Part shown: positions 1-64,000 of the stretch, one piece after another
Layout of the letters: every line of letters starts with the position of its first letter
Numbering within the stretch: the stretch's first letter is position 1
Source of the DNA: Heterotrichella gracilis
Lineage: Eukaryota; Sar; Xanthophyceae; Tribonematales; Xanthonemataceae
Assembly: GCA_032358255.1 (NCBI GenBank)
Contig: JAULBX010026941.1
Location: 62,001-126,000 of the forward strand
Direction of reading: 5' to 3'
Length of the DNA: 64,000 nt
Notes under the pieces: generated by a model
The model's input: the letters and a program-made list of their open reading frames with translations, nothing else
Databases searched by the model: none
What the model was told of the DNA's origin: nothing
Translations under genes and position numbers: made by a program

Positions 1-746
1 GTACCTGTGAGCTGGGGAAAGGTACCGTGTGGGGAGTAACCTTCACATGTTTTCAAATTGACAGGAATATGCAGGCTTTGTTTGCGGCCACCGTTGCCAA
101 TTTCAGCCTGTCGCCTTGCAGTCCGCTGCGATTCTGGCATTTGTGTTGTGTATTTGTTGAGAGCGTTTGGCACCGCGCGGTGCATGGCTGTACGCATTAC
201 CGCATATGGAATTTTCAGGACAGATAATTTGAATTCAGCTGAGCTAGAACCAGTATGTGCTACATGACTCATAGTCGCTTATCATGCTACAGTGTTAAGG
301 GTTACAGTAACTTGCTCCACACATGTTACTTTGGCGGCACCGAGAGTTGCTCAACTCTGGATTAAATCTCACTAGTTCACCAAGACCTTGGTGGGATCAA
401 TGTCTCCACAGAGTCTCCAAAAGCAGTATTACTGAATCTGTGCGATAATGAAAAAAGGCGTGTTTGGGTTGTCACCAAAACTGGTTGTGCATTTTTGACA
501 TTAAAATTCGTTATCAATAAAATTGGCCATGCAGGCGGTAAGCAATTTCCAGACAGTGTTCTAAACTGTGTGAATAACGGACCGACAGGAGCATTACTGG
601 AAAAAAGACTCGATATTATAATAGCGTTTTGGCAAATCATGCTCTGAAAATATCATGTTCCTACAACTACCGTAGGTAACCAAGAACCGATCTTTGATGA
701 TCGACACAAGGCCTGCCACCCCATTCCCTGGTCACCCCCTTACATC
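1..746. other. No gene seen; left-edge flank
   Basis: I find no convincing coding exon here. Open frames are short, carry no recognisable motif and lack the GC-rich codon pattern of the neighbouring genes. The stretch is the downstream flank of the truncated F-box/LRR copy that ends at 747. Confidence 0.5.
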
Positions 747-1250
747 TCAGTCCTCCTCGGCAGCTGCAACAGCGTGCAGCAAGGCATAGCACTGCTCCCA
801 CTCCGCCCTCGCTCCCTGCACTAGGAGCGCACCTGCCGGAGCCCCCCCGGGCAGGCGCTGCAATGTGCGCACCACCAGACTGGCATCCTCATCCATGCCT
901 ATGCTGTACTCGCCGTAGCGCCCCTTGATCACCACCTCCGCACTGCGGCGCATCGGCATGCGCAGGTTGGGGTTGATGGGCAGCTCCAGCTGCACTTGGG
1001 ACGTCTTGAGCAGTGTGAGGCTGGGCATGACTGGCAGCACCAGCGGCTCTGACAAGCCGTGCACAACTAGCTCGCGCAGGTTGGTGAGGCTGGCCAGGGC
1101 GGGGGTCAAGCCCTGTACTGTTGTGCCAGTATGGCTGAGGTGCAGTGAGGTCAAGTGGACGAGGGCTGGGAGAAGTGCAGTGGCATCGACGTTCGCCAAA
1201 AGGGAACATAGCCTCAGCTCCTGTAGGGATGTGGGGAGGCATCCAGGCAT
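747..1250 (-). pseudogene. 5'-truncated copy of an F-box/LRR gene
   Basis: A 167-codon open frame matches only the C-terminal third of the fuller gene at 40829-42180. Shared blocks are PTSL, FDATA/VDATA, LTPALASLTNLREL, PLVLPVMPSLTLL, VNPNL/INPNL, IKGRYG.YSIG and the end block EWEQC.A.LH. The similarity begins abruptly near PGC.PTSL, and neither an F-box nor the first LRRs lie upstream, so this is a fragment. It is intronless, as the fuller copy seems to be. It sits in tandem with a second damaged copy at 1670-2432 on the same strand. It could still be expressed as a short LRR protein, but loss of the F-box makes a pseudogene or gene relic more likely. Confidence 0.7.
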
Positions 1251-1669
1251 TAATTATAATATTTGATTGTCACACGTCAGCACACGTGGCGCCAAACCTT
1301 GAAAAATACGTGAGATACAGCGTGTGAGCTGGCTGCAATCCTCTTACACATGGCCCGCAGTCGAGGAAGTCGTTGCATATGAAAGAGAGGAGAATATACT
1401 ACCTTGTGTCCAATGCCATTGCGCCAACATGGCAACCCAAACCCCAAGTGGCGACCCTAAAACGCACGGTCCAACACCCTCGCAGGCTAACCTGACTGCC
1501 TTGATAACTCGATGCAATCTGCCTGTCACACATAGCCCGCCTATACAGACACACGGTGGCCGCAACGCGATACAAATCCTGCAAAAACTAGTTACAGCAC
1601 GCTGCCAGAGTGTGCATGAACATATACTGTATATAATGTAACATAAGGAATATGTATTTTCTGGAAATG
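1251..1669. other. Spacer between two tandem F-box/LRR relics
   Basis: No exon or motif is supported here. The spacer lies upstream of the 5' break of the first relic and downstream of the C-terminus of the second. Confidence 0.5.
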
Positions 1670-2432
1670 CTAGTGCCCGGCAGCTGCCACCTTATGCAGC
1701 CATGCGCTGCACTGCGCCCACTCCTCCGCCCCCGCTTGCACCGGATAGGCACGCGCCGGCACCTCCTGGTGCAGACACTGTTTCGCCTGCACCACCAAGA
1801 CACCTTCACCCATGCCCATGCTGTGTGTCCCATAGCGCCCCTCAACTACCACAGCATTGGTATCCGAATACCAGGCGTGCCACTGCGGCATCCGGAGGTT
1901 GGGGTTGATTGGCACTCGCAACTGCACTTGGGAACTTGAGAGCAGTGCGAGGCTGGGCATGACTGGTAGCACCAGCGGCTCTGACAGCCTGTATGCCTGC
2001 AGCTCCAGAAGTTTGGTGAGGCTGGCCAGGGCTGAGGTCAAATGCTGCATCCGGACATGCACCAGTTCCAGGGAAGTGAGGTGGACAAGGTCTGGGAGAA
2101 CAGCAGTGGCGTCGACATTCGTGGAGGTTGACCGACAGTGCTCACATACACTGCCCCCAGGATGCGCTGCAGCAGGTGGACGGGGAGGGAGTGTATAGGG
2201 CACCCCTCGTACAGTACGAGTCGTACTGCTGGTCCAGCACAGGCAGGTTGCTGCAGCGGTTGGTGGTCGTGACAGCTGCTGACTGGTCCATGGTGGTGTG
2301 GTGGTGTAGTGGGTCTACCTGCACACTTGTTGGTGTGGTGGTGTAGTGGGTGCGACCTGCAGTTGGTGAGTCAGCATGCTCAAGTAGCTCTGTGCAAGAT
2401 CTTTTCTTCCTTCCACTCAGCGATGGGCACAA
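1670..2432 (-). pseudogene. F-box/LRR copy with internal deletion
   Basis: Reading on the minus strand, the start MDQSAAVTTTN near 2290 matches MGQSAAVKTTRN of the copy at 40829. It is followed by an F-box beginning IHSLP.HLLQRILGAV near 2160, in a different frame. The sequence then jumps directly to the late LRR block NVDATAVLPDLVHLTSL and continues to the usual C-terminus (GRYGTHSMG, EWAQCSAWLH). Roughly the second half of the F-box and the first half of the LRR region are absent, and the parts are not in one frame. The upstream homology to the 40.8 kb copy includes the bases just before the start codon, so the duplication took in 5' flank. I read it as a degenerate paralogue. Confidence 0.7.
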
Positions 2433-2460
2433 CCGCGCTGGGTGCTGCCCATGACCACTA

Positions 2461-2530
2461 TTTCAGAACAAGTTGGTAGCAACTTGGTAGTTCACAAGTT
2501 GGTAGTTCACAAGTTGGTAGTTCACACTGC
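2461..2530. repeat. Short tandem repeat, about 18-bp unit
   Basis: The phrase ACAAGTTGGTAGTTCAC recurs in tandem about three times, with a variant first unit. It lies upstream of the damaged F-box/LRR copy. Confidence 0.7.
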
Positions 2531-4142
2531 GTTGCTGGTGGTGGATGCAATGTGACACTTGACGACCGATAGGTGGGGTACTGTAGGTCCCAAGCCAAAT
2601 GGGTGCAAGCACAGACTGGAAGGTGTCAAGTGCCACTGGTATCAAACCGACAGTACCTCGCGATATCCCCATATGCATGCATGCATCTGCCACCACCTGA
2701 TCCTCTGGTGACTAAATTACAGTTGCCTCACCGTCTGCAGCTCTCAACACTTTCAGCGTTAGCACCGCAGTGTGAGGCGTCTGTGTATTACATGAGCAAC
2801 GCTCGCTGTGATCCACGGAGCATCGGGCTACTTCAACCAGTAGTCTTTTGCGTTGGGTTTATTGTTTTGAAAAGAAAGAAAACATTTCCCTCTTCAAAAG
2901 GCTTTTTCCAACCAGGAGGTCCTCCTTTGCAGGGATGTGGTATGCTGCCGTGTGGGGGGCCGCCACCTTGTTATTCTTTCGTTCTGCATGGCGCCCGCTT
3001 GCGTGCAATGTCAGTGACTGGGGTTTTTAAGTGTGGAGTAGCGCGCTGACCATGGCAAGTGCACTCCAGTACTTACCCTGGGCCAGTCTGGCAGCAGCAT
3101 CTCCCTGCTGGCCAATGGGGTGCCCTAGTGCACGCTTGAGGTGACAATTATTTTATTGTAGTTCCCACCAGGGTTCCCACCTAAGGTTTAAACTTCCTGC
3201 TTACAACGGGCCCGGACACCAATGGTATGGCATATGGGCGCCAAAGGGTTGAATGTTCTTGACTTTGTTACTCAGCTTTTAAACTTGAAGTGAATCGAAG
3301 TAGTAAAAACATAAACATGCATAATGTGCTGCATTATTGTGCTGCTGGCAGCGGTTCCACCAAGGTATGGTTTCATAACGTCATGTTGTGCATTAATTCA
3401 ACCTCGATGAACCCTTTGCAGCATGCTAGGCACCAATGCCCATGACCTCATGAAGAATTCGAAGTTGAAAAGGAGTCCAAAACAAAACAAACATTCTGAT
3501 GCATCATACTTGGGACAGGAAACGCACAGGAAACTACAAATATGGATATCCACCATTATTTATACCCCTACCCCCTACAGACATGAAATATAACCTTTTG
3601 AAGTCCACGGGTGTCTGGCACATCAACCATACCCTACAGCCACAAAAAAGCCTATGCACCCAAGACCTGCATGCACCCCAGATCTGATCCAGCCACCTCC
3701 CCTGTGGCCCCCGAAAACTACACCCCCTGAAAAACCCAGTAGCATTACACTGCAACCCAAAACCCTACAAAACACCGTGTGTGTCGCACGCAATGTATAT
3801 GGGCGACATCAAAACAAGCGAAAGCCTAGACCTACACGGCAGCAGAGATTCTCTGCCCCACTACATCGCTAATAGCTGTATAGTGCAGGGACAAACCCCT
3901 GAAAGAGAAAATGCTCCTGATTTTAAGCACGCGGCTGCTGGCCACGCACTGCCGCACAAAACCCTAGGGCATGCATTGCACAGGGACCAGCCAGTTACTG
4001 CCCGGTCGTGCTGTTGAGAGAGTTTAGGGTTTTGCGTGGCTCGCAGCCATCCTGGAATGCCCTCGCCCCCCATACCAACCACAACCCCAAAAATGTGGCA
4101 CAGCACCAGCACAGGCATCAGACTGAGGTGCAACAATACTCC
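2531..4142. other. Intergenic, no supported gene
   Basis: Several open frames of 60-158 codons exist, but none has a recognisable domain, a paired splice structure or neighbour-like codon use. The right part is probably the 3' flank of the kinase gene that stops at 4143. Confidence 0.45.
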
Positions 4143-7100
4143 TCACACCGACGGCGCGGCCGGGATGGTGCGGACCGTGGGCTTAGGGTCTTTGGGCAGG
4201 CTCTGTAGGGTTTCTATGGCCTGGGCCGCTGTGGGGCGCTCATGCGGATCCTTGGCCAGGCACCGCTGCACCAGCAGGTCGACGATCTGGGGGCACTCCT
4301 CGGGAACCCTGCGCAAGGGTGTTGGAAGGGGGCGGGTCAGCGTTTAGGGTCTAGGATTTAGGGTGGGTTGAGAAGGGTTGAGGATTGGCACAGACAGCAG
4401 CGCTGCTACAACACTACAGGCAGCCCCCCCATATTGATACAAGAATACATAGTTGCGGTCATGGTGTGGGTCCTAGCCAGGCACCGCTGCACCCAAAGTT
4501 GATGATCTGGGGGCACTCCACCCTAACGGAGGGTTTTGAAAAGGTGCAGGTCAGCGGGTGCCAACAGTGGGCCGCTCACCACCCCACTGTGTCGCGTTTA
4601 AATTTCTGCCAATTTTTCTGTGTGCCCTGCTAACGCCAGCATTCAAGCACTACACATAAGCAGCACCGGTGCGCACCCGAGCTCCCGCAGTGAGCCGCGC
4701 ATGGGCCTCTGCCCCGTGATCATCTCCCACAACAGCACCCCGCAGGAGGACATGTCAACCTTGTCTAAACACTACTATATATACTTCCCTTGCTGCTTCT
4801 GGGGTGCTTGCAACGAGCCAACAGTCAAGTCCTACCCCCTTACAAGAACCAATCAGAGCGCGATTTGGTACCATTTACCCACCTGAGGTCCCTCAGCGAG
4901 CCGCGCATGGGCCTCTGGCCCGTGATCATCTCCCACAGCAGCACCCCGTATGAGTACATGTCCACCTTGTCGTCGCACTTGCGCTCGTCAAACAGCTCGG
5001 GGGCCATGTAGCTCAGGGTGCCAAACAGGCCGGTGGTGATGGTGTTGATGGTCACCTGGGGGGGAGGGGTGTAAGGAGGGGTGGTGAGGGGAAAGGGTGG
5101 TGAGGGGAATCTGGAGGTGTCCAACAGAGGGGTGTGTGTGGTGCTTTCAGTGAGGCAAATTGGTCCTGCCAATCCAACACAGCTGCCGATCAAACTCTTG
5201 GGGACCACGATCCTCATCAAATGCAACACATACACCATAAACAACTACAACTGCCACCCAACCCCCACCCAACCACCTTGCCATCACACGACCACCCCAT
5301 ACCCCTCTCAACCACGCTCACCAGACCCCCCCCACCCATCAAACCCTCGAACACAACTCAACCAGGTCCCCACACATCTCCAACCTTTGCTGGACCCCAA
5401 ATGGCAGGCAGTTTGAACGACAGCAATTTAACCCTACCTAACCCTCTCAAAACCCTACCAAATCCCACCCACCTTGGCCAGGCCCACATCCCCGATCTTG
5501 GCTGCGCCCTGGGTTGTGAGCAGCACATTGGAGGGCTTGAGGTCAAAGTGGATGACTGAGCGCGAGTGCAGGAAGTGCAGGCCCATGGCCACGTCGCTGG
5601 CGATGCGCCGGCCCCTGCAGGGAAATAGGGTCAGCGTTAGGGTGAGCTAGGGTCAGGGATAGGGTCAGGGGTGCAGGAAGTGCAGGCCCATGGCCACCTC
5701 GCTGGCGATGCGCCGGCCCCTGCAGAGGGAAAGGGTGGGGTCAAGGGGTGCGTGGGGAAGGGTGCACAGGCGCAAGGGCGTGTTGTTGGCGATGCGCTTC
5801 CTGCTTCAAAAAGGCAAGGAAGGAGGCGGTGGTAAAGGGGATGGAGGTGCATCACAGAGACCAGTGTGATGTGGCCGCAGGTGCAAGGTTCCGGCATAGG
5901 GTTCACGTGAAGGGTTTCAACTGTAGGGTTTTCAGCACCCGGTACGTACCGCGTGTGCCAGTAGATGACCCCCTTCTCGATCCCGCGCCGCAGGTCCCCA
6001 CCCGCTCATAAACTCAGTGACCAGCATGATGAGATCGGTGGGGCAGGGTTTTCGGCATAGGGTTTACATGTAGGGTTTTCAGCACCCAGCACGTACCGCG
6101 TGTGCCAGTTGATGACCCCTTTCTCAATCCCGCGCCGCAGGTCGCCCCCACTCATAAACTCAGTGACCAGCATGATGTGGTCGGTGGGGGTAGTGCCCAC
6201 ACCCATGAACTGGACCACGTAGGGGCTCTGTAGGGTTTTCAGCAGCGCCACCTCCTTCAGGAACGCCTCCTGGGCCGTCCGGTCGGTTCGGTCCATGATC
6301 TTGACAGCCACCGGCAGCTTTTCGTGCAGCATGGCTTTGAACACCTGTGGGTGGGTGGGGTGTGGGTGGGTGGTGGTGGTGGGGCGGTGGGTGGGGGAGA
6401 GACAGGTCTGAAAGAGGCTAGCATGCCAACCTCATCCAGGCCTGAACGCCAGTCATGGTACGCTCTCCCACCGGCCTGGCCCACATGCAGTCCCTCAATC
6501 GCGCAGCTTCATGAGAAGACAATCAGACCAACCTGTGCACCTCCTCTGCGACACCACAACCACAGCCAAAGACTCCCCATCCCCACGCCCCGCCCACCCA
6601 CCTTGCCATACCCCCCCGTGCCCAGCAGCAGCTGCCTGCCCTGGTCATCGCACATCAGCTGCACATCGCTGGACTTGACCAGCCCGCTCTGCGTACCCCC
6701 CTCCATCTCCCGCAGCACTGCACCCAGCTCCGTTTCGTCCTCAATGCCCACTTTCCCGCTGGATTGCCGCGAGGAAGCTCCGTCCCAGACCTGCAATGCG
6801 AGGGGAAGTGATACAGCCATGGTGCCAAAAAGAATATATGCTGTTTCTTTTCCGCTGTGCTATTTTACATTTGACAGAACAACCCTGTACCTATCCCGTC
6901 CCAAACCGCAATGGGAGGGGAAGTAGTGGGCAAGCGATTCGATCGTGTCCCCCTCTTTGCTAACATTGCTTCCTGAACAATGCGCCTGTTCTGTTGAAAC
7001 CCAAGTCGAGTTTGCTTGATGACAAGTTGACGGCAAAAAGTTGACGACGTATTCGAACTCATCTCCAAACTTTCATTACACAAAATATCATGCAATGACG

Positions 7101-10100
7101 ACATTTAAATGAATAGTAGGATATGTTAACTATCCAACTTTTACTCGGTGATTTCCTACCTGCAGCCCCTCTCCTGCTTCGTCCCACTTGTTAGGTGGGG
7201 TGCCACCTTGGCCCATGTGCGTCTGCCTGCTCCGCTGCCGCCGAGTGTACAACAAGAACGACACCGCCGCCAGCACCACAGCCACACCCACAGCCGACGC
7301 CACTAGGACGATGATGAGGGTGGAGGTGGAGGTGGTGGTGGGGGTGGGGGGGGCGCCTGTGGGTTGGGGGGGAGTGGGGCAGGGGTTAGGGACAAGCGGG
7401 TGGAGGTGGAGAGGGTTGCAGGTCTCAACTGTGTGTGGGCTACCATCACTCTCGGCGCAAGCGCAGTGGCAAGTTGAGGCGCAGCAGGGAAGCACACACC
7501 ACAGCATGCATAATGCGCCGCAGGTTTGTGTTTGGCGCAATCTATACCAACTCCAGGACCAGCTTGCCAGCAGGGCGTGCACCCACCACAGCGGTGCAAG
7601 ACGCTGCGGGTTTCCCCTAGGGTATCCTCTAGGGTTTTGCCCAGGGGTTCCAAGGTTTCCTCCCACCTGTCGCCTACGTTTCACCCCCGATATTGAGCTT
7701 TAGAGTTTAGGGTTTCAGGGTGGCCCCTCACTTGTCGGCTGCGTGACGTTCCCCGCCTCCTGCGTGGCGTTGTACACCGCATCGTTGAGAGAACCCAGGA
7801 CCCGATAGGAGGCGGTGCGCGCGCCGCCGCCCGCCCCGGGGGCGTATATGCTGCACCCGCTTTCGCTGCATTGGGCGGGGTCAAATTGCAGCGTGGTGGC
7901 TGCCTTGGCAGTTGTGGTCGCATTGACCACGTCGTTTAAGGGGAGGGTGTAGAGCTTGAGTTGGGTGGCGGCTATGGATTGGTAGCAGGCGGGTGCTCCA
8001 CCGGGGATGTGCGTGCAGTTGCAGTGAAGGGTGAGGGAGGAGAGCGGTGGGGGGGTGGTGCCCTGCGGGGTGGTGGTGGTGGGGTGTGAGAGGCGCGGGA
8101 GGGGTGGGAGATGACAAAAAGAAGGGTGAAGAGACCCGCCGCGGTTTGAAAGAAACATGTGCAATATGGGGGCATAAGGTATGGAGAATGCTATGACTGG
8201 CCGGGGGCAAGACCCTAGGGTTCCTGTGCACATCCTTGACACCCCAGACATCACGAACCCTACAGAAACCCTACAGGAGGGGTAGGCCTGGGTGGAACCC
8301 TCACCTTTTATAAACCCTACACTACGGTCTCTACCCACACCTACACACCCCGACACTCACACCCTTGCGTACGTCCCCCATAGACACCCACATACAACCG
8401 CCCAATAGGGTCCCCATGCGCACCTGTCCGTCCAGGTCTACCACTATGGTGGGTGGTCCGTTCCAATCGTTTGCCGCAGATCTCCACACAGAGCATGGCT
8501 GGGTGGAGTCCTGGTAGCATGCTGTGAGCTCACACGACACAGTAGGGTTGTCTGCAAGAGGGGGAAAGGGGGGGAGGGGGGTGTCAGCACCAAGGGGAGG
8601 AAAAGCAAGGGAGGGGGAGCAAGGGGAAGAAAAGCTAGGGGGTGCCAGGATTAAAGGGGAGGGAAGCAAGAGGGGCGCGAGCCTAATGGGTGGGGAAAGC
8701 CAGGGGTGGAAACGCCAGGGGACGCGAGGACAAGGGGTGGGAAAGGGGCAACCAGCCCACACTCAAGCACACACACCCCACCCCACACCCCTGCTTACCT
8801 TCATAGTGCGTCCAGTTCGCCAGCCCCAGCAGCTCAAGCTCCCCATGCACCCCCCTATATTCAGGGGGGACTTGGAAGTTGCACCCCCCAACCCCCACGC
8901 AGGGCGCCAGGCCGTCCACCCCCACGTAGGAGTGGGGCACGGGGGTGTTGACGCTGTATGAGTGCACGCGCATGGCGGACATGCTGGTGGCGCACTGCTG
9001 GGGGGAGGCCTGGCAGGAGCAGTTGACGTGGATGCTGGCCATGCCTTCGGTCCAGTTCTGGAGGCGGGGGTGGAGGGGGTGAGTGGAGGGTGCTGGCCCA
9101 CCCTAGGGATTGAAGCGCTCGGATTTTGCAGACCCTAGCTGCTCGTTGTAAAGGGTCAAGCTCAAGGGTCCTTAGGGTGATTTCTGTTTGGGGCAAAGCC
9201 CTGCTCTCAGTACGGCACTCTTCAGGGTCTAGGGATTGGGGTTTAGGAACCCTCAGGGGTTCCCATGTTAATACACCATGCGCGTGCTCACTGCTTAGGG
9301 TTTAAGGTTTAGGGTTTAGGGTGCCGCACCGTGTAAGTGCTGTAGTCCAGCTTGCGGTACACAATGCGCGTGCTCACTGCTTAGGGTTAAGCTTTAGGAT
9401 TTAGGATATCGCACCGTGTTAATGCTGTAGACCAGCTTGCGGTACACCATGCGCGTGCTCACTGCTCAGGGTTTAAGCTTTAGGGTTTAGGGTGCCGCAC
9501 CGTATTAGTGCTGTAGTCCAGCTTGCGGTACACCATGCGCGAAATCACTGCTTAGGGTTTAAGCTTTAGGGTTTAGGGTGTAGGGTGTAGCTTACCGCAC
9601 CCTGTTGGTGCTGTAGTCCAGCTTGTGGTACACCATGCGCGAGGTCACTGCTTAGGGTGTAAGCTTTAGGGTTCAGGGTTCAGGGTACCGCACCCTGTTA
9701 GTGCTGTAGTCCAGCTTGCGGTACACCATGCGCGAGGTCACGTTCCACAGCACGGTCCAATTGGGCTGGATGGCGATACCTGCTGGGTCCTCAGCCCAAA
9801 TGTCGCACTGCACCTCGGTGCCTGGGCCAGGGGAGGCGGCAAAAAAACGTCAAAAAAATGGGCAGGGAAGTGTCCGGACAGGAACCATGGGGAGACTCTA
9901 AGAAGATCCTCTTTGGTGGCGCTGTAGCATGGGGAGGAAAGTTGCAAGGACAGCTTCAGACGGGAAAGAACTCCTACCTCAAACAACCCCCCCCCCTCAT
10001 GCGGACATGCACACGTTGGGCCCACCAGCCTCACCCCCCACCCCACTCACTGGCGTTGTATGGGCAGAAATCCCAGGTGTCCGTGTTCCCAAACTGGTCC

Positions 10101-11137
10101 TGCGGCTTCCCCTCGCACGTCGTCCTATTCACATAGCACCAGCGGTCATACCCCGATGACCGCACGCAGCCCCCGCTGGACTGCTGCGTGACGTTGTTGC
10201 CATCGTTGTATTGGAAGGAGGGCAGGCAGTCGCAGCCCACAACGGTGCGGTCCACGTGGGGGCCAATGGCTGCGGTGGGGGGTGGGGGTGCGGGTGGGTG
10301 TGGTGGGGGTGAGGGTGCGTGGGGTGGGGGTGCGGGTGGGTGGGGGGAGCAATGGGTGCGTTGGCGTTGGGTATGGGTGGGGGTGCGGTGGGTGGGTGGG
10401 TGGAAATGCGACGATGCATGCATGGCTGGGGACTGCCGCCGGCAAGGTGCAATGGGGGGTGCGCCATGTTGAGCCATTCGCTGAGGCGTGCGGGTGGGTG
10501 GGGATGGTGGGGGTGGATACAGGCATCATTGGCACGGGTCGGGGATAATGGAAGTGCATGCAGGGGTGCAGGGGTGGCACATGGTGATGCCCGGGCGCCA
10601 ATGGCATGGCGAGCGGGCGATGTGCATGGCATGCATGGCATGTGCCCTTGTGGCAGTGGCTGGTACCCATTCCCCAGCAGGAGTCCGCCCACCCCAAAAC
10701 CCTAAACCCTAAACAGTCATCGTGCACGTGGAGGGTGTGTGTAGTGACGGGCCACTTGCACGAGGAGACTGTAGGGTTTTAGGGATTTGTGAGGCGCGAG
10801 CAGTGGGCAAAAACCCAAGCTTGGCCTCAAGGCCGCTTTCAAGGTCTCCTGGGAATGCATGTGGCAGGGTTTAGGGTTTATGGTTCAGGGTTTCCTGGGC
10901 ACGCACGTGGTAGGCATAGGTCGAAGTCATATGGCGTCCCCAGGTTGGTTTCATAAGAATCCCCTGTGCAGCTGGTGGTGTCCACTGCGCAAAAGGGCCA
11001 AAATCGCTCCAGGGGGTCGTAGATGCACCCCCCTTTGTCCTGTATTTCGATCTGCCCCGGGTGTATTGTGGAGTTGTGGTAGGTTCTCAGGCAGGAACAG
11101 CCGCTGACTGTGGTGTTGGGTGTGGTGTCAAAGTCGT
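4143..11137 (-). CDS. Receptor-like TKL-type protein kinase with Cys-rich ectodomain
   Basis: Twelve exons can be joined in frame: 10907-11137, 10051-10269, 9689-9821, 8799-9057, 8424-8551, 7732-8062, 7162-7356, 6602-6790, 6097-6344, 5473-5614, 4883-5055 and 4143-4308 (about 800 codons). The ectodomain has two related six-cysteine modules (GC.C ... GGC ... C.V ... C ... C) in the first two exons, then further Cys-rich segments with many N-x-T/S sites. Exon 7162-7356 encodes one transmembrane helix followed by a basic TRRQRSR stretch. The kinase domain shows the glycine loop GTGGYGK, VAVK lysine, EVALL glutamate, HFDLKPSN catalytic loop, DVG in place of DFG, APE and a final R in HERPTA. It is probably a membrane receptor that phosphorylates Ser/Thr; its ligand is unknown. 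The signal peptide exon was not found, so the 5' end is open. At least six exon edges are duplicated in adjacent introns. Confidence 0.88.
4470..4560 (-). repeat. Duplicate of the last kinase exon's 5' edge
   Basis: This intron segment is a degenerate direct copy of 4240-4330, sharing CAGGCACCGCTGCACC, GATCTGGGGGCACTCC and the following GGTCAGCG. It covers the acceptor side of the terminal kinase exon. Confidence 0.75.
4655..4760 (-). repeat. Duplicate of kinase exon 4883-5055 3' edge
   Basis: It carries the GAGCCGCGCATGGGCCTCTG and CCGTGATCATCTCCCACA blocks found at 4895-4945, so it copies the segment encoding LLWEMITGQRPMRGSLR up to the donor. The copy is diverged and lies downstream in the intron. 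Confidence 0.85.
5656..5723 (-). repeat. Duplicate of a kinase acceptor and exon start
   Basis: A near-identical direct copy of 5556-5620 covers the acceptor and the first ~50 bases of the exon encoding GRRIASDVAMGLHFLH. The two copies are separated by ACCCTAxC-type motifs. A more decayed third copy may lie near 5770-5800. Confidence 0.85.
5935..6035 (-). repeat. Duplicate of kinase exon 6097-6344 3' edge with donor
   Basis: It repeats the end of the exon encoding MSGGDLRRGIEKGVINWHTR plus its GTACGT donor. The copies are about 150 bases apart and highly similar. Confidence 0.85.
9270..9742 (-). repeat. Five-copy exon-end array with telomere-like spacers
   Basis: The last ~45 bases of exon 9689-9821 (encoding VTSRMVYRKLDYSTNRVR, with N-x-T) recur at about 9604-9650, 9505-9548, 9424-9465 and 9340-9374, with a fifth partial copy near 9270-9300. 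Unit length is 82-98 bases, and each spacer contains TTTAGGG-type motifs and AAGCTTTAG. Only the copy nearest the exon keeps a good donor (GTAAGC at 9590-9595); the others have lost the GT. Confidence 0.92.
10273..10400 (+). repeat. G-rich simple sequence in a kinase intron
   Basis: A dense run of GGGTGG/GGGGGTG motifs on the plus strand (C-rich on the gene's sense strand) lies just upstream of the acceptor at 10270. It has the G-run spacing needed for a G-quadruplex on the template strand. Confidence 0.7.
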
Positions 11138-13832
11138 CTGCGGGGGCGAGGTGGAGGGTGAGGGCGGCAGAGGGTGGCGCATGGGTGTGAGGTTAACAGA
11201 GGGTGGGGTGGGTGGGGGGGGTGTGAGGTGAATAGCAGAGGGGGTTGCGGGTTTGATGTGAGGCCGGCAGAGGGTGGGGAGAGGGGTGCTTCTCTCTGGG
11301 ACAGTGCCTGGTTCTCAAATATCAGTATGCATGCACCGCCTGGCTTTACAAGGTGTGCAGCCAGTTGCAATTGCCTGGATTCCAGGGTATCAATGTGACA
11401 CAGTGAGGTGTGGGGTGCGGTATGGACAGGCCTTGAAGGAGCGGGTCACGCATGCCTGTGCATGCTGAGGGTGCAGTACCTCTACTACCCCTCCTGCCGC
11501 ACACCGCTGGCTTTGGGTGGTCCAAGGCAGCGGTGTGCGCACCAGCCAACGACCTGGCTTGGCCACTGGGAGAGGGTGCGGTGCAGTTGAATAGGATGTG
11601 TGCGCACAGGGCTACCTATAGCCAGCGTCTATCCCCACGCTGGCTAATGCAGAACCCTCACGATGCCCCGCCTGCCTATCCCCATCACGTGGCCAAACCC
11701 AGCCCCGAAACCCAGACCCAGTCCCACTTACTTGCTTGCACTGCTCCAGCTGTTGCTAACAAGGCCACCTACACGGCACGGGTAAGGTGTTAGAGGGAAA
11801 CCACGTTGGAAGCTGGCGGAAGATACAGCGGCGGGGTGTGCAGGAGACTCGTATTCTCACGACAGGCAGAGCTTCCAATTGAGCCCCCGCAGGCGAGACA
11901 GGGTTTGGTTGTGTACACATGGGGCTGTGCACCGTTGGGCGTGTAGCAAGGCGATGGTGGAGCACCCACCAGCGCAAACGCAGCCTTGATTCCCCAACGA
12001 TTTCGCCACGACGCAGGGCGGGAGTTGGCCGCCATTGCCGCCACTCGGTGCTCAACCCTCGGCCCAATTATACGGAGACATGCCCGAGCTTCCCGCTGCT
12101 GACCCTGCTTTGAACCAAGGCGTGTGGCTGGCACAAGTGCTGCTCTGAGTGCTCCCAGAGGCGGGTGTGATGTCCTTTGTGCCACGCGTGAGAGCTGGTG
12201 GGCTGACTGTGCTGTGGCATAGGCTTCTGGTTTCCTTGCTGGCGTGCACGGCGTGTTTGACAAGTGGGCTGTGTGGGTGGGTGTCCCTCCCTCTTGGGGG
12301 GCCAGCCACCGAGTCAGCGCGGGGTGTTTTCACAGGTACCCGGCCTCTCTTGCTGGGAAACAGACAAGGGGGGGCCAACGTGGCCCTGCGCCGTGGGCTA
12401 CAAAACGAGCACGCATCAAAAGTGGGCAATCAGGGCAGGCATGCATTGCCATGCACCACTCTATTGTTCCAGCCCAATGCGTATGCTCCCGGCGCTTTGT
12501 AAGGGAAACAGGGGTGCTGTCTCTGTGTGCTTCTAAACAAGTGGAAACCATGCCAAGGCTATATCGTAATCGGTACCGACTTCCCACGTCTGTGTCAGCT
12601 CGAAACACGCCTGGCTTGTCTTCTGTGGGTTGCGACAAGTTGCGTGCAAAGTGGCAAACGGCAAAGGTTCGATCCCCCTGGGAAATCAGGCAGGGGAGGA
12701 ACACCACTATGACGTCATTATTCGCTTCCACTTTGCGCGCGGGGGAACCAGGGGCTGCCAGGTCGGCAACCAATGCCAGTTGGCATTACGCACATGACGC
12801 ACGGCTTCACGTGTGCCAAAATTGCATATGCATACATTGTGCCCACGCTGCCCCAAAAATTAAATCCCATTTCCATGGCTTCCACTGGAGAATGCAGAAT
12901 GCCAAAGGCGTGCATGAGGCCAAAGCCATGTGAACATCAATAAAGCAGCCATCATGGAGAGTGCATGCATGACCAGTGGTGGCACCACACACATGAACTG
13001 CAAGTGGGGCCATTTTTCCTCAAGATAGTTTTAAACGTGTTGCATAATACAATGAATGATACTCGGTTTTCCTTGTCTCATGCCAATGCAATGAGCTCAT
13101 GACCCTCCGCGAGTAGACTGGCTCACAGCGCGCCTCTCGCAGATGGGCAGCCCCGGGGTGGAGCCACTCCCCAAGTTGGGTTGCCAACAGCCAAGGGTTT
13201 AGGGTTTAGGGTCCAACCCCAGGGCCCAACCCCAGGCCCTGGGTCAAATATGCAACTTGTCAAGCACCTCTTGCCGACGCAAGCCTTGTGAGTCTGAACA
13301 TGCAAACCACCCTACTTACGGCATTTAATAGCAGTTTACTGTATTACAATCTACAGCCACAAGCAAGGCTCCCAAGCCAAGCACCCACAGTGAGCACTCC
13401 TTCAGAACATCAATCAAATGCTGTATAAAAAGAGCACAAGCCCAGCTACAAATAAAGTTCATGGTGCTGCAGTTGACTCCTGTAGTTGGTCATGTTCACA
13501 GACTTTCGCAGTCTTCATCATCCGCTGCTGCAGCACCCATGCGCGACAGGCACCACAGGGCAGGCCCTGCATGGGCTCTTGTGCGCACCATGGCGGCCCA
13601 TGAAGCATGATCCTTTTGAAACGACAGCTACAACAAGCCCTCGAGGCCCGGCACTGCGCTGCCCTCTGCTCCTGCCATGCCCCATGCCCCCAGTGCAGTG
13701 CTGCGGCTCAACAGAGCTACCGCTGATCAGAGCTCGCCGCCACCGCCGACGATCAAATCTGGCACCGATCAGAGCGGGGGCCGATCAGAGCTGTCGCTGA
13801 TCAGAGCTGACATTGATGAAAGCTGTCAATGA
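11138..13832. other. No supported gene; kinase 5' side and GCN1 3' side
   Basis: Missing 5' exons of the kinase may lie at 11.2-12.3 kb, but I could not join any in frame. The long plus-strand frame 12244-12933 (229 codons) has no motif I recognise, and a long frame on the opposite strand overlaps it. Two telomere-type units occur at 13196-13211. The right end, from about 13300, is probably the GCN1 3'UTR. Confidence 0.45.
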
Positions 13833-13838
13833 TCAGAG
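13505..13838 (-). repeat. Copy of GCN1 C-terminus in its 3' flank plus GATCAGAGC repeats
   Basis: Positions 13505-13565 are a diverged direct copy of 13838-13890, the segment encoding the GCN1 end RRLSRMGAADDDDDEDL. Between the two, 13725-13838 holds about five spaced copies of GATCAGAGC. Both lie downstream of the GCN1 stop and would be in its 3'UTR. Confidence 0.75.
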
Positions 13839-16800
13839 GTCTTCATCGTCATCGTCGTCCGCTGCACCCATGCGCGACAGGCGCCGCAGGTAGGGCTCGG
13901 TCAGCAGGTTGCGCACCATGGGCCCCGCGCCAGGGCTGGCCAAGAACTCGTGCACCACATCCAGGCCCGCGTCCATCTGTAATAACCTAACTAGGGTTCG
14001 CTCTGCAGCCAGGCGCGTGGGGCCCTGCGCGTGCTGCATGACCGCGCACAGGGAGGGGGCGAGGGAGGGATAGTGGGGGGCGAGGGAGGGGGCGTGGCGC
14101 CGGGAGAGGTGCTTCACCACCTGGAGGGGAGGGGGGAGAAGGGGGTCCATAGGGTGGGTGGGTGGATGGGTGGGTGTCTGTGTGTGTGTGTGGGGGGGGG
14201 GGCTCATAAGAAGCAAATGGCATGTAGCTTTGTGCGCACATGATGCTGATGGCCAGGAATCGCTGTGCCCGAGAGTTGCACATGGGTTCCTGTTTAGGGT
14301 TTAGGGGTTTAGGGTTCCATACAGATGCGACGGGGTTTGTGAACCGTCAACCCTTCAAACAACTTCAAAAGATTTTAAAAGATTGATTCACCCACCAGCA
14401 GCGCCTCACGCTGCACCTCCGAGCTCTGGTCGCTGCCCAGGAGCGCCATCAGCACAGGCACAAGGGGGGAAAGCGCGGCACTTTCCTCCCCAGCCGCCAG
14501 CTCGGCGGCGATCAGGCGTCCCGCCGCACGCGCCGCCGCCACCCGCACCGGCACCCGGTCGTCCCGCGAGCAGCGGATGATTGCGTCGGTGAACTGCTGG
14601 TGCAGGCCTAGGGCGGGGATCCTGCAGGGGGTTGGGGGTTGGCGCGCGGGGTTGGCGGGAGAGAAGCAAAAATTGTGGTTTGGGACTGTCAAGGAGAAAG
14701 GCGCCTGGAAGCCAAGCAAGGATGCCATCTGGTGCGTGTGGCTAGCATCGGTAAGACCCCATCAGACTTAATATTTGGGGGCCTTTTGCGGATGGCCAAG
14801 TCCCATGCCCAATTCCCCTGCTCCACCTTATGCGCCCAAGCAAAAGAAAAGAAGACAAAACGCTCTTGCCCCCGGCACCACCACGAGCTTTGCCACCCCC
14901 ACCCACCCAACCCCCACACCCACCTGTGCGCCGCCGAAGACGCCAGCGCCGCCAGGGTGAGCGCATGCGCGTGCCGCTCGCTGGCGCTGGTGGGCTGCGG
15001 CTGCGCCAGCGGCCCCCGCAGCAGCAGCGCCTTAAGGTCTGCCTCGGGGCACAGTGCAGAGTATGTGCCCAGGCAGGCGGCGCAGGCCACCCGGGAGGCG
15101 TCGTCCTCGCCTGCGGGTGGGTGGGGGTGGGGTGGCAGGGGAGGTGGTGTGTGTGAGGGTGTGTGTGTGTGTGCACAGGTGTGTATGGCGGGAGATGAGG
15201 CGGCCCAGGGCGTGGTGGGCACCTGCTCCTGGCATGAGAATCGGTGAGTGTGTGTGTACGGTATGTGCCCACCCACCTCCCGTGCATAGCCAACTGCCCG
15301 GGGGTACCTTCAGTGGGCACCTGTTCACAAAATGGACCCACATGCGCCACACATGTGAGGTTGACACACCCACACCACACCCACCCGCCCCTTCCCCTAC
15401 CCCACCCACCAAGGCTGGGCATCAGGTCCCGCAGCCCCGCCCCCACCCTCGCCAGCGCCTCCGCCCCCACCCGCTCCCCACTAGCAGCCATCAGGCCAGC
15501 CAGTGCGGTGAGCATGGCCTCGCGCACCCCCGGCTCCGCACCCACAGCCCCAGTCACTAGGTCTAGTGCCAGGGGGTCTAGTCGGGGAGTGAGGCGGGTG
15601 AGTTCCCCTAGGTTCTCGGCAGCGCTCTGGCGCACCTGGCGGGACTGCGTGGGGTGGAGGAGTGGGGGATAAGGGGAGGGGGGGAGGGGTTTGGGCTAGA
15701 GGTGGGGCGTGGGTTGTAAAGCAGAGGTGCGATGTTTCTGGGGTTAGGGGTTTTTGGAATTAGATGCCGGTGGTGGGAGACTCTTGCAACTAAAGGTTGG
15801 GTGTGTGTGCATCATCACGTAATACTTTATAATGCAGAAGGGTCACAATGCACACCTGACACATAAACCCCGAGCAAACCCTGACAGCCGGCACTCGCAC
15901 CCCACTCCACAAACCCTAGCCCAAAAAAACTAGCCAAACCCTCACCGTGGCGTCGTTCAGGCACTTGACAAACGTGGTCTGCAGCTGCGGCACAAAGGGC
16001 TTGAGCCCCGCCCCGGCCTTGCGGATCAAAACCCCTAGGGTTTGCAGGATGGCGGCCTTGATGGTTGGCTGGAAGCGGTCGCCCACGATGCGGATGAGCG
16101 GCCCCGTGATTTGCACCACGAAGGGTTTTAGGGTTTCCTCCGAGGTCGCGTCCACCAGCTCGCCCAGGCCCTCGGCGGCCAGCTCACGCAGCTCGGCTGA
16201 GCTGCCCTGCAAGGGAGACAAAAGGAAGGGTCGTCAAGGGGAAGTAGGGGTGATACAATACAGGATACTGGAAGCTAGCTCACGCAGCTCGGCTGCGCTG
16301 CCCTACAAGGGGGATAATGGAAGGGCGTGTCAAGGGGATGGAAAGTGTCAAAGTGGGGTAACAATTACATGGGGTGCGGTAGGCTTTTCATTCACAACCC
16401 CACACCCACGCACCCCTCCTGCGACACTCCAGTTGAAGACGGGCAGCACCAGAGCCTTGGCAAGGCGCAGTCTCGCACAGGCAACACCGCGCCTACCCCT
16501 TCACCCACACACACACCCCTCCTGCAGCACCGCCCCACACGCACACCCTACACCACCCCAACCCTCCGCACCTGCAGCACCCCCTGCAGGTAGATGGGCA
16601 GCAGCGGCGCCAGCGCCTTGGGCAGGCACAGCCCCGCCACCCGCACAGGCGGGGGCCCGCGCTTGCGCCGCTCCCTCTCGCGCGCTGTGGCCACCCCCTC
16701 GCGCACCACCCGGCAGTAGCCTGGCTGCTGCTCCTTGGGTATGGTGGCGGCCAGGGCTGCGGCTGCGGCCCAGAGTGCCGCCAAGGTGGGGTGGTCTGCG

Positions 16801-19800
16801 TCTTCGGCAAAGAGCTGGAGCAGCGCCTGCGGGTGGGCGGTGGGGGTGGGGGGTGATGGTTTAATGAGGGGCCGCCCCACCATGGCCGAACTATAAAAAT
16901 CTTGCAAAAGCTGCGAAACAGCACAATGAAATCCGCCGCCCCCCACCGCAGAGAGAACTCCTCCACTGCCCAGCCCAGGTATTGTCATGATTTCCATCCT
17001 TGCAGGGGCAGTTTATTGGAGGCACGTGGGTGGCGCAAGCATGCATGCAGGGGCCCCAGGGCTAATGCTGATAATAATAATGATAATAATAACGGAGAAT
17101 GATAATAATAGGAAATATCGTACCGTGAGCAGCGTGGGCACGTGCTCCTGGAAGTCCATCTTTGCGGATTTGCAGAAAACCACGATGACGTCGGCCGCAC
17201 CCCGCCGCCGGGAGGGCTCCTCCAATGCCTTGCCCAGCTCGTTGAGCAAGGGGTACACCCCGTCCTCTTGAATTGATGTGGCCACCTTGCCTGCCGCGTC
17301 GCGGGCTGCCAGGGCCAGGGCCGTGGGCTCGGGGGCGTCTGCCTGGGAGGCTTGGGTGAGGAGGGTGGGGAGGATGAAGGGCAGGTGCGGGTTGATGGAG
17401 GCGCCTGCGGTGGGGGTTGGGGATGGGGGTGGGCAGGTGGATGAAGGGGGGTTTCCCATCCGGGTATTCCCAAAATGGAGAACTGAGCAAATAGACAACT
17501 GTGGCCAATCCTTGGCCAAACCCTGGCTAAACCTTGGCCAAGGCTTTAGCCAGGATTTGGCCAAGTCCGGTAAGTTTGCTGCCAAAGCCCAAAATTTACT
17601 GTACTCGTGGCCGTGGCCAAACCCTGGCTAAACCCTGGCCAAACCTCTAGCCAGGATTTGGCCGAGTCCAGTAAAATTGTTGCCAAACCCCCGAATTACT
17701 GTACCCTTGGCTACACCCTGGCCAAACCCCGGCCAAACCCTGGCTAGAGTATTAGCCAAGCGTTGGCCGAGTACGGTAGATTTGCTGCCAAACCCCGCAA
17801 CTTACTGTCCTCATGGCCAATCCTTGGCTAAACCCCTGACCAAATCCTGGCCGAACCCTGGCCAAACCCTGGCTAACAAGTTACAACCCCAGCAGGGCCA
17901 GCACCCCCACTTCCCGCAACCCACCTGCCACCTCCGCCAGCGCCCCCAGCGCGCGCAGATTGGTGGCCTGCAGGGGCGGCTTCACCAGCTTTGGCACCAT
18001 GCCAGCCAGGGTGCCGGGGCGCACCGACAGGATCACCCGCAGCCCCTCCAGTGCCTGGCCGGCGGTGGCGGGCCGCTCCAGCCCCGCCAGCAGCGCGGGG
18101 ATGATTTGGTCCACGGCGGAGCCCGCGCCCCCCTTGAAGAGGACGGAGAAGGCGGCGCCGGCGGCCTGCGGGGGGTGGTGGGGTTGGGTGGGATGTGGTG
18201 GTGTTGGGTGTGGCGGTGGTGTGTGTGATGCGTTGGGTGCATGGGTCCATGGGCTCGGGGCCGTCAGGTCTTTACATGCACTGTCACGTGCACCGCCGCA
18301 TGCACCGCCAGAATACCTAGGGTCTCCATAAATGGACCCTAGGGTTTCACCCCCCTCCCACCTGGCGCACAGCCAGGTCAACATCCCCGACCGCCACCTG
18401 CACCCTCCCCCTCCGGCCCCCCCACATCTAGAGTCTTCCTAGGGTTTCCCTAGGCTTTTCCTATATTTCCCCCCTCGCACCTGGCGCACAGCCGGGTCAT
18501 CATCCGTCAGCGCCGCCTGCACCGCCGGCAGCAAATCCCCCAAGTGCTCCGCCAGCTGCTGTCTGGAGATGTTATCCAGCACCTCCTTCAAACCCATGCA
18601 CACCCCCTGGCGCCGCGAGGCCTCGGGGCTTGACATGCCGTTCTTGAGGATGGGGATGATCTGTGCAAGCACGCGCTCCCCCATCTTGCGCACCAGCTCG
18701 CCCAGGCAGCGGCCGCCCATCTGGCGCCGGTCCTCGCCTGCACGGGTGGGTGAGGTGAGGGTGAGTAGGTCATATTGTTAAGAGTGATGGGGGGAGGGCT
18801 TTGTTACATTGTAACCCAAATTTGGCAAGGCAGATTGTGAGTGGTTGCGCCTGGTTGAATTAAAATGCATAATGCCCTGGATGCGGTGTTTTAACCCAAA
18901 AACGGCCCACCGCATTTACAAAGTTACCCTACACCTTCCCCACAAAAAACCCCACCTGTGCTGGCCAGCGACTCAATGACCTGGCCCATGAGCGCCGCCA
19001 GCACCTCGCCTAGCTTGCGCGGCGTGTTGGTCACCAGGCATACAGGGACACCCCGCACGTGCAATGGCTACAAACCCTAAACCCTAACCCTGGACCCTAA
19101 AGGCCCCAGCCCTGCACCACGCACCTGTGCTGGCCAGCGACTCAATGACCTGGCCCATGAGCGAGGCCAGCACCTCGCCCAGCGTGCGCGGCGTGTTGGT
19201 CACCAGGCTCTTCCATACGTGCAGCGACGCGGTGCGCACCCCGTAGGCGCTGTCGCTGCGCGCCATGTACACGCGTGCAAGCACCTCGCAGCGCCGCGCG
19301 TAGCCCAGCGCGGCCACCAGCGCGTGGCCGTGGGCCTCGGTGGATGCGCCCTCGTCGTCCGACCCGCCGTCGATCTGGACCTTGCCGCTGGTGCCGGCGA
19401 CCTGCGGGAGTGGTAGGGCTTTGGTAGGGTTTTTGGATAGGCTTGTGTAGGGTTTGTGAAGGGTTTGTGAAGGGTTTATGCAGGGTTTGTGCAGGGTTTT
19501 GGCAAGCGTAAAGAAACACGTTACCCCCCACCCCACACAAGCATCATCCAGCCTCTAGCCTTGACAGAAGTTCCCCTGACAACAAAAACCTATCCCCCAC
19601 CACCCCACCACCCCCACCACCACCCACCTTGAACAGCAGGTCACCCAGCAGCTCCACCGAGGCCTGCCTGATGCGCCAGTTGTCGTTCACGATGCCATCC
19701 TCAACCGCGGGCAGCAGCAGGTGCAGGGCAGTAGCAGCATACTGCTCCACAAACACCCTCCCTGCTGCCAGGGCGGTATCGCGCACCCCCTCGGACTCGT

Positions 19801-22800
19801 CGGACAGGCCATCCAGGATGTAGGGGAGGACCTCCGATAGGTGCTCCTGGATAGGCGGGGATTAGGGTTTGGTTAGGTGAAGGATAGGGTTTTCAGTAGG
19901 GTTGTACCCCATAATTAGGCCCCAAAATTCACAGACACGGGGTTTAGCATTTCGACCCACGGCGTAGCGCATACACAGGCGCATTGGAATGGTATAAGGT
20001 AGTGGGAGGGGTAAGTGGTTGATTCCATGTGGCAGAAAGCACCATTCAAACCCCGCCCTAATCCCCACCCAAATCCCCACCTGGAACAGCTCTGGGATGG
20101 TGAGCGGCAGGTACTTGAACATGGTGAGGTGCCCCTCCCTCCCACTGGCGGTGCGCCCCTTGCACCCAGCCAGGATGTCTGGCAGCAGCGCCTCTAGCTG
20201 ACCTGGGCCCTGCACTGCAATCACCTCGGCAAGACCCTGAGCTGCGCCGCTGCGCTCCACGCTGGCGCCCTGCGGGGATGGGTCGTGCGATGGGTGAGGA
20301 AGGGGGAAGGGGGGTGAGCAGCTCTTCATCTTCTTGGTCACAAATGATTATTTTCCTGGTCAAGATGTGTTATCTCACTGGTCACAGTTAATGATTATCT
20401 TCCACAAATCTCCCCTCGCAAAACTCTACCATCATTGCGCTCTTCAGCAGCAGCCAGGATACCAGGCACTAGCAACACCCAACCACGCGTCCCCCACAAA
20501 GCCCTCCCTGAAAACCCTCCCCGCACCTCGCTCTTGAGCGTGAGCATGAGCCAGGGTACCAGGTCCTGGAAGTGCTCCGCACCCATGCCCCCACAACAGA
20601 AACCCTACCAATCGAAACCCTACCCAAAACCCTACCCAAAACCCTATTCAAAACCCCATACAACCCTCTCGCACCTCGCTCTTCAGCGTGAGCATGAGCC
20701 AGGGCACCAGGTCCTGGTAGTGCTCAGCACCCATGCCCCCACAACAGAACCCCACAACAAAAACCCTACCCAAAACCCTGCATGAAATCCTACCCAAAAC
20801 CCTACCCAAAACCCTACCCAAAACCCTATCCAAAACCCTCCGCACCTCGCTCTTGAGCGTGAGCATGAGCCAGGGCACCAGGTCCTGGAAGTGCTCCGCA
20901 CCCATGCCCCGCAGCAGCTGGCCAAGCGCGCGCGCTGACGTGGCGCGCACCTCCGGCAGGGGGTCCACCAGTGCGGATTTGAGCTCGGGGAGGAGCATAC
21001 CCACATAGGGGTCCATGTCCTGTGGTGGAGGGTGGGATATGGAGGTTTGTCATGTAAGATTGCATGTGGTGTGGTGTGTGGTGTGGGTGTGGGACTTTGT
21101 ACAGGGTTGGATGGTGAGGGAAGACAAGGATATGGACTTTGTACAGAGTTGGATATGAGGAGTGGGGTCAGCGTACATCAGTGTGCGCGTGTGTGGGTGC
21201 GGTTGTTTCCACAGCCAAAGCATGTGGGGTAGCTAATGCGCGGCCGCGGCTCAAAATCCTGTCCTACAGTCCATACTCGCATGGCTCTGCAATTTTGAAT
21301 GGCTGATAGACATGGACAACATTATGCACATCATACGAAGGCGCTGCAGCGCTGTTGCACTACATGTTTGCTATCCCCAGCTCTAAACCCGACCCTAGGG
21401 TCGCAGGGTTCCACACCTTAGGCTCGTTGATGAGCGCGCACATGTTCCCCACGATGCGCGCGGCACGCTTTTTGCTATCCCCAGCCCGGTCGCGCAGCCC
21501 CCGGTACAGCACGGGGACAATGAGCGCCAGCGAGGCCGCATCCACAGTGTTGATGAACACAGTTGATAGCAGGATCTCCAGCACCTCCTTTGAGTGCTTG
21601 TTGGGGTCTGCAATGGCTGACAGCAGGTGGGGTACCAGGGCCTGCACCTCGGGGTTGCGGATCACCAAGCCAACCTGCAGGGGTAGGGAATAGGGGTGTG
21701 AGGTAGAGTTTGTAATGACAAGGCCCACCAAGAATTAAGGGGGTGGGGGATCTGTGGGTCCGGTAGCTGATACCCGGTCCGGTACCGGGTTTGGTAGGGC
21801 TATGAAGGCTTGGGGCACTCTGACACAGTTCTATCAGTGTTTCAAAGGCTTTCCAGGGTACCCTTGCCACCACATCCATGGCATCCCTGGGATTGTGGTT
21901 CCACTATCACATCCACCAGATGGTACACGCCCTAAAAACCACCATACACCCCAGGGTTTCACAAACCACACACGCTAGGGGTGCCGTTAGGGGATGAAGC
22001 ACCCACCTCATTGAGCGCCGTGCGCGCCGCCTGCTGCACCTTGGGGTGGGGGTCAGCCAGCACCTCAGCCAGCCGACGCACACCCTAGGGTTCCACCCCC
22101 CATACAGTCCCTAGGGTTTCAAGGCCACACACCAGGGGTCAGGGGCATGGTAAAGCACCCACCTCATTGAGTGCAGTGCGCGCCGCCTGCTGCACCTTGG
22201 GGTGGGGGTCAGCCAGCACCTCCGCTAGCTGGGGCACGATGGTTGGCAGGCAGGTTGACAGCTGCTTGGGAGCGCAGTAGGCCATGGCGCCCAGCAGCTG
22301 GATGGATCCCTGCTTGGTGCGCCACTGGCGGTCCTCCACGCCCTTGAGCAGGGTGGGGAGCACGTACTTCACACCTGGGGTGAGAAAGGGAGATTCATGG
22401 AAGAGGCGGGTGTTGGGGGGTCGGGTGGGGGTAGGCATGGCGGGTTGGATGGGTTGGAGGGAGCACGCAAAGAGGGGCAGAATGGGATGCATCCCTGATT
22501 AACGTGCCACTACTGGTCATCAGCGCTCCCTGGGTGGGGAGCTCCATTAGATACAAACCCTAAACCCTACCATGCGCCGTCCAATGCAAAAACCCACATC
22601 TTAGGATAAACCCTCAAAAACCCAAACTTGAACCCCTCAAACCCTAACCCCTACCTTGCGCCGTCAGCTGCGCCATGATGGCCCTGGAAGACCCCTCCGC
22701 CGCCTCCCGCACAGCCGCCGAGGGATCCCCATAGCACTGAAGCATGGACCCCAGGAAATGGATGATGTACGGCTCAAAAAGCCGCCCCATTTTCTCCGAA

Positions 22801-25800
22801 AGGCACTCCAGCGCAAACAGCCCCCCTTGCCGCGCATTTGGCTCCGCTTTGTTGTCCAGCCCAGTTTTGATGGCATCCATGATGCCATAGCTTTTTAGAG
22901 CGGCCAGTCCCAGGCCCTTGACGGTCCCCGCAAGGCCAAATGCCGCTCCCCGCCTGCAAAGGAGAAAAATTTAAAGTTCAGGGTTTGCATTTTTTCAGGC
23001 TGGCTAATCCCAGGCCCTTGACGGTCCCCGCCAGGCCAAATGCTGCTCCCCGCCTGCATGGGGAGTACACATTTAGGGTACCATCTGCAAATACGCACAT
23101 TTGCAGCCAGGCTACCTTGTGTCACTCCAGTAATAGGCCCTTTTCCAAATATATCGGCTGATATACAAATGAAGGGGGCCACGCCCACACCCACGCCATC
23201 ATCAGGATTGAAACATGTTCATCCTTGACCCCCTCGTCAGGGTCCCCACCACCCTCCCCACCCACCCCCGCACCCCACCTGTCCCCATACGTGGCCCCCT
23301 GCGTCAGCCTCTCCATGAGCCCATTCACCAGCCCCTCAACATACTCCCGCTCACCAGCCAGCCCCCCCAGGCGCTGCGTGAGGGCGGGCAGGCAGTCAGA
23401 CACAGCGCGCTGCACCTGCTCCGAGGGCGTGCGCAGGGTCTCCACGAGCAGGGCTACCGTGTCCTTCACCTGCGGGGCGGGGGAGGAGAGGGATAAGACT
23501 AATTTTGCACGAAAGGAAAAATCACTAATTTGCATTTTTTTGCCTAGGCTCATCAAGATCCTGACAAATATCCCTCGCTTAACTTAGCAGTTTTGCACAA
23601 GTTACCCAATACACCAAGAGATAATTTACCCAACAGATCAACAGTTGAATATCCTGGCTACAAACAAAACACACACACGTGCACATATTATACATTGTGA
23701 ACCCTATCCCCACTGATCATCCCCGTACCCACCTTGGGATCCGTTTCCGGCAGGTGCCTGGCCAGCGTCCCCAGGAACACCACCGCCCCCTCCCGCACCA
23801 GGTCGGCAGCCTCCTCGTCTTGCGCCCCCCTGGCCTCCGCAGACGCATCCAGCCAGGACTCAAAGAGGGGGATCATGAGGGGGGACAGAGTGGCGCCATG
23901 GGCATCGACGATGGCCACACCTGGCAGTTGGAATTGGATTGGTGGTATTGGTGGTGGCGGTGGTGGTGGTGTGAGGCAAGTGAATATGGGTACGATGGAT
24001 GTATAAATATGGACGGGAGGTTTTGATAGGGTGGTATCAAGGGGGTCCAAGCGGTGGTCAAGCAACAGGGGACACCCACGTACAAACACCCTTCACTAGG
24101 GTTTGCCACATTTTCCCACCTGCCTCCACCATCCGCTCCCGAACCCCGTCGTCAACATCCGCCAATCCCCGGGTCAGCAAAAACAGCAGCGCCTCTTCCA
24201 CCTCGTCCCTCCCAAATTGACGCGCACATGCCGCAAGCGCCAGGGCAGCCCCCCCACGCGCCTGTGGCCCCCCATCCGTCTCCTCGTAGCATGCGATGGT
24301 GGCTGCGAGGGCTGCGGGGACTGCGCCGGGGTGCAGCTGCAGAGGTGGGGGGTGGGCGGTGAGGGGGCGGGAGGGGTAGGGCGTGCATTGGGGTGATTTA
24401 GGTGCCATAGCTGTGAGTTCATGTCGACTTGTCCACTAGTTTGGGGTGTGCAGTGACACATGACAGCGCAGGTCTGTGCATGTGCAGGAATGACGCCGAG
24501 GCCTGCAGGGAAAAAATATTTAAATATGGGTGCAATTTGCAAGTTATCAATGCATCACCACTTGACAAGCCAGCACATATGCACAGGGTGGTACATGTAG
24601 GTATGAAGGGTACTTTGCACCAATTCATGGGGAGAATGTGTGAACTCCCAGAAAACCGAACGCCTCAGGAAGATGTCCTAAACCCCAGGAGAATAACCTG
24701 CTCCGCGCGAGCGAGGGTGGGCGTGCCGTGCGAGGTCTCTTCAGGTTTCATGCACTGGGGATACAAATCGGCACGTTGGATCCCAGGGATGATCCACACG
24801 GGGACGCAATAATCAAGAAACCGCTACTTAGGAAATCTCGGTTCTACCTTTGCTATTGCTGTGCCGTAGCCTTTCAGGCCGGTGCCCGCCGCCCGCTCGC
24901 CTAATACGGCACGCCAAAAACCCTGAACACCTACCTTGAGCCCCTCTGCCATTGCTGTCGCCGCCGCCTTGCGCACATCCTTGCTGGGGTGGCCCAAATA
25001 CTCGGCCAGGGAGCTCACAAATGTGGGGGCCAGCTCGCATTTGGCTGTTTCCCACAGCTGCTCTGCCATCTGCATTTTGAATAATCCAGTCTTGGTGACC
25101 CATGGATGCAAGGGGTGCAAGCAGAGAAGCAGAGAAGCAGAGACTACACCGTATGGCTGCATGATACCGAATGCCGTGTTGTACATGGAATTACTATTTA
25201 TGCATCGCAACCCCACCTGCGCATTTACTACTACCCCTTGATAAGAACGGAAATGAGTACCCGCACCCACCTGCGCATTTGCCACATCCGGGTCGCTCTT
25301 TGCCATCCACAGCGTGGCCAGCACGTCATCATCCCCGGGACAGCTGCCCTGCGCCAGGGATGGAACAAAGCGCAGCGCCTGCAGCGCAGCCGAGCGCACG
25401 TGGGGGGCCTCTGCCAGCAGGCCGTGGAGTGCGGGTAGGAGGTCTTCCTCCCCTTGTACTCCCCCGCACAGCTGGCACAGCAGGGGCTGCACGCGGTCCC
25501 TGGGAGGCGAGAAAGTGGGAATTGGGAAAGGGTGGATGGTGAATTTGCAGGAAAAGAAGCCTTGGTTGCAGTACGTAAGCTGGGGACTGCAAATACATCA
25601 AAACCACATGATGCAAAGACAGGGCGAGAATGAAGCCCTCTTCCCGATGCACACTGGCTTTGTACTTTCGTCCCCCATGTCCATCCATTTCCTCTTCAGG
25701 GTTTAGGGTTTAGGGTTTGCGCCCACCTGTAGGATTTAGGGTTTAGGGTTTAGGGTTTGGCCCCTACCTGTAGGATGGTAGGATGCCCAGCACATGGTAC

Positions 25801-28800
25801 AGCAGCAGCAGCGACTGCTGGCGGGGGATGTTGGTACCCGGAGCCACATGCAGGGACAGGACCGCCAGGGCTTCGTCATGCAGCGGGGTGCGGCGGGACA
25901 CCTGGGAAATGTGCCACATTCAAGTGGGTTGCGGGGGGAGGGGATCAGGAGGGTATTAATACATCGTGATCCTCCTTGGGGGGTGTCAAAATGCACATGA
26001 ACACCTCGGATTTGCGGCACAAGCCCCTGTAGGCTCCCACCAGGGTTTTGAGAGGGTTTCCAAAGATTGTAATTTGAGAATCAGCAGTGTCTTCCCCAGG
26101 ATTTGAGAAATCCTGGTTCAACCACATCCCAGTACAGATCCACCGAGGTTTGGGTAGGGCTTTGGATGCGCACCGCATGACTGGCCCATACCGAGAACAC
26201 CAAGTGAGGTTTCACAAAGGTTTCACAAGGGTTTGAGCAGGTTTTGGGTACGCACCCGCATGACTGCGCCCAGTACCGGGAACACAAGGTGGTACCCTGG
26301 CCCAGGCAGCGCCTGCTTGCCACTTGTCGCCACCACAAGCGCCCGCAGGGTATCGCGGATGGAGGGCTCAAAGGGGAGTGAGTCCACGCTGGGCTCGCCT
26401 GAATGGAGGGGTAGGGTTTTGGGTCAAAATTTTTTGTTGAGCATAATGTGCCCTGGCGCATTTAAAACTCTAATACCACATCTAACAAACCCTACCAGCC
26501 TGACACCAAACCTTCCCCGTGCTTGCGCTCAGCGGTGGCCACACAAAAACCCTAGCACCTAGCCATAAAAAAACCCTTACCCGTGCTCGCGCTCAGCACC
26601 ACAATGCGCACAGCGGTGGCCACAGCAGTCGCCTTATCTGCCAACTAGTGCAGGCATTGTCCCTACATCAAAGCCCTGGCAACTTTATTTCCCAGTCCCG
26701 CAAACCCTGTTATACTGGCACCAAAACACTTTCCCGTGGTCGCCCTCAACACCACGATATAAACAGCGCTGGCCACACACAAACCCTACCAACCAAGCCA
26801 CACAAACCCTAGCACCCTTACCCGTGCTCGCGCTCAGCACCACAATGCGCACAGCGGTGGCCACAGCTGTGGCCTTATCCGCCAGCGAGGCAGGCAGCGC
26901 CCCAGCCAGTGCCCTGGCAGCCTCAAACGCAGCCCCACCCCCCACCAAGGGGGACGCAAGCAGGGGGAGTACCAAGGGGAGGAGGTGCTCGATGACGTGG
27001 GCGGTGAAGCCAGGGTTGCCGCGCGCCAGGGCAGCCAGGGCGTACAGACCCTTGCCTAGGGTTTCCTTGATGCCCACCATGCCTGCGCGGACCTGGGGGG
27101 ACACAATAGGGTGTAGGGTTGGGGCGGGGAGATGAGTGCGGGGTGGGGGACGGGAAATGGACAGAGGTGCAATGCCTTGCTGATTGAAGTTCCAATGAGA
27201 GCTTTCGTATGGCGTCTTCATGCAGTTAGCTCCACCATCCCCAAGTTCAATGAGTGAGACCCCTTTCCTGGCGCACCCCGTCCAAAAGGGGGTTCTGCAC
27301 TTTGACCAGCCGTTCTCGCTGGCGTGGTGCCCTGGTGCAAGCCAGTGGCCCCCTAACTACGCCTCTGTGTGTCTAATTCTTCAATTCATTCTAGCTCAGA
27401 CTAATGGGCTATGCACACCCCATGTAAACCCTCCTCATCGTATGCCGCTCTTCCCTGGCGCTCGTCCAATACCCTACATGGCATCAAAACCCTACCTGTG
27501 CCTCCTCCGCGAGCTGGCGCTCCCTCATCTCTTGGGCAGGGTCCTTGGCAGATTTACCCCCTTTGCCGCCTCCCCCTGCGCCCCCCTTGGCCCCACCGCC
27601 ACCCCGCGCCGCCCCATTGGCAGACAGCTTGCCGGTGGAGGGTATGCGGGTGGGTGCGGAGGGTTTTGCGGAGGATTTCGAGGGTTTCTCGTCGTCGGAC
27701 GAGTCCCCATAGTCCATCTTGAATCGCCCCCTTGCCTTGCGCATTTGCTTGACCTCCACCACCTCGGGGATATAGGACCCTTGCTGGAGCATCTCAGAGG
27801 CCAATTTGCCTGCAGGGGGTGGGAAATGCTGACCATCGTTTGATCATCATGCGCGGCATTGAATCGTAGTGGATGGCATAGAATCATTGATCAAATCGGT
27901 TGGCATAGAATCATTGTTTGTAATGCTTAACATAAAATCAGCGAATACCATTGTTCGTCAATCCCAATCGAGTGTGCCTGTGCACCTACCCTCTGGCGTG
28001 ACATAAATTGCAAAATCGTTGGCGGTCAGCGCGTTGTGCGGCTCCTGGTCCACCAGGGGAGCAAGCGCCTCCATCAAGGGGCCATACATGAGGGAGGGGG
28101 CTGCCGCCATGGCTGCGCTGATCGCCCCGTACCCCCCTTGCTGGGCTGCAGGGTCGGTGCTGAGCACGCTGTGTGGGCCAATCAGCACCACGCATGCCTC
28201 CGCGGGGTTGGCTGCGGACATGGGGAGTGGGGTGGGTCAGGGATAGGCTGTGGGGATCCAGTATGGGTCAATAGGGTGGGTGGACATCATAGTGCAGCAT
28301 GCACCACCACAAATGACTGGGAACATATGGAGCAAAACGCATCCGGGACGCGTATAGGACGAATTTCAAATCTATCCTCCGCCGCCGCGCCCACACACCT
28401 GGAGTTGAAGGGAAATACCACATTCTGGGGGTTAAGACCCCCTGCAGTCCCCACGCAATTCAGCATGGATGCAAACTACAGGAATAGGGATGCAATACGC
28501 ACCTTCCAGCGCCGCGGCAACATCCCCGATGCGCCTCCCCAGCGCTGCCCACACCCACCCGGGGTCCGCCCTCGCCCACGTCACCGTGGGGTGGTGGGCC
28601 ATCACCATCAGCTGAGCAACCACCCCCGGGGGGGGCGCGGGGGGCGGCGCCCCCCCGCCCCCACCACCCCCCACCGGCACCAGGTGCAGCAGCGCCCCTA
28701 TGAACCGCTCTGAGACCAGGCTGGGGCTCATGGCCCCATCCTCGCTGGCTGAGGGGTCTGAGAAGAAGGGCACCTCGGAGGCGCGGGTGAGCCAGTGCTG

Positions 28801-31800
28801 CAGGGCCAGGGCAAAGGGTTCTGCAGCGCGGGGTAGGGTTTTGGTTTAGGGTTTAACCACAACATTCAGCCCGTGCCAACATGCGTCCATCGCTGTTTCT
28901 CTTCTCATATGCGTTTCAAACATTAGAAAATGCGGCAAAAAAAATCCAATGCTTGAACAACAACATTATCCAAGTTTGAAAACCCATATGATGATAAATG
29001 CAAGACCCTGTGTCCCCCTATTGTTTCCATTGAATGAACATGTTGTTGCTCAGCTGCCACCCCCCTCCCCCTACCTGCCAGGCCAGGCGACGCCGCCAGG
29101 CACCTGCCCACCCCACCCGCAGCCGCCTTGCGCACCCCTGCCGACCCATGCAGCATCAGCAAAACCCCAAACTGGCACAGCGCCTCGGTGGTCCCCGGGA
29201 CCGCGCTGCGGTGGGACAGGTGCAGCAGAAACACCTCGGGGATTGCCGCAGCCCATGTGGCCTCCTCTTGTGTGAGCTTGGCTGCTGCGGCGGCTGAGAG
29301 GAGGACGGAGCCTGGCTTGAGGGCTGTGCTCCACACCTGTAAGGGTGCGGGTGGGGAGAATGAGGGTAAAAATGCTGTGGTCTTTAAATACTCATTGCGA
29401 GGGAGGGTATGTACTACTTTATGCATGCAAAGACCCAGGTGTGTGGTGTCATCAAGTGGAATGCACCACACATCCCCCCAGAGACGAACAAAATCACAGC
29501 ACCACTCTGCATTGCCGCCCAAGTTACTGACTACTTTTCATCTGTGATGTAATGGGACACCCCATCACATCCCAACCTGCTACTGCCACCCACCTTCTCA
29601 GCATCCAATGCCTCATCCGCCTGGCCATCCGCCGCAGCAATATAACCCGCAGCCAACAGCCCACACACACCATCCGCCCGCTGCACCATCTTGGCCACAC
29701 CATCCCCCACCACCTTGGCCAGTGGCGCAGCCAATGGCGCGGCATGTGATCGGCACTCAGGGCTCGCCACGAGGGCGACCAGTAGGGTTTTCAGGTGCGC
29801 GCGGCGTAGGGTTTCCTTGGGGTCTTTGAAACCCTCCGCCAGGCGTGTGAGGGTTGCGAGGGGTATTGATGTTCCCTTGGCCAGCCACGAGCCTAGGGTG
29901 GAAATGATGCCCAGCTTCACTTCCTCGTTGAGCTCCTCCTACAAGGGGGGAGTGCTATTTTAACACGTGTTCTGTTTGGAAATGTCGTCCATCATTAGGA
30001 CGTCCTAATGATGGACATATAACACTCCCCCTGTACCTCCCCATGGATGCCCTGCACCCCCTCCACCTTGCCAGGCACATTACCCAAATCCCAACTCCAA
30101 AACCCTACATCCCCCCCACCCACCTTGTAGAAGCCAGCCAGGAACTCCTGCACCTCCCCGCTGATCCCCTGCACCGCCTCCCCCCTGCCAGGCACACAGC
30201 TCAAACCCTGCAGGGCTGCCACCAGGCTGCTCCGCTCGGGTGCCGCCTTGACCTTCCCCTCTGCGCTCCCATCCAGCACCCCCCTGATGACCCCAAACAG
30301 GGCCCGCACCACATCGGTGTCGCTCACTTGCAGGGCCAGGGCGCGCAGGGCGTCCTGGGCGGCAACCCTGCATAGTGTTTGGCACAGAGGTTGGGTTAGG
30401 GTTGGAGAGGGTCGGGTGGTGGGTGGTGTCGTGGGCACGAACCCTGCGTAGGGTTTGGCACAGGGTTGGATTAAGTTGGGTTTCCCTGCAGCATCCGTGC
30501 CAGGATTTGGCATACATCGAAGATGGTAAGATCGTTGATGCCTCATCACTCTTCTGTAGCAAAACCCAATCCCAAACTCAAGCCTTGGCTACATCCATAC
30601 CCTAGCCAAGCGTTTCCCAAAGCCTATCAACCGTCAAGGGTTCAACCCAAACCCTTCCCCACCCCACCTGACAGTGTCCTTTGCATGCCTGGCCTGCAGC
30701 ACCAGCAGGGGCACCAGCTCCCGAGCATACTGGCTCATGTCGATATGCAGCGCACCGATGACCAGCGCGCTGGCACCCAGGGCGGCCTCAGGGGAGCGTT
30801 TTATCATCTTGGTCATGCAGGGGAGGATCTGGGGGGGAGAAATTAGGTAATTAGCTACTTGCGCTGCATCAGTACTGGCAGATTGGCAGCCACAGCTTGC
30901 TCAACCAGACCCGTGTGAAAGAATGAAGCTCAAATACAATTTATGTTGCAATTGTGGCATGCAACAATAATAATAATAACATAAAACCTATCTAAACAAA
31001 GGGGAAAACTTTGAAACTTTTGGACAGCACAGGTGGATAGAAGAAATTGGCAGCGTTATCTTGGGAAGGCTTCTACCTGGGTCGCAAAGTCCTCGTGGGT
31101 GACGTGCGGCAGCAGGCGCGCGTAGGGCTTTAGGGTTTCCGGGGAGGGTTTCTCCTTGCCGCCCAGCACCCTGTCGCACAGCACCGCCAAGAAGGCTGAC
31201 TTGCATGCCGGCAGGAGGTCTGGCCTGTGCTTGGTGTAAGCCAGGAGCAGGTGCAGGAGAGCGGGGGAGCCTGCGGAATGTGGAAGTGTCATGAAATTGA
31301 AAGGTCATTGAAAGTATATGGGGCCATGGCATAGGCTGTGGGGTCCTAACTGGCAGCAGTTGGCGATGGACAATGATAGCAGGATTCGGTGGCATCTTCC
31401 CCTACCATCCAAAAAAGGGAACTGCCATTGTGGTGGATTGGTAGTGACATGGTGTACATTCCCCAGTAATGATACATGTGTTGCTAGCCATCACAGTGCA
31501 GGTGGTGCATGCATCGCCGTCATTGCCATAATGCCGCAGTACGCTGCCCCGCCATTGCCTTGATGATGATGCATGCGGTGCAACATTTACCAACATTGTG
31601 TCCACCTCCGCTGCATGTATGTAGATGTCCCATGTGTGCACGGTCGAAGCCTCAGTGCCAGTTGGCGCCAGGCCGTGCCATTTGCACGTACCCGTCCTTG
31701 CGCCGCCTATGCATATGAGTGCCGCAATGGATCCCTGCTACACGGTACGTTCTACCACGACTGCCCTCATGTGTGCAGCCCCCGGATTGAACCTCAACCT

Positions 31801-33447
31801 TAAACCCTGCACAAATCTCCCTCTGCCCTTTTATGTGTGTTTCCCCCGCCCATTGCCCTACCCCCGTTTCTGCCATGCCCCTACCTTTTGCCTTTGCCAC
31901 CGCCAGGTACTCCTCAAATAGGCCCTGCTTGTGGCGGATGAGGCGGCTCAGGTTGCGCACAGGCCATTGAAGAGTGCAACCCCCGCCCTGACCCAAACCC
32001 TAAACCCTACAAGCCCTAAACCCAACACATTCCTCCCGCTCCCCCTTCATGTGTGCATCTTGCCCGCCCATTTCCCTACCTTTTGCCTTTGCCACCGCCA
32101 GGTACTCCTCAAACAGGCCCTGCTTGTGGCGGATGAGGCGGCTCAGGTTGCGCACAGCAGCCCGCCACCTGGCGCTGGGTCCCCACAGGCACTCGAGGAA
32201 CGCAGCCTGGCACTCCACCAGTTTGACCACTGGCTTGCGGGCAGAGACAGGGTCCAGGGCGGAAGTGACCAAGCTGCTCCATGCCAGGAGCAGGTAGGCC
32301 TCCTGTGGGGTAGGGAATGAGAGTGATGTGGGGTGGGTGTGGGTGGGTGGGTGTTAGGGCTGCATGTAGGGTGTATGGACGGGGCACACCGAGCGGTCAG
32401 CTAAGCTACCTGATAGTGCTTTCGGATGGTACTGCACACTCCATGTGGTATGCATACCATGGTAGCGATTGGCACCTCACCGCCTGATTCTCCATTCCCC
32501 TACATGCACCGCATGCCAGACAGTCACGCCCCCTGTGCCTTGACGACAACAAGAACCCAAAACCTAAAAGCAGGCTCCGCTGCGCCGCATGCCTGCTTGG
32601 TCAGGTTTGCCCCCTTCTGATTGCGAGGTGAAGTTCTTGAGGAAGGTGGTGTTGGGCAGCGACTGGCACACCACCGCCCGATTCCGCGTTCCCGCATGCA
32701 CCGCATGCCACACATGCCATACACGCCCCCTGGGTGGTTCAGAGCTACACGCAAGACCTAATGACCTGTTCTTGTTCCCTATGGGTGCGCCACTTGCCTG
32801 CTTTGTCAAGTTTGCCCCCTCCTGCTTCACCAACTGCGAGGTGAAATGCTTGAGGAAGGTGGGGTTGGGCAGCGCGTGCTTGATGAAGGACAGCACAGCC
32901 CGCTGGGACTCCACGTCATCGTAGAGGGCCAAGGTGGAAAACACCAGCTGGACCACGTCAGCTGCGTTGCTGTCCAGGAACCCTAGGGTAGGGTAAACGA
33001 GGAGCGGGGGTCAAGGGGAGGGTGGATGGGGGGGTGGCATGGTGGTTGATGTGCGCCGAGGAGGGGCAAAGAACCAGTGTTTGCAACATATGCACAGCAT
33101 TGCTTAGGTGCATGAAGAACGCATTTGATACTGCACGAGGGGTGGCTCGCTCTTGGTCAGGCTACGAGTAGGCATGCCAATGCATTGCACCCATCAAGAT
33201 GGATGGATAACCCAACAGAGGGTGTCCGCTGCCCAGTCACCGAGGTTGCTCCCCGGGCATACCCGTGCGTTTTCAGATATCCATGCATGTGGCAAATGCC
33301 CATATTGAAGGTTGGAAAGGCAACGCTCAAGGCCCCACCTTCAGTGCTGGCGGCTGTTGAAAGGCTGGTTTTCCATAGCAGGATGCGCTCGTAGCCCCTT
33401 TTCGCGTAGTATTTATACGCACTATCGAGTATCTCCGAGCCTGCCAT
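13833..33447 (-). CDS. GCN1: GCN1, ribosome-associated activator of the eIF2alpha kinase GCN2
   Basis: GCN1 binds translating ribosomes and GCN2 and is needed to activate GCN2 on uncharged tRNA or stalled ribosomes. About 35 exons sum to ~2,670 codons, the family's normal size. Exon 1 is 33339-33447 (start MAGSEILDSAY). Landmarks in order include YVTPEG (27989-28213), the Lys/Gly-rich linker replacing the usual charged segment (27497-27809), RRGAAFGLAGTVKGLG-type block (22654-22957), WRTKQGSIQLLGAMAYCAPKQ (22163-22376), GNMCALI (21422-21678), EVRATSARALGQL and DLVPWLMLTL (20846-21018), SGAAQGLAEV (20080-20272), NDNWRIRQASVELLGDLLF (19629-19848), LHVWKSLVTNTPRTL (19125-19401), LGELVRKMGERVL (18480-18738), ITGPLIRIVGDRF and PFVPQLQTTF (15946-16206) and the acidic C-terminus (13833-14131). 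The protein is HEAT repeats throughout. The exon 2 donor appears to be GC (32797). Many introns carry copies of their flanking exon edge. Confidence 0.97.
16262..16305 (-). repeat. Duplicate of a GCN1 acceptor and exon start
   Basis: It repeats the acceptor and first bases of the exon 15946-16206, sharing AGCTCACGCAGCTCGGCTG with 16188-16206. The following intron tail (GTCAAGGGGA) is also repeated. Confidence 0.8.
16895..16965 (-). repeat. Decayed copy of part of GCN1 exon 17125-17407
   Basis: The order of blocks (TTGCAAA..C, CCGCCGC, GAG.G..CTCCTCCA, TGCCCAG) follows that at 17169-17237. It is a diverged direct copy in the downstream intron. Confidence 0.5.
17050..17112. repeat. GATAAT/AAT microsatellite in a GCN1 intron
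   Basis: Tandem GATAATAAT units sit directly beside the donor of exon 17125-17407. Confidence 0.8.
17504..17880. repeat. Minisatellite, about four units of ~100 bp
   Basis: Each unit begins with TGGCCAAACCCTGGCTAAAC-like sequence, then a reversed TTAGCCAGGATTTGGCC-like half, then TGCTGCCAAA.CCC and TTACTGTAC. It fills most of one GCN1 intron. The unit itself contains a short inverted repeat (TTGGCCAA / TAGCCAGG). Confidence 0.8.
18956..19045 (-). repeat. Duplicate of GCN1 exon 19125-19401 3' edge with donor
   Basis: The segment encoding the end of exon 19125-19401 (TNTPRTLGEVLASLMGQVIESLAST) is copied with its GTG donor 169 bases downstream. Telomere-type CCCTAAACCCTAA lies between the copies. 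Confidence 0.9.
20527..20912 (-). repeat. Three copies of a GCN1 exon end
   Basis: The exon end encoding MGAEHFQDLVPWLMLTLKSE (true copy 20846-20912) is repeated at about 20675-20740 and 20527-20590, each followed by the same GTGCG donor. The spacers are arrays of AAACCCTACCC. The first repeat is 171 bases downstream and in frame. Confidence 0.93.
22007..22090 (-). repeat. Duplicate of GCN1 exon 22163-22376 3' edge
   Basis: A nearly identical copy of the last ~75 bases of the exon (encoding EVLADPHPKVQQAARTALNE) plus the GTGGGT donor, displaced by 156 bases. Confidence 0.93.
22998..23060 (-). repeat. Duplicate of GCN1 exon 22654-22957 5' edge
   Basis: It repeats the acceptor and start of the exon, sharing CCAGGCCCTTGACGGTCCCC and CCAAATGC.GCTCCCCGCCTGC with 22908-22960. 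Confidence 0.9.
25721..25790 (-). repeat. Duplicated donor flanking a telomere-type array in a GCN1 intron
   Basis: CCCACCTGTAGGAT and CCTACCTGTAGGATGG flank a block of four TTTAGGG units, and two or three more units lie at 25699-25718. The inner copy is the true donor of exon 25773-25902. Confidence 0.8.
26580..26775 (-). repeat. Two copies of GCN1 exon 26822-27093 3' edge
   Basis: 26580-26645 is an almost exact copy of the exon end at 26820-26885 (CCGTGCTCGCGCTCAGCACC). 26735-26775 is a second, decayed copy. AAACCCTA motifs lie between. Confidence 0.88.
29941..30040. repeat. Perfect 30-bp palindrome at an inverted acceptor copy
   Basis: GTCCATCATTAGGAC (29987-30001) is directly followed by its exact reverse complement (30002-30016). 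Outside it, the acceptor region of exon 29593-29941 (GGGGGAGTG at ~29946) reappears inverted at about 30022-30034 (CACTCCCCC). The whole can fold as a long hairpin in a GCN1 intron. Confidence 0.88.
31880..31972 (-). repeat. Duplicate of GCN1 exon 32077-32303 3' edge
   Basis: The last ~85 bases of the exon (encoding AVRNLSRLIRHKQGLFEEYL...) with the GTAGGG donor are copied 192 bases downstream, nearly without change. CCCTAAACCCTA occurs between them. Confidence 0.93.
32590..32668 (-). repeat. Diverged copy of GCN1 exon 32798-32982 3' edge
   Basis: It shares GCCTGCTT.GTCA.GTTTGCCCCC, CTTGAGGAAGGTGG.GTTGGGCAGC and flanks with 32797-32880. It copies the exon end plus its GC-type donor. Confidence 0.85.
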
Positions 33448-34858
33448 CGTTCACGAGCCGTCTACCCACCCACACGAGGGAGGCACGGCTTATATCGGTG
33501 TCATGTCGTGGATGTATAGTTGGGGGAAATGGATATGGAAGGCGTGTTTGTCCGGTCTTTAGCAACTAGCTGTCACTGTAACAGTTGCGAAACAAGTTGA
33601 CGGTATAGACGGTTGTGTTTGAACCATACTGGTCAAGTTAAGATCGGAGATCGCCCAAATGATGGGAGAGGCAAAAACCGCGGCCGGCGGTAACTTGCGG
33701 CCGGCGGTAACTTGCTTTTGTGGACTCACAAACCTCTATGGATGTTAAATTTACGGGCAATTGTTCGCCAACCTGTGTGTTTTGTTGCCTCTTCTAGGTC
33801 AGTGTACCAGACACAACTGCATTTCTTCTGCCGAGCTATTGCTGTGGCGCGCACTACGCGTAGTGCTAGTCTCACAACTTCTGTGCAGGGGTTACATCAG
33901 GGCATGCCGCAGGGGAAAGTTCGCAACCAGTCCAACCGAAGGGCAACGGACAACACCCTCAAGGGAGTATTGTACCACCACCGCACTGCCAACACTGGTC
34001 CGCCGCATCGCTCGCAAGGTATGCTCGGGTGCCGAGGTTACTTGTTACAGCGACGGTGGTACACACAAAATTCCCTCCCAAAGCATTGTTGCGTTGCATT
34101 GCACGCGAAGGGGTGCCCTTACGCGCTGCTTCTTTTCGGCGTTCAAGCGACTGGGCGATAAATGCACCTTTATCCAAGTGCACTCCCGCACCTCTACGGT
34201 GTATGCGCCTGTCAATACAAGTGTCTCGGAACCATATGAATGCATGGCCCCCCGACACTCGAGATGAATTGACAACCCGGGCACGAACAACAGCAGCTCT
34301 GAATGCGTCAAGCTCGAGCCGCAGGTGCTTCAACCGACATCGTTTGCGTTTCGCAAAAACATCTGCACACAGCAAGTTGCTGAATCCACGTGGTCACTTT
34401 GCAACCCCCCGCAACTAACAAGCCCTCAAAGCCCTAGCCCTGGTGCCCATTGTGCGACCAGTAGACACGTTGCACCAACACGCTAACTAATCCCATGCAT
34501 GATGTTGATTTAATCCTCGACTTTCTCTCGGCATGTGTGGCATAGTCATAGTCAGAGCCATACCATGCCGTACCCATCATGTTCAAGCACACAGTCCTAG
34601 CGTGCCTCTCCCGCCTGCCCTTCGCGCGTTGTGCTTGCTGTTTTTCGGCCTTTCAATTTTCCGCTTAATGTGCGCACAACGTTGCGGGTGCCCCAGAGGT
34701 GTTTCTGTTTCCAGGTAACATCCCGCCTTCTGTCTGTCTTGCAGGGCGCCTCTCAAAGTGCAGTGCACTTGACTATGTGAGCATGTCTGACAACAAAGTC
34801 TGACCTGTAAAGGAACCAGCCTTGTTACACCACCTCAGTAGTTCCTCCCGTTGGCTCC
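33448..34858. promoter_or_regulatory. Divergent intergenic region between GCN1 and the F-box/LRR gene
   Basis: The two genes start in opposite directions 1.4 kb apart, so this interval must hold both promoters. I see no exon with neighbour-like coding character. A short tandem CGGCCGGCGGTAACTTG occurs twice at about 33681-33715. No TATA box can be assigned with confidence. Confidence 0.5.
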
Positions 34859-37800
34859 ATGGAGGATGGCGTGCATGCCAATGGCATGGCGGGTACGAGC
34901 GCCAGCGCCATGCATGCCAATGGGATGGCGAATACCAGCGCCGGCACTAGTACCAGAGGAAGAACCACCCGCAGCACCAGCAATACCAATGTCATGGAGG
35001 AGGCCCTGCACGCCAATGGCATGGCGGATGCGAGCGCCAGCGCCGGGCATGCCAATGGCATGGCGTGTACCAGCGCCGGCACCGGCATTAGAGGAAAGGC
35101 CACCCGCAGCACCAGCCACAGCAGCTCCACCCCCCGCATCACCACCTACTTCCACCCCGCACCCCCGCCTCGCCCCCCACCCCCACCACCCCCACGCGCC
35201 GCCCGCACCACCACTTTCATGCCCAGAACCCCCTCCAAACATGACACATCCACCACCACCACCACCCGCCACAACCACCCACCCAGCGCGGCGCCACCTC
35301 TCCCTCCACCAGGGGAGCGCAATATAGGTACTGAAAGCCAAGGGTGGGGGGCGCTGGCAGCCGATATGGTGCGGCTGGTGGGGTGCCAGGTGTCGAGCTG
35401 TGACAGTCAGAGCATGATGGGAGTGTGTCACCACTGGCATGCAGCGGTGGTGGCGGGAGTGACGACCCTCAGACCCAGGCAGCCCCGCACCATCAGCATT
35501 GCGGCAAGGTAGGAACCGCAAATCCCCGAAACCCGAAGCGTACATGCTCAAAACCCTCTGAAGGAAAGAGGTCGGGCAGCATTTCTCCCATCCGCTCCTT
35601 GCACATGAAAGAATCCAATTCAACACAGCCCCTGCTGTTAACTACATCCCATAGCCTGTCACCCTTTGAATTAAAACTTTTAAAAGTGTGTCAAACCTGA
35701 CGAGCCCACCACCCGCCAACCAACCCCACCCCGGCCTCTGCTTTACTCATATGAATCAAATTAATTGTTAACAAAATGTTCTGCTCTGACACCCGCCCGC
35801 CTGCCGCCCCCAGGTTCCCCCACCTGCACCACCTTGACCTCAGCGCCTGCCGCCGCCTGGCAGACCCTGACCTGCGGGGCCTGGGGCTGCTGCGGGGGCT
35901 GGGGGGGCTGTCACTGGAGGGATGCGAGGGGGCGGGGGATGCCAGCATGGCGCGCCTGGTGGTGCTGACCGGACTCACTGCTCTCAACCTGAGGGGGTGC
36001 TGCAAGGTGGGGGTGTGTTGGGGCGTGGGAGGAGGGGTTTGAGGGCGTGTATGGAGGGTGGGGAGTGGCTGCTATGCGCACTAAGATAAAATCCTTACTT
36101 CAGCAATACAACACCTCAGCTTACCTCATGCTGACGGACCACCACGCGGAGGTGGTGGCTTCCTTGGCAAATCTCATCCAAACCCTCCACTACCCTTGGT
36201 AAAACCCTCATCAAAACCCTCATCAAAACCCTCTCCCGCCCCAGGTGACCGACGCAGGCGCCGCCCACCTTGCGCGCCTCACCTCGCTGCGCACCCTGGA
36301 CCTGTCGGGGTGCATGGCCATCAGCGAGGGAGCCACCGCGCAGCTGGCGCAGCGCCTGCCTGGGCTCAAGTGCCTGCGGCTGGGGGGCTGCTGGCGGGTG
36401 TCCACTGTCAGCGATGTGGCGGTGCGGGCGCTGGAGTGGTGCCGGGGGCTGGAGGAGCTGGACCTGAGTGGGTGCATGGAGATCAGCGATGCGGGTAAGA
36501 ATGATTGGATGATTAAAGAAGGCAAGCAATTTGATAATGATTTCGTTCAAGAAACTGCAAAGTCATGAATTGTAGACTAAACTGCTCATTACCCTCCCCA
36601 GGGCCTCCTTTTGCAAGACTCGTGTTACAAATAAATCACCAGTGCTTGGTTCATTTGTGAATTTTCCTATCGATGCTCGATTTGAATAATACCACATATC
36701 CCGTCCCCCAGGCCTCCGCCCCCTGAGCTCCCTCATCTCCCTGCGCCACCTGGTCCTGTGGAACTGCCTGAGGCTGACACCTGGCGGCCTGGCGCCACTG
36801 CGCCACCTGGCAGCATGCACCTCGCTCAGCCTGCGCGGGTGCCAGGGGCTGCGGGACCAGGCAATGGAGCACGTGGGGCGCATGACGGGGCTGGTGAAGC
36901 TTGACCTGAGGGCATGCGAGCACCTGACGGGTGAGGGTTAATTCAGGGGTATACTAATATACTAACTTAGTTAGTATTTTAGTATAACCCTGGTTCATTG
37001 CATTGACTGGGTCATGGGAGGGTCTATGTGGTTGTTGGTGTGGTGCGGAGCAAGTCATGGCGCTCCATGCACAGAGGGTGAGGGACCAGGTGTGGGTCAT
37101 GTGGAACACTCGATAGGGCCTGCGAGGGCCGTCGCATGGAGGATGCGAGGTGAGGGATGGGGGGGTTGCCCTCGAGGAGGACACACGGGCGGGTGCATGT
37201 GGTTGCCTATATGGGTGGCGAGCCATTTTGGGCTAGCAACGCGGAGTATTGGCTTGCCATAATCCTATCAACAATTTGACCATAACCATCCTGCAGGCGA
37301 GGGTTTCCTGCATCTGGGCCGCCTGCGCCACCTCACCGATCTGAACCTCAAGGGGTGCTACAGCATTGGTGACGCGGGGTTGCGCTGCCTGGGAATGCTG
37401 CGCCAGCTCAGGGGATTGAACCTGCAGGAGTGCTGGCAGATCACTCTGGCAGGCTTGCAGGCGCTGTCAGGTACTTAACCCTAAATCACGTTGGAAACCC
37501 TGAGTGCTGCGATGGTCCTTGTGGCATGGGTTTGCTTGCCTTACACACCCTCCTCCCATCGCAAATTATTTGGAATGTGGCAGGGGTGCTACCCCTTTTG
37601 TTAGAGTTTAAAATAAAAAAGTGCAACATGCCAGATCCACCATTTCCCAATTACATTCCACATGCTTCCCACAGGCCTGTCCCTGTTGGAGGACCTGTCC
37701 CTCCAGGGGTGCAGAAATGTGGTCAACGAGCCCCTGGCCCCCCTCCAGGGCCTAAGTCGCCTCACATCCCTCACGTCCCTCAACCTGCGCGGCTGCGACA

Positions 37801-39931
37801 GGCTGGCGGATGGCGCCCTGGATGGGTGCGCCACCATGCGCCACCTGGCGGCAGTGGATGTGTCCAGCTGCCCGCTGCTGACTGGGCGGGGGCTAGGGTT
37901 TCTGGCTGCGCTCAAGGGTTTGCGGTGCCTCAAGATGCAGCACTGCATGGGGCTCAAGGGAAATGACCTCAAGGTGAGGAGAAGCGGTGAACATACTGTA
38001 AACTCAGCGCAAATTCGACTGGCGTGTAGCGTCAGGCTGTGTGATGGATTCCTGACAATGATGGCGTGACGTTGTTAAGGTCCGCTGCTGTTGGTAGAGG
38101 GAGCAAGCAACTTCCTGCTGTGAAGCATTCAAATTACTGCTCCTTCCCGTAGGTGGTCACCTCCCTGTCTTCCCTTGACTCCATTCACTTGTCAGGATGC
38201 TGCAACCTGACTGGCCACAGCATGGCGCCGCTGGCAACCCTCACCAGGTTGAAGGTGGTGGTGGTAGATGGATGCCGCGGCATGGCCTTTGCAGACAGCG
38301 GACTCATGGCGCTGGCTGGGGCCGGCGGGCTCACATCGCTCAACCTGCAAGGTGCGGGGTCGTATTAACCCTAAACCCCAAGCTATAAACCCTAAACCCC
38401 TGTCGAAAAGTCTGGGGGCCATGGAAACAGTGCCAAGTTAGAGCTGCTGGCATTGACTACTGGCTTGGCTATGTTGCTGGAGTATCTACCTGGCAATCGT
38501 TTTGCTCGAGCTCTCTTTTCTACCAAATATACAAATCTGCAAACCCTAAAAGCCTTGTAATTCCCCCCACTGCAGGCTGTGGCACCTTGACCGATGCCAG
38601 CCTGTGCGCCCTATCCTCACTGGTCCACCTGGCAAATGTCAATTTGGCGGATTGCTGGCAGCTGACCGGCAGGGGCCTAATTGGGCTGGAGCACCTGGCC
38701 CACCTAACCAGCATAAATCTGCAGAATTGCGCCAGCCTGGAGGACCCTTGCCTGGCCGCCATTGCGCGTGCCCCTCGGCTCCTGGCGCTCAATCTCAAGG
38801 GGTGCAGGTGGGTGGGTGGAGGGTTGGGGCTGCAATGTGGGACTGCAGTCGGGATGGGGGTGGGAATGGGATGTGATGCTTGTAAGCCTGGATTTCACCT
38901 ACCTTGTATAATGACCTGGAAGGCAGCATGTCATATACAAGCTAGAATTTCATCCACACTGCCAATATATGGATGGCTAAAAATATGTAACACATGCATG
39001 GCAAGAAATAGCAGACCACTACAAGCACACGTAGCACCTTCACAACAACCAGATCCAGCCTCCCACAAGCCCTCCACCTTCACCCGCCACCCATCACCGC
39101 ACCCTACCCGCAGGGCCCTCACCGACGCCGGCCTGTTCCACCTCTCTCCCCTCTCCTCCCTGGCCAGCCTGGGGCTACAGAGCAGCGGCGGTGTGGGTGA
39201 CGGCAGCATGGCGGCGCTGGCGCAGCTGACCGCACTGCGTACGCTGGAGCTGCAGTTCTGTGCGCAGATAACGGACGAAGGTAGGGCGCTGGGGCAGCCA
39301 TTGATGCGGGGGGTTGGTGCCACTGTGCAGGGGTTTGTGTTGATGTGGACAACCCTTGCGCTGGGTTTAGTGCAGGTTGTGCCAAGGTGTAGCTGTATGT
39401 CACAAAAATGGGTTTCAGCCCACACACACTGCTTGTGCTCCTATGTGCTACGTCATAAGTCATCCACACGTGTTGAAATGACCATCTGCATCCCCCGTAC
39501 TCTCCCATTCACGAATGTTGCCTTTGGACCCACCCTCATGGCCACATTCAATGCCTACGTGGTACTTCAACAATCATCCACATGTGCTGTAGTGACCATT
39601 CACACCCCCTGTGCCACCGCCCTCCTTGATTTCTATCACATTCGCCCACACACGCACCTCACTGCTCTGGATCCACCCTCATACCCGCAACCAAAATACC
39701 ACACCCACCAAATCCCCGTTTCCTCCATCCCCAGGTGTGCGCCGCCTGTCCCCGCTGACCCGCCTGTCCCTGCTTGACCTCATGTACTGCTGGAGAATAA
39801 CAGATGCCAGCCTGGCAGCCCTGCGCCAGATGTCTAGCCTTGTGGGGGTCAACACGCTGGGCTGCCACAGGCTGACGCAAGGGGGAAAGGATACAGTGGC
39901 GCACCTGCTGGAGGTGCCGCACATACCGTGA
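34859..39931 (+). CDS. F-box-like, AMN1/FBXL-type leucine-rich repeat protein
   Basis: Ten exons join in frame to about 862 codons: 34859-35512, 35815-36006, 36245-36493, 36711-36930, 37297-37469, 37675-37972, 38154-38352, 38576-38809, 39114-39282 and 39734-39931. Exon 1 encodes two 39-residue repeats built on HANGMA, a Pro-rich stretch, a Thr-rich stretch and an F-box-like helix pair (LAADMVRLV ... VCHHWHAAVV). All later exons encode cysteine-containing LRRs with the LDLSGC, LNLRGC, LNLKGC signature and TDAGL links typical of SCF substrate receptors. It is probably a substrate adaptor of an SCF ubiquitin ligase; the target is unknown. It starts divergently from GCN1. TGTAA, a common green-algal polyadenylation signal, occurs near 40115. 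The F-box call is weaker than the LRR call. Confidence 0.9.
34863..35108 (+). repeat. In-frame ~120-bp tandem repeat in F-box/LRR exon 1
   Basis: Two 39-residue units end in RSTS. Each contains two HANGMA motifs spaced by Ala/Ser/Thr-rich residues, so there has been a duplication within a duplication. The bases CATGCCAATGGCATGGCG recur four times with small changes. Confidence 0.9.
36946..36990. repeat. 21-bp inverted repeat just inside an LRR-gene intron
   Basis: Arms 36946-36966 and 36970-36990 pair with about two mismatches around a three-base loop (core TATACTAA / TTAGTATA). It starts 16 bases after the donor of exon 36711-36930. Confidence 0.8.
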
Positions 39932-40828
39932 AAGGGGGGGGCATGGGGGCACAAGAGGCGGTGACATACCCTGCTGGGTTTGGCGCATTTTGTTTAATTC
40001 ATGCCAACTAGCACTGCGTAGCTGTGCTAGTTGGCCCCAGTATTTTTTCGGGTGGGGCACCACCTTGACCAAGCTGTGGAAACTTCACTACTGGACCTAG
40101 GCAACCCGTTGGTGTGTAAGGATTGCTGGTGTCATTTACAACGTTCCTTGTTTGTTGCTGGGGTGCTGCTGATACCCTTGTTGGCAGCCAGCTGGCGGGG
40201 TTGCAGGTCTCTTAGTGCAGTCTGCCGTCTGCACGTTACAACCATTGGATTGATATTGAAGATAAGGCATACATCCTTTTCGTGAAGCCAATTGAAGTGG
40301 GCGTTTTCTTTCTTTCTATCTTTCCGTGCAAACGGTGATAAGCGTGAAAGGCTTGGAAATCAAGACCTTACTAATGTGGTTCTGTTAAACCACACTGCAC
40401 TGCAGTATACGCCACCTTCAGAAATAAAAGGAAGTGTTACTTCAGAGATAAATATAATGTAATATTTTATTTTCAAAAAAACATACCGTGATGCATCGGT
40501 GGTCGATCGTACAATATAGTGTAAACCACTTTCTGCGCACGCTAGTGCAACGCTTAACGCCAGCTTCTACAAGATCTGAGGCTGCAGGTGGTGTGGCACG
40601 TGTATTTTGTGTCAACAGAGGGATCAGGTAGGCATTTTAAATGCATGCATATGCATGCATGCACTGCACTTGCATGCTTTTCAACAGTGCGAGTGTGAGT
40701 GTCTATTTTTTTGCCACTGGATCCCTATCTACGCGCTGTTACTAAAGATCACAGCTTGAAATCTACTGAAGCAGTGAACCGTATGGTAAACGCACGTATC
40801 CCAACTGTGCAGGTAGCGCCCACCCACC
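39932..40828. other. Intergenic between two F-box/LRR genes
   Basis: The left half is 3' flank of the LRR gene, with a TGTAA near 40115. A palindromic ATGCAT cluster lies at about 40641-40670. A long open frame enters the next gene from 40699, but its first ~80 codons do not resemble the paralogues. I see no other gene. Confidence 0.55.
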
Positions 40829-42180
40829 ATGGGCCAGTCAGCAGCTGTCAAGACCACCAGAAACTCAGAGGTGCGAGGCCGGGAGTGCAATGGGTGCTCC
40901 ATACACAGTCTCCCCGACGACCTGCCGCAGCGCATCTTTGGGGCAGTGCCACCCTACGCAGGCAACACGCGGCGCAGCTGCAGCTGGTGTGCAAGCGCTG
41001 GCACCAGGCCCTGGCAGGTCCCAGTGCGGCGTGGGATGTCGTCTTTTGTCCAAATGTCAGTAACCAGATCCTGGACTGGCTGTGCCCCAAGCTGGCAGCC
41101 ACTCGGCAAGTACAGGGAATGAATGGCACGCCTCATCAGCTGCTGCGCATGCTCAACAGCCTCAACCCAGCTTGCCTCACATCTTTGTCTATGGGAATCA
41201 TATCCAGCGGGCCCAGTGTTGGGCAGCTGCTTGAGGCCACCTTGCGCCTCACCTCGCTGACTTCCTTGGGGCTGCACCTGTGCTGCACCCCGGAGCAGGT
41301 GGCGCCGCACATGCCCGCCATGTCAGCACTGGTCAACCTGGAGCATCTGCACCTCAGTGCCAGGAGTCTACCACCCAGGGGGCAAAACTGGTGGCCAGCG
41401 CTTCCATGCCTTCCCAAGCTGCAGTCTGCAATCCTGGAGGTGAATAGAGCAGACTACGTCCCCATGCTGGCCCACCAGCCCGCCCTCACCAAATTGGAGC
41501 TTCGTAGAACCCAGGGGAACAGTGTCGAGGATTCAACGGTTGGCACCTCCTTGCGCCAGCTCACCCAGCTGCAGAGTTTAAGGGTGATGGAGCTCGCCGT
41601 ACCGCCTGGCTGCTTCCCCACATCCCTGCGGGCGCTGACGATCGACTGCCCGCTAACGAATTTCGACGCCACTGCAGCCTTTTCAGCCCTTCAGCACTTG
41701 ACCACGTTGCAGCTGCTCTACACATTTGGGTGCGTGGAGAACCTCACCCCTGCCCTGGCCAGCCTCACCAACCTGCGTGAGCTAGCAGCCATGGGGGCCA
41801 CCATCCATATGCCCCCGCTGGTGCTGCCGGTCATGCCCAGCCTCACACTGCTGTTGACAGAGCACACCAAGGAGGTGCAGCTGGAGGCGCCAGTCAACCC
41901 CAACCTGTGCATGCCCAATTGGCCCAAGCACCCTTCATCGGGGCTTTGGGAGCCCAGGTTTCGCCCCAACCTGGTGAGGATCAAGGGGCGCTATGGGACG
42001 TACAGCATCGGCGCCGATGAGGAGGATTGTCTGGCGGTGCGCGCGTTGCAGCTCATGCCCCGAGAGGCGCCAGCAAGTGCTTACCCAGTGCAGGGAGCGA
42101 GGGATGAGTGGGAGCAGTGCTGTGCGTGGCTGCACAGTGTCATAGCAGCAGGTGCCATCTTGCGAGGATATTCAGTATAG
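40829..42180 (+). CDS. F-box/LRR protein, fullest of three copies, with frame break in the F-box
   Basis: MGQSAAVKTTRN at 40829 opens an F-box (IHSLPDDLPQRIFGAV). The second half of the F-box (AAQLQLVCKRWHQALAGP) and everything after it lie in the frame that begins upstream at 40699. The two halves therefore meet across a +1/-1 change at about 40930-40975, which could be a sequencing error, a recent mutation or a tiny intron. From there, one open frame runs ~400 codons through LRRs (LTSLTSLGLHL, LVNLEHLHLS, LTALASLTNLREL-like) to a conserved C-terminus (IKGRYGTYSIG, EWEQCCAWLH). It is intronless, unlike its neighbours. Two damaged relatives lie at 747-2432. The F-box suggests an SCF adaptor role. 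Confidence 0.75.
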
Positions 42181-43047
42181 AAACTGTGATCAATATGACG
42201 TTGGTCTATAAGCATGAAATGATTTCCCTTTTTGCCATGGGATGTGCATAATGCATGGATAAAGACATGATACTATTAGTCGTATAATGTATTATGGCAT
42301 AACGCAGTGAGCAGCTGGAAAGGCGTTCCTGGACCAGCCAATGTTGAATGAGGTGTCACCACATCTTTCCACCATGGTCGTGGACTCCTAGCAGGTGAAG
42401 AGTCATTAAGTATTTACTAATGCCAGGCTGGGGTAGCTGCTGGTACCAATTGCAGCCGGTGATAGGCGAACGATTTCAATTTCTGCATGTGCATTGCAGC
42501 AGCTGCAAATCCTTGACAACAATTATTGTGTTACAACTTTTCAAGCTACAGCTGAGCCTCATACGTTGAACCAAGGCTTGCTAATTTCAGCACTGCTGTG
42601 GAACATCAACAGAGAAAGAAATAAAGATATTTGAAAGGGAACTCAGTTTGAATGCAAGGACTCCTGAGGTGAGTGGCAGAAGCGCACAGACAGGGACATT
42701 TTGCGTGTGCACTGCCACATCAAGGTTGTTTCAAATCCCAGCGTTGACGTCGCTTTGGCACTGATTGCAGGAGTGTGTTGCTGGCGGTCTGATGCCTCGC
42801 CCCAGTGCCTATCCGGTGCAGTCTCCACTGGCCAGCTGCAATTTGTACTTGATAATACCCTCTTATCAGATCATTCAAGCTAAAACAATTGTGTAGCTCC
42901 ACACTTGGAGTCCAAGCGCTGTTGAGCAGAAGAGCCAGAAACTGCTAGGGTACCCTGCTAGGGCTTCGCGGTACCCTAGCAGTTTCGAAACTGCGAAGCC
43001 CAATTGTCAGACGCTGTTCTTGGTACACTGAGCTGCATTGCGCCGCC
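42181..43047. other. Convergent 3' flanks of the F-box/LRR and dioxygenase genes
   Basis: No exon is supported. The region holds both 3'UTRs. Its notable content is the interlocking inverted repeats at 42938-43001. Confidence 0.55.
42938..43001. repeat. Two interlocking perfect inverted repeats
   Basis: Stem A pairs 42938-42954 with 42970-42986 (17 bp, core CTGCTAGGGTACC). Stem B pairs 42961-42969 (GGGCTTCGC) with 42993-43001 (9 bp). B's left arm lies inside A's loop and its right arm outside A, so the stems are either exclusive alternatives or a pseudoknot. They fall 47-110 bases past the dioxygenase stop. Confidence 0.9.
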
Positions 43048-46000
43048 TCACAGCTCAAAGTTGTTCAGCACCTTCCTCTCCAGGTGGGTGCCGTAGCGCA
43101 CAGAGGGGAATTGGGCGCCACTGCAGAGGGGGACTAATCATTATGGAGGGGGGGTTGGGGGGTTGGTAGGCGGGGGCCTGAGCCATGGCAGGTAGTGTCA
43201 TGCATGAACAGGAGCGCACAGGAGGCAGGATTGGCCAAGGCATGGCCAGGCACCGGACGTGGACGGTTGCACACTGCTCTGAAATTGCATGCACATGCAG
43301 GAGCAGCCTTTCTTAACAGGGCCAAGGGATTCAGGCTCGCATAGGGGCAGCAGAGCGGATCCAATCCTGTAGGTTGAAAAGACTAGCATAGCATGGCAGG
43401 CTTTGCATTCCACAGGCTGACGCATTACCAAAGAATCCTGTTCAAAATGTGTCACTCAGTGGGAGGCTGCAAGGGGTTCACCCCGGTTTCCGGTCCCCAG
43501 GGGTACACTAGGGGCTGAATTCCCTAGGGTTTCACTAGGGCTCACGCTGCCTAGCTCGGCCCCTGTACTGGTTCCACCAAGGCAGGGAGGGAATGATATT
43601 GTAATAAACGTCCAGTTTACTTTGCATTATAGATGGAGGATTTAGAATTCAAAGGTTCCACAAAAGTACCACAGCCCTGTCCCATAAATTGCTTACCTTG
43701 CCCTGTCACACAGGGCCTGTATTGGCTCCACCGTTGCCTCATAGCATGGCTCGTAGAAGAATGGGATGGACACGCGCGACTGTGTGGGGTCGGCGTTGAT
43801 CACGCGGTGCAGGGTGGGGGTGTACTGACCATTAGTCCACACCTGCACAAGGGGGTGAGGGAGATGGTGGTGGTGGTGGTGGTGACAACGGCGGTGGTGA
43901 TGGTGTGATGGTGGTGGTGTTGCTGTTGCTGATGCTGATGATCATCACAGTACATCACCACCCTGCACTACGTCATCATCACCAGCAACACCATCGATGG
44001 GGTCTGTAGTGGATTGATGGTTCACACCTGGGCAAATAGATTACTAGGGCTGGAATGCACAGAATGGGTGGAGGTGGGATGTAGCATTGCAGACCAAGGT
44101 GGGAAAGGAACGTCGATGGTGGCTGGAACAAGCCTTCATGGGTTGCAAATGCTAGAGGGTCAATCCTTTGTCCTTTCCTGCGTGCAATGCATCTGCGGCC
44201 TGATGCCCATCTGGCATCAATCCTCTGCCCTTCTTTTTTGTCCGGCATGCTGCCCAGTGCAAACTTCGCCCCCACTGCCTCTCGAATTGCCCCCCCTCCC
44301 CACCTCCAATCCCCGCCTCACCTTGAACATGTCCCCAATGTTGCACACAAAGGTGCCCGGGAGGGGGTCCGCCTGCACCCACTGCCCATCCGCATTCTTC
44401 ACCTGCAGCGCAGCCACGTGCGTCTCCTGGTTGACCAGGGTGAGCAGGCCATAATCGGTGTGCTCACCGCATGACAGCTGGACAGAGCGTGACACCTCAG
44501 CGCCCTGCAGCGCCTGGCTGGCGCCGGCGGCAAGGCCACCTGCAATTGGAGTTTTTTTTTGGTAATTAATAATTGACTATAAAATAAACGCAATAATTAT
44601 TGACATGATAACCTTGTTCATTTCAATAGGACACATGGGTAGAGCGTGCCATCTCAGCGCCATATATTGGAGCCTTGTGGGCGCTGACCGCAGGAACCAC
44701 AGCTATATTGCAGAGCGTACCACAGCTTATTGCAGAGCGTACCAGGAACATGCTGTGATTGGCGCCAAGTGTGCAAAGCTGACTGTCTCATTGCTGTAAT
44801 ACATGTACTACCTGATTGACCAGAGGCAGCACCAGAGGTTACGGTTTAGGGTACCCTGCTGTGGCAGCCTTACCTTCTGCGGGTGCGTGCTCCGTTGCCT
44901 GTGTCAAGGGGGGGTAGTGTATGACGCGTGTGCACCAGTAGGAGTCCCGCTCGCCAGCGCGCGCACCATCAAAATAGTTTTCGGGCAGGCCCAACCCAAG
45001 AGCAATGCCTGCACAATGGCATCAACACTGGAGAAACCACCTTATAGCGCGCAGTCAATCATACCAGTTGTATTATGATGACGCTTGTACCTGCTGACAA
45101 GCAAGTCAGAAACGAAATACAGGCGTTACTACTGTGGGACTATGCGTGACCGTATATTGACCACTGCATGCTTCAAACAAAGCAGTGCATTGATTTTGCA
45201 GATTGACCACTCAGTGTGCTGCCACCAGATTAGGGTTTGGTTAGGGTGCCCCACAGGAGCCGTGAGTGCCCCATGTCAAAGCAAGCTGGAGTTTAGAGAT
45301 TAGGGTTTGGGATCTAGACTTGCACGCCCCACCTCGTAGCAAGTTTGCGCCCACGTGCTGCATGTGGTCCACGTACTGCTTCAGCACCAGCTCAAACTCT
45401 GGCACGTGGTATGGCCACTGGTTGTTGCCGTGGATGGGGCTGGGCTTCAGTCCCGCGGCCTGCAACAGCAAGAGGCATGTGCTTGGGCCGACAACAAATG
45501 GCCAGCCGGGGAACGAACAAGAAAGAAAGAAAGAAAAGGAACGCCCACAGGGGACAAGCCAGGGACAACACAGGCGTAGTTCAAAGGGCCATTGGGTCAC
45601 TGGTTTGTGAGGTAGGTAGCTGGGGGCTTTGCAGGCAGTGACAGGTTGGCTGGTTGAAAAAGACTTGAAGGCACAACACAAGCAATGGCAGCTGCATGGC
45701 AGTTTGCTGTGGCAGTGGTACTGACAGGCACTGAGCGCTGAAACAAGTCTTCCCACCTCTACTTTGGACGGGTCTTCCTCTTTGTACAGGTCAATGGCCT
45801 CGTGCCAGTCGCGCTGGAAACCACCCTCGTACCGAGTCACGTTGTCTCCCAGGCCCTGGTAGCCCCTGTACGCCTTTTCAGACGATATCTTGATCTCATT
45901 CTTCACGTTTTCCTTCAGGGGCGGGGGGGTAACCGGTCAGGTCAGCAGCGGCATCAGGGCATGGAGAGACAGGATTAAGGAACTGTTGACCGGCTGGGAA

Positions 46001-46440
46001 CGCACCGGCAGAGAAAACCAGTGGCGCGCTTGTTCAAGCACCCCCTTGTAGACAGCCTCTGGAACGCCTGCGATAACCCAGCACCATCCTCAGTCGAGGT
46101 GTTCGTGGGTGAAGGAAAATCCTAGACGAGCAGCAAGGTGAAGGCACATACCGTGGTTCTTCACGTAGAAAAACCCAACCTCCCTGCACGCTGTATCCAG
46201 TTCCCGGGCGGTCTTGGCGATGCTGTCGTAGTCCTGCAACAGGCACTTCGTGTCGTGTGCCTGGTCGCAGTGCAACTTCATGCATGGTTGTAACCCTCCT
46301 GGAGTCGAATGCCGTACCTTGTGCGCGCTGACGAGGGGTGCTATGTCGATCACAGGCAGGCTTTGGAACCCCCTGAACTGAGAGCACACAGCCCGTAGGT
46401 TGGCTAGCCGTAGCGCTTGCATCATTGAACGGTAATCCAA
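43048..46440 (-). CDS. 2-oxoglutarate/Fe(II)-dependent dioxygenase, IPNS-like family
   Basis: Nine exons join to about 376 codons: 46318-46440, ~46153-46234, ~46004-46066, ~45760-45915, 45333-45461, ~44874-45009, 44324-44541, 43697-43842 and 43048-43124. The N-terminal domain shows LPVIDIAPLV and ACREVGFFYVKNHG. The middle has RGYQGLGDNVT, DWHEAIDL and GERDSYWCTRVIHYPP. The catalytic jelly roll has the iron ligands His and Asp in GEHTDYGLLTLVNQ, the distal His in TLHRVIN and the 2-oxoglutarate Arg in SRVSIPFFYEP. The layout matches the plant 2-oxoglutarate-dependent dioxygenases of the Arabidopsis At3g50210/At3g49630 type. The enzyme should couple 2-oxoglutarate decarboxylation to oxidation of a small molecule; the substrate cannot be read from sequence. 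All key residues are present, so it looks active and probably cytosolic. Confidence 0.95.
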
Positions 46441-46955
46441 ACCCCACCCAATGGCTACTACACCACTGCAAGGACCCGGCGCTGGTTAGCTTCAGGGGGC
46501 ACTCTGGAACTGTTGTGCCTTCCTGTTGAGAAGCTAGGAAGGCTTATGAAGAAACGAAACGAATCGTGACATCTACAGCTGTGACGATGTACGTAAGGGC
46601 CAGGCACTGTGGTCGCTTTTTCAGCTACTTGCCACTGAAATATTATTCGTTAATGCAGGCTGCTATTCACTGTTAACAGTCTACCTGCGGAAGGGCTCAT
46701 GCTATTTCACTGCACCACTGGAAAACCTTATGCTTCCAGAGCGACCGTTGAAACCTCACTCAATTTGCTCGTAACACTGTGTCAAAATGCATGCATGCAT
46801 ATGACACAGCGCTGGGAGCACCCACTATAACAGCTCGCACTTGTGGCAGCTACTCCCTGCATCCGTGCAATAGGTTCATATCCTTCGTTGCTTGCCTTGA
46901 CCCTGTACAGGCCCAGCCTTGGATTACAGATCACCCCCACAGCCCACATTGCACC
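46441..46955. promoter_or_regulatory. Divergent promoter interval, dioxygenase and methyltransferase
   Basis: The dioxygenase starts at 46440 going left and the methyltransferase at 46956 going right, so 515 bases hold both promoters. A short ATGCATGCATAT palindromic run lies at 46788-46802. No TATA box is clear. Confidence 0.6.
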
Positions 46956-49853
46956 ATGTCCATCGAGGCCCTCACCAGCAAGCTTTACCAAAATGGCTTT
47001 AAGGCGGCTATGTCCTTCATCGAAAAGGACATGGTCCCTGACGCCGTGATCAGGATGGGGATCCGCAACCTGCTCACAAAGCGAAAAAACGAGGTGGGCT
47101 GCGTCAACCCCCTCCAGCATGCGCCTAGGCCTGTGGTGCAGCTTACCTTGGCCTTGCCTTGGAGGTTTGTAAGCGCTGTCAGTGATATGTGCCCACAGAG
47201 TTATTGGTGAACCCTGGACAGGGTCTACCTCTGACCGTCAAGTTTCTGCGCACAGTTAACCCCATGTGCCTCCCCCACTTGTGCCTTACCTTAGGCAGCT
47301 ATTAGGGCAGTGTGCCGCACAGCCCTTACAAACCCCTGTGGAGGGTACCGGCACCTCTGACCATTTGTCTATCATCATTTCCAGAGCAACGTGGACGCTG
47401 AGGAATTCCAGGCGCGCGTGCAAGCATTTGTTGACGAGCTGAAGACCATGCCAGTGGCTGTGGAGACCGACGCAGCCAACGAGCAGCACTATGAGGTATG
47501 AATTATATTGTGTATACCGTATAATAAAAGGAATAGTAATGACTACCCGCTGCGGCTCAAAAAGCATAGGCAATTCGCTGGAACAGGCACTTGAGGTATA
47601 AGGCTGCACTCACAAAGGAATCACCTGAACATGCACGAGGCTGGTATCCAGATGTGGCTTGTTCCCTAACCCCACCTCTGGGACCCTGCAGGTCCCCACA
47701 GAGTACTTTTTGCTTGTCCTGGGCCAGCACCTCAAGTATAGCTCATGCCTCTACCCCACGCCTACAACCACGCTGGACGAGGCGGAGGCCGCTATGCTAG
47801 GTAGGGCCCCTCCTGAAGGTTTTCATCTTTGTTAACAAACTACTGAGGGTTGAAGGTTGTGAGGGCTAGGCATATGGGGGTTGCGTTCTTCAACATACTG
47901 GATATGCCGCAACATGCGTGCAGAGCTGGGCACTCACACCAACATAATACCCTAGACGTCTACATGAAACCCTAGGCAAAACCCTTGTCTGCCCGCAGAG
48001 CTCTACTGCGAGCGCGCCCAGCTGACCGACGGCCAATCCATACTGGAGCTGGGATGTGGCTGGGGATCCCTGAGCCTCTTTTTGGCCGCAAAATACCCCA
48101 AGAGCAGCATTACGGCGGTATCGAATTCGCGCACCCAGCGGGAGTTCATCATGGGCCAGGCGGGGGAGCGGGGGATCACGAATTTGAATGTGATCACTGA
48201 CAACATGGTGACGTTCAAGGCGCCCGGGAGCTATGATCGGGTGATGAGCATAGAGATGTTTGAGCACATGAAGAATTACAAGGTGGGCCGGCCCAACCCT
48301 AGAAAAACCCTAGAAAACCCTAGCAGTGTGATGAGCATAGAGCTGTTTGTGCACATGAAGAACTACAAGGTGTGGGGGGGTGCACCAGGAGCAACACCCT
48401 AGAAAACCCTAGCAGTGCACGACGATGCTACCTCCAAATTCACCCTGGTTCTGTTTGACTGGCGGCAATGGGGCCGTGGTGGGCCTTGCATAGAATTTGT
48501 CAAGTACAGGGCACCACCACCCTTCTTGGTGGGGTAATAGGTCTTTCCCCTCCATTGTTCAAGGAAATCCTTTCCCTGTGCAGCAAACCCAATGTTGATC
48601 TCATGTATCCATTTCCTTCCCCTGCGCAGGAGCTCCTTCGTCGCATATCCACCTGGCTAAACCCCGGGGGCATGCTCTTTGTGCACATCTTTGTGACGCG
48701 TAACCTGCCGTACCACTTTGAGGTGAGGGAAGGGGGGGGGGGAGAAAACGCATCGCACCACACTGCTCCGCATTGCATGGCATCGTGCCAGATTACAGCC
48801 CACAGCCTACAACCCAACAGTCAATCACTCCACACCCTATATGACATACACCACCCACATCATGTCACCTGCCCATATTCCATCGTGCGCACCACCTTCA
48901 TCATCACCTGCGACCTGTGTTGCCATGCCCCTATAATAACCTAACATAGGGTTTTGCCTTTCCTTCAGTACCACGGGGAGGATGACTGGATGACCAAATA
49001 CTTCTTCTCTGGGGGCACCATGCCGTCAGAGGACCTCCTGCACTATTTCCAAGAGGACCTGGCGCTGCAGAAGCAATGGTGCGCTCACCCTAAACCCTAA
49101 ACCCCAACACAGTGGTGCGCACAAGGGCCTGACAAAACCCTAGCCTTGCGCTGAGTAAACCCTACACCCATATTGCGCTGTTGCAGAAGGGTTTTACTAG
49201 TAAGTGAGGTGCCTGCGTCACTCCCGGCGCCAGGAGCGCAACATACCGCCCCTGTGTGCAGGTATGTGAACGGCTGCCACTACTCGCGCACCCTGGAAGA
49301 CTGGCTGGCGCGCCAGGACAGCGAACGGGCCAAGGTGATGCCAATCATGGAGGTAAGGCATGGACCCTAGAAACCCCTGGAACCCTTATGAAAACCCTAG
49401 AAAATGTCATGGTGAACGGGCCAAGGTCATGCCAATCATGGAGGTAAGGCTTGGACCCTAGAAACCCTTGGGACACCCCTGGTGAATCCCTAGAGTATGT
49501 CATGGTGAACTGTCAGTGTCTTATCCCCCTGCTCCCGCATAAACCCTACCAAACCCCTACACAAACCCTAACCCTCCCACCCCTGCCTCTCCACCGGCAG
49601 GCCACCTATTGCCCCGGCCAAAACCTCAATTCACTGTGGTGGGTATACTGGCGCCTACAAACCCTACAAGACCCCTACCACAAACCCTGCTAACCCTGCT
49701 CCCTCCCCTGCGCAGGCCACCTACGGCGCCGACCAAGGCCTCAAGTGGTGGGTGTACTGGCGCCTGTTCTACCTGTCATGCTCAGAGCTGTTCCGGTACC
49801 AAGGGGGGGACACATGGGGGGTGGGCCACTACTTGTTCAAGAAGAAGGAGTGA
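46956..49853 (+). CDS. SAM-dependent methyltransferase, coclaurine N-methyltransferase/CFA-synthase-like
   Basis: Eight exons give 357 codons with the stop: 46956-47093, 47385-47495, 47692-47800, 47999-48282, 48630-48722, 48969-49078, 49262-49352 and 49716-49853. The order is a helical N-terminus; [15 protein letters not shown] and KYSSCLYP, which are family signatures; the SAM-binding motif [25 protein letters not shown]; then [25 protein letters not shown] and the C-terminal end [12 protein letters not shown]. Length and motifs match plant and algal relatives of coclaurine N-methyltransferase, which share a fold with cyclopropane-fatty-acid synthases. It should transfer a methyl group from SAM to an unknown amine or lipid. 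A TGTAA near 49933 could be the polyadenylation signal. Three exon edges are duplicated in its introns, one of them in frame. Confidence 0.95.
48303..48372 (+). repeat. In-frame duplicate of a methyltransferase exon end
   Basis: It copies the exon end 48240-48282 ([14 protein letters not shown] becomes [14 protein letters not shown]) and its GTG donor. It lies 87 bases downstream, in the same frame, with no stop between. The spacer is ACCCTAGAAAA repeated. Confidence 0.95.
49395..49452 (+). repeat. Duplicate of methyltransferase exon 49262-49352 3' edge
   Basis: GAACGGGCCAAGGTxATGCC and ATCATGGAGGTAAGGC are repeated 91 bases downstream, including the GTAAGG donor. This displacement is not a multiple of three. 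Confidence 0.95.
49598..49668 (+). repeat. Duplicate of the last methyltransferase exon's 5' edge
   Basis: The acceptor and first ~55 bases of exon 49716-49853 (AGGCCACCTA, CTCAA.T, GTGGTGGGT.TACTGGCGCC) are copied about 115 bases upstream and diverged. AAACCCTACAA motifs follow. Confidence 0.9.
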
Positions 49854-50649
49854 GGACAGGAGGGGGGGGGCATACACATTTTTTGGGGGAGCAGCCGCAC
49901 AACGATGTGGTTTAGATAGTTATCCATATTGTTGTAAAACCCATAGGTACAAATACAATGATGAGACAAGGCATGGATCGTAGGGAGGTTGGCAACGCAT
50001 GAATATTTTGTAGCATCACTTGACCATGAGTCATCATATTTGCAGACAGTGGCCCTGCAATCAACAATGGACCATTTCCACAGCGCTAGCGCAAAAAAGG
50101 GCTAAGCCCATGCCCATGGGCAGTGCGTCGGGATGTTTGCACCCGTAGATCGGACTTGGACTGAATAATTTCCTCCAATGGCTTGACCAGCACCCATTTT
50201 TGTGTCGGAGGAACTTTAAATTCAATCATTGAGTCAATGACATTTGTGGCGCGCACCTGTAACATGTTTCCTACAAACAATTGCTGAGCTACGTGCATAA
50301 TAATTATCATCTCCGTCAAAGTTCCTCCGTTTCCATGGGCAGGAAATAATATTATGGTTGATTCCAGTATGCACACGTATGCGAGCTTTCACAGTCTTCT
50401 TCAGTGTCCGACTCAGTTATTCCTTGCACAAATGCATGTGTCGTTTCAAAACTGTAAACTGCCTATCATAATGAATAGGATCTGACATAAATAGCATAAA
50501 TCATCAGATGTGTCATCGCACAATGGGTACATCCTTGCAGAAAGAGCCAAGGATCACCCCACTTCATTGCCGTCTTACCACAGTCCACCAACTTAGGCTT
50601 AAGCCTACCCACGCCATGTGGCTGTGCCCTTAGGGTTTGGAACCACACC
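49854..50649. other. Convergent 3' flanks, no gene supported
   Basis: This lies between the methyltransferase and TPR gene stops. The 96-codon minus frame 50086-50376 has no motif I recognise and no splice partner, so I do not call it. Confidence 0.5.
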
Positions 50650-53600
50650 CTACAGCACCCTGGGCAGCCGCGCAAAGCTCATCACGGGGGCGGTGCTCTC
50701 AAAGGCGACCGCGGTGCGGAAGTGCGCCTCCGCATCCTTCCCCCTGCCCTGCTCCTTGGCCACAAGACCCAGGTAGTGCCACCCCTCGCCCCGCTCGGGT
50801 CCTGACCGCAAACCCTCGGATAGGTACTTCTCAGCAAGCACCAGGTTCTGGGCGCCCCCCCGGGCGTAGTAAGCCGCACCTAAACAAGTGAGGCCACAAT
50901 AAAACAACCTTTTCTGTTTCCAGGGGTGGGAAAGGATGGAGTGGTTCTGATTGAAGCCAGGTTCGGAATAAAAATATTTACAACATGGGTTGCGAGCAAA
51001 GCAGAAACAATGATGCTTAAGAACAAGGGGGAGGCGGCTTGGGACATAACCAGGGCAGGAACAAACAAAGCAACTGTAATAAGAACTAGTGACGACTCTG
51101 ATAACTATGCGCACCTAACTGTATGGCTGCCTGTGGGAATCGGCAGTCCAGGGCGAGAGCGGTTTGGAAGGAGTCAAAAGCGCCCTCCAGGTTGCCCTGC
51201 GCCTGTGGGGTGCAGAGGACTTGAGAATTAGCTGCTGCAGGGCATTTTGCAAAAAGGAGGGCAGGAGCATTTACAGGCGTGTGTGTAGCAGCAGCCATCC
51301 CCACATATGCATCCCCCTCCCAAACCACCTTGCGCATTAGTGGCCGGCTGCAGGACCCACATGGCCCCCATACCTCCCCACATGGACACCCAAAACTAAT
51401 CCACAGCCCCCCCACAGCCTCCAACCCCACCTTGTGCATCATGCCTGTTGCATAGTGCAGGTGCGGCCGCCAGGGCGCCCTCTTGCCCGCCTCCTTTAGG
51501 CAGGTGCGTGCATCATCCCACTGGGACACACATACAAAGCCATGCGCAAGCTCCAGCCACAGCTGCGGGGGGGAGATGGGGGGAGGTGAAGGAGGAGTGT
51601 GTGTGTGTGGGGGGGGGATTGCGCTGGGGTTGGGGATAGGATGGTGTGTGCTGGGGATGGGATTGTGGGATGGTCACCCAGGTCATGGGCGCTGGGAAAT
51701 TGGATGGTGTGTGCCTGGCAATGGGTTGGTGTGTGAACAGCCGATCTGGATTTGGGGACCAGTGGTGTGCTCTAGTATAGCAAAACAAATTCATGCTGTG
51801 CAATATTTGCATATACAGCTGCACGAGGTGTGTCATCCCCCTGATATGTCTCCCCTTGAAGTAACAGGGGACAACCCCTGTGCATCAATTATGTCACCCC
51901 ACCCCCGCCACCTACATCGCTCTCATCCATAGACTTCCCCTGATCCCTGCCACCGCCACCGCCACCCCCCAGCGCCTCAGCCTGCATGTGCGCCATGAGA
52001 GACGCCAGGCTCCTCAGCGCGACACCTGGCGCACCCAGGGCCATGTGCAGCCGGGCCTGCAAGGGGGGGGGGTTAGGGTCAAGGGTTCAGGGTTACGGTT
52101 CTTGTTCGAGAAAGTTGTGTGCCAACATGTCGGGGCCATGTCAGCATGCACCATTGCCCTCGTCCCCCAACCACACCAAGAGTACCCATTGGCTCTGCAT
52201 CACCTCCTCAATCCCTTCCATACACCAAGCGGACTCCCCCGTCACTGCGGGGGGGGGGGGGGGGGCGGGGGGGGGGGGGGGGNNNNNNNNNNCGGCCCCC
52301 CCCCCCCCCCCCACACCCCACCCACCCCACCTGTATGGCCATCAACAGCGGCCGGTGCCGCGGCTCCACCTCGCCCCCCGCCCCCTCGCACACCTCCAGC
52401 GCGGCCCCGCACCGCTGCTGCCCAGACACCACCAGCGCCAGCAGCAGCCATGAGGGGGAGTGGCTGTGGGCGGAGGCCTCGAGGGCGGCGCGGGTGGTGG
52501 CAAGGGCGGAACGCAGCTGGCGGGCCTCCGCCTGGAAAGAGGTGGGTTAGGGTTTACCGTTGGAGATTACGTATTAAGGTAGGGGTTTAGGGTTTAGGGT
52601 TCTGGTGGCCAGGGCGGAACGGAGTTGGCGGGCCTCCGCCTGAAAAGGGGGGGAGGCTAGGGTTTAGGGAGTGGGGTTTAGGGTTCTAGGGTTGTGGTGG
52701 CCAGGGCGGAACGGAGCTGGCGGGCCTCCGCCTGAATGGGGAGGGTAGGGTTTAGGGGTTGCGGTTTAGGGTTTAGGGTTCTGGCGGCCAGGGCGGAACG
52801 CAGCTGGCGGGCCTCCGCCTGACAAGGGGGAAATCGGGGTTCAGGGTATTGGTGCACCACCGTAATTGGTTGCATGTAGAGCAAGCGATCATCTGAATGC
52901 ACAGCAAGTGATCTTGAATCTACAACTTATGACAATCCACTTGATTGTGTGCTAAGGTATGCTACAGGGACAAGGTCCCACCTGCATCAGCGCGCAGTTG
53001 TATGCCGCCGCCACGTCATGCGGGTCCAACTCCACTGCCTGCTCCAATACCCGTAGGGCTTCCTCGTTGTGTGCCTGGCGTTCCTGAACGGGTGAGGGGT
53101 TGCTTGTGTGTGGGGGAGGGGGTTTGGAGGGGGCTGAAAGGTAGCACATGGATCCAAACTGAAAATATATGCACCGCTACCAACGACTTATGTTGTGTCA
53201 ACAGCTTGATTTGCAGCGAACCTACACTTCTCAACCCTAAGCGCCCTATACCTGCAGCGGTGGCGCAGGGTGTGCCGCCGCCAGTGCCCCCAGGCTTGCC
53301 CCCAGTGCAGTGAGCGCCCTGGGCAACAGGTGGCTGTCTGTGGATCGACAGCTATCAACTGCAGACCTACAGGGCGAGGGGGGCCGGGCGTCACTGCCAG
53401 GGGCAAGATGCTCCGAAGTGCTCTTTTTTACTCCGTTACATGTACATATAAAGTAGAACTTCTGGTTTTATCGAGGATTCTCATGAATGTAAATGATAGG
53501 TGTGCATGGGTGGGGGCAGCAGGTGGCTCTCTGTGGATCGACAGCTGTCAACTGCAGACCTGGGGGGCAGGAGGAGGGAGGGGAGCCACATCAGCATGGG

Positions 53601-55207
53601 GGGAGAGGCACATGGGTGGTGGGCATGTGCGAGGGTGGGTAGTGCGCGTTGCCAGGTCGCACGCGTATGCAGCTGCACAATGGTCTGCCAGGCCTGTGAT
53701 CAATGCTGTTGGTGCCATCGACAGAGGGCCTCCAGGGTAATTGGCACGGCAGCAACTGCATGGGCCAATGTTGGGGTGCCACACCTAGCAAGCGTACCGC
53801 CGAGGTGAGTGCGGGAGCATCCCAGTGCAAGCATGCGCGCAACAACACTACACCCGAAACCCCAACCCCGGTCCCTCACCGTGCAACCTCCACCCCTGTG
53901 TGAGCGTGGGGCATACGAGTCCAGGCATGCCCGCCCAGACCCTAAACCCTACACCCTACACCCCAGTCCCTCACCGTGCAACCTCCACCGCCTGGGTGAG
54001 CGTGGTCGCGTCCGAGTGCAGGCATGCGCGCACAAACAGCAGCTGGTTTTTCACGCTGGCGTCCACCTTGAGCAGGGGGTGGAACACAAGCTGGGCGCGG
54101 GGGGAGTCGCCGGCAGCCATCCAGGCCTGCGCATGGGGTGGTAGGGTCTCTGTGTGTGGGGCACGTGGTGCAATACAAATGTAACAGGAGAGCCCTAAAC
54201 CCTAAACAGGTGTAGTGCAGCTCAGATAGAGGTTTTCAACCCTAGGAAAGGGTGTGCAAAGGGGCTTGCCTGCTGCAAGGAGGGTGTAATCATGCTGGGA
54301 TGAAGGTTTAAAATGGTGGTGGAGCATGCAGTACCCACCTGAGCCTGTGCGCTCCACTCCTCCAGCTGTGTGCGCTCCGATATGTTGGCCTGCTGTAACG
54401 TCACCGCCATGGTCTGGTATTGACCCCCAGTTGCCAGCAGGTAGCACAGGCCCCAGAATAATTGGGGGTCATTTGGAAACTCCTGTGCAAGGGTGCGGAA
54501 ATCACAGTTTCAGGTTGGGGAGGGTAGTGATGACCCACAATGTTGAGATCACTCACAGGGTTGTGCCAGAGCCAGGCCTTTATAGTGTGTAGGGTTTATC
54601 GGGGCCCAAGCCTGTGTAGGGTTTAGGTTAGGGATTATCCCGACCCCAGCCCTGTGTAGTATGAGGGTCTCAGGGGCCAGGACTTGCCCAAATGGGCAAG
54701 TGCAGTTGCCAGGCGAGTTGTGACTGTCCAGGGACATGCAGGCATGCTGCCATGCCTTCCCCAACTGGAAGTGCCTACGAGGAACGATCAGCTGCAAACA
54801 AAAGGCTCACCTCTGGGAAGGTCCTGGCAGCAAGCAGCAAGCACAATGCAGCTTCGGTGCCTGACTGCTGCGCTTGAACCACCTGCAGAGGGTGGCACAG
54901 ATGGGGCGATGCACATGCCACTCAAAGAAAGCCATGCCTCATGATGTTGCACAATGCCGGTTCATAAACGGCATGATCACGGGTAAATTTAGTTGGTAAA
55001 ATATTAACTCCGACTTGCTGCACCAGGGTATATTTCAAAGCACACCTTTCCGCCAGTTGGTGCGCCAAGGGGGTTGAATGCAAGCAGCGTGCCAGTTGCT
55101 TTCAGGCTGCTGAGTTTGCTTCTACTTGGGTTGGTAATATCTGAACGCAGTTTATCGAGTCTAGAACGTAAGCTGGCGCTGTAATCCATGGAATGGCGTT
55201 CCTCCAT
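50650..55207 (-). CDS. TPR protein, NPG1/TTC7-like
   Basis: Likely exons are 54812-54883, 54339-54485, ~53974-54128, ~53249-53371, ~52979-53084, 52331-52533, ~51917-52060, 51431-51563, 51115-51202 and 50650-50878. A possible first exon, 55040-55207 (MEERHSMDYSASLRSRLDKL), is the weakest part. TPR-like helices include HNEEALRVLEQAVELDPHDVAAAYNCALM, LWLELAHGFV..SQWDDARTCLKEA, HLHYATGMM, GNLEGAFDSFQTALALD and GWHYLGLVAKEQGR. The C-terminus (STAPVMSFARLPRVL) resembles NPG1 and TTC7 proteins. In other eukaryotes TTC7 scaffolds the PI4-kinase IIIalpha complex at the plasma membrane, and NPG1 binds calmodulin and pectate-lyase-like proteins. The exact role here is inferred. The gene is shorter than the family norm (500-odd codons found), some exons may be missing near 53.4-53.9 kb, and an assembly gap lies in one intron. 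Confidence 0.7.
52246..52312. other. Assembly gap (10 N) between a G run and a C run
   Basis: N bases occupy 52283-52292. About 35 bases, nearly all G, precede them and about 15 C follow. The gap lies in an intron of the TPR gene next to exon 52331-52533. The switch from G to C across the gap suggests a sequencing or joining artefact at a homopolymer or an unresolved inverted repeat. Confidence 0.95.
52495..52822 (-). repeat. Four copies of a TPR-gene acceptor and exon start
   Basis: The acceptor and first ~35 bases of exon 52331-52533 (encoding AEARQLRSALAT) recur at about 52600-52642, 52695-52735 and 52782-52822, each with CAG before GCGGAGGCCCGCCAGCT. TTTAGGG motifs fill the spacers. Confidence 0.93.
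53500..53580 (-). repeat. Copy of the TPR-gene segment at 53320-53375
   Basis: CTGTGGATCGACAGCT and CAACTGCAGACCT blocks are shared in order with 53338-53372, including the acceptor. The copy is about 180 bases upstream in the gene's sense. Confidence 0.88.
53808..53942 (-). repeat. Two decayed copies of TPR exon ~53974-54128 3' edge
   Basis: The pattern GTGAGxGxGG...GxCCAGTGCAxGCATGCxCGC, with CCGTGCAACCTCCACC in one copy, recurs at ~53815-53850 and ~53880-53935 and matches 53975-54030. CCCTAAACCCTACACC lies between the last copy and the exon. Confidence 0.8.
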
Positions 55208-56514
55208 TATGCATGCATATATGGGTTTGACGTTGGATGGGGAGTAGGTCCTAGCTGCTGGTCTCCAGCTAAGGCATTTGGTCCTCCTTTCGACTGTGCA
55301 CCATGGACGTCAAACACGTGTAGTTACACTAGACAACGACCTTTGGTGAAGACTTGGAAACTTCCACGGAAACTACCCAGTCCACTTCCCGCGCAATAGC
55401 GTCATAATAACGCACTTGTCGAGCCCACGACCACCTTGGATCCATGGTGGCGATCCAGCTTTAAAGCGACAAGGAAAACGAGGGCAACATAACACTTTGG
55501 TGGCACTGCGTTCTACGTCACGCTGCGAACGTCTCTGGTATTTGACTGGGCAAACACACCAGATTGGCAGTCGTATGACAGTTGCATGCCAGCACATGCA
55601 TGCATGCGTTTGGCCCAAACTTTGGGCGGGACACACTAGTACAACCGGAACCGAACGTAGCGTGACTGCTTTTGGGTTGAAACTCTTGTTGAGTACACTT
55701 TAAAAGTAGTAGGAAGCCTTCCCCGAGTGCTTTTTGAGCAAGTATTGTACAGTTTGTGGCACTACTTTGTGATGATTATTCACGTCACCGCCCACCGATC
55801 AACAAGCAAGTACGGCAGTCAGTGTGTAGACGGTTCCACCCTTTTGAAAGTGAACTGCAATTAGAACCAGTGCCGATTGTCAAGCAACCCTCAGCCCATC
55901 TGGCGTCCACACGCCAGTTTTCCAGCAGCACTACGCGAGTGGGAACGGAGTTTGTGATGCCTGTCAAGGCCGGGACAATTTGAACGCTGCCACCAAGTAG
56001 GGGCAAGTCAAGTAACCCACCGAGCTACAATCTTTGGCGGGTGTTCTGGCGCTGATTGCAAGGTGGGTTGCTGGCAGCTACGCAGGAATGGAGTGTGAAT
56101 ACAATGTGATTCGTACTGCCTTTCGAAAAGTCAGGGTGTGTTCACAGCCCAACAGCCCTTCTTGCCCAGGGCTTTTGTGGTTCATAGAACGCATCGGTGC
56201 GCTCCGTAGACCTGCAATCCTAGACCTTTGCGTCCCAAAGCTGGGTGTCATTGTTCCACGACCCGTTGCCAAGCATGTGCACATTTGTTGCATGCGTGCC
56301 CAATATTCCGCAGTGTCTGACCCCTGCAGCGTACGTCAAGCTTTCGTGCGTTATATTCTACTCAATTGAGTACTGCAACCCTCTTACTCGTTCTTTGTCT
56401 TGTGGGTTCAGGCGGCATCACTCATGGCGTGCAGTTTGAACTGTGGTGTGTTCACCCAAGTGGACCCAATTGAGTGCTAACACTGCTTGGGCAGCACTAT
56501 GCCCAGCACCCACC
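55208..56514. promoter_or_regulatory. Intergenic between TPR gene and unknown secreted-type gene
   Basis: The two genes point away from each other, so both promoters should be here. Open frames are short and without motif. ATGCATGCATGC occurs at about 55595-55608. Confidence 0.45.
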
Positions 56515-58879
56515 ATGCTTCATCAAGTGATCTGGGTGTCTTTCACCCTCTACACGGTGATAACATTCGCCGTAGGTGCTACAGGATATGACTTTGCCTC
56601 CGAGTATGCAGACGCCGCAGGTAGGTGGCATGCTGCAAACTTGAAACCCAGTTTAGTAACTCTGGTGCTGCGGTATCTACTGTGGTAGCCAGTACGCTGT
56701 TCAAGATAACCACCAAATGGTATGCACACCAGCCATTGCACTAGCCTATCTCCTCCTGGTGACAGCTGGCACTACCTTTTGCACCCCATCACCGACACTC
56801 TCTGCACCCCTTGATAGCAACCCACTGTGCACCCACCCCTTGCCCCTTGCCCAAACAAGCCAAGGGCCGCGTCCACCACCGCCTGAACGCCACAGTACCG
56901 TCATGACCCCCCACCCACAAAACCCCCCACCCCCTGCAGATGCGCCTCCCACCGAATCCAACAAGCTGAGCTTCAAGATCCACCGACAAGCCATCCAGGG
57001 CCTCGATGGCCGCAACCACGCCCTCCCCAAGGGTATCAACGGGGTGGTCAACCTCATTTCCCACGAATGGCTGCAGATGAATGCCCTGCTGATGGCGCCA
57101 ACAGACCCCACCACGAGTGCCCCGCAGGCCTCAACAGTGGTCCTCCTGGCGGTAGTCATACACACCACCAAGTTTGCTGTCGAGGCCACTCCCAAGGGGA
57201 CCCTCAGAAGTAAGTGGATGCGCTTGGACTGGCGGTCCAGGTGTATGGATTTAGGGTTGATGGTTGAGGGTTTGGATGCACTGGCACAAGCGCTCCAGTT
57301 GTTTGGGTGTATGGTGTAAACGGGGTTGGGGTTTAAAAGCACTGGGACTAGCGCTCCTGGACCTTAGGGTTGGGGTTGAAGGTTTGGGCCACCCTCAGAA
57401 GCAGTGCGCTAGTGTCGATGTTGGCGGCGGCTAGGGTGTTTCAGGGGGAGGGGTGGCACTGCACGCATGCTTGTGTTCACCGCCATGGTCTGCTTGGTCA
57501 TCACCATGCTGCATGCCTGTGGACATCGCCATGGTATGCAAGTGTGGTCTCATCATGGCCGTAGTCATTTGGAGCAAGGCGAGGGTCACTAGGCCGTGGC
57601 CTAGTGGGTTCAGCAACCGCCCTGACCTCCTCTCTCACCTGCAGTCTACCTGAATGACGAGGACATCACGCCTTTCCTCATGTTTGGCCACGGGCTGCGC
57701 CACAACAAGGGGGTGCGGCTCACCATCGTGCTGCACGCAGCAAAAAAACGGATGGGCGAGTCGGTCGACTTCTTCACGCGGGACGTGCAGGTGAGGATGA
57801 GGGGTAGGGTATAAGACTTCGAGTTTAGGCTTATGTTTTGTGTTTGGGATGTATGCTTGCTTCTCGAAGGTTAGGGGTTAGGTGTCGATGGTAGGGGATG
57901 CTGCTGCAGGGTTTAGGGTTTTGCAGGGTCTATGGCCTAAACCCTACCCGACCTCTTCACCCCATGTGTGCAGCTGTCTATGGAGGGGGGCCAGGGTCTG
58001 CAGGGGCAGGTGGATGTGAGGCTGCCGGCGACCAACATGACAGGGGGGGTACAGGGGCTGGTGGGGCATGAGTGGGCGGCATCCATCGATGGCGCGCAGG
58101 ATGTGGCCAAGGTAGGCAGGGGAGGGGCTGGGAGCCAAATACCCTAAACCCGTACGGATCATGTCTGTGATTCACAAGCTCAACCTCCATGGCGCCTCCT
58201 TGCTCTATTATCGACTACCATGGCCCCTTGTCCTCTTTTCATGCGCACCACGCGCTCGGATACAGAGCCGGCTGTTGCAGACACACAGCTGGTGCAATAC
58301 TTAATTGTGCCCAACGGCCCCATGTGGCACCTCTATCCTGCCAAACAATCTGCTCAAATGCCTAAAGAAATTGGGGTTGGGACCGACCGGGACCCCAACC
58401 CCCGTCCAGCCACTCATGTTATTCACATGCTGATTCTTGCAGGGCTCCAAGGCCGCAGAACCGGCTGTTCCCATGGACCCCCAGCTGGTGCAGCGCCTCA
58501 TGGTGCCCGATGGCACTTTGAGCACGGGGCTTCCCCACAACCCGTACCACAATGCCCTCCTTGTGAAAGGCCAGTTTTCTGCCCTTTTCTCCCTGAAGCA
58601 TGCTCACCTCATGCTGATTCCCGCTTCCCGCAGGGCGCCAAGGGTATGGAGCCGGATGTGCCCATGGACCCCCAGCTGGTACAGCGCCTCATGGTGCCCG
58701 ACGGCACCTTTGGCACTGGCTTCCCCACCAACCGCTACAACGACACCCTCCTGAAGGAGGTGGACGATGAGAGGGCCAGGGGGCGCACCATAGCCCTGAG
58801 GCCCATGGCCAAGGGGGCGAGGGCGTCGATACACAAGAAGGGGAGGCCCAAGCGGGCGAGGCAGGGCGTCACAGGGTAG
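56515..58879 (+). CDS. Unrecognised protein with secretory-type N-terminus
   Basis: Predicted exons are 56515-56620, 56940-57209, 57643-57789, 57973-58109, 58441 to about 58560 (uncertain) and 58634-58879. The start MLHQVIWVSFTLYTVITF is a hydrophobic signal peptide or anchor. It is followed by IHRQAIQGLDGRNHALPKGI, NLISHEWLQMNALL, VYLNDEDITPFLMFGHGL, VRLTIVLHAAKKRMGES, VDVRLPATNMTGGVQG, and a tail rich in Lys/Arg (HKKGRPKRARQ). I do not recognise the family. The last exon segment (MDPQLVQRLMVPDGT.GTGFP.N.YN) is present in two good copies and one decayed copy. The steady splice sites and neighbour-like codon use argue for a real gene. Cell location is inferred only from the N-terminus, and the basic tail could equally be nuclear or membrane-proximal. 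Confidence 0.65.
58254..58750 (+). repeat. Three copies of a C-terminal exon segment
   Basis: Copies at 58254-58330 (decayed), 58441-58560 and 58634-58750 share GACCCCCAGCTGGT, CAGCGCCTCATGGTGCCCGA and AACCCxTACxAC-like ends. The second and third each have a good acceptor preceded by GCTGATTC. Confidence 0.9.
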
Positions 58880-59266
58880 GGGAGGGAAGGGAGGGGGAGG
58901 GCAGAGGGGGGACTCAAGCAAGGGTGGGGGGGAAGATACATGAGAGCGTGAGGGGGTGATGCACAGGGAAGGGAGGATCAAACGTGCGTCCCAGGGAGCG
59001 GGTGGTCGGGGCTAAGGTGGAGAGGGCATAGCTGGTGGGGATGGCTGGCCGGCACCGTCGAGCAGTGGAGCGTAGGCACTGTAATGGCGTGCAGCCCTGA
59101 AGGGATGCCGCCATTACGAGCAGAGTGCAATGGTGGCGCTACTAGGCAGTGGAGTGCGCTTGCGGCAGCATGTTGCCATCGCCAACAGGCAGCGGAGTGC
59201 AATGAGGACCGCTAGTGGCAACGCATGCGCCAAGCACCTGCGCCAGCAATATGGGCGGATCCCGCA

Positions 59267-59403
59267 TGGTGCCAACCGGGTATCCTGGAGGTGCCAATTG
59301 GGGATTTCACATGGTGCCAACCGGGGATTTCGCATGCTGGAGGTGCCAACCGGGGATTTCGCATGCTGGAGGTGCCAATTGGGGATTTCGCATGCTTCCA
59401 ACT
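59267..59403. repeat. Minisatellite, about five units of ~28 bp
   Basis: Units carry GGTGCCAAxxGGGGATTTCxC with ATGCTGGA links. Variants differ by AATT versus ACCG in the core and by one shorter unit. Confidence 0.88.
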
Positions 59404-60915
59404 GTACAGGTATCCCCTGGTTCGCGGCAGAGGTGGAGATGCATGGGCAGTTGCGCTTGCCTGTAGCTATAAAGACGCTTGCCCAGACACAAGTGGATGT
59501 GGATGAGTGTGTCAGAAAGGGAAAGCACTGAGGGGTGGCAACCCGTTCACGCCGCACCTGGTAGGCATGTGGTAGAACAGATAGGTAGATTGTTACAGAC
59601 ATCAGAATGCTAATCTAAGTTCCTTTTTCTTCCTGTAGCTATTATTACTACTGCAATAGGTTTGCACACAGGTTGCTTTGACTGTCGGCGTCAGTATTTA
59701 TTTATTAAGATTGGAATTGGGTATTTATGAGTCGACCAGCAGTTGGGTGGGTCACGACGAGGCAGGTGGGGTCTGTCAAAAATTCTACTATGATATTTGA
59801 AATTTCCGAAAAACTTACAGTACTTTGTTCCAATATTGTGATCAAATATACTGAAGTGCCAAGCAACAGTAGCAACCTGGTTTATGTTTCCCTTGCATAC
59901 TTATCAATTGACATTTCTTAGGGGTTAGTTATATGCACGATTTGACAATGTATTTGCCATGCAAGGCACGCGTGCTCACAGCGCATTTGTTTGGTCAGTG
60001 AACTGCGTGCTTTAGACAGCAAAACTTGAGAAGCAAGACATTCAACTAAGTAGTCATGGTGGCTAATGTGCCACAGCCTTGCTAGGAGCACTTTCTGTCG
60101 TGCATTTTGTACTCCCTAGATTGACAGCCAGTGCGTCAATTTTACATATTACAGAGCGTTTGTTCATCATTTTCCTTGGGGCTGTAGGGTACTGTGTTTG
60201 ATATTCTAAACTAGTCGGGTTTTAGGCAGGAAGCCAGAGCTCAAATTTGTCAAGGTCTTTTTTGGCCAAGGTGCCAATAGCCGTTCCAATCGTCTTCTAG
60301 CAGATTCTATGCTACAAGCCACTTCCAGTAGTTTCAGTAACATAATGTGTACAGTCATGGTGTTTCAGCCTCAATTTTTTGCAATGCCAAATCCAATTAT
60401 CCATATATAAGCAGCCTGCTTCAAGTTGGCTTATGGTGTGTGCAGGACAGACTATCTGACTGTCATGTGCACGACGTGCTAGCTAGCTGCTCCAATGTTG
60501 CTACTTTCATGGTTTTTTAAGGGGCCCTCTAAGAGGCCCTTCCAGAAGACTTCTGGGCCAGGAATAATATTATTTCAGCATCATACCGAGGTGATCTTCA
60601 ACATAGCGTGCACCTAAAATTTAATACTGTGAGTAACGTTGCAGATATTCTAAAAAAGGTACAATCAATCCATGGCCCATGTGGATCCTGGATTTGCATG
60701 ATGATCACCATGACCAGAGGTCAATCCTGGTGGGCCAGCAATGTTGATATCCGATGGGTTTCCCTGGCCGCCCCTTCAGGTTGCCATCCGATGATCAGCG
60801 TCTGACGCTGCCAGCTCGGAGTGATCTACTCAGTCACTGTGGCTACGTAATTGTGGATTGTAATGCAACCTTCTTGCTTCCTCAGGAACTTTCTCAGCAT
60901 ACAATACGGTGGTAT

Positions 60916-60984
60916 GCTTGATGGCACACTGAGGCATAAATTTGGTAACCAAGTGCCACTGCCTCAGTGTGCCATCAAGCATTG
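60916..60984. repeat. Perfect 23-bp inverted repeat with palindromic loop
   Basis: The arm 60916-60938 (begins ATGCTTGATGGCACAC) is exactly complementary to 60962-60984 (ends GTGTGCCATCAAGCAT). The 23-base loop itself contains the palindrome TTGGTAACCAA. No terminal transposon features or target-site copies are obvious. Confidence 0.93.
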
Positions 60985-61640
60985 TGTAATATGCATGATA
61001 CAAACAATCAAACAAAAGGCGTTGAACGGAACTTCCAAGCCATCATCGGTGTACCGCTGAAACTGATCGGATAATATTCCTGAATGCAATTAACAAGGTC
61101 ACCGTGTAAGACTATTGAAACCAAAACTGTGTCAAACTGTAAGTAAGTAAGTAAGAATTTGCTTTCCAGCTTTGAAGCCAGGTTAGCATGTCTGGGTATG
61201 CCTCACCCCAGTCCTAGAGCCAAGGCTTAACTAACACTGTTTCCAGTGTGGCAGATGGTGGCCAACCAGTCGACGACGTGCCACTTACCGCACTTTCGTG
61301 CTCCCCATTTTAAAACTGTGTCAAACTGTACATGATCTCAAACACTGCATCACATTTAGAACACTACTGAATACTCTATTGTAACAACAACACCTGAAAT
61401 TGGTACTACCGTCTGCAATTACAAATACTGTTCTGATATCTGATAACATCCTTATGTTCACGAGGTGGCAACTGCCATACCCTCCCTGTGCATCGCTGGA
61501 AGCCCACCCTCACCCCTAGCTGAAGCTCTAATAGATAGTATCCACGCCATAGACTACAAACATACACACAAACACAAGGCATTCTCAGCCGGTCACAGAC
61601 TACTAACCACAGTAGACAAGGCGAGGAGCGCCACGGCCCA

Positions 61641-64000
61641 CTAGCTGTTCCCCAGAGCCCCCAGCGCAGTCTCAAGTGGCGCCAGCGCAAGCCACAGCAT
61701 GCCAGGGTCGTTCCGGCGCATCATCAGCACGCCACCTGGCGCCCCCCCTCCCCCACCCCCACCCCCATCCACCCCCGTGTCCACTGCAAAGCCAGCAGCC
61801 TGCAGTACCTGGGCGGACCCCGCAAAGCGCCCCGCGCGCGCCCTGAAGGCGGCGTTACCCTGGCGTAGGGTTTTGTACTTGGGCTCCCCGGGGGAGTGGA
61901 GTATGTTGTGCAGGACGGTGGCCAGGGTGGTGAGGGCAGTGCGACCTTCGGAAGGGTCTGCAGCGGGGAAGGTGGTGGTTAGTTTGCTAATTATATGCAA
62001 TCCGTAATACAGCCCTGGCTCTGGTGAGGAGCAATAGGGCTTGCATAAGCAGCGCCAAGCAGTTCTTACCAGGCACTGTTGAGATTGCATATATAAGATC
62101 CTGCTGGGCCAGGGAGGGGCAAGAGTAAGGTGGAACACGTGCTGGGTTAAAGAGGTTGATAAGCCTAAACCCTAAACCCTAAGCAAACCCCAATCGTGTG
62201 CCATGCTGCCTGATTAGTGCATACATGTGATAGTGCGCAGCAGCCATCCACAGTAAAATTGGTGGCCATTGAGCGTGGGACATGAACCCTAATGACCAGG
62301 GCCAAACCCTAGCAAGCGGTGAACGTGCATGCCACTTACCGCTGCACTCCCGCAATATGTCCAGTACCCCCCCTTGCGCTTGAACGTATCGCACCACCGA
62401 GGGGTCCGCAACGTCCAACCCTTCCACTGGATTGGCTGCAGCGACTGCCTGCAACGCCTGCTGGAGCCTGTCCAATGAGGGCACAGACTCAGCTGCCTGC
62501 TGCTCAGATGGTGCTGGCTCAGCTGCCTGCTGCTCAGATGGTCCCACATCAGCGTTGCTTGCCCCACCATACACATCCATTGCCTGCTGATCCACCTCCA
62601 TTAGCCGGCTGCCCTGCTGCTGATTGGGGTCACATGGGTGCGCATGCGATGACCCATGTGGGTCGCTAGGTGGCATCCCCGCAGCACCATCTACGGGAAG
62701 CTCCCCCTCTGCGTTTGAATTCAAATTCAAATCCCCGCGCTCCTCCATCTCCACATCCACATTGGAATTAGAATTCAAACTGTCACCAGGATCCACATGT
62801 GTGTCCCCGAGCCTCTCCATAGCCTCCTCCGCAGCCTCTGTCCTGGCATCCCTATGACCCAGCTCAGCTATCTCTTCCCCAGTTTCCTCCTCCCCTTCAC
62901 CCGCATTTGACTCCCCCCTTGCCGCCGCCAGCCGCGCCTGCGCAGCCGCTGCGGCCGCCGCCCGCGCATCCGGCCCCCCGCCACCTGTCACCCCCGTCAG
63001 CTCGCTAAGTGTCATCCCGCTGTGCCTGCTGGTGGCCTCCATCACCCCCTGCGCTGCCCACCTCTCCACCTCGCTTGGCCCCGAATATGACCCCTCCCCT
63101 GACAGTAACCCTAAGGGTCCTGCTGTCCAGTCGAAGGCCGCGCACTCCCGGCGCAGCTGGGAGTTGAGGGTTTTGAAGGGTAATTCGTGTTCCGAGTGCA
63201 CATTGTGTGCCAGCTCGTGGATGAGTGTCTCGCGGATCCTGTCGTACCTGCAAAAGCAAGGTACGACAGGAGTTCGGGTTTTAGTAGGGTTTGGGCAGGG
63301 TATGGGCAGGGTTTGAGTAGAATTTAAGCAGGGTTTGTGTGGCCTAAGGGATATGAGTGCACGATGGTGGTGGGGTTGCCATTGAGGACAGGCTGTATAG
63401 CATGTGCAAGGCAGGCACACAAAGGGACCGTGCTTGGAAACCCTAAACCTAAACCCTACCCAATGGGCTCTCACCCCAGGGCTGGCAGCTCTAGAGGATG
63501 TCAACCCCCTGTGGCAACCCTAATCGCTATATCAAACCCTAACCATTGGTTGCCACCTGGCTGACAGAACGCTTGAAAGCCTTATCAGCCCTAATATCAA
63601 GGGGTGTAAGAGTACGACTAACTATACTTTATTATTAGTTATACTCTACAACTAATTATACTTTACAACTAATTATACTTTTATACCCCTTGCTGATCTT
63701 GTGCTGTGTGAAAGCAACAACTGCAAAAGATGGGGTTTTCAACTGGTGGCCTAGGCGCATAGGGTGTTCAGCCACAATGCAGGAGGCTGATGGAGCAACA
63801 CCAGCCCATCCCACTGTCACACCAAGTAGTACGCCAGACTATTCCCAAGCATCGGAGCATTCCCCACCCGTCGGCTGTAGCCATCCCCATCGACGGCCTC
63901 CCTTTCCCCGCCACTCACCTCCTGAATCCCCGGAGGTCATCGGTGCGCAGCCTCAAGCTGATCTCTATCCCATTGCCGATGTTCAATCCCAGGAGGCACA
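61641..64000 (-). CDS. WLM-PUB metalloprotease, N-terminus beyond the window
   Basis: Three exons are visible: 63919-64000 (runs off the window), 62340-63247 and 61641-61959. Across the first junction the sequence reads LRTDDLRGFRRYDRIRETLIHELAHNVHSEH, which is the hallmark of the WLM (Wss1-like) metalloprotease domain: HELAH with a third His six residues on supplies the zinc site. A long low-complexity acidic linker follows, with a doubled SEQQAAE motif. The C-terminus has a PUB-like domain split by the last intron (ALTTLATVLHNILHSPGEPKYKTLRQGNAAF). Plant relatives with WLM plus PUB/PUG are known (Arabidopsis At5g35690 type). The WLM family acts in DNA-protein crosslink repair and SUMO/ubiquitin-linked proteolysis, and PUB domains bind p97/CDC48. 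A ubiquitin-like N-terminal domain is expected to the right of the window. Confidence 0.93.
63238..63270. repeat. 10-bp inverted repeat enclosing a 3' splice site
   Basis: CCTGTCGTAC (63238-63247), the first ten coding bases of exon 62340-63247 on the minus strand, is repeated in inverse at 63261-63270 inside the intron. The acceptor CAG and its short pyrimidine tract lie in the 13-base loop. Confidence 0.92.
63585..63700. repeat. AT-rich inverted-repeat element in a WLM intron
   Basis: Outer arms ATCAGC...AAGGGGTGTAA and TTATACCCCTTGCTGAT pair with one small insertion. Inside, TACAACTAATTATACTTT-like units repeat two to three times and ACTAACTATA faces TTAGTTATA. It may be a small non-autonomous DNA transposon, but I see no clear target-site duplication. 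Confidence 0.6.

What the first reader, a model, noticed from the sequence alone, without database searches (positions are those of the whole stretch)
4143..58750. Exon edges repeatedly copied into neighbouring introns, with telomere-type spacers
At least 25 separate places in six genes show the terminal 40-90 bases of an exon plus its splice site copied 50-200 bases into the adjacent intron. Examples are 4655/4895, 5656/5556, 5935/6097, 18956/19125, 22007/22163, 22998/22908, 26580/26820, 31880/32077, 32590/32797, 48303/48240, 49395/49345 and 49598/49716. Donor-side and acceptor-side copies both occur, from near-identical to decayed. Degenerate CCCTAAA/TTTAGGG motifs often fill the gap. I do not know of this combination being described as a genome habit. 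It could be a mechanism of intron growth (break repair with local templating plus telomere-like DNA addition) and a source of decoy or alternative splice sites.
Basis: partly seen in the sequence, partly recalled or inferred. Interest (0 to 1): 0.88.

Follow-up and report, generated by a model that had tools for sequence, protein, structure and literature searches.

The report
Telomere-spaced exon-edge copies in algal introns
In this green alga many introns contain a decaying copy of the neighbouring exon's edge, set off by a short telomere-like stretch, which looks like the scar of a break-repair process that makes introns grow without changing the protein.

Summary
In 304 kb of an unnamed chlorophyte genome (window plus 240 kb elsewhere), 63 of 374 predicted introns carry a copy of an adjacent exon edge. 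Against decoy introns the first set gave 41/332 versus 0/3320 for donors and 36/332 versus 1/3320 for acceptors. The 69 unique pairs usually read: exon edge with splice site, telomere-like tract, exon-edge copy. An exact telomere 7-mer sits in 51/69 spacers against 721/3718 control stretches, on one strand only per spacer (51/51). Copies decay as neutral DNA would, introns with copies are longer (458 versus 273 nt), and at the GCN1 junctions that homologs test cleanly the outer splice site serves. Edges are hit far more than intron interiors or intergenic DNA (54, 5 and 2 of 71 clusters). Telomere 7-mers are about ten times denser in introns than in intergenic DNA away from exons. Best reading: telomeric DNA added at staggered breaks at splice junctions, with fill-in duplicating the exon edge. 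Main rival: tandem duplication of junctions already bearing such tracts. No long reads, RNA-seq or related genome were available.

The parts
4674..4765 (-). Intronic copy of the donor edge 4880-4971 of the kinase-like gene; 89% identical, exon part 89 nt
4465..4519 (-). Intronic copy of acceptor edge 4243-4299; 85%
5671..5725 (-). Intronic copy of acceptor edge 5566-5620; 98%, exon part 49 nt
5621..5670 (-). Spacer between those two copies: degenerate telomere-like tract, CCCTGACCCTATCCCTGACCCTAG type in gene orientation
   Evidence: sequence
5933..6043 (-). Intronic copy of donor edge 6080-6189; 92%, AAACCCTA-type spacer
9595..9648 (-). Nearest of several intronic copies of donor edge 9688-9741 (96%); part of a tandem array 9272-9741 with telomere-like spacers
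16274..16308 (-). Intronic copy of acceptor edge 16178-16212 of the GCN1-like gene; 91%
18953..19039 (-). Intronic copy of donor edge 19122-19208; 95%; GGGTTTAGGGTTTAGGG-type tract in the spacer
20521..20591 (-). Distal of two intronic copies of donor edge 20840-20910; 99% (middle copy near 20648-20739), telomere-like minisatellite between
22001..22081 (-). Intronic copy of donor edge 22157-22237; 91%
22992..23058 (-). Intronic copy of acceptor edge 22892-22958; 88%
26169..26206 (-). Intronic copy of donor edge 26251-26291; 92%, C-strand-like spacer
26575..26681 (-). Intronic copy of donor edge 26816-26919; 88%
30030..30091 (-). Intronic copy of donor edge 30147-30208; 79%
31895..31962 (-). 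Intronic copy of donor edge 32090-32157; 99% as modelled; the similarity runs on to a better donor (AAAAG/GTAGGG, exon end 32080) and stops there
   Evidence: sequence
44630..44692 (-). Weak copy (73%, score at limit) of acceptor edge 44473-44532
48328..48372 (+). Intronic copy of donor edge 48241-48285 of the methyltransferase-like gene; 93%; spacer 48289-48327 with AACCCTAGAAA repeats
49414..49449 (+). Intronic copy of donor edge 49323-49358; 97%
49597..49656 (+). Intronic copy of acceptor edge 49712-49765; 87%; CCCTA-rich spacer 49657-49709
52694..52734 (-). Intronic copy of acceptor edge 52494-52534; 95%; AACCCTAGAACCCTAAACCCC-type spacer
53874..53940 (-). Intronic copy of donor edge 53969-54037; 88%; GGGTGTAGGGTTTAGGG-type spacer
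58439..58502 (+). Intronic copy of acceptor edge 58630-58693 (84%); the gene model also calls this copy a small exon
58943..58996 (+). Weak copy (72%, score at limit) of donor edge 58812-58866

Best explanation
Each case is the scar of one mutation: exon edge with splice site (X), a short telomere-like tract in a single orientation, then a second copy of X. The likely course is a staggered break across a splice junction. Telomeric DNA is added by telomerase at one 3' end, or a telomeric fragment is captured. Fill-in and end joining then duplicate the stretch between the nicks, about 30-110 nt of exon plus the splice site. The exon keeps its outer site, the copy falls inside the intron, the protein is unchanged and the intron grows, mostly by about 80-250 nt. 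The copy then decays neutrally and the tract changes fast. Shown: the architecture, the excess at exon edges, single orientation, decay of copies as in neutral DNA, the longer introns, and outer-site use at several GCN1 junctions. Inferred: the staggered break, telomerase as source, and that the spliceosome pairs sites across the exon (exon definition).
For: Copies at exon edges far above decoys, seen again in two blocks not used for training: 6 donor and 1 acceptor events in 44 introns. Spacers: 51 of 69 hold an exact telomere 7-mer against 721 of 3718 controls; 24 of 34 spacers of 20-62 nt are at least 60% telomere-like against 238 of 1983 control stretches. The tract starts within 12 nt of the splice site in 32 of 58 tract-bearing pairs (copy-free introns with a tract 69 of 249) and lies less than 4 nt from the copy's exon-internal edge in 22 of 58. 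Telomere-likeness at the intron-side junction exceeds copy-free introns at equal distance (donor 31% versus 5%, p=8e-7; acceptor 17% versus 3%, p=4e-5). One orientation per spacer in all 30 spacers with two or more tracts, 10.2 expected. Introns with a copy: median 458 nt (n=55) versus 273 (n=254), p=2e-11. Mismatches by codon position 0.104/0.094/0.176 fit a neutral copy beside a constrained exon. The genome has a telomerase RNA-binding domain match and Ku matches. Precedents: telomeric insertion at staggered breaks with target duplication in mammals (PMC7215372, PMC2246262, passages) and CST/Pol-alpha fill-in making small tandem duplications (PMC8355091, passages).
Against: Tracts are degenerate even where the exon copies are 95-99% identical, so they are not fresh, pure telomeric arrays. 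Several pairs share tract sequence in both copies (C2b 21152, window 9272-9741 and 20506-20910), as if the tract was there first and was duplicated with the edge. Tract density beyond the copy is also high (25/kb donor side, 21/kb acceptor side, against 55/kb and 44/kb in the spacers, pairs counted from both sides included). Position of the tract inside the spacer does not follow a simple rule of G-strand left and C-strand right. Within introns of the donor events, random positions also score high for telomere-likeness (17% against 31% at the junction). Nothing in the model explains why splice junctions, and hardly intergenic DNA or intron interiors, are hit. Eleven of 69 pairs have no tract at 8 of 10 matches.
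Confidence: 0.5

Rival explanations
1. Tract first, duplication second. Introns of this alga carry telomere-like minisatellites next to splice sites for another reason. These unstable tracts provoke ordinary tandem duplications of about 77-250 bp whose intron-side breakpoint lies in the tract, so the unit takes in the exon edge.
For: Copy-free introns also carry tracts near splice sites; introns without a local repeat have 9.9 telomere 7-mers/kb against about 1.2/kb in intergenic DNA away from exons. Some pairs have homologous tracts in both copies. Breakpoints adjoin tracts. Explains why edges are hit and intergenic DNA is not.
Against: Spacers hold about twice the tract density found beyond the copy, whereas duplicating a tract-bearing unit predicts equal amounts. 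In several young pairs similarity stops about 3-10 nt past the splice site. Does not say where the tracts come from.
Confidence: 0.33
2. No targeting: tandem duplications occur everywhere, and only those at exon edges stay visible because the exon copy is constrained and those inside exons are lethal.
For: An exon edge decays along one lineage instead of two, which makes edges roughly twice as long visible (inference). Copies decay as neutral DNA would. Intron-core anchors also find partners (12/294 and 11/294), some of them copies of edges.
Against: Geometry predicts 0.67 intron-internal clusters per edge cluster, about 36 for 54 edges, and a similar number of positions in intergenic DNA as at edges. 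Observed 5 and 2; halving the expectation for detectability still leaves a large shortfall. Tiled anchors find a near partner in 53/4896 intergenic positions against 134/1836 at edges. Telomere 7-mers are 12.9/kb in introns and 1.2-1.3/kb in intergenic DNA over 300 nt from exons, which decay does not explain.
Confidence: 0.1
3. A mobile element related to introners or a telomere-linked retroelement inserts at exon edges with long target-site duplications.
For: Insert flanked by direct duplications.
Against: No element sequence shared between loci was seen in the window beyond the telomere motif: only 8 distant repeat pairs at E<=1e-4, three of them between LRR-like coding regions. Duplications of roughly 30-110 bp are far longer than the 3-9 bp of introners (PMC9860276, passages). 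One inverted repeat pair in the window.
Confidence: 0.04
4. Assembly artefact: collapsed or concatenated alleles.
For: A scaffold gap is present in the window (10 N).
Against: Copies diverge as neutral DNA, not as alleles of coding exons, are mostly separated by telomere-like tracts, and occur on all six contigs sampled.
Confidence: 0.03

Closest known systems
Interstitial telomeric sequences inserted at double-strand breaks in mammals (PMC2246262, PMC7215372; passages read)
   Same: Telomere-type repeats at internal sites, sometimes with direct duplication of the target, explained by staggered breaks.
   Different: There target duplication is a minority (6 of 130 rodent, 4 of 25 primate, 3 of 66 horse loci) and location looks random (31% of human ones in introns). 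Here the pattern is tied to splice junctions, and telomere 7-mers are about tenfold denser in introns than in intergenic DNA away from exons.
CST/Pol-alpha fill-in tandem duplications (PMC8355091; passages read)
   Same: Small tandem duplications from fill-in of breaks with 3' overhangs by telomere-linked machinery.
   Different: Seen at nuclease-induced breaks in mammalian cells; the passages I read describe no telomeric insert and no link to splice sites.
[quoted passage not shown] potato case PMC4974935, passages read)
   Same: Tandem duplication involving splice signals and exon-intron structure.
   Different: That makes new introns. Here existing introns grow; the register test for new introns is negative.
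[quoted passage not shown] passages read)
   Same: Telomere unit motifs in genes; telomerase action at breaks proposed as origin.
   Different: Arabidopsis enrichment is in 5' UTRs and not introns (150.7/Mb against 155.2/Mb genome-wide). Here a telomere word is the most enriched intron 7-mer and first introns are not favoured.
Introners (PMC9860276; passages read)
   Same: Genome-scale change of introns, with target duplications that can include splice signals.
   Different: No shared element seen in the window, long duplications, growth and not creation of introns.

Membership tests
Telomeric insertion at a staggered break | Telomere-type array at an internal site | tested here: met
   51 of 69 spacers with an exact 7-mer; TTTAGGG-type telomere repeat at the start of contig C70
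Telomeric insertion at a staggered break | Insert flanked by direct duplication of the target | tested here: met
   69 unique pairs; exon part of the copy median 55 nt, 5th-95th percentile 28-108 (earlier pair list)
Telomeric insertion at a staggered break | Pure array at birth | tested here: inconclusive
   Tracts degenerate even in pairs 95-99% identical
Telomeric insertion at a staggered break | Empty site in a related genome | not testable with these tools
   No related eukaryotic genome held
Telomeric insertion at a staggered break | Roughly random genomic location, as reported for mammals | tested here: not met
   Telomere 7-mers 12.9/kb intron against 1.2-1.3/kb intergenic over 300 nt from exons
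Intron gain by tandem duplication | Donor and acceptor junction of one intron are in-register copies | tested here: not met
   6/320 introns against 24/3186 decoys at score 10; 3/320 against 4/3186 at score 12, so a few single cases are not excluded
Introner | Element sequence shared between many introns | tested here: not met
   8 distant repeat pairs in the window at E<=1e-4, no intron family recognised; window only
Introner | Target duplications of a few bases and/or terminal inverted repeats | tested here: not met
   Duplications about 30-110 bp; one inverted pair in the window
Plant telo box | Concentration at 5' gene ends or first introns | tested here: not met
   First introns 7.7 telomere 7-mers/kb, later introns 4.8-26.4; 5' UTRs not annotated, so not tested
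Alternative exon or alternative splice site | Inner site gives an in-frame product | tested here: not met
   66 of 69 pairs frameshift or add a stop

The most novel reading that the evidence does not exclude
A repair process linked to telomere machinery acts specifically at splice junctions of this alga. It adds telomeric DNA and duplicates the exon edge at thousands of introns (about 15,000 if 0.44% of the genome is representative). It is a continuing mechanism of intron growth, tolerated because the spliceosome picks sites across the exon and passes over inner copies that are often as strong.
Probability: 0.25. Interest if true: 0.87.

Novelty: new variant of a known kind. Interest (0 to 1): 0.72.

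Why it matters
How introns lengthen, and where their sequence comes from, is mostly guessed from decayed remains. Here about one intron in six still shows its growth step with source, insert and target visible, at ages from nearly identical to about 70% identity. It ties telomeric DNA to splice junctions and gives a natural test of splice-site choice: pairs of similar sites of which, at the cleanly testable junctions, the outer one serves. It would let one measure rates of intron growth directly in strains.

Tried and rejected
A first self-training of the gene model collapsed into 2824 tiny introns and was discarded; a second run failed on a script error; the third is the one used. Intron birth by tandem duplication: no excess worth the name in the register test (6/320 against 24/3186 decoys at score 10). 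Two-ended healing with opposite telomere strands: rejected, 0 of 51 tract-bearing spacers have both strands. G-rich donors as preferred telomerase primers: no clear difference, GGG in +3..+9 in 21/46 event and 113/268 other donors. Gradient of the motif from the gene start: not seen. Selective upkeep or removal of inner splice sites: GT kept in 30/33 (26.4 expected), AG in 21/27 (20.9 expected), so no clear signal. Naming the species through rbcL: no match in the assembly. Rfam scan of the window: no match. A first removal of doubly counted pairs missed one case at 5566-5762 and was replaced by a stricter one; both happen to leave 69, with 46/23 and 40/29 donor/acceptor pairs. Searches for a published description of this combination were. 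One search found no paper; some searches listed only part of what they matched. I saw no such description in the titles and abstract starts listed, and opened passages of eleven papers, none in full; this covers open-access PMC text only.
Full report
WHAT WAS EXAMINED. The window is part (62001-126000) of contig C443 of an unnamed 68.5 Mb genome of 903 contigs. Its proteins point to a chlorophyte green alga. The best named relatives are Myrmecia bisecta and Elliptochloris for the GCN1-like protein (71% and 69% over the region searched), and Coccomyxa viridis and Tetraselmis for the methyltransferase-like one (68% and 67%). No record is close enough to name the species, and rbcL was not found. 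I added 200 kb from three contigs (five blocks) and 40 kb from two more.

GENE MODEL. No annotation exists, so I trained a semi-Markov gene finder on the window and the first five blocks (341 introns, median 291 nt, clear GT/AG consensus). Two earlier runs failed and were dropped. The 40 kb were decoded without retraining. All counts depend on this model. It sometimes calls a copied edge a small exon, so I tested edges without regard to annotation on the intron side and then removed pairs counted from both sides.

THE OBSERVATION. Near direct repeats outnumber inverted ones 27 to 1 in the window. In each intron I compared the exon edge (60 nt exon, 6 nt intron) with 350 nt on the intron side, by local alignment at score 20 or more. 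Donor edges: 41/332 introns, decoy introns 0/3320, antisense 0/332. Acceptor edges: 36/332, decoys 1/3320, antisense 1/332. Intron-core anchors: 12/294 and 11/294; exon-core anchors 8/332. In the extended set 63 of 374 introns carry a copy. Per block: C2a 4/34, C2b 13/47, C46a 10/49, C46b 1/42, C57a 9/56, window 20/102, C13a 4/20, C35a 2/24. The blocks not used for training gave 6 donor and 1 acceptor events in 44 introns. Of 82 events, 69 unique pairs remain, 40 donor and 29 acceptor, 23 of them in the window.

ARCHITECTURE. A pair reads: exon edge with splice site, spacer, copy of the exon edge with splice site. The copy lies on the intron side because the test looked there. The exon part of the copy has a median of 55 nt (5th-95th percentile 28-108, earlier list). 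Spacing between copies was 56 and 76-319 nt. An exact telomere 7-mer is present in 51 of 69 spacers, against 721 of 3718 length-matched splice-adjacent stretches of copy-free introns. Of 34 short spacers (20-62 nt), 24 are at least 60% telomere-like, against 238 of 1983 control stretches. A tract at 8 of 10 matches is found in 58 of 69 spacers; it starts within 12 nt of the splice site in 32 of the 58 and lies less than 4 nt from the copy's exon-internal edge in 22. All 51 spacers with exact 7-mers show one strand only, and all 30 with two or more separate tracts are uniform, 10.2 expected. Donor spacers are 19 G-strand and 12 C-strand, acceptor spacers 4 and 16 (Fisher p=0.005) (all). The acceptor bias is what splicing would allow, since the G strand contains AG and the C strand can serve as a pyrimidine tract (inference).

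TELOMERE WORDS IN INTRONS. Of the 14 rotations and complements of TTTAGGG, 13 are among the 16 most enriched 7-mers of introns against intergenic DNA, the 14th ranks 30th. Density is 12.9/kb in introns, 1.2-1.3/kb in intergenic DNA more than 300 nt from predicted exons, 3.6/kb within 300 nt, 1.0/kb in exons. They are densest next to splice sites, in copy-free introns too. Introns with a local repeat have a telomere 7-mer in 48 of 63 cases, those without in 136 of 278 (p=8e-5). Block-level correlation of copies and density is positive but not significant (rho 0.64, p=0.09, 8 blocks).

FATE OF THE COPIES. Mismatches by codon position are 0.104, 0.094 and 0.176 (0.117, 0.103 and 0.193 in the first set). 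This fits a neutral copy facing a constrained exon that drifts at third positions. Splice dinucleotides of the copy are kept about as often as flanking identity predicts (GT 30/33, 26.4 expected; AG 21/27, 20.9 expected). Introns with a copy have a median of 458 nt (n=55, merged) against 273 nt (n=254, copy-free), p=2e-11. Before merging the contrast was only 310 against 287, because copies called as exons split their introns. Of 69 pairs 15 are at least 95% identical over the anchor and 33 at least 90%.

WHICH SPLICE SITE SERVES. I joined the GCN1-like exons leaving out the copies and compared the protein with 12 homologs. Of seven junctions with a donor-side copy, four show no gap within 6 residues in any covering homolog (19125, 20846 and 22163 in 12, 30124 in 10). 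One has a gap in 1 of 12 (26256). Two lie in variable regions or at the end of my model (26822: 7 of 12; 32080: 8 of 9) and decide nothing. Of two junctions with an acceptor-side copy, one has no gap in 12 (acceptor 22953) and one a gap in 4 of 12 (acceptor 16206). Of the other 23 internal junctions, 12 have no gap. Use of the inner site would frameshift or add a stop in 66 of 69 pairs. Inner sites are weaker on average (donors 4.1 against 6.1, acceptors 5.0 against 7.3 in my log-odds), which helps explain the choice in old pairs. But inner donors score at least as high as outer ones in 16 of 33 pairs and inner acceptors in 8 of 27, so strength alone does not settle it. Choosing the outer donor and the outer acceptor alike is what pairing across the exon predicts; this is inference, without RNA data.

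WHY EXON EDGES. Of 71 repeat clusters, 54 straddle an exon edge, 6 are exon-exon, 5 intron-internal, 2 intergenic and 4 other. Geometry alone predicts about 36 intron-internal clusters for 54 edge ones, and about as many intergenic positions (88 kb) as edge positions. Copies without a constrained partner fade about twice as fast, which halves the expectation but does not remove the shortfall. Tiled anchors give the same picture: a near partner at 134/1836 edge, 339/5980 intron-core, 191/3724 exon-core and 53/4896 intergenic positions (the intron-core and exon-core figures include partners of edge copies and coding repeats). I have no proven reason for this targeting.

MECHANISM. Best supported is telomeric DNA addition at a staggered break, with fill-in duplicating the target. 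Mammalian precedents exist for the chemistry: target duplication at telomeric insertions (PMC7215372, PMC2246262, passages) and CST/Pol-alpha fill-in giving tandem duplications (PMC8355091, passages). The genome has a telomerase RNA-binding domain match on C626 and Ku matches on C771 and C380. Against it: tracts are degenerate even in young pairs, some pairs share the tract in both copies, and the strand order inside spacers does not follow a simple rule. The main rival, duplication of junctions that already carried a tract, explains those points and the targeting, but not the higher tract density in the spacer than beyond the copy. The two may be stages of one process.

COMPARISON AND NOVELTY. 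It works like telomeric insertion at a staggered break, but it fails that family's random location. It is not intron gain by tandem duplication (register test) and shows no sign of being an introner. Plant telo boxes differ in place: in Arabidopsis introns are not enriched (PMC3022908, passages). I found no report of this combination in ten searches of open-access text, several of whose listings were cut. No other eukaryotic genome could be searched, so I cannot say how widespread the habit is.

LIMITS. Ab initio gene models; 0.44% of the genome, taken from long contigs; no reads, no RNA, no relative. The genome-wide figure of about 15,000 copies is an extrapolation (387 introns in 304 kb, times 63/374). 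The recount changed several figures slightly and none of the odds.

Noticed in passing
L021-L024 (C46:300001-340000): Block C46b has 45 ordinary introns but almost no copies (1/42) and the lowest telomere-word density (3.0/kb, others 9.3-19.2); codon use is normal. Regional or gene-class differences are unexplained.
   Followed up: partly
window 9272-9741: The exon edge at 9694 is followed by a tandem array of about 86-bp units (3.6 copies) with telomere-like spacers, a multi-copy form of the same pattern.
   Followed up: partly
window 747-2301 and 40829-42180: LRR-like coding regions repeated within the window in both orientations; name by eye, no family search run.
   Followed up: no
window near 52250-52282: Scaffold gap beside a run of G: the window's only N bases number 10, placed here from the ORF listing and repeat scan.
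   Followed up: no
G000 contig C70, positions 3-72: Contig begins with perfect TAAACCC repeats, as a telomere of TTTAGGG type would; the 21-mer occurs 702 times in the genome, some copies far inside contigs (for example C2 at 246 kb of 457 kb).
   Followed up: no
window 34858-35123: A 135-bp (45-codon) tandem duplication inside a predicted exon of an LRR-like gene.
   Followed up: no
whole sample: Introns have mainly C-strand telomere words next to acceptors but both strands next to donors, consistent with the G strand's AG being barred near acceptors.
   Followed up: partly
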